From the NCBI GenBank assembly GCA_963978905.1, contig OZ022258.1, positions 37,199,282 through 37,263,281 of the forward strand: DNA of 64,000 bases. The letters run 5' to 3'. The notes under the pieces were generated by a model. It did not search any database. It saw only the letters and a list, made by a program, of their open reading frames with translations, and was not told where the DNA came from. Position 1 is the stretch's first letter. Each line of letters begins with the position of its first letter. A program made the translations under genes and the position numbers. Below are positions 1 to 64,000 of the stretch, one piece after another. The stretch is from Trichostrongylus colubriformis. Its lineage: Eukaryota; Nematoda; Chromadorea; Rhabditida; Trichostrongylidae.

Positions 1-1160
1 AGGGCTTAGGCAAAAACCACATTCCCCGGTTTGCACTGATATCTTAGTACCTTCCAACACATTAAAAAACACAATACTAAAACAGACATTAAAGCATAAA
101 AACCCAAGGAACAAAAAAGGAGGCAGTGAAATAACAAGAACTAAGCATTTACCCTAAGCCTTTGGGGGGGGGGGGAACACTCCACACTCGGTAGGTCATC
201 AATGGCAGGGAAGATTTTGTTTGTTTATTTACTTTCGACATTTTAAAATAAAAACATCCTGATGACAATCGGACACGTTGATATTACATGTTTTGAAAAC
301 TTGTAATGGAATTAATTCTTTATTGTAACTTCAGATGTGCTTTTGAATACCTCCCCCATAGTACATGAGCGCCCTCTTCCCTAACGTACAGCTAACAAAA
401 TTCCTTGTATCCATCTTCATGAGAGCAACAATGAAACATAGCGCGAACATGCCCCTCTGAAAAGCAGGGGGTCCTTTTTTCTCCACTTTTCTCGAATTTC
501 AAATACATCCAATTTTTTAAAAAATTTCATTGTGCTCATATTACAGCGTTCGTATTCTCTCGTATGTTTATCAAGTTTCTTTGTTTTTCTGTGTCATTCT
601 ATCCGGTTTTCTCAGGTGTATCAGAATTCTTCTCAAGGTAAAATATGTGAACGTCGGCATAGATCGATAACTTTGGTTGCCATATCATTCTCATTAAGTT
701 GTGGAGGATGGTGTTAGTACAGAGACGTTCCTTCTTTACACCGCCAATTCAAAGAAAGTGAAGCTCACATTGAAAGTTCAGGCCTCGAAGGTGTCGCTTA
801 TCTAAGCTGGGATTACCGAGGATGACTCTCACTGTGCCTGAATTCAAGGTTTGCCTTTTCGGATGAGCAAACAGACATAAGCCTTCTATTGATAGGCATT
901 AATTGTTAGGGATTGTCGAGATGGCCACTATTTAGTCCCCGTTTTCTGCTTCAGTTTTCAGAGCCGTTCCCATTACTCCTTTCAATGTTTTTCACGGCTT
1001 TCAGTTTCACAAGTGGGCATCACACTGAGCTGGAAGCTTCACCCCTCCAAGTAATTGTTGATATATAAGGCGAATAAATGAAGTCTGATGAGGGAATCAC
1101 TGTGACAAATGAATATACAATTGAGTATTTGCATATACAATGATTTGCAGCGGCCATGCG
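1..1160. other. AT-rich stretch without a recognisable gene
   Basis: I see no splice-bounded exon or known domain here. The only notable feature is a run of 12 G at 164-175. Reading frames are short and have no family resemblance. Confidence 0.4.
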
Positions 1161-1165
1161 ATGTA

Positions 1166-1200
1166 TTAGGTCAGTCAAAAAGTGTCCGCCGTTTTGCATT
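1166..1200 (+). mobile_element. Mariner-type terminal repeat, solitary
   Basis: The sequence TTAGGTCAGTCAAAAAGTGT preceded by TA has the form of a mariner terminal repeat. I could not find its partner or a transposase nearby, so it may be a solo end or a decayed element. The following roughly 500 bases hold nothing I recognise. Confidence 0.4.
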
Positions 1201-1887
1201 GCCGAAGATCATAATTTCGCTCAGACACAGTCGATTGTAACGAAACAAAAACCATCAGACCAATCATACGTTCCTCTTCAATTATAGTGCAGATACTATT
1301 TTTGTTCAAAATTTCCATTCCTTAAAATCTGGAAACAGTTGAAAAGCGATTTTGACAATCCTCTATTCTTGGAACCATATCTCATCTGAGAGATGCTTTA
1401 GGAGTGCCAGAAGCAGTGATCCATATTGGACACATACCAGATTTACAAAAAATAAAGAGAAACATCGGCACCTTGTTTCGTGCAGCTTTTTGAGTAGCAC
1501 ATCTTCGGATGTGGGGCTTTGGCGTCACGGCGGGAGGCGCTGGGTCTTTACCTGCTCCATAGAGGAGAGCGTATTTCCGGTGAACTTCGGTCAGTTTTTA
1601 TTGAAAGGTTGCACTGCTGTGTAGAGGAGTCGCTCGCAGAATTTCGATAGCCTGCGATTACGTAGCCCATGAAAAAGTAACCAAAGATTGCATTATTTTG
1701 GACCATTGTCTATCCTGGCGTAAACTTGTAAGACTACCTTCCTGTTATCCGCAGCTGGCGACATCCCTACCAAAACTAGACGTTATATTCATAGTTAACT
1801 GCGACGTATTAACTAGAAGTTCTGAGCAGGGTACACCGGGAGTTGAGGATTCCTCGACAGGGGGTCGTGTTTGAAAGGGGGATAAGG

Positions 1888-2105
1888 GTCGTAATTGCAG
1901 AGGTCAGCAATGGTTCCAGACGAGATGATAAGCGGTAGGTATCGTCAGCTGACCCGGTTAGGTAAGAAAATGTCGTTGAATTTGAGTGATCAATACAAAA
2001 ATTACAGTAATGAAATGCTTGCTAATCCTATGCAATCAGCGGTAGTTATTGATCCTGTAGAGGTTATGTAGATGCTGGAAGGGGAGGAGCGAAGTCGTAA
2101 ATAGG
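1888..2105 (+). repeat. Dispersed repeat, inverted partner at 61.2 kb
   Basis: This segment is similar to the reverse complement of 61135-61330: both share a block starting at a GGGTCGTAAYTGCAG motif and another ending near GTAGAGGTTATGTAGATGCT. Conceptual translation of both copies gives similar peptides broken by stops, which suggests an old coding repeat such as a retroelement. A cysteine pair resembling a degenerate zinc knuckle lies beside the 61 kb copy. The class is not established. Confidence 0.45.
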
Positions 2106-2531
2106 CTCCCGTTGAGGGGTGAGGGTCGTATTAAGACGGCCATTTTCCTCGACATCTGCTGGTGCCCTGGTTCTGAGGCATCTTGTGGCACCACCCAAAG
2201 ATAGCACTCACTGTGACTTGAAAAATGGTTGGAATAGCGCGGTTTTTCAGGATCGTCTTTGGAATCCACATGTAGATGGGAGAACAGACTTTTCTATACC
2301 ATGTAACACACAAAGCCAATCCATCTACTCATAGGGGTAAAAGGTTTAACGGGCCTGGGCGGATATTGATACCCGCTTCATGAGAGTGGAAGTGTGCGCA
2401 CCCCTAATCATTCTATTCGATAGCGAGATGGAATGTAGAGTATTACCTATGTGCCAGAAAAGCACTTGAGAACATTGAGTCATGCTCTTCAAAAAGCAGT
2501 TTCGCGTGATTGCTGATGAGATCGGAAATTT

Positions 2532-2860
2532 TCATGTCAGGGAATCTCTTGGAGCAGTCGTGCGCGGAAAAATGGTATCTGTCACCCCTATATTCATGTC
2601 GTGTTTGCTTAATAAGGACCTCATGCTAAGTTTCACGCAAAAAAAGTGAGAACCCGCGCTTTCGGAGACGGAGAGAAATTGTTTACATAACTTCCTGTTC
2701 CTGCAACCATCGGAGTCCCGCCCCCTCGTCCACCACTTTGAAAGGCTGTTTCTTAACCGGATTCTCACTTTTCTCGTGAGACCTTGCATGCGGCCCTTAT
2801 TGAGCAGATACAACATGAACATATGGGTAACACAGAAACTCAATTTTCCGAGCACGATTC
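2532..2860. repeat. Dispersed repeat, partner inside SWEET intron 2
   Basis: The stretch around 2785-2850 (TCATGCGGCYCTYA-like start, then AATACAACAT and GGTAACA motifs) resembles 4500-4560 inside intron 2 of the SWEET gene. Reading frames are broken in both. I cannot assign a class. Confidence 0.3.
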
Positions 2861-3010
2861 TTTCAAATTGACCAAGGCAGAAGTGAAAAACGTCGCTGCT
2901 GTCATACACCATCATCTTGCTTTGATTGTTCTACTTATTGTTTATTTATTGCACTATGTATGTACCTTTTCTTATCTTTACTAAACTAAAATGCTGATTG
3001 GGTCACGGTA

Positions 3011-3080
3011 GAAACTGGAGATTTGTATGTCAAATCACATTGTATGTATGTCACACTTCGTATGTCAAATCTCCAGTTTC
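3011..3080. repeat. 15-bp inverted repeat upstream of SWEET
   Basis: GAAACTGGAGATTTG at 3011-3025 is perfectly complementary to 3066-3080, with TATGT repeats in the loop. It lies about 100 bp before the SWEET start. It could be a hairpin, a decayed miniature element or a regulatory palindrome; nothing decides between these. Confidence 0.55.
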
Positions 3081-3171
3081 CTTTCGTTACACCAATCAAT
3101 ATTTCAGTTTTGTCGTTGTACGGTATCTCTTTAGTCGCTACTGATATAGATGCAAAAAAGCTTTACGAAAT

Positions 3172-3181
3172 CTGTTTTCAG
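3172..3181 (+). promoter_or_regulatory. Probable trans-splice acceptor of the SWEET gene
   Basis: A pyrimidine-rich CTGTTTTCAG ends 7 bases before the first ATG (3189) and no coding exon lies upstream in frame. In nematodes this layout usually marks spliced-leader addition. The assignment is inferred from position and consensus only. Confidence 0.5.
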
Positions 3182-3188
3182 AGCAACC

Positions 3189-6100
3189 ATGGAAATCACT
3201 GCAATGTCTATATTCACCGCATGGCTCGGTGTCTTTTCGATATCGTTCACACTTATGCCACTGTAAGTCTCAGCTAACTGTATGGAGCCTTCACTGACAC
3301 GCTCTCAAAAAGCGCAGCTGTACAATTGCCTTTTCAGCATGATGGTGCTCGACTGGCGTCGTCGTGGAACTGCTGAAGGGTTTTCATCTGTGAATTTTGT
3401 GTTACCTATGCTCATGTAGGTGTCATCTTCCTCAAAAATTTTCTTCTGACACCAGTACAACAGAACCATATTTTTCTGCTTTATGCACTAAAAATTCTTT
3501 CATTATCTTCATGCATAGCCAAGCAGAGCAAGGCGAACGGCGCAGAAACAGTGGGATAAAAGGACTAACCACAGAAAGATGATAGATCGATGAGGCTATT
3601 TATTTATGTTAACGTCCACCTCTTTGTTCATAGCATGATCCGGCGAGTTACGTTCCAACAGGACAGACCCCACGCAGGTCGACGGAACACTCGTCACACA
3701 AGTGATTCATGGGCTGATTTGTAAGCGACGCTAGGAGACTTATAATGGGGTCACTCAGGTCACCTTTTCATCAGACACAGGTCGGTAATATCCTAATGAG
3801 AAGGAGAGGGGGGGGGGGGGGGATGGCAGGATGTTGAATGTGGATGGAAAACGTTGAGCATCATATGGAGCCTCCCTTGACAACAACCAATTCTTGCCTC
3901 TGGTGCTTACAGTCCAGCAGGTGAGAGGAGCTTCTTCGCGAGGAGAAACGGTTCCCCCCCCCCTCCTCCTCCCCGAAGAGAAAGTAACCGGCGGAGTACG
4001 GTTCGCAAAGCACTTCGCCGCGCTGTACATGATTGATGTGCCAGCCTACCGTAACTGTTACATATGTACAGGGTATGATCCTGTTAGGCTAATACATATT
4101 ACCGTTCAACATTCATGTAAAGGCATGCCACTAGTTATCATTTGAAGAGATCACCTACGGAAAATCCATAATTCTAGCTTCACTCAACCACTTCACCAGA
4201 TACCGTAATGAAGAAAAACACAAAAAACCGATTGATATCCTTCGTTCCAAAGTAGAAATCGAAAAACTGGAAGTAGAACAATTCTTTTGAACTCCCGCCG
4301 AGCAACATTTGAACAACCGTCGACGTGCAGAGCGCAGTTCGAATTTTGCACGATAATTTACTCCTCACTACGCGTTCTTGACCACGTAACCGTCGCCTCT
4401 TTGCTTTTGAAGTCCTCGTTGCCGACCCCCTTGGACGTCAGACATCACTTTGACGGGCTCTATCTCAGCCAATTTCTTGTTTCTTCACATGAAACTTCTC
4501 ATGCGGCTCTCAGCAAGCGAATACAACATAAATGTATTGGTAACAGAAGAACTTGAATCTCCGGGGACGATTCCTTTGACAACTTACCTCCTCTCATCCC
4601 TAAAATAACACATCTGATTTCCAATATACAGATCACAATATACAGATCAATCATCAGCCTTGCTGCGCTGCTTCTGTAATATCATTCCTGGTAGCCTGAT
4701 GACCCGAGATCAGGGAAGTAATCTGACACTTACAATTTCCTCTAATGCTCAGGTTGCCATGATCAATTTCTCAAAACTCTGGGACAGTTTTATCAGTGGC
4801 TGTTTGTAGGTGGAGAATTCCCTGTTCTAATGAATAAGGGAATGAAATCCTCGATCTAGGCTATCTTAATCCACATTTTATGAAGAAGTTGAATTATTGA
4901 TCCCTATTTAGGACATCATGTTGGCTGAGGCACGGTTATATGACCAACGATAGCACCAACATCACCATCAACACTATAAACATAGCATTCTTCATATTTT
5001 ATATTGCGGCGTTCGCCTACTACCAACCGAAGAGGGTAAGTTATTATTCCATCTCATTTTGAAGACACCCGAACCTCTACATCATTTCATGGGACGGGTT
5101 CTGCAAAATCTAGTCTCCGAAGCGACGCTACTGATGCATAGTAAAATATTTGAAATCTATTAGTATAGTTCACGACACATTCCACGCTCGCTGAGGTACA
5201 GTCCATTTCGGAGCGCCTGACAGGGCGTGGTCTACGGATTTGGGTGAGTGGCGAGAGTGAAAGTGTGTGGCGGAGTGAGAGAGTTTGATACACTTTCATC
5301 CAAATCCGTAGGCCACGGCCTATCAGGCGCTCCGAAATGGACTGTATCTTGATCGTCACTGGCTGAAAGCTCTTGGCAGTGTCTTGGCCGCAATCTTGGG
5401 TGGTGCTAAGGAGTGTGGCCAAAAACGCTTCTTGGGTCCTTGAGACCATCATAGTCTCTCCGACGAACTTGCTATGTGCTTCGTGAGAATCCAGTCGGAA
5501 TTGCTGCGGCCATGTCAAGTTACCCCAATGAAAGTGAGAGATAATGGCGTTGGAACTCCATGGATATGTATCCCTTCCTAATCTTGGCCACGGCTTCGAT
5601 CCAGTAAGACCGCGTTCATACTCAGCGGTTGCAGGGCGTAGCTTTGTTCACAGGCAGCGAGGCAGAATGGTACGAAGGAACTGCAGAGATGACGCAGGCA
5701 ACGAGACAGCGTGGCATAGGCGGAGACGCAGACACGCAGTCATGCTGTGCCGCGGGGTATGAACGCACCTAAAACTGACCAGTTTCAGAAATATCTCTAT
5801 GGACAATTATTGGCATGTGCAATAGTGATCAAGACGGTATTCATGTACGTCGATACGCAGAGTGAGTTGTCGTCGACCGTTGAAGTTTCGATGTTTTCTA
5901 GCATAATTTGCATTATAACTGAAGTATTTAGGAAGTGATGTAGCACCTGATGTAATGGGTTCCATCGCAGCAGCAACGCAAATCGCCTCACTGGCTGGTG
6001 GTGTCTATGAAATTGTGAGTATTAGTTGTTATATGCAGACATCTACGTAAATGAAAGGGTTTCGATCTCGCAAACACAGGAATCAGACCTCATAACGCCC

Positions 6101-7500
6101 TTTATCAAAGGAAAACCGCCTCAGGATAGCAGGGCAACACTCTTATCCCTGTTGGTCTTTGGGTTTCACAATGAACAACCGAATAAGGAACATGGACGAG
6201 GTTTCTGTGCAGCATATTTCCACGCTTCATTGCCAGCAAATGTACTCAAATACAAATAGGCTGGGTATGCCCTCTTGGCACAGGTGGTGTAGTGATACAG
6301 TAGCGCTCAAAAGTCTTCGGCTGAACACTTTTTTGTCATGACTTTTTTCCTATTTGACCAAATTTGACAAAATTTTTTATGGGGTGTCTGACCCTGATGT
6401 CAACAATTCCTTCTACTTGAGTGCCGCTTGACACTTTTTATGGTTTTTTACAAGAATTTACTACAAGTCCACCCAAAAAAAGAAAAAGGATTGATCAAGA
6501 AAAACGGCTTTCTTTACAAAAACAAAACGGGCAAGCCTCAGAGAACATTACTACATCGTAGAAAGACCACGACTTTTGATGACAGCGGCAAAGCGGGACG
6601 ACATAGCGATGACACTCCAAATACAAAAGATTTCATATAACCACGTAACCTACACCGTTGAGCGCCAAAGCAGTATATTAAGTATGCAGTGTCTCCAACA
6701 ACATATTAAAATTTCTCTTAAATCGGTCCAGTTGCAAAAAAGTTACAAGTGGAAAACCCCAAGTGAAAGACCATTTCGCCGAAGACTTCTGAGCGCTACT
6801 GTAGGTGGCGCGCACTACCGGTCCTAAGGTGCAGAGAACTACCGCTCAGCCCAACCAAGCCTTTCATCTGTTCGGAGTAGGAAATTTCCATCGGACTCGT
6901 CTAAGAGGATATAAGCCCCGTCTTTTATATCGGTTGTCCTCCGTAAGTCACTTTTTAGGCCAATTCCTATTCACCTACCACCACAATTCCGAATGGAACT
7001 GGAATACGCGGCCATCCCAACAAGGGATTGATTAATGTCAAAATTTTTCTTTTATGGACCTCTCATCTGCTCGTGTCTCCTACTTGCGCTGCGTTTAAAA
7101 GCCTGGAGAGGGCCTTCGAGGATACACGTATTACTCAACCTGTCAGAAGAGCTACCTATCGACGTTCTTCTCTCTTTTCTGCATTTCAATATTTCCAGAA
7201 GCGAGCGATTTCGTTCGGACATACGGAATATCTACCGGCGATGTTCCAGTACGCCATGTTCCTGCTCATCGTGCAATGGCTTGCCTTTGGTCTTTTGACA
7301 GGAAACCAATACATTGCGGTAAGTCATATTCTTGAAACACAGCCCATCCCTTCACGATGAATAACATTCAGATCGCCAACATAGCCGCTCTCATTGTAAA
7401 CGTCGCCACAATCTCTTTGTACTTCGTATATCCACCACTGACGTGGCGTGTTCCCATAATTGGTACAGGGCCGCAACTGAAGGAAAAGAAGAAGGAATAG
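3189..7500 (+). CDS. SWEET-family sugar transporter, complete, 7 exons
   Basis: Exons: 3189-3262, 3338-3415, 4912-5035, 5789-5861, 5932-6014, 7199-7318, 7372-7500. All junctions are GT-AG with matching phases, giving about 226 residues, a usual SWEET length. The product should be a plasma- or endomembrane uniporter moving mono- or disaccharides down their gradient. Seven hydrophobic segments are visible in the 3+1+3 SWEET order. The first repeat holds the charged loop after TM1 (LDWRRRGTAEG, exon 2) and the WLRHG motif after TM2. The second repeat shows the matching GHTEYLPAMFQY stretch and QWLAFGLLTG in TM6. The tail is short and lysine-rich (KEKKKE). Introns 3 and 5 carry a MITE and a SINE with a nested Tc1-type element. 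Exon 4 could start 6 bases earlier. The family call is firm; the orthologue among the nematode swt genes is not determined. Confidence 0.88.
5199..5344. mobile_element. 146-bp MITE with CAGTCC termini, TA duplication
   Basis: The ends CAGTCCATTTCGGAGCGCC and its reverse complement are near-perfect inverted repeats, flanked by TA at 5197-5198 and 5345-5346. Size, TA target and CAG ends fit a Tc1/mariner-derived miniature element. It sits in intron 3 of the SWEET gene. A diverged second copy is at 12791-12954. Confidence 0.75.
6278..7047 (+). mobile_element. tRNA-derived SINE split by a Tc1-type element
   Basis: The head (GGTGGTGTAGTGA at 6283-6295) and the body (from TAGGTGGCGCGCACTACC at 6802 to a tail near 7047) match the SINE family seen intact at 41026-41321. 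The two parts are separated by the 504-bp element at 6298-6801, which landed at a TA in the tRNA-like head. The whole lies in SWEET intron 5. Confidence 0.7.
6298..6801. mobile_element. Tc1/mariner-type element inserted in a SINE
   Basis: The termini CAGTAGCGCTCAAAAGTCTT and the reverse complement of CAGTAGCGCTCAGAAGTCTT form inverted repeats of at least 24 bp, with TA at 6296-6297 and 6802-6803. The 504-bp interior has only short frames, so it is a non-autonomous or deleted copy. The SINE sequence resumes exactly after the second TA. Confidence 0.8.
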
Positions 7501-8472
7501 GAGTCAACTGATAATACATACAGGATTCCGAATAGATTCATTTATTACCAGCGTTTCGCCTTCTTGCCGCTCTGCCCATAATCTCCACGTATATCACATG
7601 TCAAGTACGGTTACCCTTAATTGATGTCTAGACGATGGTAGGGAATTCGCTCCATCCCTCGTGTAAAATCAAGCAGTTTCAGTTGATGCTAGATCATCAG
7701 ATAGTATTCCACCAGAATACGAATTTGTTTTTCGAGCGGCTTCTGTCATAGCTACCTATCCATCCAATCGTGCCCTTTTGTAGAACAACACAACTGTATA
7801 AAGCAAATTATTTCACGCACTACTTCGAACAAGGCACAAATTCAAAAACTTGGTACACATGTTACTACACAGTGAACAAAAACAGCATTTTCAATAACGA
7901 AATGAGGGTCAAGCTGGTGAAGGTAATCTATTTAAGAGTCTTCACTTTCTCTCCTTCAGACCCGCGTCGAACGGAAGCGAATGGGAGTAACGGTGGTGAT
8001 ATGTTTTGTGATCTTATCTAACACAGATAATGTGTCGATCTCACTCTCAAATGAATGTGAGATGCTTAATCTCCAGGAACGGCGGGCCCTGCCATAGCTG
8101 GAGATTTGCTCATGTGCATCTATCTCGTTCCTCTGTATGCGCTACTATGAGATTGTTTCCTATCTTTTCCAGTAAAAGAGAGGGCCATGCGAGACGCTGA
8201 GAAGATGTAGTTGAGAAAGAAGGGAGTATTCCTGCCCATGTCCAGGAGCCACCACCCTCAGAAGCGTGTGTTCTCATCCGTCCGTTTTGTTAACATGGGC
8301 GAATACAGGAAAAGAACGGAAATTCACTACTCGCCAAATAAGTTCACTGCAGCCAAATCGTTACCAATATTTCACCATAGAATGACCCTCATGTTGAATG
8401 ACAATATGTACAAAGAATGACAAGGACCATTACGGAACAATTAGGACAATTTCTCCAATGCAAGTAAAGAAA
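7501..8472. other. Region between SWEET and the chromodomain gene, no gene seen
   Basis: It contains the 3' side of both convergent genes and no splice-bounded exon. Complementary short blocks around TCTCCAG (8070-8110) could form a weak hairpin. No known element was recognised. Confidence 0.35.
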
Positions 8473-9511
8473 CTACTTATTCAACTTTTTCTTCTTACGT
8501 GAAACCTTCTTACTGCTATCGTCCTTCTCGAAGGCGGCACACATTTCCTCTGGCAGACTGAATGTGCTTTCCATGTAGGCGAAAAGCTCTTCAGGATACA
8601 GTTTCTTCACCTTTAATGGTATAAAATACGCTTTCAATTATTTTATTTGCTTTGCTCTACTTAAAATCGTCGTAGTCGACTGCCAGAACCTTTTCTACAT
8701 TTTTACGCACTTCGTACTCCGCTTATCTTTCTCTGATGTCCTGGGCACAAAGATCCTAATAGATTCGCAAGGCAGTATTCTTCGTAGAAGGTTCGATGAC
8801 TATTAGGTTTTCAGCTAAGTTAGCGCATATTAGTAAGCGTATAACTTTGTAGCTCGATATCACGCCAAATAAGAGATCCATGTTGTTAAGGTCCGGATCC
8901 AGACAAATGAAAGGTTCTGCCATTATGGTGTACCCTTAAGGCAATAGCTAATGGGACCTATTTAAAAACGTCAGTTTATAATTCAGTGGATTCAAGTGCG
9001 CATAAGCTCAATGAATACCCGTTAAGCTTCAAATAGAAACGGACAACCGGGAGGGAAAGCTTCGACTCACTTGCTCGTACGGCATAAGATCGAGGATTAC
9101 TTCATCATTCGAATTCTGTTCTCGTTTCGATTGTCTAAAAAACATGTGAAAAATACGAAGCCGGGGATATAAACATGAAAACCCATAACCGCAATAGACA
9201 TACCTTTTAATCACCAAGTCCATGTCTTTAATACAAGTTTTTTGTAAATTCTCAGGAGTGTGTAAGGGGCCCAACACTTCGACGGTCATATGATAATCAT
9301 CAAGTAGTCCTGCGTCCATATCTTGTTCATATACCCACGTTGGCCTGCAAATGTAAGCAACATTTAGAATCAATAAGTGTTAGTAACATAAATCCTTACA
9401 AAGTATTTAGCAAATAACGTACTCCCAGTCCACCAGATACTCCATCTTGTTTTTCCCTTCCATTTTCCGAGCTTTCAGAATGCGCTTGATCTCGTACTTC
9501 TCTCCACTCAT
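8473..9511 (-). pseudogene. Chromodomain protein gene, 3' part apparently decayed
   Basis: Three clean exons (9423-9511, 9204-9344, 9071-9134 on -) join in phase into 98 residues. Residues from about 6 show a chromodomain: YEIKRILKARKMEGKNK, then YLVDWEP, TWVYEQDMDA and LLDDYH, giving the aromatic residues expected to cage methyl-lysine. The start has an acceptor (AATTCCAG) 4 bases upstream. Further down, a coding-like stretch (about 8650-8930) reads well except for TAG and TAA codons where glutamine (CAG, CAA) would fit and no phase-0 acceptor for its frame. The last exon ends with a basic SRKKKKLNK tail at 8473. Either the gene has recently decayed by C-to-T changes or my 3' exon boundaries are wrong. 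HP1/CEC-like chromatin reading would be the expected role if it is active. The orthologue is not identified. Confidence 0.6.
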
Positions 9512-10025
9512 TTTTCTGGAATTGTGAATAATATCCAGCTAGGTTCACCTACAGTCTGCAAAGAAAAAAAAGTAATAAGCGTAACAATAGTATAACAGGG
9601 AAATGCCCACCAAATGAAGTAGTAAGGAAAATTGATACTGTAATTTATTGAGGCATAACATCATAGATGTTAGAAATTACGAACATGCGCATTTTGCGAC
9701 AGAAGGCGACGCAGTGTCACATATTCACACTAGTAAACTAAATAAAGTAAAGAAAACGTTATGGTACACTTCCACAGAGTACGATTGAAATGACAAAACC
9801 CGAAGAACAGAAACCAGGACCGGTGATTGAATGTCAACAATTCAAATATAGCAGCATCGTGAATAATAATACCTATCTCTCCGGACAGTACTGCTCAAAA
9901 TATCGACTTACAATAAACGAGAATATCAATATAAAATTAAAATTAAGTGAACAAGTACAAAAAACAACGACAGCAGATCATGTTTGAAATACATAATAAT
10001 GCTCAATACTCAGTTCGGAAGAAAA

Positions 10026-13000
10026 CTAAAATCCCCCAGGCAGGAAGTAGACTTGTCCTTTGTGCCGGACCTCTCTTATTCGCCGAACATGTCGCAAACA
10101 AGGCACTGCTGTACGAAAAAGAGTTTTCGAACGATCCTTCATTAGAGGCTTGACATCAGCTTCCTGACAAAACAGCTGACCAGCAATTTGAGCGGGTTCC
10201 TAGAAGTGAAAGAGTTCAGGGTTCAAAAAGCGTGAAAAATGATAACTACAATGAGACAATTTTTGAGTCGAAACATCCCCAAATGTTAGCTCTATCGCGT
10301 GATTTCAGCAAGCACGAGCAGCAGTATGCTGAACCACACCTTCAAGCAACCCCACAACTCTCACAGTCAATTTCAATACAAAAATAGATAGGGCTGAGAA
10401 TGGACCCAGGTTCAATACTGGATACCACAGCGTTTGATATAGCGCCGCATTAAGCAGAATTTCGAATTGGCATAGTCTCCGAATCCAGAAAATTTAAAAA
10501 TCTAACCAAGATCAAACTCCTCTAGGATCAGAGCTCCAATGCCAAGTCTTTATGGGCACTACGATTTTAAGTTTAAGGGTGAGTGTGCCAGAGTACATTT
10601 CATATGAAGGATTAAACAGTGCGAGAGAGTAGTGAAACATAGGAAATTCAAAGAATTTGTTGCGTGCGGCAACAGAAGTCAACACATGGCTCGGCGAGAT
10701 CTCGTTAAGAACGACAGAACCTGCCAAGTTATGTAATGAAAGTTTCCCACAGCATAGCATTATCCAGAGACCAAATCGCTTATATGCAATAAGATCTATG
10801 AATGAGAGTCTCGATCAGTTTCTGCCGGGTGACTTGCGAACTGTGGGGTTTTGCGTTGTTTTGCGCACCCAGTAAAAAAATGATGCAGTTAGGCATCGAG
10901 CCTCTCCCTCACCCCCTTATTCCCCAGACCTATCCCTGACAGATTACCACTTTTTCCGGGTTCCCGATGCAAACCTGCGGCAGAAAAATTATGCACGGTA
11001 AAAATGCCATTCTTGACTTTATTGATTCTCGCAATCGAGAATTTGATCGTGATGGTACATTTTCCTTACCAGATCGTTGGCAAAATTCTGTAGATTCGAA
11101 TGGTTTTTATTTCGACAAATAAAGTTGTGTCTGAGGGAAGCTATGGCCAATTACGTTTCGGCCATTTATTCTGCATAGACCTAATAGATACGTCTGGTGC
11201 ATATATCTATGCCACCCATCACTTGATGAGTCGGATATGTCCTAACTTTGACACTAGACCTTTCATAATGAAATGATGGTCACACCTAGACGTGACATCA
11301 ACAGCCAGTGCGCGGGTCCTCTTGGAAGAAATTATACTCCCAGGACGAAAAGAACAATAAACAACATGCATCCCGCCTGCAGGCACTGTTATAATGGATC
11401 ACGACAGAGTGAAAACAAGCAAGTACCTGCTCCTTCCATTTGCAGACCATATCCTTGTCTTTCATAGATAGCTTTTTGAAAGGTGCATTCAATAGACTTC
11501 GTTTGGCTGATAGAAACTCTTCCAACTTGTCGACAATCTCAAAAAAATAATAAGCCGGGATTGTAATCCACATACGATTTGCGACACTTACATCGTTCAG
11601 TTCCGGGAGTGTCATACGACCACGCATGTATTTGGGGATTTGTTCGAATTCAGCCGACGTTATAGAAGGGATGATGGTGTTTTTTGAGACTTCCTGAATC
11701 GAAACAATGCACATCTTTAGCTGACTGCTCAGCGATGAAGTTCAATATACTGATAGATAAACCAAAGTTACTCTATCCTCCTTAACGACATTTACAAAAC
11801 TACTCCTCAAACAATGCTCGATAGGAACAACAGTGTATCGGATTCAGACAAATCAAAAAGTTTTCGCTTGATAATATGATAGTATAAATGCTATGGATGA
11901 TAATCGAGGTACTCTTCCCATTGCTGGGTCATAAAGCAGTGTTGGTGGACTTTATCGAAGGTACGCGGTAGTTTAACGCTCACCTCAACACTTGCAGAAG
12001 ATTGCGTTGCTACATTGTCTACATTGGCAAGTGATTCAGTTTCTGGAAGTCCTTGATGGGCAGTCACATCGATCGGTGTGCTTCTCGCATAATTGATGGG
12101 AATATTTTCATCCTGAGTAAGAATACAAAAAATTAGAGGCGTAAAAAACACTTCTTAAATCTAAGTGTTCAGAGAACCTCGCTATCTTGTTACGAATATT
12201 TGAATTTAGAACAGGAATACCTACAAAGGGGCCACACTTCTATGACCACAGCTTTAGAATATATAAATTGTAGACTGATCTCAATGTGTGGTACAAACCA
12301 AGAGTGAGGGAAAACCATGTTTCGCAGCCGAAAAAAGGCATGAAGTGGCTACGGGGACCGATGTTCAGTACTAAAGAAGGCAAAATGGCAGAAAAACCTG
12401 GAGAGAACTTCGATATAGTACTAGGTTGCGAAGAAAACTTGAGCCGTTTTTGGCAATTCGACCTTAAGAATCATAACGTGGCTCGGTTTGCATAGAATGA
12501 GCATCAGTCGAGTCGTCACTTTTGCCAAAATGATGAAGATTTGCTCGTCCCATTTTGTCGAAAGCCTGATGATTAACATCGCGCGGAATCGTGAAATGTT
12601 ACTTCGTATCATCATGCTTCATGAACGCTCTGCTATTGAAGTTGTCCAGGTGTTTAGAAGAGTAGGGTTCAATTTAGATATGATAAGTATAACAGACGAG
12701 TAAGGCCTTTCGCCGGCAACTCCTTAAACTTCCTCTGTGATGAATGCGATCCCGCGGCATGCATTTTTGAGTTTTGGCGAATCACAGGCACAGTACATTT
12801 CGGAGCGCCTGATAGGTTGTTGCCTGCGGACTTGGGTGAATGGTGAGAGTGAGACTACGTGCCGAGAGTGAGAGTGTGTGGCGGGGTGAGAGAGTTTGAT
12901 ACACTCTCAGCTAAGTCCGAAGGACACGCCCTATCAGGCGCTCCGAAATAGACTTACCTGGTGTGGTCAACCACATCTGAATGGGATAGCCAGTAGTTAT

Positions 13001-14979
13001 ACACATCCCTTGTACGGTCGCTCTTTGCTATTCTCATTAGGCTCTTTGATCAACTAACAATTCGAGCAACTCATTCAAATTTCGGCACTTCTTAAACCAG
13101 GAACTAACTGTTCCATCCGATTCTTTTCCTCCCCACAACGCAGATGATTATAGACACCAGGAGGGGGTAATTTTGGCTTACGGTAGAACAGACGTAGTGT
13201 GGACGAGCTTGAGTGGCCGCCATTGCACAAACTCACCAATTTGACGCCTTGGCATGGTGCCAAACAAAGATGTTTCTAATATAGATTTGTTTTTTCCTTT
13301 TAGTTTTCACTTTGTTCTTTCTCATATTGTTTGTAGATGTACTTACAGGTCAAATAAAGTCGGGAGGGGGAGGGGAGAGGCAAAATTTTCACCCACGTCA
13401 AAGCTTCTTTCCCTTCCTAGGGTTAGGCTGAAGCAGATGAGACCTATGCTTTGACAGATGCTTTTTAATGTGGGAGGAGGGGATATCAATTTTAGCCTAA
13501 GCCTAGTAAGGGAAAGGAGCATCGACGTCGACGCAAAGTTGCGTCTCCCCCCGACTTTATTTGACCCTTCTGAGATTTTCAGGTATAGAAATGCACAATT
13601 AAGAAGATCTATAAGTAAACAAGTAAAATATGTCACTAGAAAATAGTAAAGAGGAAATAATTCAAAAATAAGGTCACATCAGGCAGAAGACAAGCTTCAA
13701 AATGAACGAACCGTGGCTCGGCCACGGAAGCTTGCAGTTCGGACGGAAGCGCGCCCTGGGGGCAAACAGCGCCCTGTGGCGCGTTTTTCAACGCCGGTTT
13801 CGTTACACATTGTATCCACCGAACCCATATGTTTGTTTTCAGACGCCATTGTTTTCGTAAATGTTATTCCGCCCTTGCCCCCCTCCCGGTGCCTTTAAAA
13901 TTCAGGTCAATCCTGGCAATTCAAGACCTTGTAGAATCCTTGAGAAGCCTATATTTGAAAGAAGCGATATTTTGCAACACAACAACTGAGTTGATCTGAC
14001 TGGCGTGGCTTGGAACTTGGACTTATCTTACGAACGCGCAAAAACAGCCACAACTTCTCTTAACACCTAATACGAACAACAGCAAAATATTATACATTTA
14101 TAAAGAGTAAGTGGTGAGCCAAGGTGGAGAAAAAAGATTAGAATGACGAATTAGTTGAGCAAGAACAACAGAGTGGGGAAGATGTAGCGAACGCTTATAA
14201 AGTATACTACGTTGTTACGCGTGGAGAGCTTTACCACTAGCAGCAGCACCTAGAAGAATTTCCGCTACGGAACACCCACCTTCGCTGCTTTACTGTTCAA
14301 TTACCTCAACTCACTCATCTTTTTCCCTTCCTCTTCACCATAGCTCACTACTTAACCTTCCTATTTCTCGTTATCCGACCCAAGAACTCACTCGAGCAAC
14401 ATCGCCGATGCCAAGGAAGACATGTTCCAAAGGAGACATTCCACGCAGCTCCGCGTTAAGTAAGCTACTGTCACGAAGGATTTGACGGATTTCCTCGAGT
14501 TTCTCGTTAAACTGTTGAGTAACTGAAACCTTTCATAGAAGTAAATACAAAACAATAAATTTTAAGGGATAAAATTCTTGGCGTTAATCAATCCCTTCTG
14601 TGAGATGCGCCGCACATTCTAGTGCCGTTCAGAATCCTGAGTGGCAGGTGAATGCGACTTGGCATGTACAATAACTTGCGGGGGCCAGACAAGTCTGATA
14701 CCACTTCACCGACCCCGGAGGGATGAAATAGTTGGTTGGTCTGGGCGAGCGTTGATGTAGAATTTGATCCAAGCACCATGAGAGTGGGGTGCGTGTCACC
14801 TGTCACTCAACCACCTCTGCTCTTAGATACAAAGCAATATCTCTATGGAAGGAAATATTACCTTTTTCAATTTTTGCTTTTGGTAAAATTGCTTCCACCA
14901 TTCTGACGACTTCATTCTTTCTATTCACAATTGGTTCAATGTGCTCTTCGCCAACAGGAAGTTTGATGTAATCTGCCAT
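10026..14979 (-). CDS. ska-1: SKA1-like spindle and kinetochore protein, complete, 6 exons
   Basis: Exons on -: 14862-14979, 14392-14522, 11984-12112, 11592-11693, 11427-11537, 10026-10175. The phases agree and give 246 residues (human SKA1 is 255). SKA1 with SKA2/SKA3 forms the complex that couples kinetochores to dynamic microtubules. The N-terminal half has a heptad-like helix (QQFNEKLEEIRQILRDSSLL) for complex assembly. A linker exon follows (exon 3). The C-terminal winged-helix microtubule-binding domain begins with the family hallmark EFEQIPKYMRGRMTLPELN, runs through KLEEFLSAKRSLLN, and ends with the basic CLRHVRRIREVR motif. An acceptor ATTTCAG lies 6 bases before the ATG, which fits trans-splicing. 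Intron 1 holds a SINE, intron 2 MITEs and a mariner relic, and intron 5 another mariner relic. Exon 5 uses a weaker TTGAG acceptor. The family call is firm; expression was not tested. Confidence 0.87.
10895..11125 (+). pseudogene. Mariner transposase C-terminal relic in SKA1 intron 5
   Basis: The + strand encodes, with one frame change, the mariner C-terminal region: a PPYSPDLS-like stretch followed by DYHFFR-like residues, then DFIDSRNREF, PDRWQNSVDSNGFYFDK and a stop. The N-terminal part is missing or unreadable. Terminal-repeat-like sequence (GGCCATAGCTTCC region) follows. It is antisense to the host gene and would be removed with the intron. Confidence 0.7.
12685..13265 (-). pseudogene. 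Mariner relic with a nested MITE
   Basis: This region is similar to 63545-63950 at the right edge of the window in the same orientation: shared blocks include AGACGAGTAAGG, CCGCGGCAY and a TTCGAGCARCTCRT stretch. The 63.8 kb copy encodes a mariner-like helix-turn-helix (WFQKCRNEDELLEF). Here frames are broken. Relative to that copy, the sequence is interrupted by the MITE at 12791-12954. Confidence 0.5.
12791..12954. mobile_element. Second copy of the CAGTCC MITE
   Basis: The ends CAGTACATTTCGGAGCGCC and the complement of GGCGCTCCGAAATAGACT match the 5199-5344 element, as does the interior (GTGTGTGGCGGGGTGAGAGA). The terminal bases are mutated and no clear TA pair remains, so this is the older copy. 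Confidence 0.65.
13349..13566. mobile_element. About 218-bp MITE with GGTCAAATAAAG termini
   Basis: GGTCAAATAAAGTCGGG at the left end is mirrored by CCCGACTTTATTTGACC at the right end. Inside, purine-rich blocks and a TAGCCTAAGCCTA / TAGGGTTAGGCTGA pair continue the imperfect palindrome. No coding potential. It lies in SKA1 intron 2. The target duplication is unclear. Confidence 0.6.
14562..14822 (-). mobile_element. tRNA-derived SINE in SKA1 intron 1
   Basis: The reverse complement reads as the SINE family of 41026-41321: GAGGTGGTTGAGTGACAGGT head, a GGATCAAATTC box-B-like motif, and a CAGAAGGGATTGATTAACGC tail. It is diverged from the intact copies. Confidence 0.7.
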
Positions 14980-15243
14980 GGAAACCTGAAATATGAAACG
15001 AGCATGTGTTCGTCGATTCCAGCACAACTCCTATTGTAAGAAACAAGAAACGAGGGTCAGAAGTGATGACACTATTCAACTATCACTACCCAAGACAACG
15101 CGACATAGTCGAAAAAATAATTCCGCTGAAACTGCGTCCAGGGAGATCATTTGGGGCGCTGACCACGAATATGACATCCGTTTTTTATGTTGGCACCACT
15201 TTGATGCAATTGCCCCAAATAAACCCAACAACTGTTTTTTTGG

Positions 15244-15482
15244 GGTGTGTACCCTTACATCAGGATGCCGCACGACGACGAGCGGCGTGCGGTACAGTGT
15301 GTGCGAGCTATGCGCGTCGCGGTAATTGGGTGTGAGAACGACTACAACGTAATGTTAGGGGTGCGATACGCAGCTGACTTCTAATCGCTTCGAGACCCAA
15401 CAACATGGCGCCTTTAGCTCGTCCGCATTGCTTCGCTTGCGACACGGCACAGTGCGGCATCCTGACGTAAGGGTACACACCC
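15244..15482. mobile_element. 239-bp foldback element with about 30-bp inverted ends
   Basis: The left end GGTGTGTACCCTTACATCAG continuing to GGATGCCGCAC is mirrored at the right end by GTGCGGCATCCTGACGTAAG continuing to GGTACACACC, with one mismatch. The interior is GC-rich and non-coding. Runs of T flank both ends. It is a MITE-like element of unassigned class. Confidence 0.65.
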
Positions 15483-15499
15483 GTTTTTTTACCATTTTC

Positions 15500-17224
15500 G
15501 TTTGAATTGCCATCTACAGGCTATTCAGAATGCTGATCACGGATTGACATCGATTGGTTTTCCGCGCGGGACTCGTTTGGCTCAGGATTGCCTCAACCAA
15601 GTTCATTTTTGCTGCAACGCTAAAAGGAGAGCGTCATCTTTCTGCTGTTGTCTTTCAACTGATACTAACCTACAGTCATCACACATTCAAGCGCAAGGCC
15701 GCCGTCAGATTTCGCGATTTTACGGCGTCGCGAGGTTTCAGTGAGAATTATTCTTGTCCTAATCGCGATGTCTTTGGGATAGTTAGTAGTGCTGAAGTGA
15801 TTATAAGCATGAAAGGTTCGGCAAGCACGCTGACACAGTTCAACGAGACGCCACTAATAAGGAGACCGAGCCCTTGAGTCTCAAGAGTTACAGCCCCGAG
15901 TTTTCTTTAGATAAACAACCTCTGCAGGCAAAGTTTCAGCAAAAATTATTTATTTGACCAACTCGCGGTATCTGGGGTATGATAGTTGAGTAGTGCCGCG
16001 AAAAGTTAAAGTACAGCATAGATAAAAAGCTTCATCCTAGCGTTCCTTTGCTGCTGAACTCTCTGTTGAACCTGGCGTACGACTCACTCGTAACTAAAAC
16101 TATTCCACAGCATGAAAAATGTACATGGGATTCTTTCGCCATAATACACTGAATATGCATGCAAGGAATTACCAAATGAATGAAGAAAATCGAAAATGAT
16201 TTAATCAAACACAACAAGTAACGATTTGCTCGAATTGACATGTTTTTGAACCCGACAATTTGGCGGGCTTCCTATCTAGGAGGCACTAGAGCGCGTTATT
16301 GCTTCGGTGGAAGTGGGTAACATCGAGAAAAGATTGCCACGGAGAATTTTATCCTACTGAAAAGACTGGCTTCTTCTTGTCAGTTTGCGGGAGAAAACAA
16401 AGGGAAAACTCCTCGAGCATTCAAATGCCTGTTACGCAAGTCCAGAAAACTTTCCAGTGTAATGACTGCTACTGGTGACTAAAATGCTTACTTAGGTCCA
16501 GTAAGAGCCAAGAGACCCGAATCAAGCAGCATCGTGTGACTTGTGGCGATCAGGCTCCACGCGTGGGCTACTTGACAAGGAAAGGAAGCAGAAAGGAGCT
16601 TTCAGCGCGCACTTACCTAAGTGGGTGATCAACTCGCATGGCACGGGACCTAGTTAGAGTGTCCCGTCCTGTACCCGCAAAGCTTATCAATCCATGGCCG
16701 TGAGGAGGACGTATTTCCATCCATTGAAAGAGATCGCTTGATGTTTGTTTGGGTCAGATTGGTAATGGGTGAGCTTGATCTTTCGGTAGGCGTAGGGATA
16801 GAAGAGGTGTACTCGGCAGAAGTGCGCGCGCGGTTTTGATAGACTTTAGACAGCCTTCATACTTTGCGACACCGGTGCCGGCAATTTGACACCGTCCTCG
16901 CCGTTGCCGCAAAACAGGAACGAGGCCTTGAAGGGGGAAGCGTCATGTCTCACTCCACGTGACCCTTTTATCCTTTCGTATAAGTCATAGCTGTATTTGT
17001 TTCATTCCTCTTAGTACAGGTCACGTGTGTATAAAGGAAGCTTGTATGTTGAACTATGTAGCGGGTGCAGTGTAGATACGAGAAGGGTGTAAAAGTGGTT
17101 CATACTCCATTTCTTTCGTTGTACTGAATTGTGAATCTAACTGCACTAACCTCAAATGCACCCAAGCCTTTGGAATCTACATGGTACGGCCACACTTTCT
17201 TTATTTTACTTGCTGTACGCTATG
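15500..17224. other. No gene recognised between the foldback element and the mariner
   Basis: I see only short unsupported frames and no splice-bounded exon or known repeat. Both strands were read. Confidence 0.35.
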
Positions 17225-17551
17225 TATTAGGTTCTACCAAAAGTATTGTAGGATTTTTTTCGATCATCACTTTTTATTATTATTTCTTCCAACGAGCAAC
17301 AATTAGGCAACAACGTATTCACCAATGTTCTCGACAGTATCTGCCACCTCATAGGTAGATCGTAGATTCCCTCCTCCCAGAACTCTGGGTTCTGAGAGTC
17401 GAAGAAGTTAGCGATCGCCTTTGCAAGCAAGTCATGATCAACGAATTTTCTATTAGCCAGGAAGGATTCAAGAGGATGGGCAAGGCATTGTTCATAGTTC
17501 GCGATTCAGACGATCGCGTGATCGCGTGTATCGCGCGATCCAGGCGATCAG

Positions 17552-18858
17552 GGGCCGTATGCTATCCTCTCCCGGCCGGGGAGACGTCCCCGGCCGGGTG
17601 AGATCCCCGGCCGGGGACGCTTCCCGACCTGCCGTATGCTATGCTGCCGGGAGCTCCTCGGGGAGGAAGAGACGCAGAGTTGCATTGGCGCGTACTTTCA
17701 AAAGACCTTTTTTGTAACCGTGTGTCAGGCAAGTGATAATGGAGCACATGATTGGACACTGTTCAACCATTAAAACCACAGCAATTTCAGAATAAACGAA
17801 ACAACTATTTTGTCTGAAACTTCATACGATGTGGTATTTGAAGATGCTGATCACGCATAGGATAGTATCTACAAATACCTGAACGTTTCGGCGCGACAGT
17901 AATTTTCACTAAGTTATAAGTAATTTTAACTTAATTCAACCGAACAATGTAGCACTAATTTGGTGGTGAACGACATAAACGCAGAAAAGAACGACATGTT
18001 CTCAAAGATAGTACTGAATATGCTTGTATTTTGCATTCTTTTATCAAATTCAATGACGCCAAGTAGTGTGAGCGTCAGAAATGAGTGTTTATTCCGTGAT
18101 CAGTACCCCAACAGTGCTGTCGCAGTGAGGGGGGGGGCATCCTACTACTGGACCCTATTTTTATCAAAGCTAAGAAGGAGAAAGGAGCCCTTTCCTTACT
18201 TTCAAGGCTTAGGCAAAAATACACGCTTGAATGAGCAGGATGACCCCACAAAAATCCTAAAGTATTCAGGTGTGAAGCTTTTTGTGAGAGACCCCCTCCG
18301 CCACTGCTATAGCACCCCCAACCACCTCATCTGCAACTTTTGGGGTTGTAATGGTTGAAAAATAATCCAAAACAACACAAAGTTCAAGTGACCACAAAGC
18401 AAAAACATACACGAAAATTTTGCAATCAGAATAAAAACATTGGTCCCTAAAACTTTGCCAGTGAACACCACCAAATCGTACGTTACATTTAAAAAACAAA
18501 AGATGTACAAAGTGCGCGAATTTCGAGGTTGTTGACTAACAGTTGACTAACAGCACTCCCTCGGACAAGTGCAGGACCTAAAGTTGAAGTTAGAACCAGA
18601 AGGCGAGCGCTGTGCTCCAAAAATACTGTTATACAGCAGTTTTCCTCTGATCACTTTCGAAAATAGGGTGCGCTGGCGCAAATGCTTCGCTCCGCGGTCA
18701 CGAGATTACTGTATCCCCGACGCTTCCCGACCCCTTGCCGGTCGGGGACGCATCCCCGAGATTTGGTGGGCGGAGCCTCTTCCCGACGGCTGGTTGGGGA
18801 GGCATAGCATACGCCGTCGGGGACCCATCCCCGGCCGGGAGAGGATAGCATACGGCCC
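17552..18858. mobile_element. 1307-bp TIR element present only in the left arm
   Basis: The ends GGGCCGTATGCTATCCTCTC (and complement) form inverted repeats of at least 29 bp. CAG at 17549-17551 and 18859-18861 is a 3-bp duplication; the right arm has the empty site with a single CAG. The first and last 200 bp carry repeated TCCCCGGCCGGGGA palindromes and further GCATACGGC-like motifs. A 132-codon frame (17960-18358) has no recognised domain. A superfamily cannot be named: the ends do not start CACTA and the duplication is not TWA. Confidence 0.8.
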
Positions 18859-19232
18859 CAGGCGCATCAAATCCGCAATGCGTAACCACGCGGCGCGGCT
18901 GTATTGCCTGTTTTTCGAAAGTGTTGTTTCTTCGTTTGCGTTTATGTTTGTTTGTTCCGCTCAATGCATCGCTTTATGTGCCTTCATTGTTAATTTCGGA
19001 TCTTATGTTGAGATAGGCCACATTCGAAAACACATGTCATGTCAAAACACGTCTGATGATGTGGCATGACACCGCCACGTTTGCAAAGCTCGCTAGGCAA
19101 AGTCAGTCCGTCGCTTGTATGTTTCAGGGTGGTTACCCATTCTGTGCGTTGTTTATTCCTTTATTCTGTTCTTATTCTAATCTTCTTTTATTTTGTTCTT
19201 ATTCTGATCTCTCCTCTTTGACGTCATCCACT

Positions 19233-20784
19233 TGTGGGGGAGCGGTGTGGTATGTGAGAATGAAGAGAGTGAGGATGATAGGAAGAAGAGAGGATGGATA
19301 GTGATTGTGGAGTGCATAAAAGGGGTTGTGTCGGTCTAATAAATCATTCCTCTCCCTGTGTGTTCGTCGCATCGCAACTGGCGATCAGGATGATCCGGCG
19401 CGGGCGAGCAGGGCAAGGTACTGCCAAAGAAGAGAAGATGGCAGTTCTCTGGAACGCAATGGAACTTACCGGAGAGAGGCGGTGAGGACTTCCGGCAGCA
19501 GCCGAGAGAAGTCGGCCGCCCGTGGCATCAGGGTCGATAGAAATGAGGAATGCCATGATAAGGAAGGGAGTGATAGCAGCGCGGTCAATGTGGCCGGTGG
19601 AGTAGACCGGTCGCCGGTCGAACCACCGGTAATGTTGGAGATGAAAGTGAATGGGAAGAAGATCCCATTCGAGTTGGATACGGGCGCGTCACTCTCTATC
19701 ATAGATGAGAAGACGTGGTATAGATTAGGCCGGCCGCAGTTAAGTAAAGCGGAGGTAGCGGCCACGGCCTTCGATAATAAGCGGATTGAGTTTCAAGGGA
19801 AGGTTCCAATCCACGTTGAGTTCGCCGGAAAGGAGGCGAAGGTCGATGTACATGTTTATAAGGAGGCGAGTCACTCCTTATGTGGAAGAGACATGATCAG
19901 GAAGCTTAAAATAGATTGTGGACCACATTACGGGAAGGTTCACGAGGTAGAACGGTTGTCCCAAGTAGAAATCAAAAGAGAAATAGTGCGTATACTGGGC
20001 AAAAACAAAAATTATCACCGTGAAGCCGATAAAAGAAGGGATAAAAGAAGGGTGGAGGAGTGTGGTTCGTCAGTTATGTTCGCGGTGCTGGCAGCAGCAG
20101 CAGCAGGGGGGGGGGGGGGGCGGGACAAGCCCCGCTCTACAACCCCCCCCCTGCATCGTCGTCCAGTCCCCCCCTGCCGTCCAACTGGGGACGCCAAGCT
20201 GGGGAGGGGGAGTCCCGGTGGTGGCCGCAATGGCCATGCAGCCGGGGGCTCCCTCCGCTCCACAATCGATAGGACGAAGACGCCGCCGCCCGCAGCGCGG
20301 TAAAGCGCTGTGGGCGGCAGTGCGGAACATTCGGCGGGATATGAAGAGATTCCGCCTCCGCACAAGAAGCCGCACGAGAAGCCGCACAAGAAGCCGCGCG
20401 AAAAGCCGGAGCCCACAGCGGGCCAGAGGGCCGCGAAGCCGTAGTGGGGCCCGGCGGCCCCCGTCGTCGTCCCCGGTGCACGGGGACGGCGGCAATGAGA
20501 TCTAGTCTTAAATAAAGAATTGAGTTAAGACAGTGTTGAGTCGCATAAAGAGTTAACACTTGTGGTCTGTTGTGGTAGACTGGGGTAGGGCCGCTCCCTC
20601 AGCGACTTGGAGTGACCGAATGGTCACTAGGGGGAGGTGTAGGGGAGCGGTGTGGTATGTGAGAATGAAGAGAGTGAGGATGATAGGAAGAAGAGAGGAT
20701 GGATAGTGATTGTGGAGTGCATAAAAGGGGTTGTGTCGGTTTAATAAATCATTCCTCTCCCTGTGTGTTCGTCGCATCGCAACT
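19233..20784 (+). mobile_element. Short RT-less LTR retrotransposon, left copy
   Basis: Two 147-bp LTRs (19233-19379 and 20638-20784) start TGTRGGGGAGCGGTGTGG and end CGCATCGCAACT. They are flanked by the 5-bp duplication CCACT (19228-19232, 20785-20789). A TGGCGATCAGG primer-binding-like site overlaps the end of the 5' LTR, and a purine tract AGGGGGAGG precedes the 3' LTR. Each LTR holds a TATA-like ATAAAAGG and an AATAAA. At 1552 bp there is no room for reverse transcriptase or integrase; only a protease-bearing frame is present. Confidence 0.88.
19326..20303 (+). pseudogene. Retropepsin-bearing ORF, frameshifted left copy
   Basis: Codes for the same protease region as the right copy (ELDTGAS active-site motif at residues 116-122, CGRDMIRKLKI as the second conserved block). 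A run of 15 G at 20106-20120, longer than in the right arm, shifts the frame, so this product ends at 325 residues with a different tail. The Arg/Ser-rich tail is readable only in another frame (to 20505). Confidence 0.75.
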
Positions 20785-21774
20785 CCACTGTCATTCTTCA
20801 TTTCTTCTGGTAACATTGCCTACATTCAAGCCCCTCGGGCGTGCGTTCATTTTTGTATTTGCTTGCTCCCGCAAATTTGTCGAGGGTGAGTTCTTTGTGG
20901 ATTCTTAGTTTCGCGCATTTCTTATGTTGTTCATTTAGCAAGCTTTTGCATCTCGGGGTTCTTCGCGAATTGAGCGGTTGATCTGATGTGAGTAAATTAC
21001 GTTCAATTTTTCTACTTTTTCTTGAGCTAAATATTCAAGCTGCACTTTGAAGTTGATGTCCAATTCCACTACTTTCTGTGTCGCTGATTCGCACGCAGAT
21101 TGGTCACCCTGAGATTCTACGATACTGCATCTTTGCGTGCCAAATGTGATCTCAGAAAACCGCGAAGTTGGACATCGAGATGAGGTCGCGGATGGGCCCT
21201 AGAATATCTTGCAGTCTCTTGCAATTTGAACCAATTCTAAGAACATAACCCCGGCCTATCTCTTTTCCATTATCTGACTGCTATGAAGAGTGTCTGAATG
21301 GGATATTTTTGACTACTGATGATGCTATAAGGATTATTTTGGCGCTAATGGCACAAGCTCTAAATAGAAAGGTATAACATGAAAATAATTGTGCTTGAGC
21401 ATTAACATTGCTAGTTGTTTCTTGATGAGCAAGGATTCTGACCCTTTTTAAGATGAGAATACACGTGCTGAACCCGCTTGAATGCTTTAACGCTTTCTAG
21501 TTGCTGTGCTGGTAGATTTCCACCTATATTTGTAACAAGATCACCATGAAGCGTAAGCCGTCAAGCGGGTCTGCCTGCAACGGGAAAATATTTCCTCCAT
21601 GAATCGTTGTTGTGTATTCGTTGACAATTGTGATCCTCCGGTAGGGTCGGAGAGCAGATAGTCAGCGGAAATTTCGAACCGCATTGACAGAGTGACATGC
21701 AACAGTCTGGAAATGCGTAGTCACGTAAGTTATAAGAATATAAGAGATGCAATAAGCTTTTGCGTTCAGATAAA

Positions 21775-22561
21775 ATGGCATGGGATCTCTTCCGTGTTCA
21801 TCTTATTGAACTGGTGGAAATGGAGCCAAGTATTTGGGATTTGGGTAGTGATGAGTACAGACTAAACTACAGGAAAAGGAACGCATGGGCACGAATTTTA
21901 AAAGCTATGAATGAGCAAGGACACAGTTGTGGCTGTGCGTTCATGAGTGCATTACAATTTTCAGCAGTTATAGATTCAGATTTCAATGTTACGTGAGTGA
22001 ATTACGGGCTATTTGGAAGAACCTGAGAGACATGTGGAAAAGAAAAAAGCAACATCAACAGGCTCTGAAGCTGTAAAAGCATGGATGTACGGGGACATGC
22101 TCTCGTTTCTAGAAAAGGCCGAATTTCATGGGTGTGCTGATGTTTTATTATCTTACTGTTGTTTTATCTTGTTTATCTTCTTTTATTATCTTATTTTATC
22201 TCTTATTTATTACTTTACTTAGTGGAATGTTTGCAGAACTACCATAAGCAATATTGACGCCGACGGGAATTTCATCAGTGTTCCTGAAGAATTTAGTTCT
22301 AGTCCATCCCCTCCATGTAACTCGCCGAAAAGGCCTTCATTAGATTTTGAGAGTCCTACTATGAGAAAGCGACCGAGATCGAGGGAAGGTATGTGATCCC
22401 TGATAAGAATTAGGGTGGACAGCAGCGGCTGAGCAAGTTTTTTTTTTCAAGATCCTTTGCAAATGATAAAGACAGCTACAGAAGCTGTGAAGAACCACGC
22501 GGAGCGCTTGAGTACTAAAGAAAAAGGAAAAATGGATTTGAAGACAGATATTCCGCATTCG
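21775..22561 (+). pseudogene. Harbinger MADF/Myb-like accessory protein, left copy
   Basis: From the ATG at 21775 (acceptor GCGTTCAG 5 bases upstream) the frame gives a MADF DNA-binding domain: HLIELVEMEPSIWDLGSDEY, then RKRNAWARILKAM. The domain continues in another frame (ELRAIWKNLRDMWKRKKQ, about 22002-22055) and returns to a third stretch (EAVKAWMYGDMLSFLEK). Two frame changes therefore interrupt it unless unusual splicing is used. Later exons give a Ser/Pro-rich basic segment (KRPRSRE, a possible nuclear signal) and a helical tail. Such proteins bring Harbinger transposase to the nucleus and to the ends. The right copy is equivalent. Confidence 0.65.
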
Positions 22562-22642
22562 GTGAGACATTTTATAGTTAATGTGCATAGTTGAGGATGA
22601 TCGGATGTTGAGTGTGTGATGTGAGATGTGAGTGTGAGATGT

Positions 22643-24162
22643 GCACAGTTGAGGATGATGTTCTGCAAAATGGCGAACCCTCGGCAAAGAATACCGAATG
22701 TGGATTCGACCATTCGTCGAGCACTAAATTTACGATGTTGAATCGGTGAAGGGCCCTGAATAGTTGATTATTCCCGCTATGCTTGGCGTTAAATCTTCGT
22801 TTACTCGGCGTATCCGCGGCTGCTTGCGAATATGGCCGCACATAGCGGTACCCCTGGCCAAACTCACTGTCCACCAAATGTGGTATTGGACCCCGCGTCG
22901 GTGGAAAAATGTCGTCTCTTCTGTGGAAGAAACGCTGAAAAGAGGAGTGCAGATGAGCTATTTTACAGCTCTTCTACTTACTTTGATGTTGGAGTTTCTT
23001 AAAACTCCTGTATCTCACACTCGCCCTGGTGCTACTAAATCGAACAGGAGGATGCGATAGTAGCAGTCAACCAGGGCAAGTAGGATTATAGAAAAAGCCC
23101 CTTTATAGTTGAAGTACGTGCTGCCGGAATGGGCGGGCTTCTGCGATGCTGATATTTTTCCATAGACACGATACTTGTAGACGAGAAAGCGCTTAAAGTC
23201 TTACCCTGATGTTTGTGTATTTCCCATCTAAGAATCCGACAGTACGAGGATATACGTACCTTTCTTGGGTACGGATTGCAGTCTCTTTGAGATCCCTTTG
23301 CGTAAACGCAGGAAATGCGTCCGCGAAGAGCGCTAATATATTGATAATTATTGAAACGACGTGATGAATGCCCACATTAGATTCCCACCATTTTATAGCG
23401 TCCGCCACTTCATACACAATCGTACTTATTGTGGATTTGCCACAATGTACTTCTTCGGCCAAAGCGCTGAACGTGTAGCAGTGGTCCACATACCTTTAAC
23501 CAATAACATTAAACTCTCATTCGTTGGTCTCCCATATATCATCGTCTACCTTAGAAATATAAATAGTCGGTGGCGACCGCTAATCGACGAAGCATGGTTT
23601 ACGGGATGAAGCAGCGCCCTAGCTTTCCTCCCATACACTCGCTCGAACTCAGTCGGGGATAATCTGATATAAAGTTAAAGGATAAAGTTTTTGGCGTCAA
23701 TCAATCCCTTCTGTGGGATGCGCCGCACATTGTAGTTCCATTCAGAATCGTGATGGCTGGTGAATGTGATGTGGCCTGTACAATGACTTGCGGTGGCCAG
23801 CCGATGTACAAGTCAGTGCTTTTATCCTCCCAGACGAGTATGGTACCAATTTACCGACCCCGGAGGGATGGAAGGCTTGGTTGCTTGGGCGGGCGTTGAT
23901 GCGGGATTTGATCCCCGCACCATGAGAGTGGAGTGCGCGCCACCTGTCACTACACCACCTCCGCCCCTAATCTGATATAGTGTGTGAAATTGCTTGTTCC
24001 ACACACAGCCAGATATTGGTCGAAAGTTCGCAGCTGAGAGTCTAGAAAGGGCACATGCTCCATGTGCACATACTCCCTGCTTCGTTCGAGTTCGCGGTAG
24101 CGACCATAGGCTTCTTCCAGTTGCTGCACAGCTTGGAGCAAATCAGCTGCTTCACAAGCCAT
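22643..24162 (-). pseudogene. Harbinger DDE transposase, left copy, SINE-interrupted
   Basis: Mirror of the right-arm gene (40831-42350): exon 1 at 23968-24162 continues at 23550-23659 beyond the SINE, then 23205-23493, 23021-23140, about 22776-22934, and a last piece near 22643-22724. It carries the same catalytic positions and the same breaks. See the right copy for details. Confidence 0.75.
23672..23967 (-). mobile_element. tRNA-derived SINE, left-arm copy
   Basis: Mirror of 41026-41321. The 12-bp target duplication TAATCTGATATA flanks it (23660-23671 and 23968-23979). It interrupts transposase exon 1. Confidence 0.88.
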
Positions 24163-24937
24163 ACTCTAAGCTGTAGTTTATATTGAAAAGCTGCACTCGA
24201 TTAATGCCCTTATTTACAGGTGCCACAGATATTGCGGTTCGATGTTGAGATCAGTTCTTTTTGTGATACAATTTCGATTGTTTTGTTTCAATTGTTAATT
24301 TTTGATCTGAACGAGAAGAGCTTCACTGTGTTACGTGCCTCCAATTTGCGTTTCGTGCGTGTTTCATGCCTCCAATTGTACTGTGGAATTTTTTTCAAGA
24401 AATGAGGATTTGGCTTTCGTCATCTCCTTTTTTGGAGCCACCACGCACTGTTATTCCATGCACTATTGAACATTTCAATGTATGCTTTCCATTTACCACT
24501 AAATTACATTTGCATCGAGGTCTTTTCGTGAGTAGGTGCTTTAGTTTTGTAAGAGATTTCTTAAAGGCATATACAGAGATCTCACAAGTGAATAGAGTGA
24601 AAAAGCAGCAGAATAGGATGAATCTTCAATAGGATAACGAAACACCGATCGTGATTCAGTTACTAAGAAAAGAACTGGCTTCTTATAAGATGCACCAGCA
24701 AAAATTAAGCGAACTACTTACTGCAATCGGGAGGTGCACCTATAACTCGAGAAGTTTCTACTATCACCTGAATCGCTCCATTGCCTGATTTGCTTAATCG
24801 ATATGTATCTTTTCCCTTCCGAGTGAATCGGGCGATCCACGCGATCGCGCGATCGCCTGAATCACTCGATCAATATGTATCTTTTTCCTTCCGTCTGAAT
24901 CGTGCGATCGCCTGACTCGCGAACTATGAACAATGCT

Positions 24938-26574
24938 TCACCCCTGAGAACCAATGGTAATACATGTCATGATTAAAGCGACCACCTCCTTTGCAGGCAG
25001 TACCACCACTATTGAAGTACTTATCGCTGGCATTGCACAAAATTGCTTTAGAAAAGGGTTTTGGTCCGGTTACTTTGTGATTTTCCAATAACTGGACCCG
25101 TTTTATTTCGGAAGCCATTATCCTTGCTGCACTGTTTTTTTACCTTTACTGCTTTCTGTGGCATAAGCTGTTTCCGAAACGAATTCATTTTTTGAAAGCT
25201 TAGCTTGGCGCTGTAGCTCCTGGCCGTCGCGCTGTACACCTCACAACACATTCATTACTTCTGAAAGTACTCTCACAAAAGTGTGAGGCGATTTGTACGA
25301 AAATCACCCACCATCCAGAGATGCAGGTTCTTTTTCTTATCGCTTTCGCCATAAAGTTCAAGCCGAAGATAATCGTGTAAACTGTGGTGGCATATTGTGA
25401 AATGTTAGTTGATACCAGTGAAATACATGTTGATACCTCCCTCTGCTCAGTAGGTAAGGATTTGTCAAGCGGTCAGTACTTTCTATATAGTTGGAACATA
25501 TGCATGCATATTAGGTAGGAAACAAGTTTCTGCTCTTTAGGATCCAATGAAAAAATCTGATATTTTACAACGATAATGTTGGGGAGCTTTCCAATTTTGA
25601 GCTCTCTGTAAAAGCCCAGTCCTCCTCTAACCGTTTCACTACACCTTGATGCCAATTCGTGAGATATTTTTTGATCTAGGTCGGTGGAATGTTGTCTTTT
25701 TTGGAAGTGTCCATTATTTACGACGACAACTCATATACTTGAGATAGCAGCGGGTTAATAAAGTGATAACTGAATCGGGCATGTGAAAGCACCCTTGACT
25801 AATCTTGTGAAACGAGGTTATCCAGTGTCATTATAGGAGGACGGCTTAGCTTTGGTAGCGGAGTTTTCTCAGGTAGCTGATCTCATTCCCGATGAAAGTG
25901 GATTACAAGAATTATTTTCTGAATTTATTAATTTTTTGAGACATGTTTTTGCGTCTGGGACTGTTCTCACACAACCAAGCTCAGTTTATGGTTTTTTCGG
26001 AAAATGCTCTTCTGCAACTTTTACCCTGAGCCTGCGATGTGTCGTCATGTCTGTACTATTCTCTCCTTGCGATGCTGTTTGATACTGCCCGAAAGGACAT
26101 TGCAAAAGTTTCTGCTAAAGGGTAGCTTAAGTAGCTGAAAATGTTGTCTGGCAATTCTTACAGAATTTTCAATGATAGTTTGTCCCATGATAGAAGATTC
26201 GATGTATAACAGTGCAATGATAGGTAACTAGTAAAACAGTGCAAGTTAGCCGTAACTTTGTCCACGGCCTAACTCTGATTCATGTGTTTGCAAAATTTAC
26301 AAATTCCTTGTAAAAGCTGTAAAGTACCCACATATGAGTGCTTCAATGTGAAAATGGGCAAGAACTGGTAATTAGTAAGACAGCAACGATGTGAAGTTTA
26401 TTATCACAAGGAGGCACAAAATCAACAGAATCCACACGTCTTCGGACACACCTTCATCACAGTGGCTTGAGAAAGCTTCATTCGGTCGCAAAAACCTTGA
26501 GCCTTGAGCGAAAGGCAGCTGGAAGAATACTTCAGCTACTTCGAAGTCAATAAATTAATGAAATTCAAAGTTTC
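24938..26574. other. Cargo DNA between left Harbinger and astacin gene
   Basis: Mirror of 38419-40055. It holds the astacin polyadenylation signal (26397-26402 on -) and several exon-like frames on - that I cannot assign, including one at 24924-25118 that runs into the Harbinger end. See the right-arm entry. Confidence 0.5.
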
Positions 26575-29500
26575 TTACTTAGAACTGTCCACGCATCTGA
26601 AGCCAGTTCCTGTTATCACGGGAGAAGGAGAAGGTTTCACATTCGGTACCGCTGTGGCTGGTGCTTTTGTCACAGAAGATGGATTAGGTTCTACAGTTGC
26701 AGCTCCTTCAGGAGCAACGTCAGGGCTTGGCTTCGATCTATCACTTGTTGCAGGAACTGAACACATTTGGTGGAATCAAACACATTATAAATATAGCGAA
26801 AACATCCAAAGCATACCGTGTCGGTATTCGAGGACAGTCTTCGAGGTGTCAAATCTGTTATAGGTTATTATTGGAACACGGTTTGAATATGAACGAAGTG
26901 TTGTTCCAGCAGCTTTAGGTGAGCAGAACCTTCAATCAAGTCTCTAGGATATCTTAAAACCTCCGCTCTAGAATATAAGTAGTACCACTATATACTCACT
27001 ATAGTTCACTAATTCACTATAACAGTACCTGTAGCCAGTAAGCGTTTGATCTTTGTTAGTCTTAATCTCCACACCAGCATAGACACATCCGTCAATAGAA
27101 ACACCCATTTCGTAGTCTATTAGTCTCACTTCAATTTCGGTTCCTTTTGGGGACTGTAAAAATCAAATGCGGTCGATAGCCTGTAAACATTTTGCCACTA
27201 ATTATGGGGTAACTGAAGAGATTCCTGTGAGAGATTACTTCGAATGTTCCTGACGTTGCTCATCAATCAAATGCATGCCAAAATGTATATGAATTGAAAT
27301 TGCATGCATTTAATAGAGTATAAGACATACTTCAATCCAATAGTTGCACATATCAAAGTCATCGACCTGATCACCACCACGGCCAATTACATCCTCGAAT
27401 CTCACCCAGGCAGGGGAGGCTTGAATCGTTCTGCCACATCCTGATGGCTGAAAACAATGCTCCTTTCAATCTGGTTATTACACATTCTCGTTTTAGTCTG
27501 GCTCACTCTTTCGTTGCAAAGATTTCCACCGTAACCTCCAGGACAGATGCACCTTTGACAGTCTTGAGGATGAGGAAATCCGCCCATCTGGCACTTAGCT
27601 GATTTATCAGGAACGCATTTTTCTAAATCATGTAATTAAGGGAGACGATAACTGTTATAGTATTCCATGTTGCATGTATTCGGATCTATTGTATCAGCGC
27701 AATTGAACTATGTGAGCAGGTTATGCCGAATGAGATGAATCACTGAATAATAACATGTTTCGTGTCTCGCGAGAAATGTGTGTAGTTTCGGCAGACCAGC
27801 AATTTTTATGGAGTCCTCCAAATGAAGTACGTCAAACCTTTGCAATGGTAGTGTTCATTGACAATGGAGAGGTCCGTGAACGAAATGATGTGAGATCCCA
27901 GAGTCGATTGATACATTTCATCTTTCGGTACAATTGTTGGTCGGCCTTTTGCAATGAATTTTGCTCCACTGTTAATAAATTGCACATTAGTATATGTGAA
28001 CAACTTTGTAGCCATTCCTGTCCCGAGCCTTGATGATTATTAAACTGAGATAATTACGACACTAGTATAAATGTAATAACTGGTTACTGAAAATGGAACA
28101 CTGATTTGACTAATTATGAAAGCAAACATACACTGTTCCACCATAGTGCATAATACTACCATAGTCGTACTTCACATGGTAATTGTCGGTTCTATCTGGC
28201 GTCTCTTTGTTGAAATCATTGATGAAATTGATATGAAAAAAAAGACTGGTATTTATTGCTCACGGTGCATGCATATTTTCATATTACTGAATGTTCACTG
28301 CTCAATCATTTTGAAATCTAGCTTGATTATTACGCTTTCAATCAAATCAGACTCTTCAGGCAAATATACTCCCAGAAACAGATTCTGCCAAAAACCAGAC
28401 CACATAAAAACATGTTGCTCAAGAATGAGTTAATTCAAAATTCAACCCAATGGATTTTGTTGAAAGCGCCCTTTTTTCCATAGCACTGCGAGACTTCATC
28501 ATCATCGGAATTTTTCGCGATAACGTTGGTGTTCAATACGGAGGAGTACTTCAAATGTGGAAAGAGACCATGGGCACGGAAACGGTGGTAGCGAAACTCA
28601 CGATTATGGGGGTATTTGATGCTTTTCATTGGCCTTAGCTTATTGGCAGATATCCTGTAGGTGATCTCTTCTACGAGAGGGATTTCTACGTGTTTTACCT
28701 GAACCTGATTTTTTTTTCAAAAATGCGCGTACATTAGATCAATACGACAGCGTTGCAAAGCTGTGAAAACATTTCACGACGAGAACAGCTTGATGATCTC
28801 ATCCTAAGGTTTGATCATTTTTGTTGCTTATCTATCACAGGGTACATTGATCTTTTGCACAGTAGTCCAACTCGCTTTGACCCTTACATGTAATTCCATC
28901 AAACCTAACGAGTGAAGTCTCAATGCTCTTACTGCACGGAGTTTAAACAGACGTGAATTTTTTGCTAAGCACTCACCGTGACAAGATCTATGGCAACATC
29001 AATGAATTCGTCACGATCAGTTCGAGAGTGGGTGTGGAAAAGTCCAAGAGAGTGGCCAATCTCGTGCGAAGCGATGCCTACCGACTCACAACCGCCTCCT
29101 AGCGAAATTTTTTGTTCGCGACCGATCCTTCCCACGTTGCTACTACAGCCTGCTCCCCCGGCCACCATTATTCGAGCATCTGCTGAAACCGAAAGGCAAT
29201 TTGAAGTCATCATGGACCCGCTTCTGCTACACAGTATTGATAAACTGAGTAATCTGCATATGCACGACCACAGTAATCATTTCATCGGTCAAATGTCTGG
29301 AAAAACGACCCATTTTATATAACCTTAATTACCCGTAATTATTATTACCTCTTTGGTTTTGCACAAATTTAACGCAGGTATCCTTTTCCCACAGTTTTGC
29401 TGCTTTCGTGAAGACATTACGCACCTTCATACCTGCAATTTGGTGAGTATTGTTACCTTCTATGCACTCTATCAAACATGAAAGCACTTACTGGCGGAAG

Positions 29501-30399
29501 GATGGAAGTAGTAGTTCACCCCCTCACTCCATATATTTGCTGGATACTTTTCGTCTACAAGCGCTTGACGTTTCCTACGCGGCTTTGAAAGTGATGAGGA
29601 ATTCATTTCAGCAAGCTGTTCCTCTGTATCATGGTCGATCTCATCAATTTGTTCTCTACAAGAACATTCCATGAAAATTTGATCTGTGCAGTTTGTTGTA
29701 CGTACTCTGTTAGAATCATGTCACCCTGATACATATCATCGGTGATGCCAGTGTTATTATTGATTTCGGCAATGGTGTCGCCTTGCGGATTGATATGGTC
29801 CCTATCGAAGAACCACGCTTTTAAGTTCTGTAAAACTGAGTAATTGTGATACTGTCTGCTAGAGCACCAGCTCACATCCCATCTCCATGTGCGCTCGATA
29901 CACAATGGCTCAACTTCGAAAACCAGTTCTTAATATATGACTTATGTGATATATGCCATGAAAGCATGGCCAATAGCTGATGAACAGTACCTTAAACTTC
30001 TCCATGAGTGCCTTCAAGCGCTGCGGTGTTTGCTTGAACGTCTTCACTATTTTATTTTTCATGTTTTTAAGCTTGCTTCGGACTTTCAGGAATACCGTAG
30101 TATTGGTGAGCTGAAATTATTAGAGAGAGGGTATGCAATATGTACTCATAGATTCAAATAAGCGGGAAAGGAACATATCTGGGCACACAGTGAACCCAAA
30201 AGTGTAATTCTAATCGAGGAATGATATGAAGCAGAAACCATTGAAGAAAGAAAAGCACCTTTCCATATCCCTCAATCGTTGCATTCTTGATTCTTGCACC
30301 GACGTTCTTTGCACCAGAAACCACTTTACTCAAGAGACCTCCTTCGCTTAATCCAACAGTGGCAACAAACAAGAGTAAAATGAGGAATATAAGCCTCAT
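26575..30399 (-). CDS. Astacin metalloprotease (astacin-EGF-CUB), left copy
   Basis: Mirror of the right-arm gene. Exons on -: 30259-30399, 29991-30110, 29706-29827, 29492-29655, 29349-29432, 28977-29182, 28132-28232, 27838-27968, 27507-27622, 27331-27447, 27029-27153, 26817-26929, 26575-26756 (573 residues). Differences from the right copy are few; for example residue 269, just after the zinc motif, is Glu here and Asp there. The acceptor of exon 7 reads TTTTTTTCAT rather than CAG, as in the right copy. The two copies are divergently oriented, 5' ends facing the central spacer about 4.2 kb apart. Confidence 0.8.
28435..28703 (-). other. Orphan ORF in astacin intron 6, left copy
   Basis: Mirror of 36290-36558; same open frame after an AATCAG acceptor, ending KIHWVEF and stop. 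Unrecognised. Confidence 0.35.
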
Positions 30400-30861
30400 T
30401 CTGTAATATGAAATTTCATCTCTGCAGCATTGAGCAGGACCCGTTCGAAGGAATCTATCGCGGCAGTCCATTCTCACATAATAACCTGCTGATGTCTAAT
30501 AACAATTTTGCAGTTTTAGGATGGTATGCTTATTCGGTCAACGCTCAATCGATATATTTTTTACCATTCAGTCCAAACCTCGCATAAATTTAGGCGGTTG
30601 ACGTGTATCATCCGTGTAGGAGAAAAGGCATTTTCAGAAAGGTAGTGATATGCCCGAAGACTATGTGAATTATACCAATAGCTGACATGGAACGGTTGAA
30701 TGAGGAGTGCTATGCTGCATCGCTCTCACTTCCATTTTATAGTCATCTGATCCCACTGCCTTCTGATATTTCTCGTACATTTACAACAGCTGTTAAAACA
30801 GTGGAACATTGTCATGCCATATCGGACGCTGGAGGTCTTCTTCAAAGGAAGTGCAAGCATT

Positions 30862-33800
30862 ATTCAGACAATTTACGGGAGAGCTGATTTTCTCTTCAGC
30901 AAACGATCCATTTCCCTAATCATACTTATGGAACATTTAATTATATCGTTCCGTTGAGCGTGAGTGGGGCATCAGGCACCATTCAGTTCCTCATGAACAT
31001 CGTCTTCGATAGGTTACCTGTAAACCGGTTCTTTCACACTCGCAGTCGAATTCAGCTGGCATTCGCTCCTTATGGTAGACTGTCGGTGTTATGAGCATGA
31101 TGTCGCAGCGAGGCGTACGTGATGTAGATGCCTACCATTGACCTACACTCCGATGTCTTCTATTTCAGTTGAGCTAACCTTTTTCGAGAGCGGCGGATGA
31201 AAACTTAGACATGATGGTTTTGCCCTGTCCAACCCTTTAGTACTGATGCCAACTCCTGACTAAAAGCCACTATGTACTCACCTTAAGACGAAGGTAGATG
31301 CAGGGGATGGACGTTTTTCCTGGGCTGGACTGATTCAAACCCCCTCTGTCCAAGTAGTCGTTTCTCGCACACATGTGGGGGCGTTCTGTATAGTGCAGTT
31401 GGCTTCCCGCATTGAGTCCAGCTGAAAGATCACTGGTGGCTGGTGAAGCGTGTAAGGTGGTAGAGACTTTATTGATGCTCTTTATCTGACACTCAAAGGC
31501 ACATTCCAGGATTAGGAGAACATTGCAGCCCTTTCACATGACCTAATAGTTCCTCAAGTGGGCAGGGAGGCTGTGCACATAACGAAGCGCGATGATGAAT
31601 CATCGCAGCGCGCTGAGCTCTTTAAGCCAGCTCGATCGCACCCTGGAGCTCGGGCGCCCCCATCTCAGACGTGACGGTGATGGTTGGCAATGACGGTGGC
31701 AACAGTGACAACAACGTGACAAAAGAGGTTACTATTCGTGTGATAAGATTAGATAAGGAAGAGATTCCACTGATAAAGGAGATGTTGACGCGAGGAAACA
31801 GGAGATTCCTTAGAGTTCCTCCTGATACCAGCCAGCGGAAACTGATTCAAAGGCTCGTTTGCACGCGGTAATCTCGTCCAAGGCCAGATGACAGGAAGCC
31901 TTATTTTCGCCCTTTTCGAAGACATTTTTCGGATTTTTCTTTGTCGCCGTATTCCTCATCATCTCTGATTTCATTTTTTAGCGCTTTTACCCACTCAGAG
32001 TTACCCTGGAATGTGCCTAAGGTGTTCTTTGGAGGAAATGCAAGCATTATTCAGACACTTCGCACTTTAACGACCGGTATTTACATGAAAGGCGGTCCGG
32101 GATGGCCTCCAATAAATAACCCACAATCGGAATAACCTGGCTGACTACCCGGCGTATACTCAGCGTCCACGACAGAGCCTGGCAAGATACTCGGGCTTTT
32201 TTTCATGTCGAAAAAATAACAAGAATCGGCCTCATTTCCCTAAACCTTAGGGAGCCCCCCAATATGGCAGCGTTGGTTAAGACCGCTCTAGAAAGGCTGC
32301 TGTATGTCAAAGCCATAACAGGCTGCCTTGATCAAGGAGGACTAACAATAAGATTGCGATCTGTACTTTCAACACACGAACCCTTGCATCGGAGGCGAGT
32401 AAAAAATACGAGCCAAAAAGATCAAGTACGACGTCATCGGACTGACCGAGACAGGAAGACGTCGCCCGCTTTATGCCGTTCATGAGACAAGATAAGGATC
32501 GTTTCTTGGGAGATGGAACAGGAGAGGGTATGGCAGTGTGGACGTTTTTGTCAACACGCGCTTGACCATGAACATCAATTCGTGAAAATCTGACAACTCA
32601 AATCGAACGTTTACGATGTGGTTTAATTTCGGTACCAACTTCAGCACTAATAACTCACAGTTTCAAAAGCCCTCTCATCCGCGATGGACTTGTAAGTCAT
32701 CCGGTGGACAACCTGAGCAATTCCGTAACGATACTGATCACATCATCTTTAATCAAAGGTTTTGCTTGACCGACGTCGACGTTCTACACGAGGTCAGATC
32801 ATCGACTCGTCCGCGCAGCTTCCTTTTTTCGATAAGTGAAAAGAGAGCCGCGAAATTCAAGAAGCGAAGTCCTTCAACAATCATCAACTGAACACACCTC
32901 GTTTCTCGCTCCGCTGTATGGAAGGGTTCCTATATACGAAAATACTGACGAGGAGTACATCCAGCTCGTTGGACGTCTTCGTGATTGTGCCACGAGGGCA
33001 GAGTTCAAAAGCCACTAGGAGGCGTCTCTTTCTGGAAGTTGTCGAGCTAATGCGCCAACGTTGAGCAGCACAAGCCGCACGTGATTAGCAACTGATGTTG
33101 GCGCTTGGGAAGCAGTGCAGAAAGGCGGTAAAAGAAGAACTCAAAGCGAGAAGAGCAGCAGCGCCGGCTCAACCAGCAGAGGTTGCGAGGAGTATCCGCA
33201 ATGCCTGCCGATGTTTCGCCACTTATAAGACCAAATGACTGGTCTCCGATGTTCGGAAGGTACAGTTACTGCCTCTCAGGGAGCAATAGAGAAGGTCATC
33301 AACGCTTTCGACTCAGATCTTTAAAATAGCCACGTCTATATGCCTAGGAGAAATCTGAGGCAGGATGGATATGCAATTCCTTTAGTTCTCCCTTGCAAGT
33401 CAGACACGTCATCTCGTCGGTGAAGAACGGTACAACACACGGCATCGACAGGATCAGACCGTATTAAATGAAGGTTCCCCCGCCAGTCCTCATCAAAGCT
33501 CTGGCCAGGCCTTCACTCGTTACCTGTAAGAATGCATGGTACCCACCTCATAAAAGACCATGAGAACTGTTTCGCTAAAGAAGAAAGATGATCCACACGG
33601 CACTGGCATTTATCGTCCAATCTCTCTGCTGTCTGTAATCTACACGCTCTTCACTGAGTCATCTTGAATGAGACTGGCAGAAATCCAGACGAAGACAAAA
33701 ATGCCAGCAAGACGAGTTCACGAGAAGTTCAGTTTAATCGGTCACTAGACTTCTTGAAGTGTCGCAAGAGTACAAGATGCTATTTTCTTTCATACTCCAT

Positions 33801-34131
33801 GATTTGAAGGGAATGATCAGGCGTACAGGAGCATGTTTTTGATTGATTCCCTTTTGCTTTGTTGATTTGCATGAATCATGTTCATTCATGTGGCTTGCCT
33901 ACTTCCAGCTCTTTCATGGGCACCTTCTTTGGAAGATTATCGAACAAAAATATACTCCAGAATTCTTTCTAAAGCGCATGATGAGAGCAACAAGCGATGT
34001 CTAAATGCTCCCAGCGCCACGCGATGGCTATGTGCTCCCAGCAGTTTGTTTAACAGGAAAGAAGTGTCCACCAACGAAATGAATCGTTTGCCTAAGTGTA
34101 AGAGAAAGCGGCTCTCCTACAATATGTGTGC
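30862..34131. other. Unique spacer at the palindrome centre
   Basis: Arm identity stops at 30861 and 34132. For about 50 bp beyond, the two sides still look related (GGAGAGCYG, TTTCTCTT, GCAAACGATYCATTTC) but only at roughly 75%, and then they are unrelated. The spacer has 1.4 kb without a recognised gene (30915-32350), an RTE relic (32360-33830), and an 18-bp copy (32040-32057) of the sequence that straddles the left inner boundary (30853-30870). Both astacin promoters would lie at the inner arm ends next to it. Confidence 0.75.
32360..33830 (+). pseudogene. RTE-type non-LTR retrotransposon relic
   Basis: Fragments in changing frames resemble the endonuclease of nematode RTE elements (a RHRTDRDRK-like stretch, then DHIIFNQRFCLTDVDVL, then FLFS and EKRAAKFKKRSP) and later the reverse transcriptase (GIYRPISLLSVIYTLFT, about 33610-33650). 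Many stops and frameshifts break it, and parts are deleted. No intact reading frame remains and no mirror copy exists in the arms. Confidence 0.75.
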
Positions 34132-34579
34132 AATGCTTGCACTTCCTTTGAAGAAGACCTCCAGCGTCCGATATGGCATGACAATGTTCCACTGTTTTAA
34201 CAGCTGTTGTAAATGTACGAGAAATATCAGAAGGCAGTGGGATCAGATGACTATAAAATGGAAGTGAGAGCGATGCAGCATAGCACTCCTCATTCAACCG
34301 TTCCATGTCAGCTATTGGTATAATTCACATAGTCTTCGGGCATATCACTACCTTTCTGAAAATGCCTTTTCTCCTACACGGATGATACACGTCAACCGCC
34401 TAAATTTATGCGAGGTTTGGACTGAATGGTAAAAAATATGTCGATTGAGCGTTGACCGAATAAGCATACCATCCTAAAACTGCAAAATTGTTATTAGACA
34501 TCAGCAGGTTATTATGTGAGAATGGACTGCCGCGATAGATTCCTTCGAACGGGTCCTGCTCAATGCTGCAGAGATGAAA

Positions 34580-34592
34580 TTTCATATTACAG
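34580..34592 (+). promoter_or_regulatory. Probable trans-splice acceptor of the astacin gene
   Basis: TTTCATATTACAG ends one base before the ATG at 34594, leaving almost no outron-derived leader. The same site is at 30401-30413 on - in the left copy. The position suggests spliced-leader addition; not proven from sequence alone. Confidence 0.45.
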
Positions 34593-34593
34593 A

Positions 34594-37500
34594 ATGAGGC
34601 TTATATTCCTCATTTTACTCTTGTTTGTTGCCACAGTTGGATTAAGCGAAGGAGGTCTCTTGAGTAAAGTGGTTTCTGGTGCAAAGAACGTCGGTGCAAG
34701 AATCAAGAATGCAACGATTGAGGGATATGGAAAGGTGCTTTTCTTTCTTCAATGGTTTCTGCTTCATATCATTCCTCGATTAGAATTACACTTTTGGGTT
34801 CACTGTGTGCCCAGATATGTTCCTTTCCCGCTTATTTGAATCTATGAGTACATATTGCATACCCTCTCTCTAATAATTTCAGCTCACCAATACTACGGTA
34901 TTCCTGAAAGTCCGAAGCAAGCTTAAAAACATGAAAAATAAAATAGTGAAGACGTTCAAGCAAACACCGCAGCGCTTGAAGGCACTCATGGAGAAGTTTA
35001 AGGTACTGTTCATCAGCTATTGGCCGTGCTTTCATGGCATATATCACATAAGTCATATATTAAGAACTGGTTTTCGAAGTTGAGCCATTGTGTATCGAGC
35101 GCACATGGAGATGGGATGTGAGCTGGTGCTCTAGCAGACAGTATCACAATTACTCAGTTTTACAGAACTTAAAAGCGTGGTTCTTCGATAGGGACCATAT
35201 CAATCCGCAAGGCGACACCATTGCCGAAATCAATAATAACACTGGCATCACCGATGATATGTATCAGGGTGACATGATTCTAACAGAGTACGTACAACAA
35301 ACTGCACAGATCAAATTTTCATGGAATGTTCTTGTAGAGAACAAATTGATGAGATCGACCATGATACAGAGGAACAGCTTGCTGAAATGAATTCCTCATC
35401 ACTTTCAAAGCCGCGTAGGAAACGTCAAGCGCTTGTAGACGAAAAGTATCCAGCAAATATATGGAGTGAGGGGGTGAACTACTACTTCCATCCTTCCGCC
35501 AGTAAGTGCTTTCATGTTTGATAGAGTGCATAGAAGGTAACAATACTCACCAAATTGCAGGTATGAAGGTGCGTAATGTCTTCACGAAAGCAGCAAAACT
35601 GTGGGAAAAGGATACCTGCGTTAAATTTGTGCAAAACCAAAGAGGTAATAATAATTACGGGTAATTAAGGTTATATAAAATGGGTCGTTTTTCCAGACAT
35701 TTGACCGATGAAATGATTACTGTGGTCGTGCATATGCAGATTACTCAGTTTATCAATACTGTGTAGCAGAAGCGGGTCCATGATGACTTCAAATTGCCTT
35801 TCGGTTTCAGCAGATGCTCGAATAATGGTGGCCGGGGGAGCAGGCTGTAGTAGCAACGTGGGAAGGATCGGTCGCGAACAAAAAATTTCGCTAGGAGGCG
35901 GTTGTGAGTCGGTAGGCATCGCTTCGCACGAGATTGGCCACTCTCTTGGACTTTTCCACACCCACTCTCGAACTGATCGTGACGACTTCATTGATGTTGC
36001 CATAGATCTTGTCACGGTGAGTGCTTAGCAAAAAATTCACGTCTGTTTAAACTCCGTGCAGTAAGAGCATTGAGACTTCACTCGTTAGGTTTGATGGAAT
36101 TACATGTAAGGGTCAAAGCGAGTTGGACTACTGTGCAAAAGATCAATGTACCCTGTGATAGATAAGCAACAAAAATGATCAAACCTTAGGATGAGATCAT
36201 CAAGCTGTTCTCGTCGTGAAATGTTTTCACAGCTTTGCAACGCTGTCGTATTGATCTAATGTACGCGCATTTTTGAAAAAAAAATCAGGTTCAGGTAAAA
36301 CACGTAGAAATCCCTCTCGTAGAAGAGATCACCTACAGGATATCTGCCAATAAGCTAAGGCCAATGAAAAGCATCAAATACCCCCATAATCGTGAGTTTC
36401 GCTACCACCGTTTCCGTGCCCATGGTCTCTTTCCACATTTGAAGTACTCCTCCGTATTGAACACCAACGTTATCGCGAAAAATTCCGATGATGATGAAGT
36501 CTCGCAGTGCTATGGAAAAAAGGGCGCTTTCAACAAAATCCATTGGGTTGAATTTTGAATTAACTCATTCTTGAGCAACATGTTTTTATGTGGTCTGGTT
36601 TTTGGCAGAATCTGTTTCTGGGAGTATATTTGCCTGAAGAGTCTGATTTGATTGAAAGCGTAATAATCAAGCTAGATTTCAAAATGATTGAGCAGTGAAC
36701 ATTCAGTAATATGAAAATATGCATGCACCGTGAGCAATAAATACCAATCTTTTTTTTCATATCAATTTCATCAATGATTTCAACAAAGAGACGCCAGATA
36801 GAACCGACAATTACCATGTGAAGTACGACTATGGTAGTATTATGCACTATGGTGGAACAGTGTATGTTTGCTTTCATAATTAGTCAAATCAGTGTTCCAT
36901 TTTCAGTAACCAGTTATTACATTTATACTAGTGTCGTAATTATCTCAGTTTAATAATCATCAAGGCTCGGGACAGGAATGGCTACAAAGTTGTTCACATA
37001 TACTAATGTGCAATTTATTAACAGTGGAGCAAAATTCATTGCAAAAGGCCGACCAACAATTGTACCGAAAGATGAAATGTATCAATCGACTCTGGGATCT
37101 CACATCATTTCGTTCACGGACCTCTCCATTGTCAATGAACACTACCATTGCAAAGGTTTGACGTACTTCATTTGGAGGACTCCATAAAAATTGCTGGTCT
37201 GCCGAAACTACACACATTTCTCGCGAGACACGAAACATGTTATTATTCAGTGATTCATCTCATTCGGCATAACCTGCTCACATAGTTCAATTGCGCTGAT
37301 ACAATAGATCCGAATACATGCAACATGGAATACTATAACAGTTATCGTCTCCCTTAATTACATGATTTAGAAAAATGCGTTCCTGATAAATCAGCTAAGT
37401 GCCAGATGGGCGGATTTCCTCATCCTCAAGACTGTCAAAGGTGCATCTGTCCTGGAGGTTACGGTGGAAATCTTTGCAACGAAAGAGTGAGCCAGACTAA

Positions 37501-38418
37501 AACGAGAATGTGTAATAACCAGATTGAAAGGAGCATTGTTTTCAGCCATCAGGATGTGGCAGAACGATTCAAGCCTCCCCTGCCTGGGTGAGATTCGAGG
37601 ATGTAATTGGCCGTGGTGGTGATCAGGTCGATGACTTTGATATGTGCAACTATTGGATTGAAGTATGTCTTATACTCTATTAAATGCATGCAATTTCAAT
37701 TCATATACATTTTGGCATGCATTTGATTGATGAGCAACGTCAGGAACATTCGAAGTAATCTCTCACAGGAATCTCTTCAGTTACCCCATAATTAGTGGCA
37801 AAATGTTTACAGGCTATCGACCGCATTTGATTTTTACAGTCCCCAAAAGGAACCGAAATTGAAGTGAGACTAATAGACTACGAAATGGGTGTTTCTATTG
37901 ACGGATGTGTCTATGCTGGTGTGGAGATTAAGACTAACAAAGATCAAACGCTTACTGGCTACAGGTACTGTTATAGTGAATTAGTGAACTATAGTGAGTA
38001 TATAGTGGTACTACTTATATTCTAGAGCGGAGGTTTTAAGATATCCTAGAGACTTGATTGAAGGTTCTGCTCACCTAAAGCTGCTGGAACAACACTTCGT
38101 TCATATTCAAACCGTGTTCCAATAATAACCTATAACAGATTTGACACCTCGAAGACTGTCCTCGAATACCGACACGGTATGCTTTGGATGTTTTCGCTAT
38201 ATTTATAATGTGTTTGATTCCACCAAATGTGTTCAGTTCCTGCAACAAGTGATAGATCGAAGCCAAGCCCTGACGTTGCTCCTGAAGGAGCTGCAACTGT
38301 AGAACCTAATCCATCTTCTGTGACAAAAGCACCAGCCACAGCGGTACCGAATGTGAAACCTTCTCCTTCTCCCGTGATAACAGGAACTGGCTTCAGATGC
38401 GTGGACAGTTCTAAGTAA
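34594..38418 (+). CDS. Astacin metalloprotease (astacin-EGF-CUB), right copy
   Basis: Thirteen exons: 34594-34734, 34883-35002, 35166-35287, 35338-35501, 35561-35644, 35811-36016, 36761-36861, 37025-37155, 37371-37486, 37546-37662, 37840-37964, 38064-38176, 38237-38418. All phases agree, giving 573 residues. Order: signal peptide (MRLIFLILLLFVATVGLSEG), pro-region, furin-like RRKR (154-157), astacin domain with zinc ligands in HEIGHSLGLFHTHSRTDRD (from 250) and Met-turn SIMHY (305-309), EGF-like domain (about 359-395), CUB (about 399-513), Pro/Ser/Thr-rich tail. It should be a secreted zinc endopeptidase like nematode NAS proteins, used in cuticle or tissue remodelling. AATAAA at 38591-38596. 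Exon 7 lacks an AG acceptor (TTTTTTTCAT), so full-length splicing is doubtful. The start at 34594 is preferred over upstream in-frame codons because it opens a signal peptide. Confidence 0.82.
36290..36558 (+). other. Orphan ORF inside astacin intron 6
   Basis: After an AATCAG acceptor a frame of nearly 90 codons stays open (KHVEIPLVEEITYRISANK near its start, IKYPHNREFRYHRFRAHG in the middle, KIHWVEF at the end). Composition looks coding, but it has no astacin feature and I do not recognise a family. A second short cysteine-bearing frame (RFDGITCKGQSELDYCAKD) lies at about 36090-36160. They could be exons of a nested or captured gene, or an alternative 3' end. Confidence 0.35.
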
Positions 38419-40055
38419 GAAACTTTGAATTTCATTAATTTATTGACTTCGAAGTAGCTGAAGTATTCTTCCAGCTGCCTTTCGCTCAAGGCTCAAGGTT
38501 TTTGCGACCGAATGAAGCTTTCTCAAGCCACTGTGATGAAGGTGTGTCCGAAGACGTGTGGATTCTGTTGATTTTGTGCCTCCTTGTGATAATAAACTTC
38601 ACATCGTTGCTGTCTTACTAATTACCAGTTCTTGCCCATTTTCACATTGAAGCACTCATATGTGGGTACTTTACAGCTTTTACAAGGAATTTGTAAATTT
38701 TGCAAACACATGAATCAGAGTTAGGCCGTGGACAAAGTTACGGCTAACTTGCACTGTTTTACTAGTTACCTATCATTGCACTGTTATACATCGAATCTTC
38801 TATCATGGGACAAACTATCATTGAAAATTCTGTAAGAATTGCCAGACAACATTTTCAGCTACTTAAGCTACCCTTTAGCAGAAACTTTTGCAATGTCCTT
38901 TCGGGCAGTATCAAACAGCATCGCAAGGAGAGAATAGTACAGACATGACGACACATCGCAGGCTCAGGGTAAAAGTTGCAGAAGAGCATTTTCCGAAAAA
39001 ACCATAAACTGAGCTTGGTTGTGTGAGAACAGTCCCAGACGCAAAAACATGTCTCAAAAAATTAATAAATTCAGAAAATAATTCTTGTAATCCACTTCCA
39101 TCGGGAATGAGATCAGCTACCTGAGAAAACTCCGCTACCAAAGCTAAGCCGTCCTCCTATAATGACACTGGATAACCTCGTTTCACAAGATTAGTCAAGG
39201 GTGCTTTCACATGCCCGATTCAGTTATCACTTTATTAACCCGCTGCTATCTCAAGTATATGAGTTGTCGTCGTAAATAATGGACACTTCCAAAAAAGACA
39301 ACATTCCACCGACCTAGATCAAAAAATATCTCACGAATTGGCATCAAGGTGTAGTGAAACGGTTAGAGGAGGACTGGGCTTTTACAGAGAGCTCAAAATT
39401 GGAAAGCTCCCCAACATTATCGTTGTAAAATATCAGATTTTTTCATTGGATCCTAAAGAGCAGAAACTTGTTTCCTACCTAATATGCATGCATATGTTCC
39501 AACTATATAGAAAGTACTGACCGCTTGACAAATCCTTACCTACTGAGCAGAGGGAGGTATCAACATGTATTTCACTGGTATCAACTAACATTTCACAATA
39601 TGCCACCACAGTTTACACGATTATCTTCGGCTTGAACTTTATGGCGAAAGCGATAAGAAAAAGAACCTGCATCTCTGGATGGTGGGTGATTTTCGTACAA
39701 ATCGCCTCACACTTTTGTGAGAGTACTTTCAGAAGTAATGAATGTGTTGTGAGGTGTACAGCGCGACGGCCAGGAGCTACAGCGCCAAGCTAAGCTTTCA
39801 AAAAATGAATTCGTTTCGGAAACAGCTTATGCCACAGAAAGCAGTAAAGGTAAAAAAACAGTGCAGCAAGGATAATGGCTTCCGAAATAAAACGGGTCCA
39901 ATTATTGGAAAATCACAAAGTAACCGGACCAAAACCCTTTTCTAAAGCAATTTTGTGCAATGCCAGCGATAAGTACTTCAATAGTGGTGGTACTGCCTGC
40001 AAAGGAGGTGGTCGCTTTAATCATGACATGTATTACCATTGGTTCTCAGGGGTGA
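38419..40055 (+). other. Cargo DNA between astacin gene and right Harbinger
   Basis: Past the astacin polyadenylation signal there are exon-like frames on +, none assigned to a family. They are about 39290-39440 (KYLTNWHQGVVKRLEEDWAF, one in-frame TAG upstream), 39612-39715 (LRLELYGESDKKKNLHLWM after a CCACAG acceptor), 39740-39850, and 39875-40069 (NSGGTACKGGGRFNHDMYYH). The last frame runs 14 bases into the Harbinger end, so an original gene may have been cut there. They may represent one broken host gene downstream of the astacin. Confidence 0.4.
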
Positions 40056-40830
40056 AGCATTGTTCATAGTTCGCGAGTCAGGCGATCGCACGATTCAGAC
40101 GGAAGGAAAAAGATACATATTGATCGAGTGATTCAGGCGATCGCGCGATCGCGTGGATCGCCCGATTCACTCGGAAGGGAAAAGATACATATCGATTAAG
40201 CAAATCAGGCAATGGAGCGATTCAGGTGATAGTAGAAACTTCTCGAGTTATAGGTGCACCTCCCGATTGCAGTAAGTAGTTCGCTTAATTTTTGCTGGTG
40301 CATCTTATAAGAAGCCAGTTCTTTTCTTAGTAACTGAATCACGATCGGTGTTTCGTTATCCTATTGAAGATTCATCCTATTCTGCTGCTTTTTCACTCTA
40401 TTCACTTGTGAGATCTCTGTATATGCCTTTAAGAAATCTCTTACAAAACTAAAGCACCTACTCACGAAAAGACCTCGATGCAAATGTAATTTAGTGGTAA
40501 ATGGAAAGCATACATTGAAATGTTCAATAGTGCATGGAATAACAGTGCGTGGTGGCTCCAAAAAAGGAGATGACGAAAGCCAAATCCTCATTTCTTGAAA
40601 AAAATTCCACAGTACAATTGGAGGCATGAAACACGCACGAAACGCAAATTGGAGGCACGTAACACAGTGAAGCTCTTCTCGTTCAGATCAAAAATTAACA
40701 ATTGAAACAAAACAATCGAAATTGTATCACAAAAAGAACTGATCTCAACATCGAACCGCAATATCTGTGGCACCTGTAAATAAGGGCATTAATCGAGTGC
40801 AGCTTTTCAATATAAACTACAGCTTAGAGT

Positions 40831-42350
40831 ATGGCTTGTGAAGCAGCTGATTTGCTCCAAGCTGTGCAGCAACTGGAAGAAGCCTATGGTCGCTACCGCG
40901 AACTCGAACGAAGCAGGGAGTATGTGCACATGGAGCATGTGCCCTTTCTAGACTCTCAGCTGCGAACTTTCGACCAATATCTGGCTGTGTGTGGAACAAG
41001 CAATTTCACACACTATATCAGATTAGGGGCGGAGGTGGTGTAGTGACAGGTGGCGCGCACTCCACTCTCATGGTGCGGGGATCAAATCCCGCATCAACGC
41101 CCGCCCAAGCAACCAAGCCTTCCATCCCTCCGGGGTCGGTAGATTGGTACCATACTCGTCTGGGAGGATAAAAGCACTGACTTGTACATCGGCTGGCCAC
41201 CGCAAGTCATTGTACAGGCCACATCACATTCACCAGCCATCACGATTCTGAATGGAACTACAATGTGCGGCGCATCCCACAGAAGGGATTGATTGACGCC
41301 AAAAACTTTATCCTTTAACTTTATATCAGATTATCCCCGACTGAGTTCGAGCGAGTGTATGGGAGGAAAGCTAGGGCGCTGCTTCATCCCGTAAACCATG
41401 CTTCGTCGATTAGCGGTCGCCACCGACTATTTATATTTCTAAGGTAGACGATGATATATGGGAGACCAACGAATGAGAGTTTAATGTTATTGGTTAAAGG
41501 TATGTGGACCACTGCTACACGTTCAGCGCTTTGGCCGAAGAAGTACATTGTGGCAAATCCACAATAAGTACGATTGTGTATGAAGTGGCGGACGCTATAA
41601 AATGGTGGGAATCTAATGTGGGCATTCATCACGTCGTTTCAATAATTATCAATATATTAGCGCTCTTCGCGGACGCATTTCCTGCGTTTACGCAAAGGGA
41701 TCTCAAAGAGACTGCAATCCGTACCCAAGAAAGGTACGTATATCCTCGTACTGTCGGATTCTTAGATGGGAAATACACAAACATCAGGGTAAGACTTTAA
41801 GCGCTTTCTCGTCTACAAGTATCGTGTCTATGGAAAAATATCAGCATCGCAGAAGCCCGCCCATTCCGGCAGCACGTACTTCAACTATAAAGGGGCTTTT
41901 TCTATAATCCTACTTGCCCTGGTTGACTGCTACTATCGCATCCTCCTGTTCGATTTAGTAGCACCAGGGCGAGTGTGAGATACAGGAGTTTTAAGAAACT
42001 CCAACATCAAAGTAAGTAGAAGAGCTGTAAAATAGCTCATCTGCACTCCTCTTTTCAGCGTTTCTTCCACAGAAGAGACGACATTTTTCCACCGACGCGG
42101 GGTCCAATACCACATTTGGTGGACAGTGAGTTTGGCCAGGGGTACCGCTATGTGCGGCCATATTCGCAAGCAGCCGCGGATACGCCGAGTAAACGAAGAT
42201 TTAACGCCAAGCATAGCGGGAATAATCAACTATTCAGGGCCCTTCACCGATTCAACATCGTAAATTTAGTGCTCGACGAATGGTCGAATCCACATTCGGT
42301 ATTCTTTGCCGAGGGTTCGCCATTTTGCAGAACATCATCCTCAACTGTGC
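40831..42350 (+). pseudogene. Harbinger DDE transposase, right copy, SINE-interrupted
   Basis: Exon 1 (40831-41025, continuing at 41334-41443 after a SINE) has a coiled-coil start (LLQAVQQLEEAYGRYREL) and FDQYLAVCGTSNFTHYIRL. Exon 2 (41500-41788) has the helix-turn-helix CGKSTISTIVYEVADAI and the first catalytic Asp in GFLDGKYTNIR. Exon 3 (41853-41972) has HSGSTYFNYKGAFSIILLAL. Exon 4 (42059 to about 42217) has the second Asp in PHLVDSEFGQGYRY, then RRFNAKHS. The last piece (from 42270) has the Glu in ARRMVESTFGIL. This is the DDE_Tnp_4 order of PIF/Harbinger transposases. The SINE, plus a non-GT donor before the last piece (AG|CGGGAA), make an active product unlikely. The same defects are in the left copy. 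Confidence 0.8.
41026..41321 (+). mobile_element. tRNA-derived SINE, right-arm copy
   Basis: A 296-bp element with a tRNA-like head: box A-like TGGTGTAGTGACAGGTGG, then box B-like GGGGATCAAATCCCGC. Body and tail end in GGGATTGATTGACGCC and a short T/A tail. The 12-bp duplication TATATCAGATTA flanks it (41014-41025 and 41322-41333). Removing element and one duplication restores the transposase frame (HYIRL followed by SPTEFERVYGR). Family members: 6278-7047, 14562-14822, 23672-23967, 54398-54668. Confidence 0.9.
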
Positions 42351-42431
42351 ACATCTCACACTCACATCTCACATCACACACTCAACATCCGATCATCCTC
42401 AACTATGCACATTAACTATAAAATGTCTCAC

Positions 42432-43217
42432 CGAATGCGGAATATCTGTCTTCAAATCCATTTTTCCTTTTTCTTTAGTACTCAAGCGCTCCGCGTGGTT
42501 CTTCACAGCTTCTGTAGCTGTCTTTATCATTTGCAAAGGATCTTGAAAAAAAAACTTGCTCAGCCGCTGCTGTCCACCCTAATTCTTATCAGGGATCACA
42601 TACCTTCCCTCGATCTCGGTCGCTTTCTCATAGTAGGACTCTCAAAATCTAATGAAGGCCTTTTCGGCGAGTTACATGGAGGGGATGGACTAGAACTAAA
42701 TTCTTCAGGAACACTGATGAAATTCCCGTCGGCGTCAATATTGCTTATGGTAGTTCTGCAAACATTCCACTAAGTAAAGTAATAAATAAGAGATAAAATA
42801 AGATAATAAAAGAAGATAAACAAGATAAAACAACAGTAAGATAATAAAACATCAGCACACCCATGAAATTCGGCCTTTTCTAGAAACGAGAGCATGTCCC
42901 CGTACATCCATGCTTTTACAGCTTCAGAGCCTGTTGATGTTGCTTTTTTCTTTTCCACATGTCTCTCAGGTTCTTCCAAATAGCCCGTAATTCACTCACG
43001 TAACATTGAAATCTGAATCTATAACTGCTGAAAATTGTAATGCACTCATAAACGCACAGCCACAACTGTGTCCTTGCTCATTCATAGCTTTTAAAATTCG
43101 TGCCCATGCGTTCCTTTTCCTGTAGTTTAGTCTGTACTCATCACTACCCAAATCCCAAATACTTGGCTCCATTTCCACCAGTTCAATAAGATGAACACGG
43201 AAGAGATCCCATGCCAT
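42432..43217 (-). pseudogene. Harbinger MADF/Myb-like accessory protein, right copy
   Basis: Same content as 21775-22561: MADF domain start at 43217, the same two frame changes, then Ser/Pro-rich basic and helical parts. The defects are shared, so they arose before the arms were duplicated. The A-run near 42545 is one base different from the left arm. Confidence 0.65.
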
Positions 43218-44205
43218 TTTATCTGAACGCAAAAGCTTATTGCATCTCTTATATTCTTATAACTTATGTGACTATGCATTTCCAGACTGTTGCATGTCAC
43301 TCTGTCAATGCGGTTCGAAATTTCCGCTGACTATCTGCTCTCCGACCCTACCGGAGGATCACAATTGTCAACGAATACACAACAACGATTCATGGAGGAA
43401 ATATTTTCCCGTTGCAGGCAGACCCGCTTGACGGCTTACGCTTCATGGTGATCTTGTTACAAATATAGGTGGAAATCTACCAGCACAGCAACTAGAAAGC
43501 GTTAAAGCATTCAAGCGGGTTCAGCACGTGTATTCTCATCTTAAAAAGGGTCAGAATCCTTGCTCATCAAGAAACAACTAGCAATGTTAATGCTCAAGCA
43601 CAATTATTTTCATGTTATACCTTTCTATTTAGAGCTTGTGCCATTAGCGCCAAAATAATCCTTATAGCATCATCAGTAGTCAAAAATATCCCATTCAGAC
43701 ACTCTTCATAGCAGTCAGATAATGGAAAAGAGATAGGCCGGGGTTATGTTCTTAGAATTGGTTCAAATTGCAAGAGACTGCAAGATATTCTAGGGCCCAT
43801 CCGCGACCTCATCTCGATGTCCAACTTCGCGGTTTTCTGAGATCACATTTGGCACGCAAAGATGCAGTATCGTAGAATCTCAGGGTGACCAATCTGCGTG
43901 AATCAGCGACACAGAAAGTAGTGGAATTGGACATCAACTTCAAAGTGCAGCTTGAATATTTAGCTCAAGAAAAAGTAGAAAAATTGAACGTAATTTACTC
44001 ACATCAGATCAACCGCTCAATTCGCGAAGAACCCCGAGATGCAAAAGCTTGCTAAATGAACAACATAAGAAATGCGCGAAACTAAGAATCCACAAAGAAC
44101 TCACCCTCGACAAATTTGCGGGAGCAAGCAAATACAAAAATGAACGCACGCCCGAGGGGCTTGAATGTAGGCAATGTTACGAGAAGAAATGAAGAATGAC
44201 AGTGG

Positions 44206-45747
44206 AGTTGCGATGCGACGAACACACAGGGAGAGGAATGATTTATTAAACCGACACAACCCCTTTTATGCACTCCACAATCACTATCCATCCTCTCTTC
44301 TTCCTATCATCCTCACTCTCTTCATTCTCACATACCACACCGCTCCCCTACACCTCCCCCTAGTGACCATTCGGTCACTCCAAGTCGCTGAGGGAGCGGC
44401 CCTACCCCAGTCTACCACAACAGACCACAAGTGTTAACTCTTTATGCGACTCAACACTGTCTTAACTCAATTCTTTATTTAAGACTAGATCTCATTGCCG
44501 CCGTCCCCGTGCACCGGGGACGACGACGGGGGCCGCCGGGCCCCACTACGGCTTCGCGGCCCTCTGGCCCGCTGTGGGCTCCGGCTTTTCGCGCGGCTTC
44601 TTGTGCGGCTTCTCGTGCGGCTTCTTGTGCGGAGGCGGAATCTCTTCACATCCCGCCGAATGTTCCGCACTGCCGCCCACAGCGCTTTACCGCGCTGCGG
44701 GCGGCGGCGTCTTCGTCCTATCGATTGTGGAGCGGAGGAAGCCCCCGGCTGCATGGCCATTGCGGCCACCACCGGGACTCCCCCTCCCCAGCTTGGCGTC
44801 CCCAGTTGGACGGCAGGGGGGGACTGGACGACGATGCAGGGGGGGTTGTAGAGCGGGGCTTGTCCCGCCCCCCCTGCTGCTGCTGCTGCCAGCACCGCGA
44901 ACATAACTGACGAACCACACTCCTCCACCCTTCTTTTATCCCTTCTTTTATCGGCTTCACGGTGATAATTTTTGTTTTTGCCCAGTATACGCACTATTTC
45001 TCTTTTGATTTCTACTTGGGACAACCGTTCTACCTCGTGAACCTTCCCGTAATGTGGTCCACAATCTATTTTAAGCTTCCTGATCATGTCTCTTCCACAT
45101 AAGGAGTGACTCGCCTCCTTATAAACATGTACATCGACCTTCGCCTCCTTTCCGGCGAACTCAACGTGGATTGGAACCTTCCCTTGAAACTCAATCCGCT
45201 TATTATCGAAGGCCGTGGCCGCTACCTCCGCTTTACTTAACTGCGGCCGGCCTAATCTATACCACGTCTTCTCATCTATGATAGAGAGTGACGCGCCCGT
45301 ATCCAACTCGAATGGGATCTTCTTCCCATTCACTTTCATCTCCAACATTACCGGTGGTTCGACCGGCGACCGGTCTACTCCACCGGCCACATTGACCGCG
45401 CTGCTATCACTCCCTTCCTTATCATGGCATTCCTCATTTCTATCGACCCTGATGCCACGGGCGGCCGACTTCTCTCGGCTGCTGCCGGAAGTCCTCACCG
45501 CCTCTCTCCGGTAAGTTCCATTGCGTTCCAGAGAACTGCCATCTTCTCTTCTTTGGCAGTACCTTGCCCTGCTCGCCCGCGCCGGATCATCCTGATCGCC
45601 AGTTGCGATGCGACGAACACACAGGGAGAGGAATGATTTATTAGACCGACACAACCCCTTTTATGCACTCCACAATCACTATCCATCCTCTCTTCTTCCT
45701 ATCATCCTCACTCTCTTCATTCTCACATACCACACCGCTCCCCTACA
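44206..45747 (-). mobile_element. Short RT-less LTR retrotransposon, right copy
   Basis: LTRs at 45601-45747 (5') and 44206-44352 (3') with AGTGG/CCACT duplications at 45748-45752 and 44201-44205, mirroring the left copy. It is shorter because the internal G and C homopolymers are contracted. Confidence 0.88.
44485..45654 (-). CDS. Retropepsin plus Arg/Ser-rich tail protein of the LTR element
   Basis: A 389-codon frame with no stop. Residues about 103-200 form a retropepsin-like aspartic protease: LEMKVNGKKIPFELDTGAS with the catalytic Asp at 118, and CGRDMIRKLKID as the second conserved block; dimerisation would be required. Residues about 200-260 are charged. The tail is Ala/Pro-rich and then strongly basic with repeated RTRSRTRSR, like RNA-binding SR segments. 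No zinc knuckle, reverse transcriptase, RNase H or integrase is present. The first ATG lies inside the 5' LTR, so the true start may be further in. Other elements would have to supply replication enzymes. Function is inferred from motifs only. Confidence 0.7.
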   Translation of the reverse strand: MCRSNKSFLSLCVRRIATGDQDDPARASRARYCQRREDGSSLERNGTYRREAVRTSGSSREKSAARGIRVDRNEECHDKEGSDSSAVNVAGGVDRSPVEPPVMLEMKVNGKKIPFELDTGASLSIIDEKTWYRLGRPQLSKAEVAATAFDNKRIEFQGKVPIHVEFAGKEAKVDVHVYKEASHSLCGRDMIRKLKIDCGPHYGKVHEVERLSQVEIKREIVRILGKNKNYHREADKRRDKRRVEECGSSVMFAVLAAAAAGGAGQAPLYNPPCIVVQSPPAVQLGTPSWGGGVPVVAAMAMQPGASSAPQSIGRRRRRPQRGKALWAAVRNIRRDVKRFRLRTRSRTRSRTRSRAKSRSPQRARGPRSRSGARRPPSSSPVHGDGGNEI

Positions 45748-46817
45748 AGTGGATGACGTCAAAGAGGAAGAGATCAGAATAAGAACAAAATAAAAGAAGA
45801 TTAGAATAAGAACAGAATAAAGGAATAAACAACGCACAGAATGGGTAACCACCCTGAAACATACAAGCGACGGACTGACTTTGCCTAGCGAGCTTTGCAA
45901 ACGTGGCGGCGTCATGCCACATCATCAGACGTGTTTTGACATGACATGTGTTTTCGAATGTGGCCTATCTCAACATAAGATCCGAAATAAACAATGAAGG
46001 CACATAAAGCGATGCATTGAGCGGAACAAACAAACATAAACGCAAACGAAGAAACAACACTTTCGAAAAACAGGCAATACAGCTGCGCCGCGTGGTTACG
46101 CGTTGCGGTTTTGATGCGTCTGATCGCCCGGATCGCGCGATCGACGCGATCACTCGATCGTCTGAATCGCGAACTATGAACAATGCCTAAGGTGATAGTC
46201 AGAAGAGGTGATGTCTAAAGAGTAGGGCAGGTGGGGCAGGCATTCCAGCCGAGCTCGTGTACCTTGGCCTGGAAACTTTTTGCGATGTGGTGGCGGACGT
46301 CGTCATGAAGGAGGGTGATCGCGGACCTTCCCCGGCGCATTTCTCGAACAGCGACGGCTAGCTGCTGGAGCTGGAGGGTGTATACGGTAGCGGTGACTGT
46401 CTTGCCTTGTATCAGCTTTTCGTGGAAAAACATCCTTCCGCGTCCCGGAAGCAGCAAAGTTACGAGCGTGGCTTGCCTTCCATGTCGTTCTCGCCGTTGC
46501 TGAAGCTGACGGACCAGCGACGCACGGTCCCTTAGATCACACATCCCTTGCCCAATGCAGTGCTGATGGAGTTGCAAGATTACGTCGCTTTGGGGCCGCG
46601 AAACCACTCACAGTAGATGACACCGCATGTTTAGTGGGTATAGACTACAGGCTTTGTAGCTTTCTCCACGGAATCTAGCAGGTCAATATATATTTTATTA
46701 GAAAGCTCAGAGAACTTTCTATCATACATACTCCTGAACCGCCCAGATCTGTCTCGAAGTAAACACGAGTTATGGAGGTTTTTGGAAAAATCCTACAAGA
46801 CTTTTGGTACAACCTAA

Positions 46818-47646
46818 TATATTTTTTTCTTCCCATAAACAAGCTTATTATGGACAAGTGAAGGCCCGGTTTTCAATTATTTTTATTGATGACGTTTCGG
46901 GCATGAGCCCTTCTCCATTCATTCCTGCCTGCTTTAATCATGTAATTTTCCTCTCAGTATCTATTATCACTAGGTCTATTATCTATGATATTTTCGCACA
47001 CTAGGTGCGAAGCAGCAATCATCCGAAGGAGTCATTCGTGCTACTTTATACACGGATGGACTGCAAATGTTCCAACCAGTGATCCAGGAGGTCAGGTCAC
47101 CAGTGTTGTGTGGAGGATAATTCAACATAGAAACGACGAAATTAGCATTCTTGTGAGAATAAAACATTGTATTATGGACTGTTGCAGTTACCAGCTTTCA
47201 CCTTCATCATAGATCGGTCGCATCTGCTTTCAGTTAGGAATTGTATTCAAAATGGAAGATGCTATAACTTAATCATTTATATATTTAACTTCACAAATAT
47301 TTCCTTGTCTTTATCTTTGGCATGAGTTGACCAGATACGTAGCCAAGATTTTGAAATCAGTAGTAAATCAATCTACTGGTGAAGTAAATCAGCCATCGGT
47401 GATCTGACCCTACACTAATCCCCTGAACACTTGCAACACACCCATCACGGATGAATCACTTTGTTGAAGACAATTCTGAGAGATTTATCAGCCCTCAACC
47501 AACTTCGGTTTCTTTAAAGGTTTCTTTATGTGATTGACCCTGTCCTACACAGGTCATATCAATATGGACTCCCAAGAACCGTTAACCCTTATTCATCTGG
47601 CTGTGATGTGAAGGGCCTCTTCTGCTTGTCTGCGGAAACTACTTAC
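46818..47646. other. No gene recognised right of the mariner
   Basis: Several short frames on both strands, none splice-bounded or similar to a known family. The sequence AAATCAATCTACTGGTGAAG and neighbours look unique. Confidence 0.3.
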
Positions 47647-48500
47647 CTCCTGGCTTGATGCGCTCACTCTCGTGTGGAGATCGAGCTCACAGAGAAGCAT
47701 CTCGAAAAGAAAAAAATTCGCCACTAAAATTGTCTCCGCCATTTCATTTATCGTTTCCGGCTTTTCTGTGTGTTGTCTCACCTTCACCCTCTTCTCAATA
47801 CTTTCTTTCTGGGTTCTCATCTCGGTCAAGAACGAAGAATTGAACTGAAATAACGATGAAGTGAATGGAACGAGGACAATGCTGTAAATTGCCCCATTTA
47901 GAACAAATTGAAACAAACAATAAACAAACTGAAATAGAAATTTGAACCATCGATGAAGTGGTTGCTGATTCTGTCTGTGAAATATGTACTCGCATGGCGA
48001 CATACAAAATTTTCCCTAGTTCGTTGACTTTCACTGATTGGTGGCCTCTTCGTTACACAGCAAGTTTTATGTGCAATGCTGACTAACTTCCAAATTTCAC
48101 ACTCTGTGATGTTGGAAGGTGTTCAATCCATAAGGACTTTCAAGAACCGTGATAACGTAATATCGAATTCGTTTTTCAGTGCCGGTGAGATTAGAATAAG
48201 TTCCTCAAGTGGGTAGGTAGCAGTTTTTGTTAACTGAAAACATTGAACCAAATTCTCGGCTCTCGTCGTCCTATCTACTTCAATTCTAGTCTCATACACT
48301 TGAGCTGCATACCTCAGAAGCCCAATAACTTCAGGAATGAAGGTGACTCTCGGCAAAATTCTCGCTAACCTGATCAAACAGTTTGAAATTTTGAGCGGAT
48401 TTTGAGCTTCACATTTTCGTGTAGCTGTTATAAATGTGAGGTAGAACCAAAATGATGTAACCAGTAGTGTGGCCCTCAATCGCGAGGTCCGAGGATCAAA
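47647..48500 (-). CDS. Unrecognised gene, at least one well-bounded exon
   Basis: The exon 47647-47844 on - starts after TTATTTCAG and ends at GAG before GTAAGT. It is phase 0 and 66 codons, mostly helical (FLTEMRTQKESIEKRVKVRQ, later ETILVANFFLFEMLLCEL). Upstream on -, about 48130-48420 stays open and reads as helical protein (NCLIRLARILPRVTFIPEVI, then AAQVYETRIEVDRTTRAENL), with a possible internal acceptor TGTTTTCAG at about 48240. These probably belong to one helical protein. No domain is recognised, and further exons were not traced. Confidence 0.4.
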
Positions 48501-48700
48501 TGGCACGATCAATGGCTACACAGGCCAAACAACCTCCGCTTTTTCGCGTGCAATTGAAATGGTGCCACATTTCACTTGGTCGGGGAAGGGCTACTTTCGT
48601 ATCAGTTGACCTCGAAAGCCAGTGCGTGGTCCAAATCGCATTCATACACCCTTGAGATTCTAAATGGAAGTAGAATGCATGGCGTCTCGAACAAGAGATC
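48445..48700 (+). mobile_element. Diverged SINE relic
   Basis: A box-B-like GAGGATCAAATGGCACGA and a later block ending GAATGCATGGCGTCTCGAAC resemble the SINE family, but the head is poorly preserved. Confidence 0.35.
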
Positions 48701-50274
48701 GATAAATGCTCAATACCTTGCCCTCCACCTTTTTATCAAATGAAACAAAAGTTCGGTACATTGCAGCACACAGCGTGGATGTAACACACGCACATGATCG
48801 CTGTAGCTAGAAGAAGTCTGACGTAGCTGTTTACATAGCACATTTTGTTTTACCTCTGTTTACATAACATATCAAAAGTTGAAAGCATCTGGTAAACGAA
48901 AGAAATTATTTGTGGCAGGTCGTTTGTTCGTCTACTTTTGCCGTTACTGTGTGCGTTGAGGTGGGAGTTATGTGAGAAACTTCAGAAACACCAAAAGGAC
49001 GTACCACAACGTCACATTTCACAGTCCGATTAACCGTTTTTCAGTGCCCACACTCACCGCCACAGCTACTAGTTCCACTGCAGCTGGCGGCATTCCAGAA
49101 ATATTTCGCGTTCTTTTTCAACAACTACTGTAGGCTGCCGTGCAGTACTTCTGAAGCTGCCAGACGATGGTCCCTGAGTTAGCTCAACTGGACGATGTCC
49201 CCCCTACGCTTCGTTGCCAATTCGTTTTCGCCATTCTTTCATCTTTACTCCGGCTGGCGGATCGTGTCTACCCTCTCTACACGTGAAGCGTGTTATCGTG
49301 AGTCTGTTCGGCGACGAATTCCTTCATCGTCGTCCCACTCCACTCCCTCCAATCATCGATCGATCGCAAACCGTCCCTGATCGTCTTGTTCGCATTCCAG
49401 CACCATTCGCCGATATTTTAATATCGTCACACACACAGACAGAGAGAGAAAGAGACAGAGAGGTTCAGTACACCTCCTCCTCGATCTCCTCTACTCCCTC
49501 ATTCATTACTTACTCTGCTCTTATTATTTTAACCGTTCAATTGCATGCATTGAATGCGCTCGTGTAGGTCCAACTACTGTTTGCTAACTAATCGCTCACC
49601 AATAAAAAAATGTGTGGGCGTACGAGCTCCCTGCATCGTGTGGAATTCTCTGTGGAAATGTCTTTTCCTACCGTAATCATTCATCTCGGTAAATTTCGGT
49701 GCATACAGTTCTTGTGGCCCCGTACTTGTCAAAAAAAATTAAGTGCGTTTTTCTTCAAAGCGATTTGTTATCTTAATTATTTTGAAACGCGATCTGGTAT
49801 ACTGATATTTGTGATTCATGATGGCGTCATTTGAGCCCTCCCTGATACTCAACTCAATTCCGAGGCCACGAGGGAAAGGGAGTGGTACAGAATAGGAGTA
49901 TAGATGTTATATAATGTGAGATATTAGAATTCGCAGCAGAGGTTGATAACGTGCCAAAATCATGATGAGCCGCGCGTGTTTTGCATTCCTCAAGCGCGGC
50001 ACCGACAGCACCCGCCGGCGAGCACTATTCCCCGCTCCTCGTTGACCGCCGTTCATTCGCGTGTTCGCTCACTACACTACTATCCACTTCTTCGAGTCTT
50101 CCTCTGTGCTTGTCTCTCCTCTTCTCGTTCCTCCCCAATAAGTTCCTGTGAGCGGTCACACTCAATGCTGACACGTGATGTACGCGTTTTCTTGTTCCCC
50201 CGCTTTCCATTGACAAGTGCACAATGTTGTGTGACTCATTGTGAGAAGGTGTTAGACTGGCTTAGGCGATCAGC
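48701..50274. other. No gene recognised; CA/GA simple repeat
   Basis: The only clear structure is a simple-sequence stretch at 49430-49462 (ACACAC, then GAGA-rich). Pyrimidine-rich tracts and short frames are present without exon signals. Confidence 0.3.
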
Positions 50275-50577
50275 TTAAGCCTCGTTGTTGAGCCTAAGCA
50301 AGCGGACCTTGGTGTGGGATTGTAGGTCAGCTTTTCGCTGCGCTGCGAGCTGATGAGACGCGCTGGTCACCGGCTGCAGCTGGATCGTTGCGGTAGGCCG
50401 GAAGTCGCGCACGGTTCGAATGGGGTGGTCTCCGTCATGTGTGTTTTTCTTTGAACTAACCCGAAAACTGTTCACTACTCCCACTGAACCTCCACTCGAA
50501 CTTTCTAACTGGTCTTTCTGCATTCTTCTTGCGTATGCCCTTGAGAATTGTGCAAAAGCATCTCTAATTTCTTCAAT
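50275..50577 (-). CDS. Probable terminal exon of an unrecognised gene
   Basis: A frame open from about 50577 to the stop at 50275 reads as ordinary protein: a charged helix (IEEIRDAFAQFSRAYARRMQ), a Ser/Gly-rich stretch, then DHPIRTVRDFRPTATIQLQP and a basic end (KVRLLRLNNEA). Composition and continuity suggest a real C-terminus, but I could not identify upstream exons or a family. The frame at 50932-51249 on - could be a further exon of the same gene. Confidence 0.35.
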   Translation of the reverse strand: MEEIRDAFAQFSRAYARRMQKDQLESSSGGSVGVVNSFRVSSKKNTHDGDHPIRTVRDFRPTATIQLQPVTSASHQLAAQRKADLQSHTKVRLLRLNNEA

Positions 50578-51269
50578 TTGTACAGAATCTCATTCTATCT
50601 CCTCTTATTGTTTGAAGCTGCTTCCGCTGGTGTTCCCATATGTCTTTCGGGTTACTCCATCATGTGTGTCACTCCATGACTAAAGCCTCTCCAACTCAGC
50701 TTTAGGGTTTGTGTATCTGTGAGGTGCGCCTCACTTATCCCAGGGCAGCCTTTTCTTCCTAGTACATATAAGATGGTCAGGCATTCACTGAGGTATCGAG
50801 AATCAAAATACAGTGGTGCCTTATTATGGGCTGGAGGGAGCATTACCTCTTTCTGGTGCTGTAGCCTCTAATACAGAGGAAGTGGAAGGCAGGGAATCGA
50901 TAACGCTTCAAAGGACGAATGACGCCGTAAGCTAAAGCATAGTTCCGGGAACTGGTACAATTGGTACAATCTTGCACTTGATTGACGTGATTACGTCAAC
51001 TTTGTAAACATTTTTCAGTGACATGTTGTAGGTATGGGGGTTGTTAACAATGGAACGAAGGGAACGGGTCCATGGAAGAAGTACAAAATCTACCGCCTTT
51101 TCCGCTGCCGAAGTGAAAGTACATAATTGGTTGTTCCTCATCGTCCCATCAACTTCATATGTAGATGCTTCAGAGTGCTTGTGTCGACCCTCTAGTTTGA
51201 ATGGCTCCCAGACCGTTTTTACCACTGCTGGGGCATTTCTCCCAAGCAATGCGAAGCAGTACCTATAGG

Positions 51270-53320
51270 GCGCACAAAATGAGTGCTGAGTGCACGTGAA
51301 TCCTCACATTTCCACCGCGAATTGCTGTGGTGTGAAGTGCCCTCGGGCAAATCAGTTGTTTTCTTTGGGGGGCTTGATTGTCTACTGTTTTTTGGGACAT
51401 ATCGGACAGATATTTTTCTGATACTCTGCCTTTTTTTCATCAACACGGTCCATATAAATTGCAGATAGGATTAAGGTTTGCCAATTTTCACAGGTGTTTC
51501 CAAAAAAAAAAATTCGAAGAAAGAAATTTGTCACTTTGGTAGAAAAATGATAGTTTATGCCGGCTTGACAGTAAGACGATGGCGCGGCTCGTCATGCGCT
51601 TGGAATGTGCTTCATACGGAATCATCACGCTCCGTCACCACCAGCCAGCCATCGCCGCCGCCGCATCGCTGTAACGGCGTCGTCGGCGCTGGTTCCTTTC
51701 TACGTGTCAGCATCGTCGCCAGCGATCCCTCGTCGACCTCGATTGTCCCATGGAGGTGGCTACTTGAGGCCAGTGATCAGATTACTTCTTCTGGTCACTT
51801 CAGAGTTGTAGGATGAAGAGTATGCACCCTTACTAAACTGCGTCAGAGCGCCATAGCACTTTATGACTTGATGACCTTTCACGTCTAAAGGACACTTCCT
51901 TTCTACGTCCTTGGTGTGCAGCATGACTAAGGTCGATCGTAAGGAACAAGTTGCCAGCCAAAGAAGGTGAAAGACTAGTACCTGCCCAGGTGAGTGGGGA
52001 TATGAGCAGGTCGGGGGTCGCATATTTGCTCTTGTGCCCTGTGCAATCCCTAAATATATGCGCGACAATGAGTTTGGTCTCTGTCAATTAGTCAACCTCC
52101 ACTCAGCTGTGACTGTCTCCATTTATTCTACAGAGGCTAGTCTCGAACTTATGAAGAGGACTTGTCAGTTACACCTTCCTCGTGAGAAAGAGAACTGCTT
52201 CTGCCCTTACTTGTCATATCTTCTGGAACTTCCCTTCCTTTTACTCCTGATGAGGTGTTTCTTTGTAGCCTTCTGCCGGTCGGGCAACTGATCGAATGCT
52301 AACTGATCTAATCCCCAAGTGGGTTCGAGAGAGAGGCATGAGGTTAATAGAGGCAGTAGCGCGCCTGCTGCGAGCCTTTCAACAAACACTCTCCGCTCTC
52401 TTATCTCGCGTTCACGACGATTAGATGAAAACAGCAAAGTAGCGCCGATATAGTCGCTTGGCGAAAGAATTCTTGTCTTCTGTATTTGAACAGACAAAAT
52501 TTAGGTAGAGGTTCGAAAGCGAGCACATTTCAGAAGGTCGGGAAGGCTCTGAGCGGAAGTTAGGCAGAAGTGAGCTATCGGTGTCGGATAAAATCATAGA
52601 AGCCCTGATGTCTCGCTTCTCAGCTTGAGGTCAAGCTAAACTGGTTTCAGAAAGTTCCATTGATATATCATGAGCTTTTTTACGTGGACTGATATTTCAT
52701 ATGCAAATAGTTCCAAGGTGATAGGGATGGGAAGCTCTCCCACACTGTTCCAGGTAGGTCAGCACCTTCTTGAACTAGAACAGCTGTTCTTCTATGCATC
52801 AGCAACATATAAACCTCATTTTCAGTTTTAACTGAGCCCAATCCATCTGGCATCTGAGGAATTTATCTTCGAATTTTTTTATGATTCCGCGAGGAATCCC
52901 ACGTACTCATTTTTTCGAAGCGTTCAATGCTGATAATCCATTGCGTGTGAAGATTGCATGGATTTCTTGTCTCGTTTCACGTATCTCACAGAAAAGCATT
53001 CATTCATCCACTGATCATTCATACATTTCTTCCTGATGCTTTCCACTTGGCTTGTCACCATCATCATTCAAGGTTATATGTACTGAAGAACCTGTCCGTG
53101 CCAATACAAAACGACCCTCCTCCCTCCCTCCCCCCTCCCCCTCCTCCTCCCCCCTTCATTATGGCAGGGTTATGAAGATAGGTCGCTTCGAGGGTTCCTT
53201 ATAACATGCATTTCACACGGCAACCCCTCATCTAAAACGACCATCATGCATGGTGTAGGAGAAGGGGTTGTGAGAAGTGATCGAAAATTTACTGCAAAAC
53301 CAAAAATAAATTGGGCCTTC
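51270..53320. other. No gene recognised
   Basis: Short frames only. The segment 53119-53156 is a C/T-rich low-complexity tract. Confidence 0.3.
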
Positions 53321-53323
53321 ATA

Positions 53324-53443
53324 GTGCTGCTGATGTGCGTCCCAAGCCGGCGCGTCCCCGAGGGTGCTGCTGATGTGCGTCCCAAGCCGGCGCGTCCCCG
53401 AGGGTGCTGCTGATGTGCGTCCCAAGCCGGCGCGTCCCCGAGG
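53324..53443 (+). repeat. Three perfect 40-bp tandem repeats
   Basis: The unit begins GTGCTGCTGATGTGCGTCCC and ends CCGGCGCGTCCCCGAGG. Three copies start at 53324, 53364 and 53404 without differences. It opens a GC-rich island that ends near 53620. Confidence 0.92.
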
Positions 53444-54000
53444 AGCCGAAATTTTGCCTCTGGGAGCAGCAGCCCATTGTGTCCCAGAGGAGCCGTTCGG
53501 CCCCGCGGATGCGGGCCGAACGCGCGTCCCCTTCGCACCCTTGGGCGCGGTAAACGCGGTGAGGGTTGTGCGCGTGCGTGTGCGTGTGCTTGCCACACGC
53601 CCCGCCCGCGACAACTCGTCCATTTCGGACGAGTTGTCCAGAAGAGAATGTGTGTGTGTGTGTGTGAAAAAAATCAAAAAATCAAAAAAATCCGTCAAAA
53701 TTCGTAAAAAATCTTTAAAAATTCGTAAAAAATCTCAAAAATTTAAAAAATTAACCCCGCCCGCGACAACTCGTCCAATTCGAGACAACTCGTCCACAAA
53801 TGTGTGTGTATGTGTGTATGTGTGTGTGAAAGTGAAAAAAAGCATCAAAAACCAGAAACTTTGCTGATTTTCGGTGGAAACAGTTATGCGTTTTGGTTTA
53901 GTTACCCAAGTTTGAGGTACCCGGCTGTCACGGCGTTTGCCTCCGGAAACGCGGCCGTCACGCCGCGTTGACGCGGCGTGGCGGGCAAGTTAGGGGCCAC
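53444..54000. repeat. GC-rich island, hairpin and simple repeats
   Basis: After the tandem repeat the sequence stays GC-rich to about 53610. A perfect 12-bp hairpin follows (GACAACTCGTCC / GGACGAGTTGTC, 53610-53638). Two (TG)n tracts (53649-53666 and about 53800-53830), an A/T-rich AAAATTCGTAAAAA repeat, and another copy of ACAACTCGTCC complete it. At 53930-53990 are short GC palindromes (CGCCGCGTTGACGCGGCG). No gene is evident. Confidence 0.6.
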
Positions 54001-54397
54001 ATCGATAGAGGGTATCTAAGGCTATGTCACAGTACAGAATGTAGGGAGGGAGGAATGCGTGGGAGGGTAGTTATGCTATAGGGGCGCGAAACTTTGGAGG
54101 CTTATAACTCGCGAATGCGGATACGGTACTGAACGCGGATACGTTTCCCTTCCCCCTCTCACCCGGTCTGAGAGCTCACGTCGCTACTGCTCCAGCTTCC
54201 TCAGTTCGATGAGGATTCTCGAAATTTCTCCTATTAAAGTTTGTCCGTGGCCGAAATCCACGCACACCTGTTGCCAGCTGTGGTCCTTCATTGTTCATTG
54301 ATCATTTTTACAGATTTTTCCTGTCACTGAAGTCGTTGGTATGTAAAAAAGTGCTTTTAAAAGTTATTCGATTATTCACTAGAAGTACAGAAATGAG

Positions 54398-54668
54398 GTT
54401 TTGGCGCAAAGCCATCCCATCTTGGGATGCGCCACGCATACTAGTTCAGTTCAGAATCGTGGTGGTAGGAAGGCGGTTTGGACTATATAGTAATGACTTG
54501 TGGGGCCAGCCGATGTACAAGTCAGCGTTTTTATTCTTCCGGAAGAGTCTGGTACCAATTCACCGATCCCTAAGGGATAGAAAATTTGGTTGGCCGGGTG
54601 GGCGTTGATGCGGGATTTGATCCCTGCACCATGAAAATGTTAGTGCGCGCCACCTACACCACATCTCG
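54398..54668 (-). mobile_element. tRNA-derived SINE, complete-looking
   Basis: The reverse complement shows the SINE head (TGTAGGTGGCGCGCACTA), box B-like GGGATCAAATCCCGC and the family body. Similarity to the 41-kb copy runs over its full length. Confidence 0.7.
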
Positions 54669-54669
54669 T

Positions 54670-56800
54670 AATTACTACTTAATGCGAAGTGTGGTTCTCG
54701 TTTGACGATCATTTCTAGGAACCTTATCCAAAGCTATAGCTATCAGGAAAAAGCCCGTTAAAGATTCTGAATCACTAAAAATTTTCTGCCACGATACGAA
54801 CTCCCCCCCCCTCCCCCTTAAACGGATCAATCCATACTCGACCCTGGGTAGAGTAGGGCCTCCTTTCATGATAATACTGGAGCGCTTACGCCATGCGAGA
54901 GCAGCAGAACGGATGTGAAAAAGCGGAAGTGCAAATGTACGAACGTTTCTTTTGATGCGAAGCAACCGTCAGGTCTGACTCATTGTTGGTTCTCTTGAAC
55001 TGGCAATTCTCGGGATTCTTGAACCTACTCGGACCATGCTATGCGTTTCTCTCGCCAGTATCGCCCTTGAACTCCCACGCATGAGGACTCCGTTCTCCCT
55101 GTGGGATATCCCATGCACAACCGTATCGCCCGCTGACTACTAGTGGCGATGACCGTATGTTGCGAAGATGTCCACGGCGGGCGGAGGTTAAAAAAGTGTC
55201 GATGGGAGCGATCAGCGGCCGGCCGATGTCGGTGTCCTTGGCGCGATTTGCACGCAATGCCATGGATATGACGGCGGATCAAAACAGCACAGTGCCGCAA
55301 ACGCGAAATACTCCGTTTACGACCACGCTGCGCATCAACGCCACAGTCATTCCCCTCATCACCATGTTCTAAGGAACTGCTCGTTGGCCGCACTCAGTGT
55401 AGTGATAATGTACGGGGCCCTTTTAGGCGGGAGCATCGCTACGTTGCAGCTTGCGTCCCGACCGTCTATACGAGATCTGCCTCTTCTTCTTCTTCTCGAT
55501 CGTCATCGGTGCATTCCTTCCCTTGCCTCTGGTATCATTTCACATTTCGCATTCTGCTGCTGTGTTTCCTTGCCCCGATTCGCTTTCCGTTGGTTTCTGC
55601 CTCTTCGTATTCTCACACTTCCAGTCTATTCCACCCGGTTTCTCTATCTCTCACACCGATGTGCTGCTATGCGTGAATCCACCACGCTTCTCTCGGCCTT
55701 TGAAGCTATCACGAAGCTGATTGTGGGAAGTACCGACATATCCAACAATAGATTGGCCCACCCGGGGGCCAGCTGCTGGGTAAATCCGGCGCTCTCCATC
55801 TTGAGAGCCAAACGTGTTGTGTATCAACAACTAGGACTGATGTTGAGATTTTTTATACGGTAGCTCCGATGAAGTGGCAAGTGAATTCGCTCACACTTAT
55901 GTGGGCAGTGAACCATATCCTGGATCTTTTCCTGCCTGGGCGGAGAAAGCCATTGGGGCTCAGTGAATTGATAGGTTTAAGACACTATTTTCTACAACGA
56001 TCAACTCCCGCAAGTTGTTGTATATGCCAAATCTTATTCAAATACGAGTTGATTTTTGGTTGAATGTAGGTTTCGTGGGCATATCCCGGAACGGAGTTGA
56101 TCAATTCCAAATGTTTCATCCTTCACCTTTTGTGGAAATTCCGAGCACCATCCTGTAACTTTCCAGTTGAACTTCTTTCCTCCCATCATAGGTCTTTTTT
56201 CGATTTTTTTGGAACTCTTTCGGCAGTTTCTCTGCGTGTCCATATGAATGAATTGTGTGAGAAGGGCGCGAAGAATGAGAAGGACACCTTTCAGGTGCTC
56301 AGTTGCGGCTGCCACTATGGCTATGGGTGAACGGGATCGTGTGCGGGCATAAATGGGATTTTTCTTCGATCGCTCGATTCTCCTAACTTTACAGTTATCC
56401 TATTTCCTCTATTGCCTATTCAGTGAGCGTCCATCATTAATGCAAACAGACATATTGATCGAATAATTAGATAAGGTTAGATAACAGGTCTTCCGATATG
56501 AGTCTGAGTCATAGGGTCGAACGCACAAAAAAATGGTCACCTCATTGTAATCCTTTTGCATTTTCTTGGGAATAGTTTTTTATAGACGACTTTCCCACAA
56601 ATCCCTTTCCAAGAGGCCTACAGCACCTATGAGCCTCCTCTTGAAGTGAGAATTCCGCAAATTCCACGGTCAAAAGTTCGGGCGTATCCTCGTTCATTGA
56701 GGATCATGATTGTTGATCAGAGAAATTCAAGAGCCCGCGCATATTTGCCGAAATCCTTGTCGGCTTGAGTCATCTTGGAAGACACTGTTCAGAAAAATTG
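54670..56800. other. No gene firmly recognised
   Basis: A frame at 55157-55372 on + and one at 55025-55393 on - overlap in a region of coding-like composition, but neither has a recognised domain or clear splice sites. Pyrimidine-rich sequence follows at 55480-55640. Confidence 0.3.
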
Positions 56801-56815
56801 TAGTGCAAGAGCTTG

Positions 56816-56829
56816 CCCCCCCCCCCCCC
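56816..56829. repeat. Poly-C tract of 14
   Basis: Preceded by GAGCTTG, exactly as the tract at 58629-58642. Both follow the same 7 bases, so the two sites may be related. Confidence 0.9.
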
Positions 56830-56888
56830 ACCCTGGTGTCTTGACAAGAACATCCGCACCAGGTTTGCATTTGAGACCGCGGCGATAC

Positions 56889-58694
56889 CTAGACCTTGAA
56901 GGGAGCGTCCCTTGCTCTGCGCCACTTCTGCCACTGTAGGATGTAACGCAAGAAGGATTGTGCATACCATTTTCCACCAGGAGAACTGTGGCTTTGCAGC
57001 CTCTTCGAGTCGATTTGGGTCGATATCTCTTCAATTCTGCTGTTCTGTCTTTCCCACAATTCTAGATCAATACTCATTTTTATCGTGAGAGTATCGTTTC
57101 GATTTTATGATGTGCAGTACATTGCTCAAATTCATCTTCCTTATGTTTCCGACTCAGTATTGACTCGTTGATGCATTCTAAAACAGGATTTTGTTGAGAA
57201 AGGGCATCTGATCGTCACTTCCGTCGTTGTTTCAAAAGCACTTTCAGGGCTATTACACGAATAATCTTCATATGAACCCCGTCTGTATCGATTTGAAGTT
57301 CCTTTCCGTGGAGGAGAGAGGGGCATAATAAGATCGATTAAGAACAAAGGCAGCTGCTACGGTACGAACTGTCCGGGGTTTTCCTTACTGTGTTGCCAGA
57401 TTGCGGGGGAATGGGGAGAAAGGGCAGATTCCAACCACGAGCGATGTTTGCTCTTGTGACGGAGGCATTCCGCTGATCATGGGGAATACAGATGAGCGGA
57501 GAATCACATTACCATTACCGGGGGGGGGCCTACTTGTGAAATGCGACCACTTTCAATGGACCCAGTGGGGCGCCATAGCTTTCAGGGTAGAATTTTAAGA
57601 GGTGCTCCATTATGGGCACCTCTTAGAGGTCAGCTGACAGTTGATGGGTGTCCTTCTCCGCGTCAAATGTGATGCGGCTTCCGGATGGATCTTCGAGCTC
57701 CGTCAACTAGCCGTTGTCAACAGGAAAAAATGTTTTCGGAGAGAGAGACATACAGTACGAGCGCGATGGTTATTCCGCTGTGTTCGTGCTGTAATATTAT
57801 TACAATGTCAGATAGGGGGGATAGTTCGCGCCATTTCACGGCGTCACCGTCCTTTTCGTCGTCGTCGTGCTGATCATCGCCATGATCATCACAGTTTTTC
57901 TCTCCATTCTTTCCATTCATCCCTTCACTTGCTTCCACTGCTACCCACTGGTCATTATTTTGCCCTCATCCTTTATCACATATTTTTTTGTCTTTTCTTC
58001 AATTAAGGCTATCCGTTGCCGCCATCCTATTGCCAATTCCCTCGCCGAAATATTCTCTTTGTGATATCAAATTTCTCGAAATATCTCTCCGCAGTCGCCC
58101 TTCGACGTCAGCATAGCTAGCTTCTGGTTCCTTCTTGATAGATAAAGATTTTCATCTGATTTCGGTAAAATCAAAGCACTTCTCAAAAAGGAACCGAACA
58201 GAGTCAGTCAATTGAGTCAGAAAACTCAACTTTCCCTCTCACTGGACGAGCCGCGACTTGACTCGCGACAAGACCCAACTCAGGGAATATCTATCCCCCA
58301 AGTTGAGTCTTCTCACAATGTTATCTGTCAGAATTAGAGAATGTTGCTCGGCTTCAGAGTCTCGTAAGATACTTTTCAGGATTTATACAAGAACTAGGAA
58401 AAACATGAAAAAAATGTAAAAAAAAGTGAAAGTGTTGAGCAAAGTGAAAATGTGAAAACGAAAAGCTGAAATTAGTCACTTCGAAGGTTGCTGGATCGCT
58501 TGCTTCGGTGGGCGCTGTAGAATTCTTGTTGTATGTATTTTGAAGGGTCTGAGCTTGAACGGAATTGTTGTAAATGCATCACATAAGTTTTTGAGGTCCC
58601 CGTACATTCGCTCAGATTTTGGAGCTTGCCCCCCCCCCCCCCAAACAGTGGGACGGAGAGCGACATCAATTGTCACTTCACCAATTCCGTCCAA
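56889..58694 (-). other. Exon-like frames of an unrecognised gene
   Basis: On - three stretches read as coding: 58472-58694 (ending PPKQAIQQPSK in one frame and SKRSSNLRSD in another), 57141-57347 (PLSPPRKGTSNRYRRGSYED and onward to a stop) and 56970-57077 (MSIDLELWERQNSRIEEIST). I cannot join them confidently or name a family. Confidence 0.25.
58629..58642. repeat. Poly-C tract of 14
   Basis: Second GAGCTTG-preceded poly-C tract. On - it would encode a Gly run directly after a coding-like stretch. Confidence 0.9.
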
Positions 58695-59029
58695 ATGAAA
58701 TCATAGTTGGAATAAATCATCAAATAAGGGTCAAATATGAGGTCAGATGATAGGCGCCACTGTACTTCATTCTAGAGCTCGACTCAATTTCTGTTCCTAT
58801 TTTTCTTTTAATTTCTGTTAAAACAACTCAGGCTCTTTTTGACTGACTACTCAACCTCAGCTCTCCTTTTACTCTATTTTTCCAGAAATCTGTTGATTTG
58901 TTCTTTATGTTGGGGAACACGTTTCGAAGTGACGGCTATTGTGCGCTGGTTATTTTACTTTGCTTCAAAGTCGTTACATTTAAGCCTGTGTTGTGTCTTA
59001 TGGAGGCTAGCCAAAATCTAGTCTGTTTG

Positions 59030-60120
59030 ATTTACGAACGCTGGAAAACTCCAATTACAGAGGAGTGATGGAAGGTTGCACTAGTATACCAATAGGTTGC
59101 GATGTTATCGTTGCAAGCCTTTGTGATCTCATTGCTTGTTTTGGTAGTGTGGTATAAGGCAATGTGCAAGCTCGATATCTTCTCCAACTTGTCGTCGGTG
59201 CGAATAAAGATGCAAAACTTGGGCTGATCCACCAATTTTAGGTATACTCCACGTACTTAACTTCTGTTCATTATAGTAGGAAACATCTGAATGTGTTGGA
59301 TGTACCGTTCCATAATATGGGAAACAGCATTTTGTCTTTGCCAACTAGGCTGCTTACGGTGCACATAGCTTACCCATGGGCTAAAAAAATCTAGTTGGCT
59401 TGCGTGGAATATATCCGACTCCGATCCCAGGACCCATCGTCTTTAAGCGGTGCCCCCTGTCACTGCACAATCCCCGCTTTAGGAGGAGGTTATTGTCCTC
59501 TCTTCTTTGCAAACTCTATGCACTGCACATAAATAAAATGAAGATGAACATGGACGTAACATTGGGCGCCACGTCGGGCCCTACTATCCTACCTTCTGTT
59601 GAGAAATTCTCCCTGGGATTTCGTTTGGTCGGTCTTAGATGGGTATCACTATTGCCCTGAGTGATTTGCGTCCCTCAAGCCCGATGTTGCCAGGGGTTGG
59701 CATCAGCGAAAGGGCAAGAATTTCACATTGTTCGCTTTCCAAGGTCTGTTTTTTTCTGCCACGATCACCCAACAACGTACCTCAGCCAAAAAATGTGACG
59801 ACTACCGTGTCGTGTCGTCAACTGACGTGTCCTCGGTCCTTCGAAACGCTTTTCATCTATCGGAAATGATCATCATGATCACTTAAAAGTCACATGTTGG
59901 TTACCGATCATGTTCGCCATTTTGCCGTTTTGTTATCGATCCCATCGAGATCGGCTGACCTTCATGAAAACCTGATCCGACAACGCTTACTGATAAATTG
60001 TTCTTCTTCGCGATACAATTACACCTTTAATTTTTTATTTATTTAAAGTGAAATCAATTTATTTGTAGAGCTGGAAGCGACCCTACTATCAAGCTGAAGC
60101 TTTAGAGCTGTCACGTACTT
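59030..60120. other. No gene recognised
   Basis: A coding-like frame on - at 59032-59235 (DDKLEKISSLHIALYHTTKT) has no known domain and could be a retroelement remnant. The rest is without signal. Confidence 0.25.
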
Positions 60121-60330
60121 TTTAGGCGCCACGCATTCCAATCCGATTTGAGATCGTAGTGGCATTTGAATGCGATCCGGCCTGTGCAATCTTCTGGAAA
60201 GGCAATGTTTTTATGCCAATGCGTTCAGTACAGGACCGTGAAGTGACACAATGCTAGGTTGTCCCTGCGACATCGGTCCAGGGCTAGATCTCGGTCGGGG
60301 CCAGTGGAGGCGATACCTTCTCTTACTCCT
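60121..60330 (-). mobile_element. Diverged SINE relic
   Basis: GCGCCACGCATTCCAATCCG and GATCCGGCCTGTGCAATC resemble the SINE body at 54.4 kb on the same strand. The tRNA-like head is not visible. Confidence 0.35.
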
Positions 60331-60463
60331 CCACCCCGCTTCGAGTTAACCAGTTTTGAAGAAGGAAACTTAAATAAAAGAAAACTCGCATATTTTCATC
60401 CGACGTGAGCCCTGAGATGTCGTTCCCTGCGTGCGGGTTTTGAAATCTGCAGGAATTATGCAT

Positions 60464-60689
60464 TTACGTGACGTCTCCTGAAGCATCTGTAGTTGCTCGA
60501 GTTATCCTCGAACGTTCAAGCTTGATGGAAACTGCTCTTCCATAACTCGGAAGCCAATTTTTCATGGACTGGTGAGATACGCTGGCAGCGACGGTGCTGA
60601 GTGCATCGCTTCTATTTGCCGCTCTGTTCTGCTTTGGAAAAGAACTCTGTCCCCGCGTTTGTTCCGTATTTTCGCTGAAGTCTACTGCA
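60464..60689 (-). other. Candidate exon of an unrecognised gene
   Basis: After a TTGCAG acceptor at about 60689 on -, the frame stays open to a GTAAAT donor near 60466. It reads as polar protein (KNWLPSYGRAVSIKLERSRI). No family is recognised; the opposite strand is also open for 90 codons. Confidence 0.3.
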
Positions 60690-61134
60690 AGACCCATCTA
60701 CTTTGCTCCCCTCTTTCTTCAATTTACGCAAAATTGTGTGGGATGGTTTTATCCAACAGTGTGTTTCTCAGTTCATTTTTTCAACGTTCTACATGTCTGC
60801 AAATTTATCCTACTTATGTATTGAAAAATAGAGCAGGACGCTAATGAATGATTGCTGGTGTGCGTTGCTCACGAGAACTTCCCTCATAGGCGTGGAGCCT
60901 CTTCGATTGAGCTGGCGTCACAGCAACGTGATGGGATGCCTTGAGGTGTCTGCTACTACACTCATGTTCGAGCAAAAGCGCATTAACCTTCCCAGGTAGA
61001 GCCCCTTACTCAATTAATACACAGGCCAAATGGACCATGACTTGAGGCCAGGGCACACCCAGGCGTTGAGGAAGATGGCCACTTCGATACGACTCTCCCC
61101 CCCCCCCCTCCCAACGCGGGCCTATGTACGACTC

Positions 61135-61370
61135 CCCCCCCCTCTTCCAGCATCTACATAACCTCTACAGGATCAGTAACTACCGCCGATTGCATAGTAT
61201 TACCAAGTATTTCATGATTTTGTGTTGATGACACAAATTCAATCACGTTTTCATACCTAGCCGGGTCAGCTGACGACACGTTCCGCTTATCATCTTGCCT
61301 GGAACCATTGCTGACCTCTGCAGTTACGACCCCCATCCCGTCCGTCAAGTACGGGATGGGGTCGTAACTG
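61135..61370 (-). repeat. Dispersed repeat ending in a 20-bp hairpin
   Basis: 61135-61330 on - matches 1888-2105. At 61321-61370 the repeat edge meets a second, inverted copy of its own start: CAGTTACGACCCC with ATCCCGT is complementary to ACGGGAT with GGGGTCGTAACTG. The + side continues to a degenerate zinc-knuckle-like CWYCQGKGSTQVICH near 61440. Confidence 0.55.
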
Positions 61371-61399
61371 CAGGTCGAGGAATCCGGTATGCTTGAGAC

Positions 61400-62650
61400 T
61401 AGTGATGGACTGAAGGCTGTGCGTTCAGGAATGGCGTGTTGGTACTGTCAGGGGAAGGGTTCAACCCAGGTCATTTGTCATACTCCGAGCATCGCTCCTG
61501 TAGGAGTACGTCAAGAAATTAGTGAACTTCCGTAAGGCTTTGGAATGCAAAGAATGAAACTTTTTACGGGACAGGGAAGAGGTACGGTAAGTACATATGG
61601 CATTGCGCTCAACCACGCACCTATCTCAAGATTCTCTCACGTAGGTTCGGATTACCTCCGCAAACGGCAGGAATTATAGAGGCTCATGTTACTGATTGTT
61701 GACTCAGCTTCAAGCTTTTCTTGCATTTGGTCAGAACCTCGACATCAGGCTGAGAAGTCTCCTTTCTTCTGCTTTCCTGTTTCATTTCGTCTGGTTCTTA
61801 TATATCGATCTAATATTGAAAAAAGGGAGGTGAAGAACTTATGTTGCATATAGCGAGCAGTTGGCTCACTGTCAGGAGATTTTGTCACTAAGCAGACAGC
61901 CGATAAGATCCCGTAGGGATAAACTTCGTTTCCACCCTTCCTTGCGCGTCGTTTTTTCAATACCAAATTTATTACCAATTAGGACACTTTTGAGATTCTC
62001 ACTAGCTCCTGGGAGTCATGATTCGGTCTTGCAAATGTCTTCGAAGTGGATCTCCTAAAGGATCTTTTATCCGATGAAATGGCACCTCCATTTTATCAAT
62101 TTCCCATCATTCCGATTGCGAGACACATTTCGGAAAAGTGATTGGCAAAAATTTATGTTCATGTACTTTTTTCTCACTTTTTACCGATTCCTGGAATCGC
62201 AACCTCGATGATCAGCGCCTTTCCCTTTGTGTGTTCTTCGCTCGTTTCTTTACGACAAGGAACTTTTTCGTTTATCCTCCACCCTGCTTCCAAGTGATAA
62301 TTGCCTGCTTGTGCAAAAGGTGGTCTACTTTTGAGGGGTAGGGTGAGACGGCAAAAATGCAGATGTTCCAAGTATGGATCACATCACTTCGCTCCTTCAA
62401 AATGTTTTCTGTATATTTTTGTACCTCTTGCTGCTTCTGCTTTGATGCAGGAAATCAAGAAGTTTTGAGAAAGAGATGGGCAAGCCATTGTGTGCGCATT
62501 AGACTTTTCCATAAATGCTCGGCCTTCTAAATGTATGAGCTTTAAATGACCTCAATTGAGCTCTCAAGCAGCAAGTTCCGCTTCATTCTGATCTCTGAGC
62601 AACTGTCAGAGGGGTTTTTTCAGTGATGGGCCATAAAAAATTTTGAGGTT
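61400..62650. other. No gene recognised
   Basis: Short frames only; no exon signals or known repeats beyond the neighbouring dispersed repeat. Confidence 0.3.
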
Positions 62651-62660
62651 GACAACAACT

Positions 62661-62740
62661 CTTGCAACTTCACGGGATACTGAGACTATGGTCGCAACGG
62701 TTCGCTTCTTGCAACTTCACGGGATACTGAGACTATGGTC
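62661..62740 (+). repeat. 33-bp direct repeat, two copies 47 bp apart
   Basis: CTTGCAACTTCACGGGATAC followed by TGAGACTATGGTC occurs at 62661-62693 and 62708-62740 without differences, separated by 14 bp. Confidence 0.9.
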
Positions 62741-63257
62741 AAAAGTTAGAAGAACAATGGTCAAATCACATTTTGTTCCGTTTGTTGAGTGCGCCATGCA
62801 TTTCACCTGCCTTGAAATGCTCGAAACTTCGAAAAGTCCACAATTCTCTTGAAACGAAACCCCTGGCTCTAAAAATCGAATTGATATGTGTATATCATTC
62901 ATGGAAGCTATTATCATATCTTTAAAAGCTGTGAGAGCTCCTTCAGATGTAGCGTTACTATTGCTTCAAAGTTCTATTTAGTCGGTGGCCATATTTGCTT
63001 TGATTTGTTTACCCATTATTCAGTTATTTATAAGTATTCCTTTTATGATACTACGCAAAACCCCCTCCACACCCCTTCTAAAATGAAGCATGATTTGCGA
63101 GAAGTTTGCAATATGCATGCCAATTGTATGTATAAGAACAACGCTCATCTCCTGGTTCAATTATTTGAAAAACCTAGGACAGCAGGAATAATCACAACAG
63201 CAACAAATTTTTGCATTGAGAGTGACAAGTTCTGAACCATCTCTTCGAGCTAAACTA

Positions 63258-64000
63258 TTAGGTTGTAAGGAAAGTTTTGGCCGGTTTTTGAAATTTCAAC
63301 TTCGAGAGATCATAACTCAGCTCAGAGTGCATCTTTTCTCACAGAACGAGCACCATTAGATTCGCCACACTCTTGGCAACACTATGCATACCTACGCATC
63401 TCAATTTGATAAAGGGCTGATAATTTATATTGCGCGAAATGAAAAAAAGTCGACTCCAAATCGTCACTCTTCCTGAACACACTGCTACTGAAGGAGCTGG
63501 CCAGATGTTTTGGGAAGTGGGGCATAGTTAGCGCTAGATCTGATGAACATGATAGACGAGTAAGGGCCTCACCCTGCAACTGCTTCAATTAGTGGAAGAG
63601 GATTTGTGAAAAATGCGCTTGCGCATGACTGCCGTGAGGGGTCCCGCGGCACCCATTTTTTTGGATTTTTCCAAATCAAGGCCACTTGAGGTGGTCAGCT
63701 AAGGTTGCTTGTTGAGGGCCAATACTTGTGGATATCTCCTGCAATTATGGTCGCTCATCGCCTTCTGCCGTTTTAGTTAAAGCGATTTGATCAATTGAAA
63801 ATTCGAGCAGCTCGTCCTCATTTCTGCACTTCTGAAACCAGAGACAATGTGTTCCATCCAGTGATACACCCCCTCCTCTTGCAGTATTCACATTTTTGGT
63901 CACCTTCGCTGGGACTCGGTTAAACAAGAACTCTTGAAGTGAAGTCATCTTAAAAGTGCCATTTTCGCAGCACTTTAAAACTTCCCTAATAAATCGAAAA
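63258..64000 (-). mobile_element. Mariner element, cut by the window end
   Basis: TTAGGTTGTAAGGAAAGTTT after TA (63256-63257) is a mariner terminal repeat. On -, 63745-63948 encodes an N-terminal helix-turn-helix-like stretch (ARGGGVSLDGTHCLWFQKCR). The catalytic region is missing or scrambled, so it is a deleted copy. Its 5' end lies beyond 64000. Confidence 0.6.

Follow-up and report, generated by a model that had tools for sequence, protein, structure and literature searches.

An astacin palindrome bracketed by Harbinger ends occurs at two unrelated sites in the genome of Trichostrongylus colubriformis

The window, the whole stretch of 64,000 nucleotides that was analysed, holds a 28.7-kb palindromic unit (W) inserted in a mariner element. 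It consists of two inverted arms, 17484-30861 and 34132-46187, around a 3.27-kb spacer, and has the following features:

17228..17483, host mariner segment to the left of the insertion, with the target copy CAA as its last bases (outer limit read by eye)
17484..24937, + strand, left Harbinger copy, A-end outward and B-end inward
17484..17551, + strand, left outer Harbinger end (A-end), with a perfect 24-bp terminus; defined also from family copies
17552..18858, TIR element of 1.3 kb, nested in the left arm only; duplication CAG/CAG
19233..20784, + strand, LTR element with 147-bp LTRs and a retropepsin-like frame (5-bp duplication CCACT, by eye); right-arm counterpart at 44206-45747
21740..22100, + strand, remnant of the MADF/Myb-like second Harbinger gene (Pfam PF10545, 2.2e-6)
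23672..23967, SINE-like dispersed repeat of 300 bp, in both arms of W
24914..24937, - strand, inner Harbinger end (B-end) with 2 mismatches, followed by TCA
24938..30861, left cargo with an astacin-type metalloprotease gene on the - strand (Pfam Astacin 2.8e-24, one exon-sized frame)
30862..34131, spacer between the arms; about 50 bp at either side are diverged inverted homologues
34132..40055, right cargo with a second astacin gene (+ strand)
40056..46187, - strand, right Harbinger copy, B-end inside (40056) and A-end outside (46187)
41498..42546, + strand, Harbinger transposase remnant with interrupted frames
46188..46827, host mariner segment to the right of the insertion, with the target copy TAA as its first bases (outer limit by eye)

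The segments 18859-30861 and 34132-46122 are inverted copies of each other with 21 substitutions over 12.0 kb, and the BLAST block 18859-30914 matches the opposite arm at 99.56% identity, while the outermost 69 bp of the arms agree at 94% (4 mismatches). Divergence between the arms is uneven: it amounts to 8/120 at the outer tip, 3/339 in the stretch beside it and 14/11,596 in the interior; in the tip test the intermediate stretch (2/320 in the second composite, B, described below) was excluded from both sides. Past the inner junction a diverged inverted homology runs on for about 50 bp (score 49, against a best score of 33 in 2000 shuffles). The nested TIR element has a 96% copy at D2182-3507, in a related palindrome (D).

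The earlier note had placed the outer ends of two inverted Harbinger copies at the exact limits of the palindrome, a CAA/TAA duplication around them and a single mariner outside, and all three were borne out. In the window there are four copies of the 24-bp terminal sequence, those at 17484(+) and 46187(-) without mismatch and those at 24937(-) and 40056(+) with 2 mismatches; with up to 3 mismatches allowed, no match to it was found in any of 100 shuffles. The flanks read CAA on the left and TAA on the right, a target duplication with one changed base. Joined together, they give one alignment of 883 columns at 83% to a mariner copy elsewhere in the genome, and this related copy is uninterrupted and has one TAA at the corresponding site. 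On the inner side, both Harbinger copies of W adjoin the same sequence, TCACCCC...

The entire composite is present once more on the same chromosome, about 18 Mb away (B, C5:18940537-18984335). B is 43.8 kb long and has A-ends at its exact limits, the left terminus with one mismatch, within a perfect TAA/TAA duplication. Arms, spacer and ends match those of W at about 91-96%, in the same order and orientation. The flanks of W and B are unrelated, dispersed repeats aside, and at both loci the match ends with the Harbinger terminus, the TAA-type duplication excepted. In both, then, the outer ends of two Harbinger copies bound the unit and one duplication surrounds the whole, as in a macrotransposon, and this one composite lies at no fewer than two unrelated sites. 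Because B has the same ends, its own TAA/TAA and unrelated flanks, it follows that the composite has been mobilised in one piece on at least one occasion. Together with the uninterrupted mariner, this supports the proposal, already made in the earlier note, that the outermost Harbinger ends mobilised the entire 28.7-kb unit with both of its genes.

Judging from its short family copies and from Pfam matches to DDE_Tnp_4 and MADF, the bracketing element is a PIF/Harbinger transposon. A 3-bp TWA target duplication is a hallmark of this superfamily (PMC4482050, in part), and the TAA/TAA of B is of this type, as is the CAA/TAA of W but for one changed base. A survey of the family ends covered 32 loci, of which five belong to W or B and some were entered twice. 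Both ends were present at 22 of the 32 (21 distinct elements); the 3-bp flanks were identical in 15 of these 22 (11 TWA, 2 TCA, 1 TAT and 1 TTT) and differed in 7. The transposase domain DDE_Tnp_4 (PF13359) was recognised in a piece of the B copy (E 9e-9) and in a relative on C6 (1.3e-9), but the W pieces tried, where the frame is interrupted, gave no DDE match. MADF (PF10545) was found in W, as listed, and in B (9.4e-7), a third piece lying below the cut-off at 0.0032. In W and in B the Harbinger copy of the right arm was read, and both copies contain stops and frame changes in place of an intact transposase. When the genome was searched with the transposase region and all 19 of 19 candidates were scored, four long copies at 92-100% were found, all in W and B; apart from these the search gave only two fragments of about 190 bp (90%) and relatives of greater divergence.

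The chromosome that carries W has at least 10 inverted astacin pairs, among them pairs at 36.85, 38.43, 39.16, 39.34, 39.54 and 53.86 Mb. Two of these sibling palindromes, C and D (C5:46.64 and 38.47 Mb), of which more than 30 kb each was read, contain no Harbinger, and inspection of their limits by eye revealed neither transposon ends nor duplications. C and D have 1.8 kb of extra flank in common with no transposon end seen there, so the astacin family spreads by other means too.

The arms of each copy are demonstrably more alike than copies at different loci. Arms of W, B, C and D diverge by 0.02-0.59% within a locus against 4.45-5.70% between loci, and in the arm tree the arms pair by locus, with W and B apart from C and D and every split supported at 1.000. 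Just past the inner arm edge the relationship changes. Here the two sides of one locus differ strongly (W_L-W_R 15/51, B_L-B_R 9/52, D_L-D_R 9/53), and left sides are closer across loci (W_L-B_L 3/52, W_L-D_L 5/53, B_L-D_L 2/52). For the right sides the switch is weak, as W_R differs by 11/51 from each of B_R and D_R and by 11/50 from B_L, while B_R-D_R is 7/53; the inner-edge tree groups the right sides with a support of 0.93 and pairs B_R with D_R at 0.375. At the outer tips, compared between the four half-units of W and B by projection of BLAST blocks, a left-left and right-right pairing was not seen. As for insertions, the LTR element and the SINE are in both arms of W and in neither arm of B at those sites, and a 6.3-kb block is in both arms of B and absent from W, giving three locus-specific blocks common to both arms. 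Because of the higher identity within loci, the inner-edge pattern and the LTR element and SINE in both W arms, these alignments show gene conversion acting between the arms of each copy, including arm-to-arm copying of later insertions.

The absence of Harbinger from C and D, and inner edges diverged by 9/52 to 15/51 where the W and B arms differ by about 0.1% or less, also make the astacin palindrome, by sequence comparison, older than W and B. This speaks against the idea that the palindrome arose through Harbinger activity, in reversed-ends or sister-chromatid events like those of maize Ac/Ds, and was moved afterwards. The cargo is indeed bracketed by two inverted Harbinger copies, and in maize such events yield composite insertions and macrotransposons (PMC9910405, in part), yet with the same palindrome present where there is no Harbinger we regard this origin as unlikely, and the reversed-ends origin hinted at in the earlier note finds no support. 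That a segmental duplication or ectopic recombination, rather than transposase, carried the composite to one of its two sites might be argued from the extra flank common to C and D; homology between W and B that ends at the Harbinger terminus, within unrelated flanks, leaves such transport very improbable.

Long and nearly identical arms would also be expected if the assembly had folded back or had joined one haplotype to itself, and the 200-N gap at the centre of C indicates that palindromes strain this assembly. We set such an artefact aside, as slightly less credible still, in view of the distinct spacer, the insertion in a single arm only, the flanks that are different portions of one mariner, the gradient of divergence and the homologous copy B, which has a duplication of its own. 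Least probable of all are two independent Harbinger insertions at mirror positions of both arms that later acted together. These would also result in an outward pair of A-ends, but hits at mirror sites are improbable in themselves, the two copies adjoin identical sequence on the inside, and sharing of locus-specific blocks between arms was seen three times.

We therefore favour a history that begins with a palindromic astacin pair predating Harbinger, one arm of which would have gained a PIF/Harbinger element with its A-end outward. Gene conversion between the arms probably also copied this element into the second arm, creating the composite with its inverted bracket around the gene pair; we infer this step, as no donor locus carrying a single Harbinger in one arm came to light. 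Transposase, probably supplied in trans since the internal copies examined are broken, then used the two outermost A-ends to move the whole block, leaving the TAA duplication, as the two copies in unrelated sites show, and after the movement the arms of each copy have continued to homogenise, later insertions included. The CAA at the left of W, the mismatch in the left terminus of B, the weak switch on the right of the inner edge and the outer tips without side-by-side pairing count against this history. To the history as a whole we assign a probability of roughly 0.8.

A close parallel exists in maize, in the macrotransposons and composite insertions formed by Ac/fAc. There, too, the outer ends of two copies mobilise the DNA between them and one target duplication results; a macrotransposon of 28 kb has been described (PMC9910405, in part). 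W and B differ from these in transposon superfamily and host, in having outer ends both of the same type, and in a palindromic cargo that predates the composite. Inverted-repeat gene pairs in Caenorhabditis are actively kept alike and also have arm identity within a genome far above that between orthologues, but their intergenic arms are much shorter, they lie at corresponding sites in three species, and transposon ends and movement are not part of the account (PMC1803023, in part). Ordinary PIF/Harbinger transposons, together with the short non-autonomous copies derived from them, share the TWA-type duplication, the DDE_Tnp_4 transposase and the Myb/SANT-like second gene, whereas W (28.7 kb) and B (43.8 kb) are palindromic units that each carry a pair of host-type genes and, in two copies, transposon genes that are broken. 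In Teratorn, the partner of the transposon is a virus. This piggyBac-based element of fish is a giant composite DNA transposon like W and B (PMC10175614, in part), which carry a palindrome of host-type genes instead.

W and B show movement directly, and their arms illustrate how one insertion may turn into a bracket of two, so that gene conversion in palindromes and capture by transposons, two separate subjects, are linked here. In bacteria, genes are routinely moved by composite transposons. In the parts of the literature on Harbinger and macrotransposons that were available, no animal Harbinger was seen that carries host genes and lies at several sites. It is conceivable, at somewhat less than even odds, that converting palindromes act as factories of composite transposons, in which an insertion in one arm is mirrored and the gene pair then travels, and that the astacin family was partly seeded in this way. 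Transposons within any converting palindrome would then be expected to occur as mirrored pairs.

A nematode origin of the sequence is likely from an Rfam search for SL1, in which 50 of 71,400 candidates were scored and a single match was obtained, below the cut-off of the model (41.9 bits, E 7.9e-4). Finally, pN and pS were estimated for the astacin genes over 157 codons in three pieces searched apart, with codons carrying two changes split 70/30 by rule of thumb. The pieces have pN of 0.003-0.016 and pS of 0.039-0.074, which, on small counts, suggests that they are under constraint.

Within the 331-Mb assembly (52 contigs), the window corresponds to C5:37199282–37263281. One genome match to Rfam SL1 fell under the cut-off (41.9 bits; 50 of 71,400 candidates scored). 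Self-comparison of the window confirmed an inverted repeat with main arms at 18859–30861 and 34132–46122 and with separate outer pieces at 17484–17551 and 46120–46187. The whole composite (17484–46187) is referred to as W. In a base-by-base alignment, the arm at 18859–30861 and its copy were separated by 21 substitutions and by a small number of short gaps. The Harbinger terminal sequence occurs four times in the window, with two mismatches at each of the two inner limits and perfectly at the two outer ones, so the outer ends do lie at the exact limits of the palindrome as the earlier note had claimed. Two further parts were delimited:

17552–18858: nested TIR element of 1.3 kb with a CAG/CAG duplication, inside the left outer Harbinger end, in one arm only
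30862–34131: spacer between the arms

None of 128 sampled 25-mers of the nested element was found in the right arm; later transfer of the element to the arm pair, or its loss from it, would be expected. By eye, the spacer contains frames resembling a broken non-LTR reverse transcriptase. It also holds part of the junction sequence in a third copy (∼32030–32060). A perfect 40-bp tandem repeat is present in three copies at 53324–53443.

The outer flanks of W are CAA and TAA. When joined, they aligned in one hit (883 columns, 83%) to L002, a related mariner copy at another genomic location, where one TAA stands at the position of the W insertion. The whole palindrome therefore lies within a single mariner and is flanked by a 3-bp duplication whose two copies differ by one base. 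This bears out the CAA/TAA duplication in a single mariner that the earlier note had described, and L002 provides an uninterrupted related copy. The triplet adjoining the inner Harbinger end in the window is TCA as opposed to CAA and TAA outside, which suggests that the window is not the site of the first Harbinger insertion.

Two more full-length outer ends, facing outward and 43.8 kb apart, were found at C5:18940537 and 18984335. In this second composite, B, the parts follow the order and orientation of W (Harbinger, astacin, spacer, astacin, Harbinger), with ∼91–96% identity to W in the main blocks and 91–93% in the spacer blocks. Its own arms are 99.7% identical over 17.8 kb and 98.6–98.9% identical in the outer 2.4 kb. 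B is flanked by TAA and TAA, and its flanks are unrelated to those of the window except for dispersed repeats. The composite is thus present at two sites with target duplication. On both sides the homology between W and B ends at the Harbinger terminus; only the target triplet and one or two more bases are shared beyond it. These limits and the unrelated flanks provide direct evidence of at least one move of the block as a unit. The suggestion that the outermost ends mobilised the composite whole is accordingly supported by a second insert with these outer ends. The 480 bp beside the left end of B gave no second match, and hence no empty site for B, among the candidates scored (40 of 535). In both arms of B, a 6.3-kb block stands in place of the last ∼25 bases of the inner Harbinger end. 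This block (L042 5032 to L043 1386; b15032–21386) has frames resembling reverse transcriptase, by eye only.

Three locus-specific blocks are common to both arms of their composite. An LTR element (19233–20784) and a SINE-like repeat (23672–23967) are found in both W arms and, judged by block limits, are missing from both B arms; the uninterrupted targets of both insertions could be read in the left B arm. For the LTR element, 138 of 155 sampled 40-mers recurred in the opposite W arm, compared with none of 156 sampled 25-mers in B. For the SINE these counts were 27 of 31 and 4 of 32; the four hits in B probably stem from further copies of this abundant repeat within the B stretch. The third is the 6.3-kb block of B: 612 of 628 40-mers recur in the opposite arm, and the window has a single 25-mer match. 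Most simply, the mirrored Harbinger pair would have arisen like these blocks, by arm-to-arm copying.

The arms were also compared, over 5.3–5.6 kb, with those of two related astacin palindromes, C (C5:46.64 Mb) and D (38.47 Mb). Within a locus the arms differed by 0.11% in W, 0.02% in B, 0.59% in C and 0.04% in D, against 4.45–5.70% between loci, and every split in the arm tree, including W+B versus C+D, had a support of 1.000. Just beyond the inner arm edge, the two sides of one locus differ at 15/51 (W), 9/52 (B) and 9/53 (D) positions, whereas left sides differ across loci at only 3/52 (W–B), 5/53 (W–D) and 2/52 (B–D). The signal is weaker for the right sides, with 7/53 for B–D and 11/51 each for W–B and W–D, no closer than W right to B left (11/50). 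In the inner-edge tree the right-side group had a support of 0.93 and the B–D right pair 0.375. C is symmetrical at the inner edge, close to its N gap, and gives no test there. As the arms pair by locus and the pattern changes beyond the arm edge, the palindrome predates the split of the loci and its arms have been homogenised since. The outer tips differ more between arms than the inside does, both in W (8/120 versus 14/11,596; Fisher p = 2.7e-11) and in B (5/120 versus 20/9,665; p = 1.1e-5), with an intermediate stretch excluded (W 3/339, B 2/320). Arm-to-arm copying weakens at the ends of homology. No left–left or right–right pairing between W and B was seen at the outer tips, consistent with the two outer ends having been alike around the time when W and B separated.

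The cargo (window 25000–30861), used as query, gave at least 91 matches (35 of 98 candidates scored). On C5 these make up at least 10 inverted pairs, all belonging to one astacin subfamily:

C5 inverted astacin pairs: 18.95, 36.85, 37.22 (window), 38.43, 38.47, 39.16, 39.34, 39.54, 46.64 and 53.86 Mb

Further matches are single copies on C1, C3, C5, C7 and C13, an additional third copy close to 53.88 Mb and, on C47, a pair with wide spacing. The query scores of the two arms are almost equal in several pairs (e.g., 36.85, 46.64 and 18.95 Mb) but not at 38.43 and 39.54 Mb. In the 30 kb read of each, C and D have the same core palindrome as W and no Harbinger match, and they share a left flank of 1.8 kb. 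Among the scored outer-end matches (40 of 59 candidates), none lies within 100 kb of the C5 pairs except at W and B. Judged from these sequences, the palindrome predates the composite. The nested 1.3-kb element also occurs at D, where it lies 4 kb beyond the palindrome. The centre of C (L050 5391–5590) consists of 200 Ns with left-type spacer on both arms, which could reflect renewal of the centre or a collapse in the assembly.

The element in W and B is PIF/Harbinger by the hallmarks given in PMC4482050. A DDE_Tnp_4 match (9e-9) was obtained for a piece of the B copy and none for the W pieces searched, while internal gene pieces matched MADF/Myb in both (W 2.2e-6, B 9.4e-7). The transposase region gave 22 matches in all (19 of 19 candidates scored). 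Four are long copies, two at 100% (W) and two at 92% (B); the others are two ∼190-bp pieces at 90%, one piece of 70 bp (86%) and more distant relatives (65–75%). The frames are broken in the two copies read, those of the right arms of W and B. The outer end had at least 57 matches (40 of 59 candidates scored), and paired termini were surveyed at 32 loci, of which five belong to W or B and some are listed twice. Both ends are present in 22 loci, with identical 3-bp flanks in 15 (11 TAA or TTA, 2 TCA, 1 TAT, 1 TTT) and disagreeing flanks in 7. Paired copies in short loci are ≤1.3 kb, where only ∼1.5 kb beyond the match is present and longer copies could not be paired. Related copies lie at C5:40.25 and 40.43 Mb, one of them 5.3 kb long. 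These two (L047 and L048) are ∼97% identical, a similarity that extends into the left flank, and L047 has an additional internal block of satellite-like repeats.

We propose that Harbinger was copied into the second arm of the palindrome, and that transposase supplied in trans may then have acted on the two outer (A-type) ends. Maize Ac is known to form macrotransposons, including one that measures 28 kb (PMC9910405), and palindromic gene pairs maintained alike are described for Caenorhabditis (PMC1803023). No description of an animal Harbinger macrotransposon or of a mobile gene-converting palindrome was found in the open-access literature, searched mostly by title and abstract. Over the 157 astacin codons compared, pN was 0.003–0.016 against a pS of 0.039–0.074, with small counts, and the astacin genes may well still be functional.
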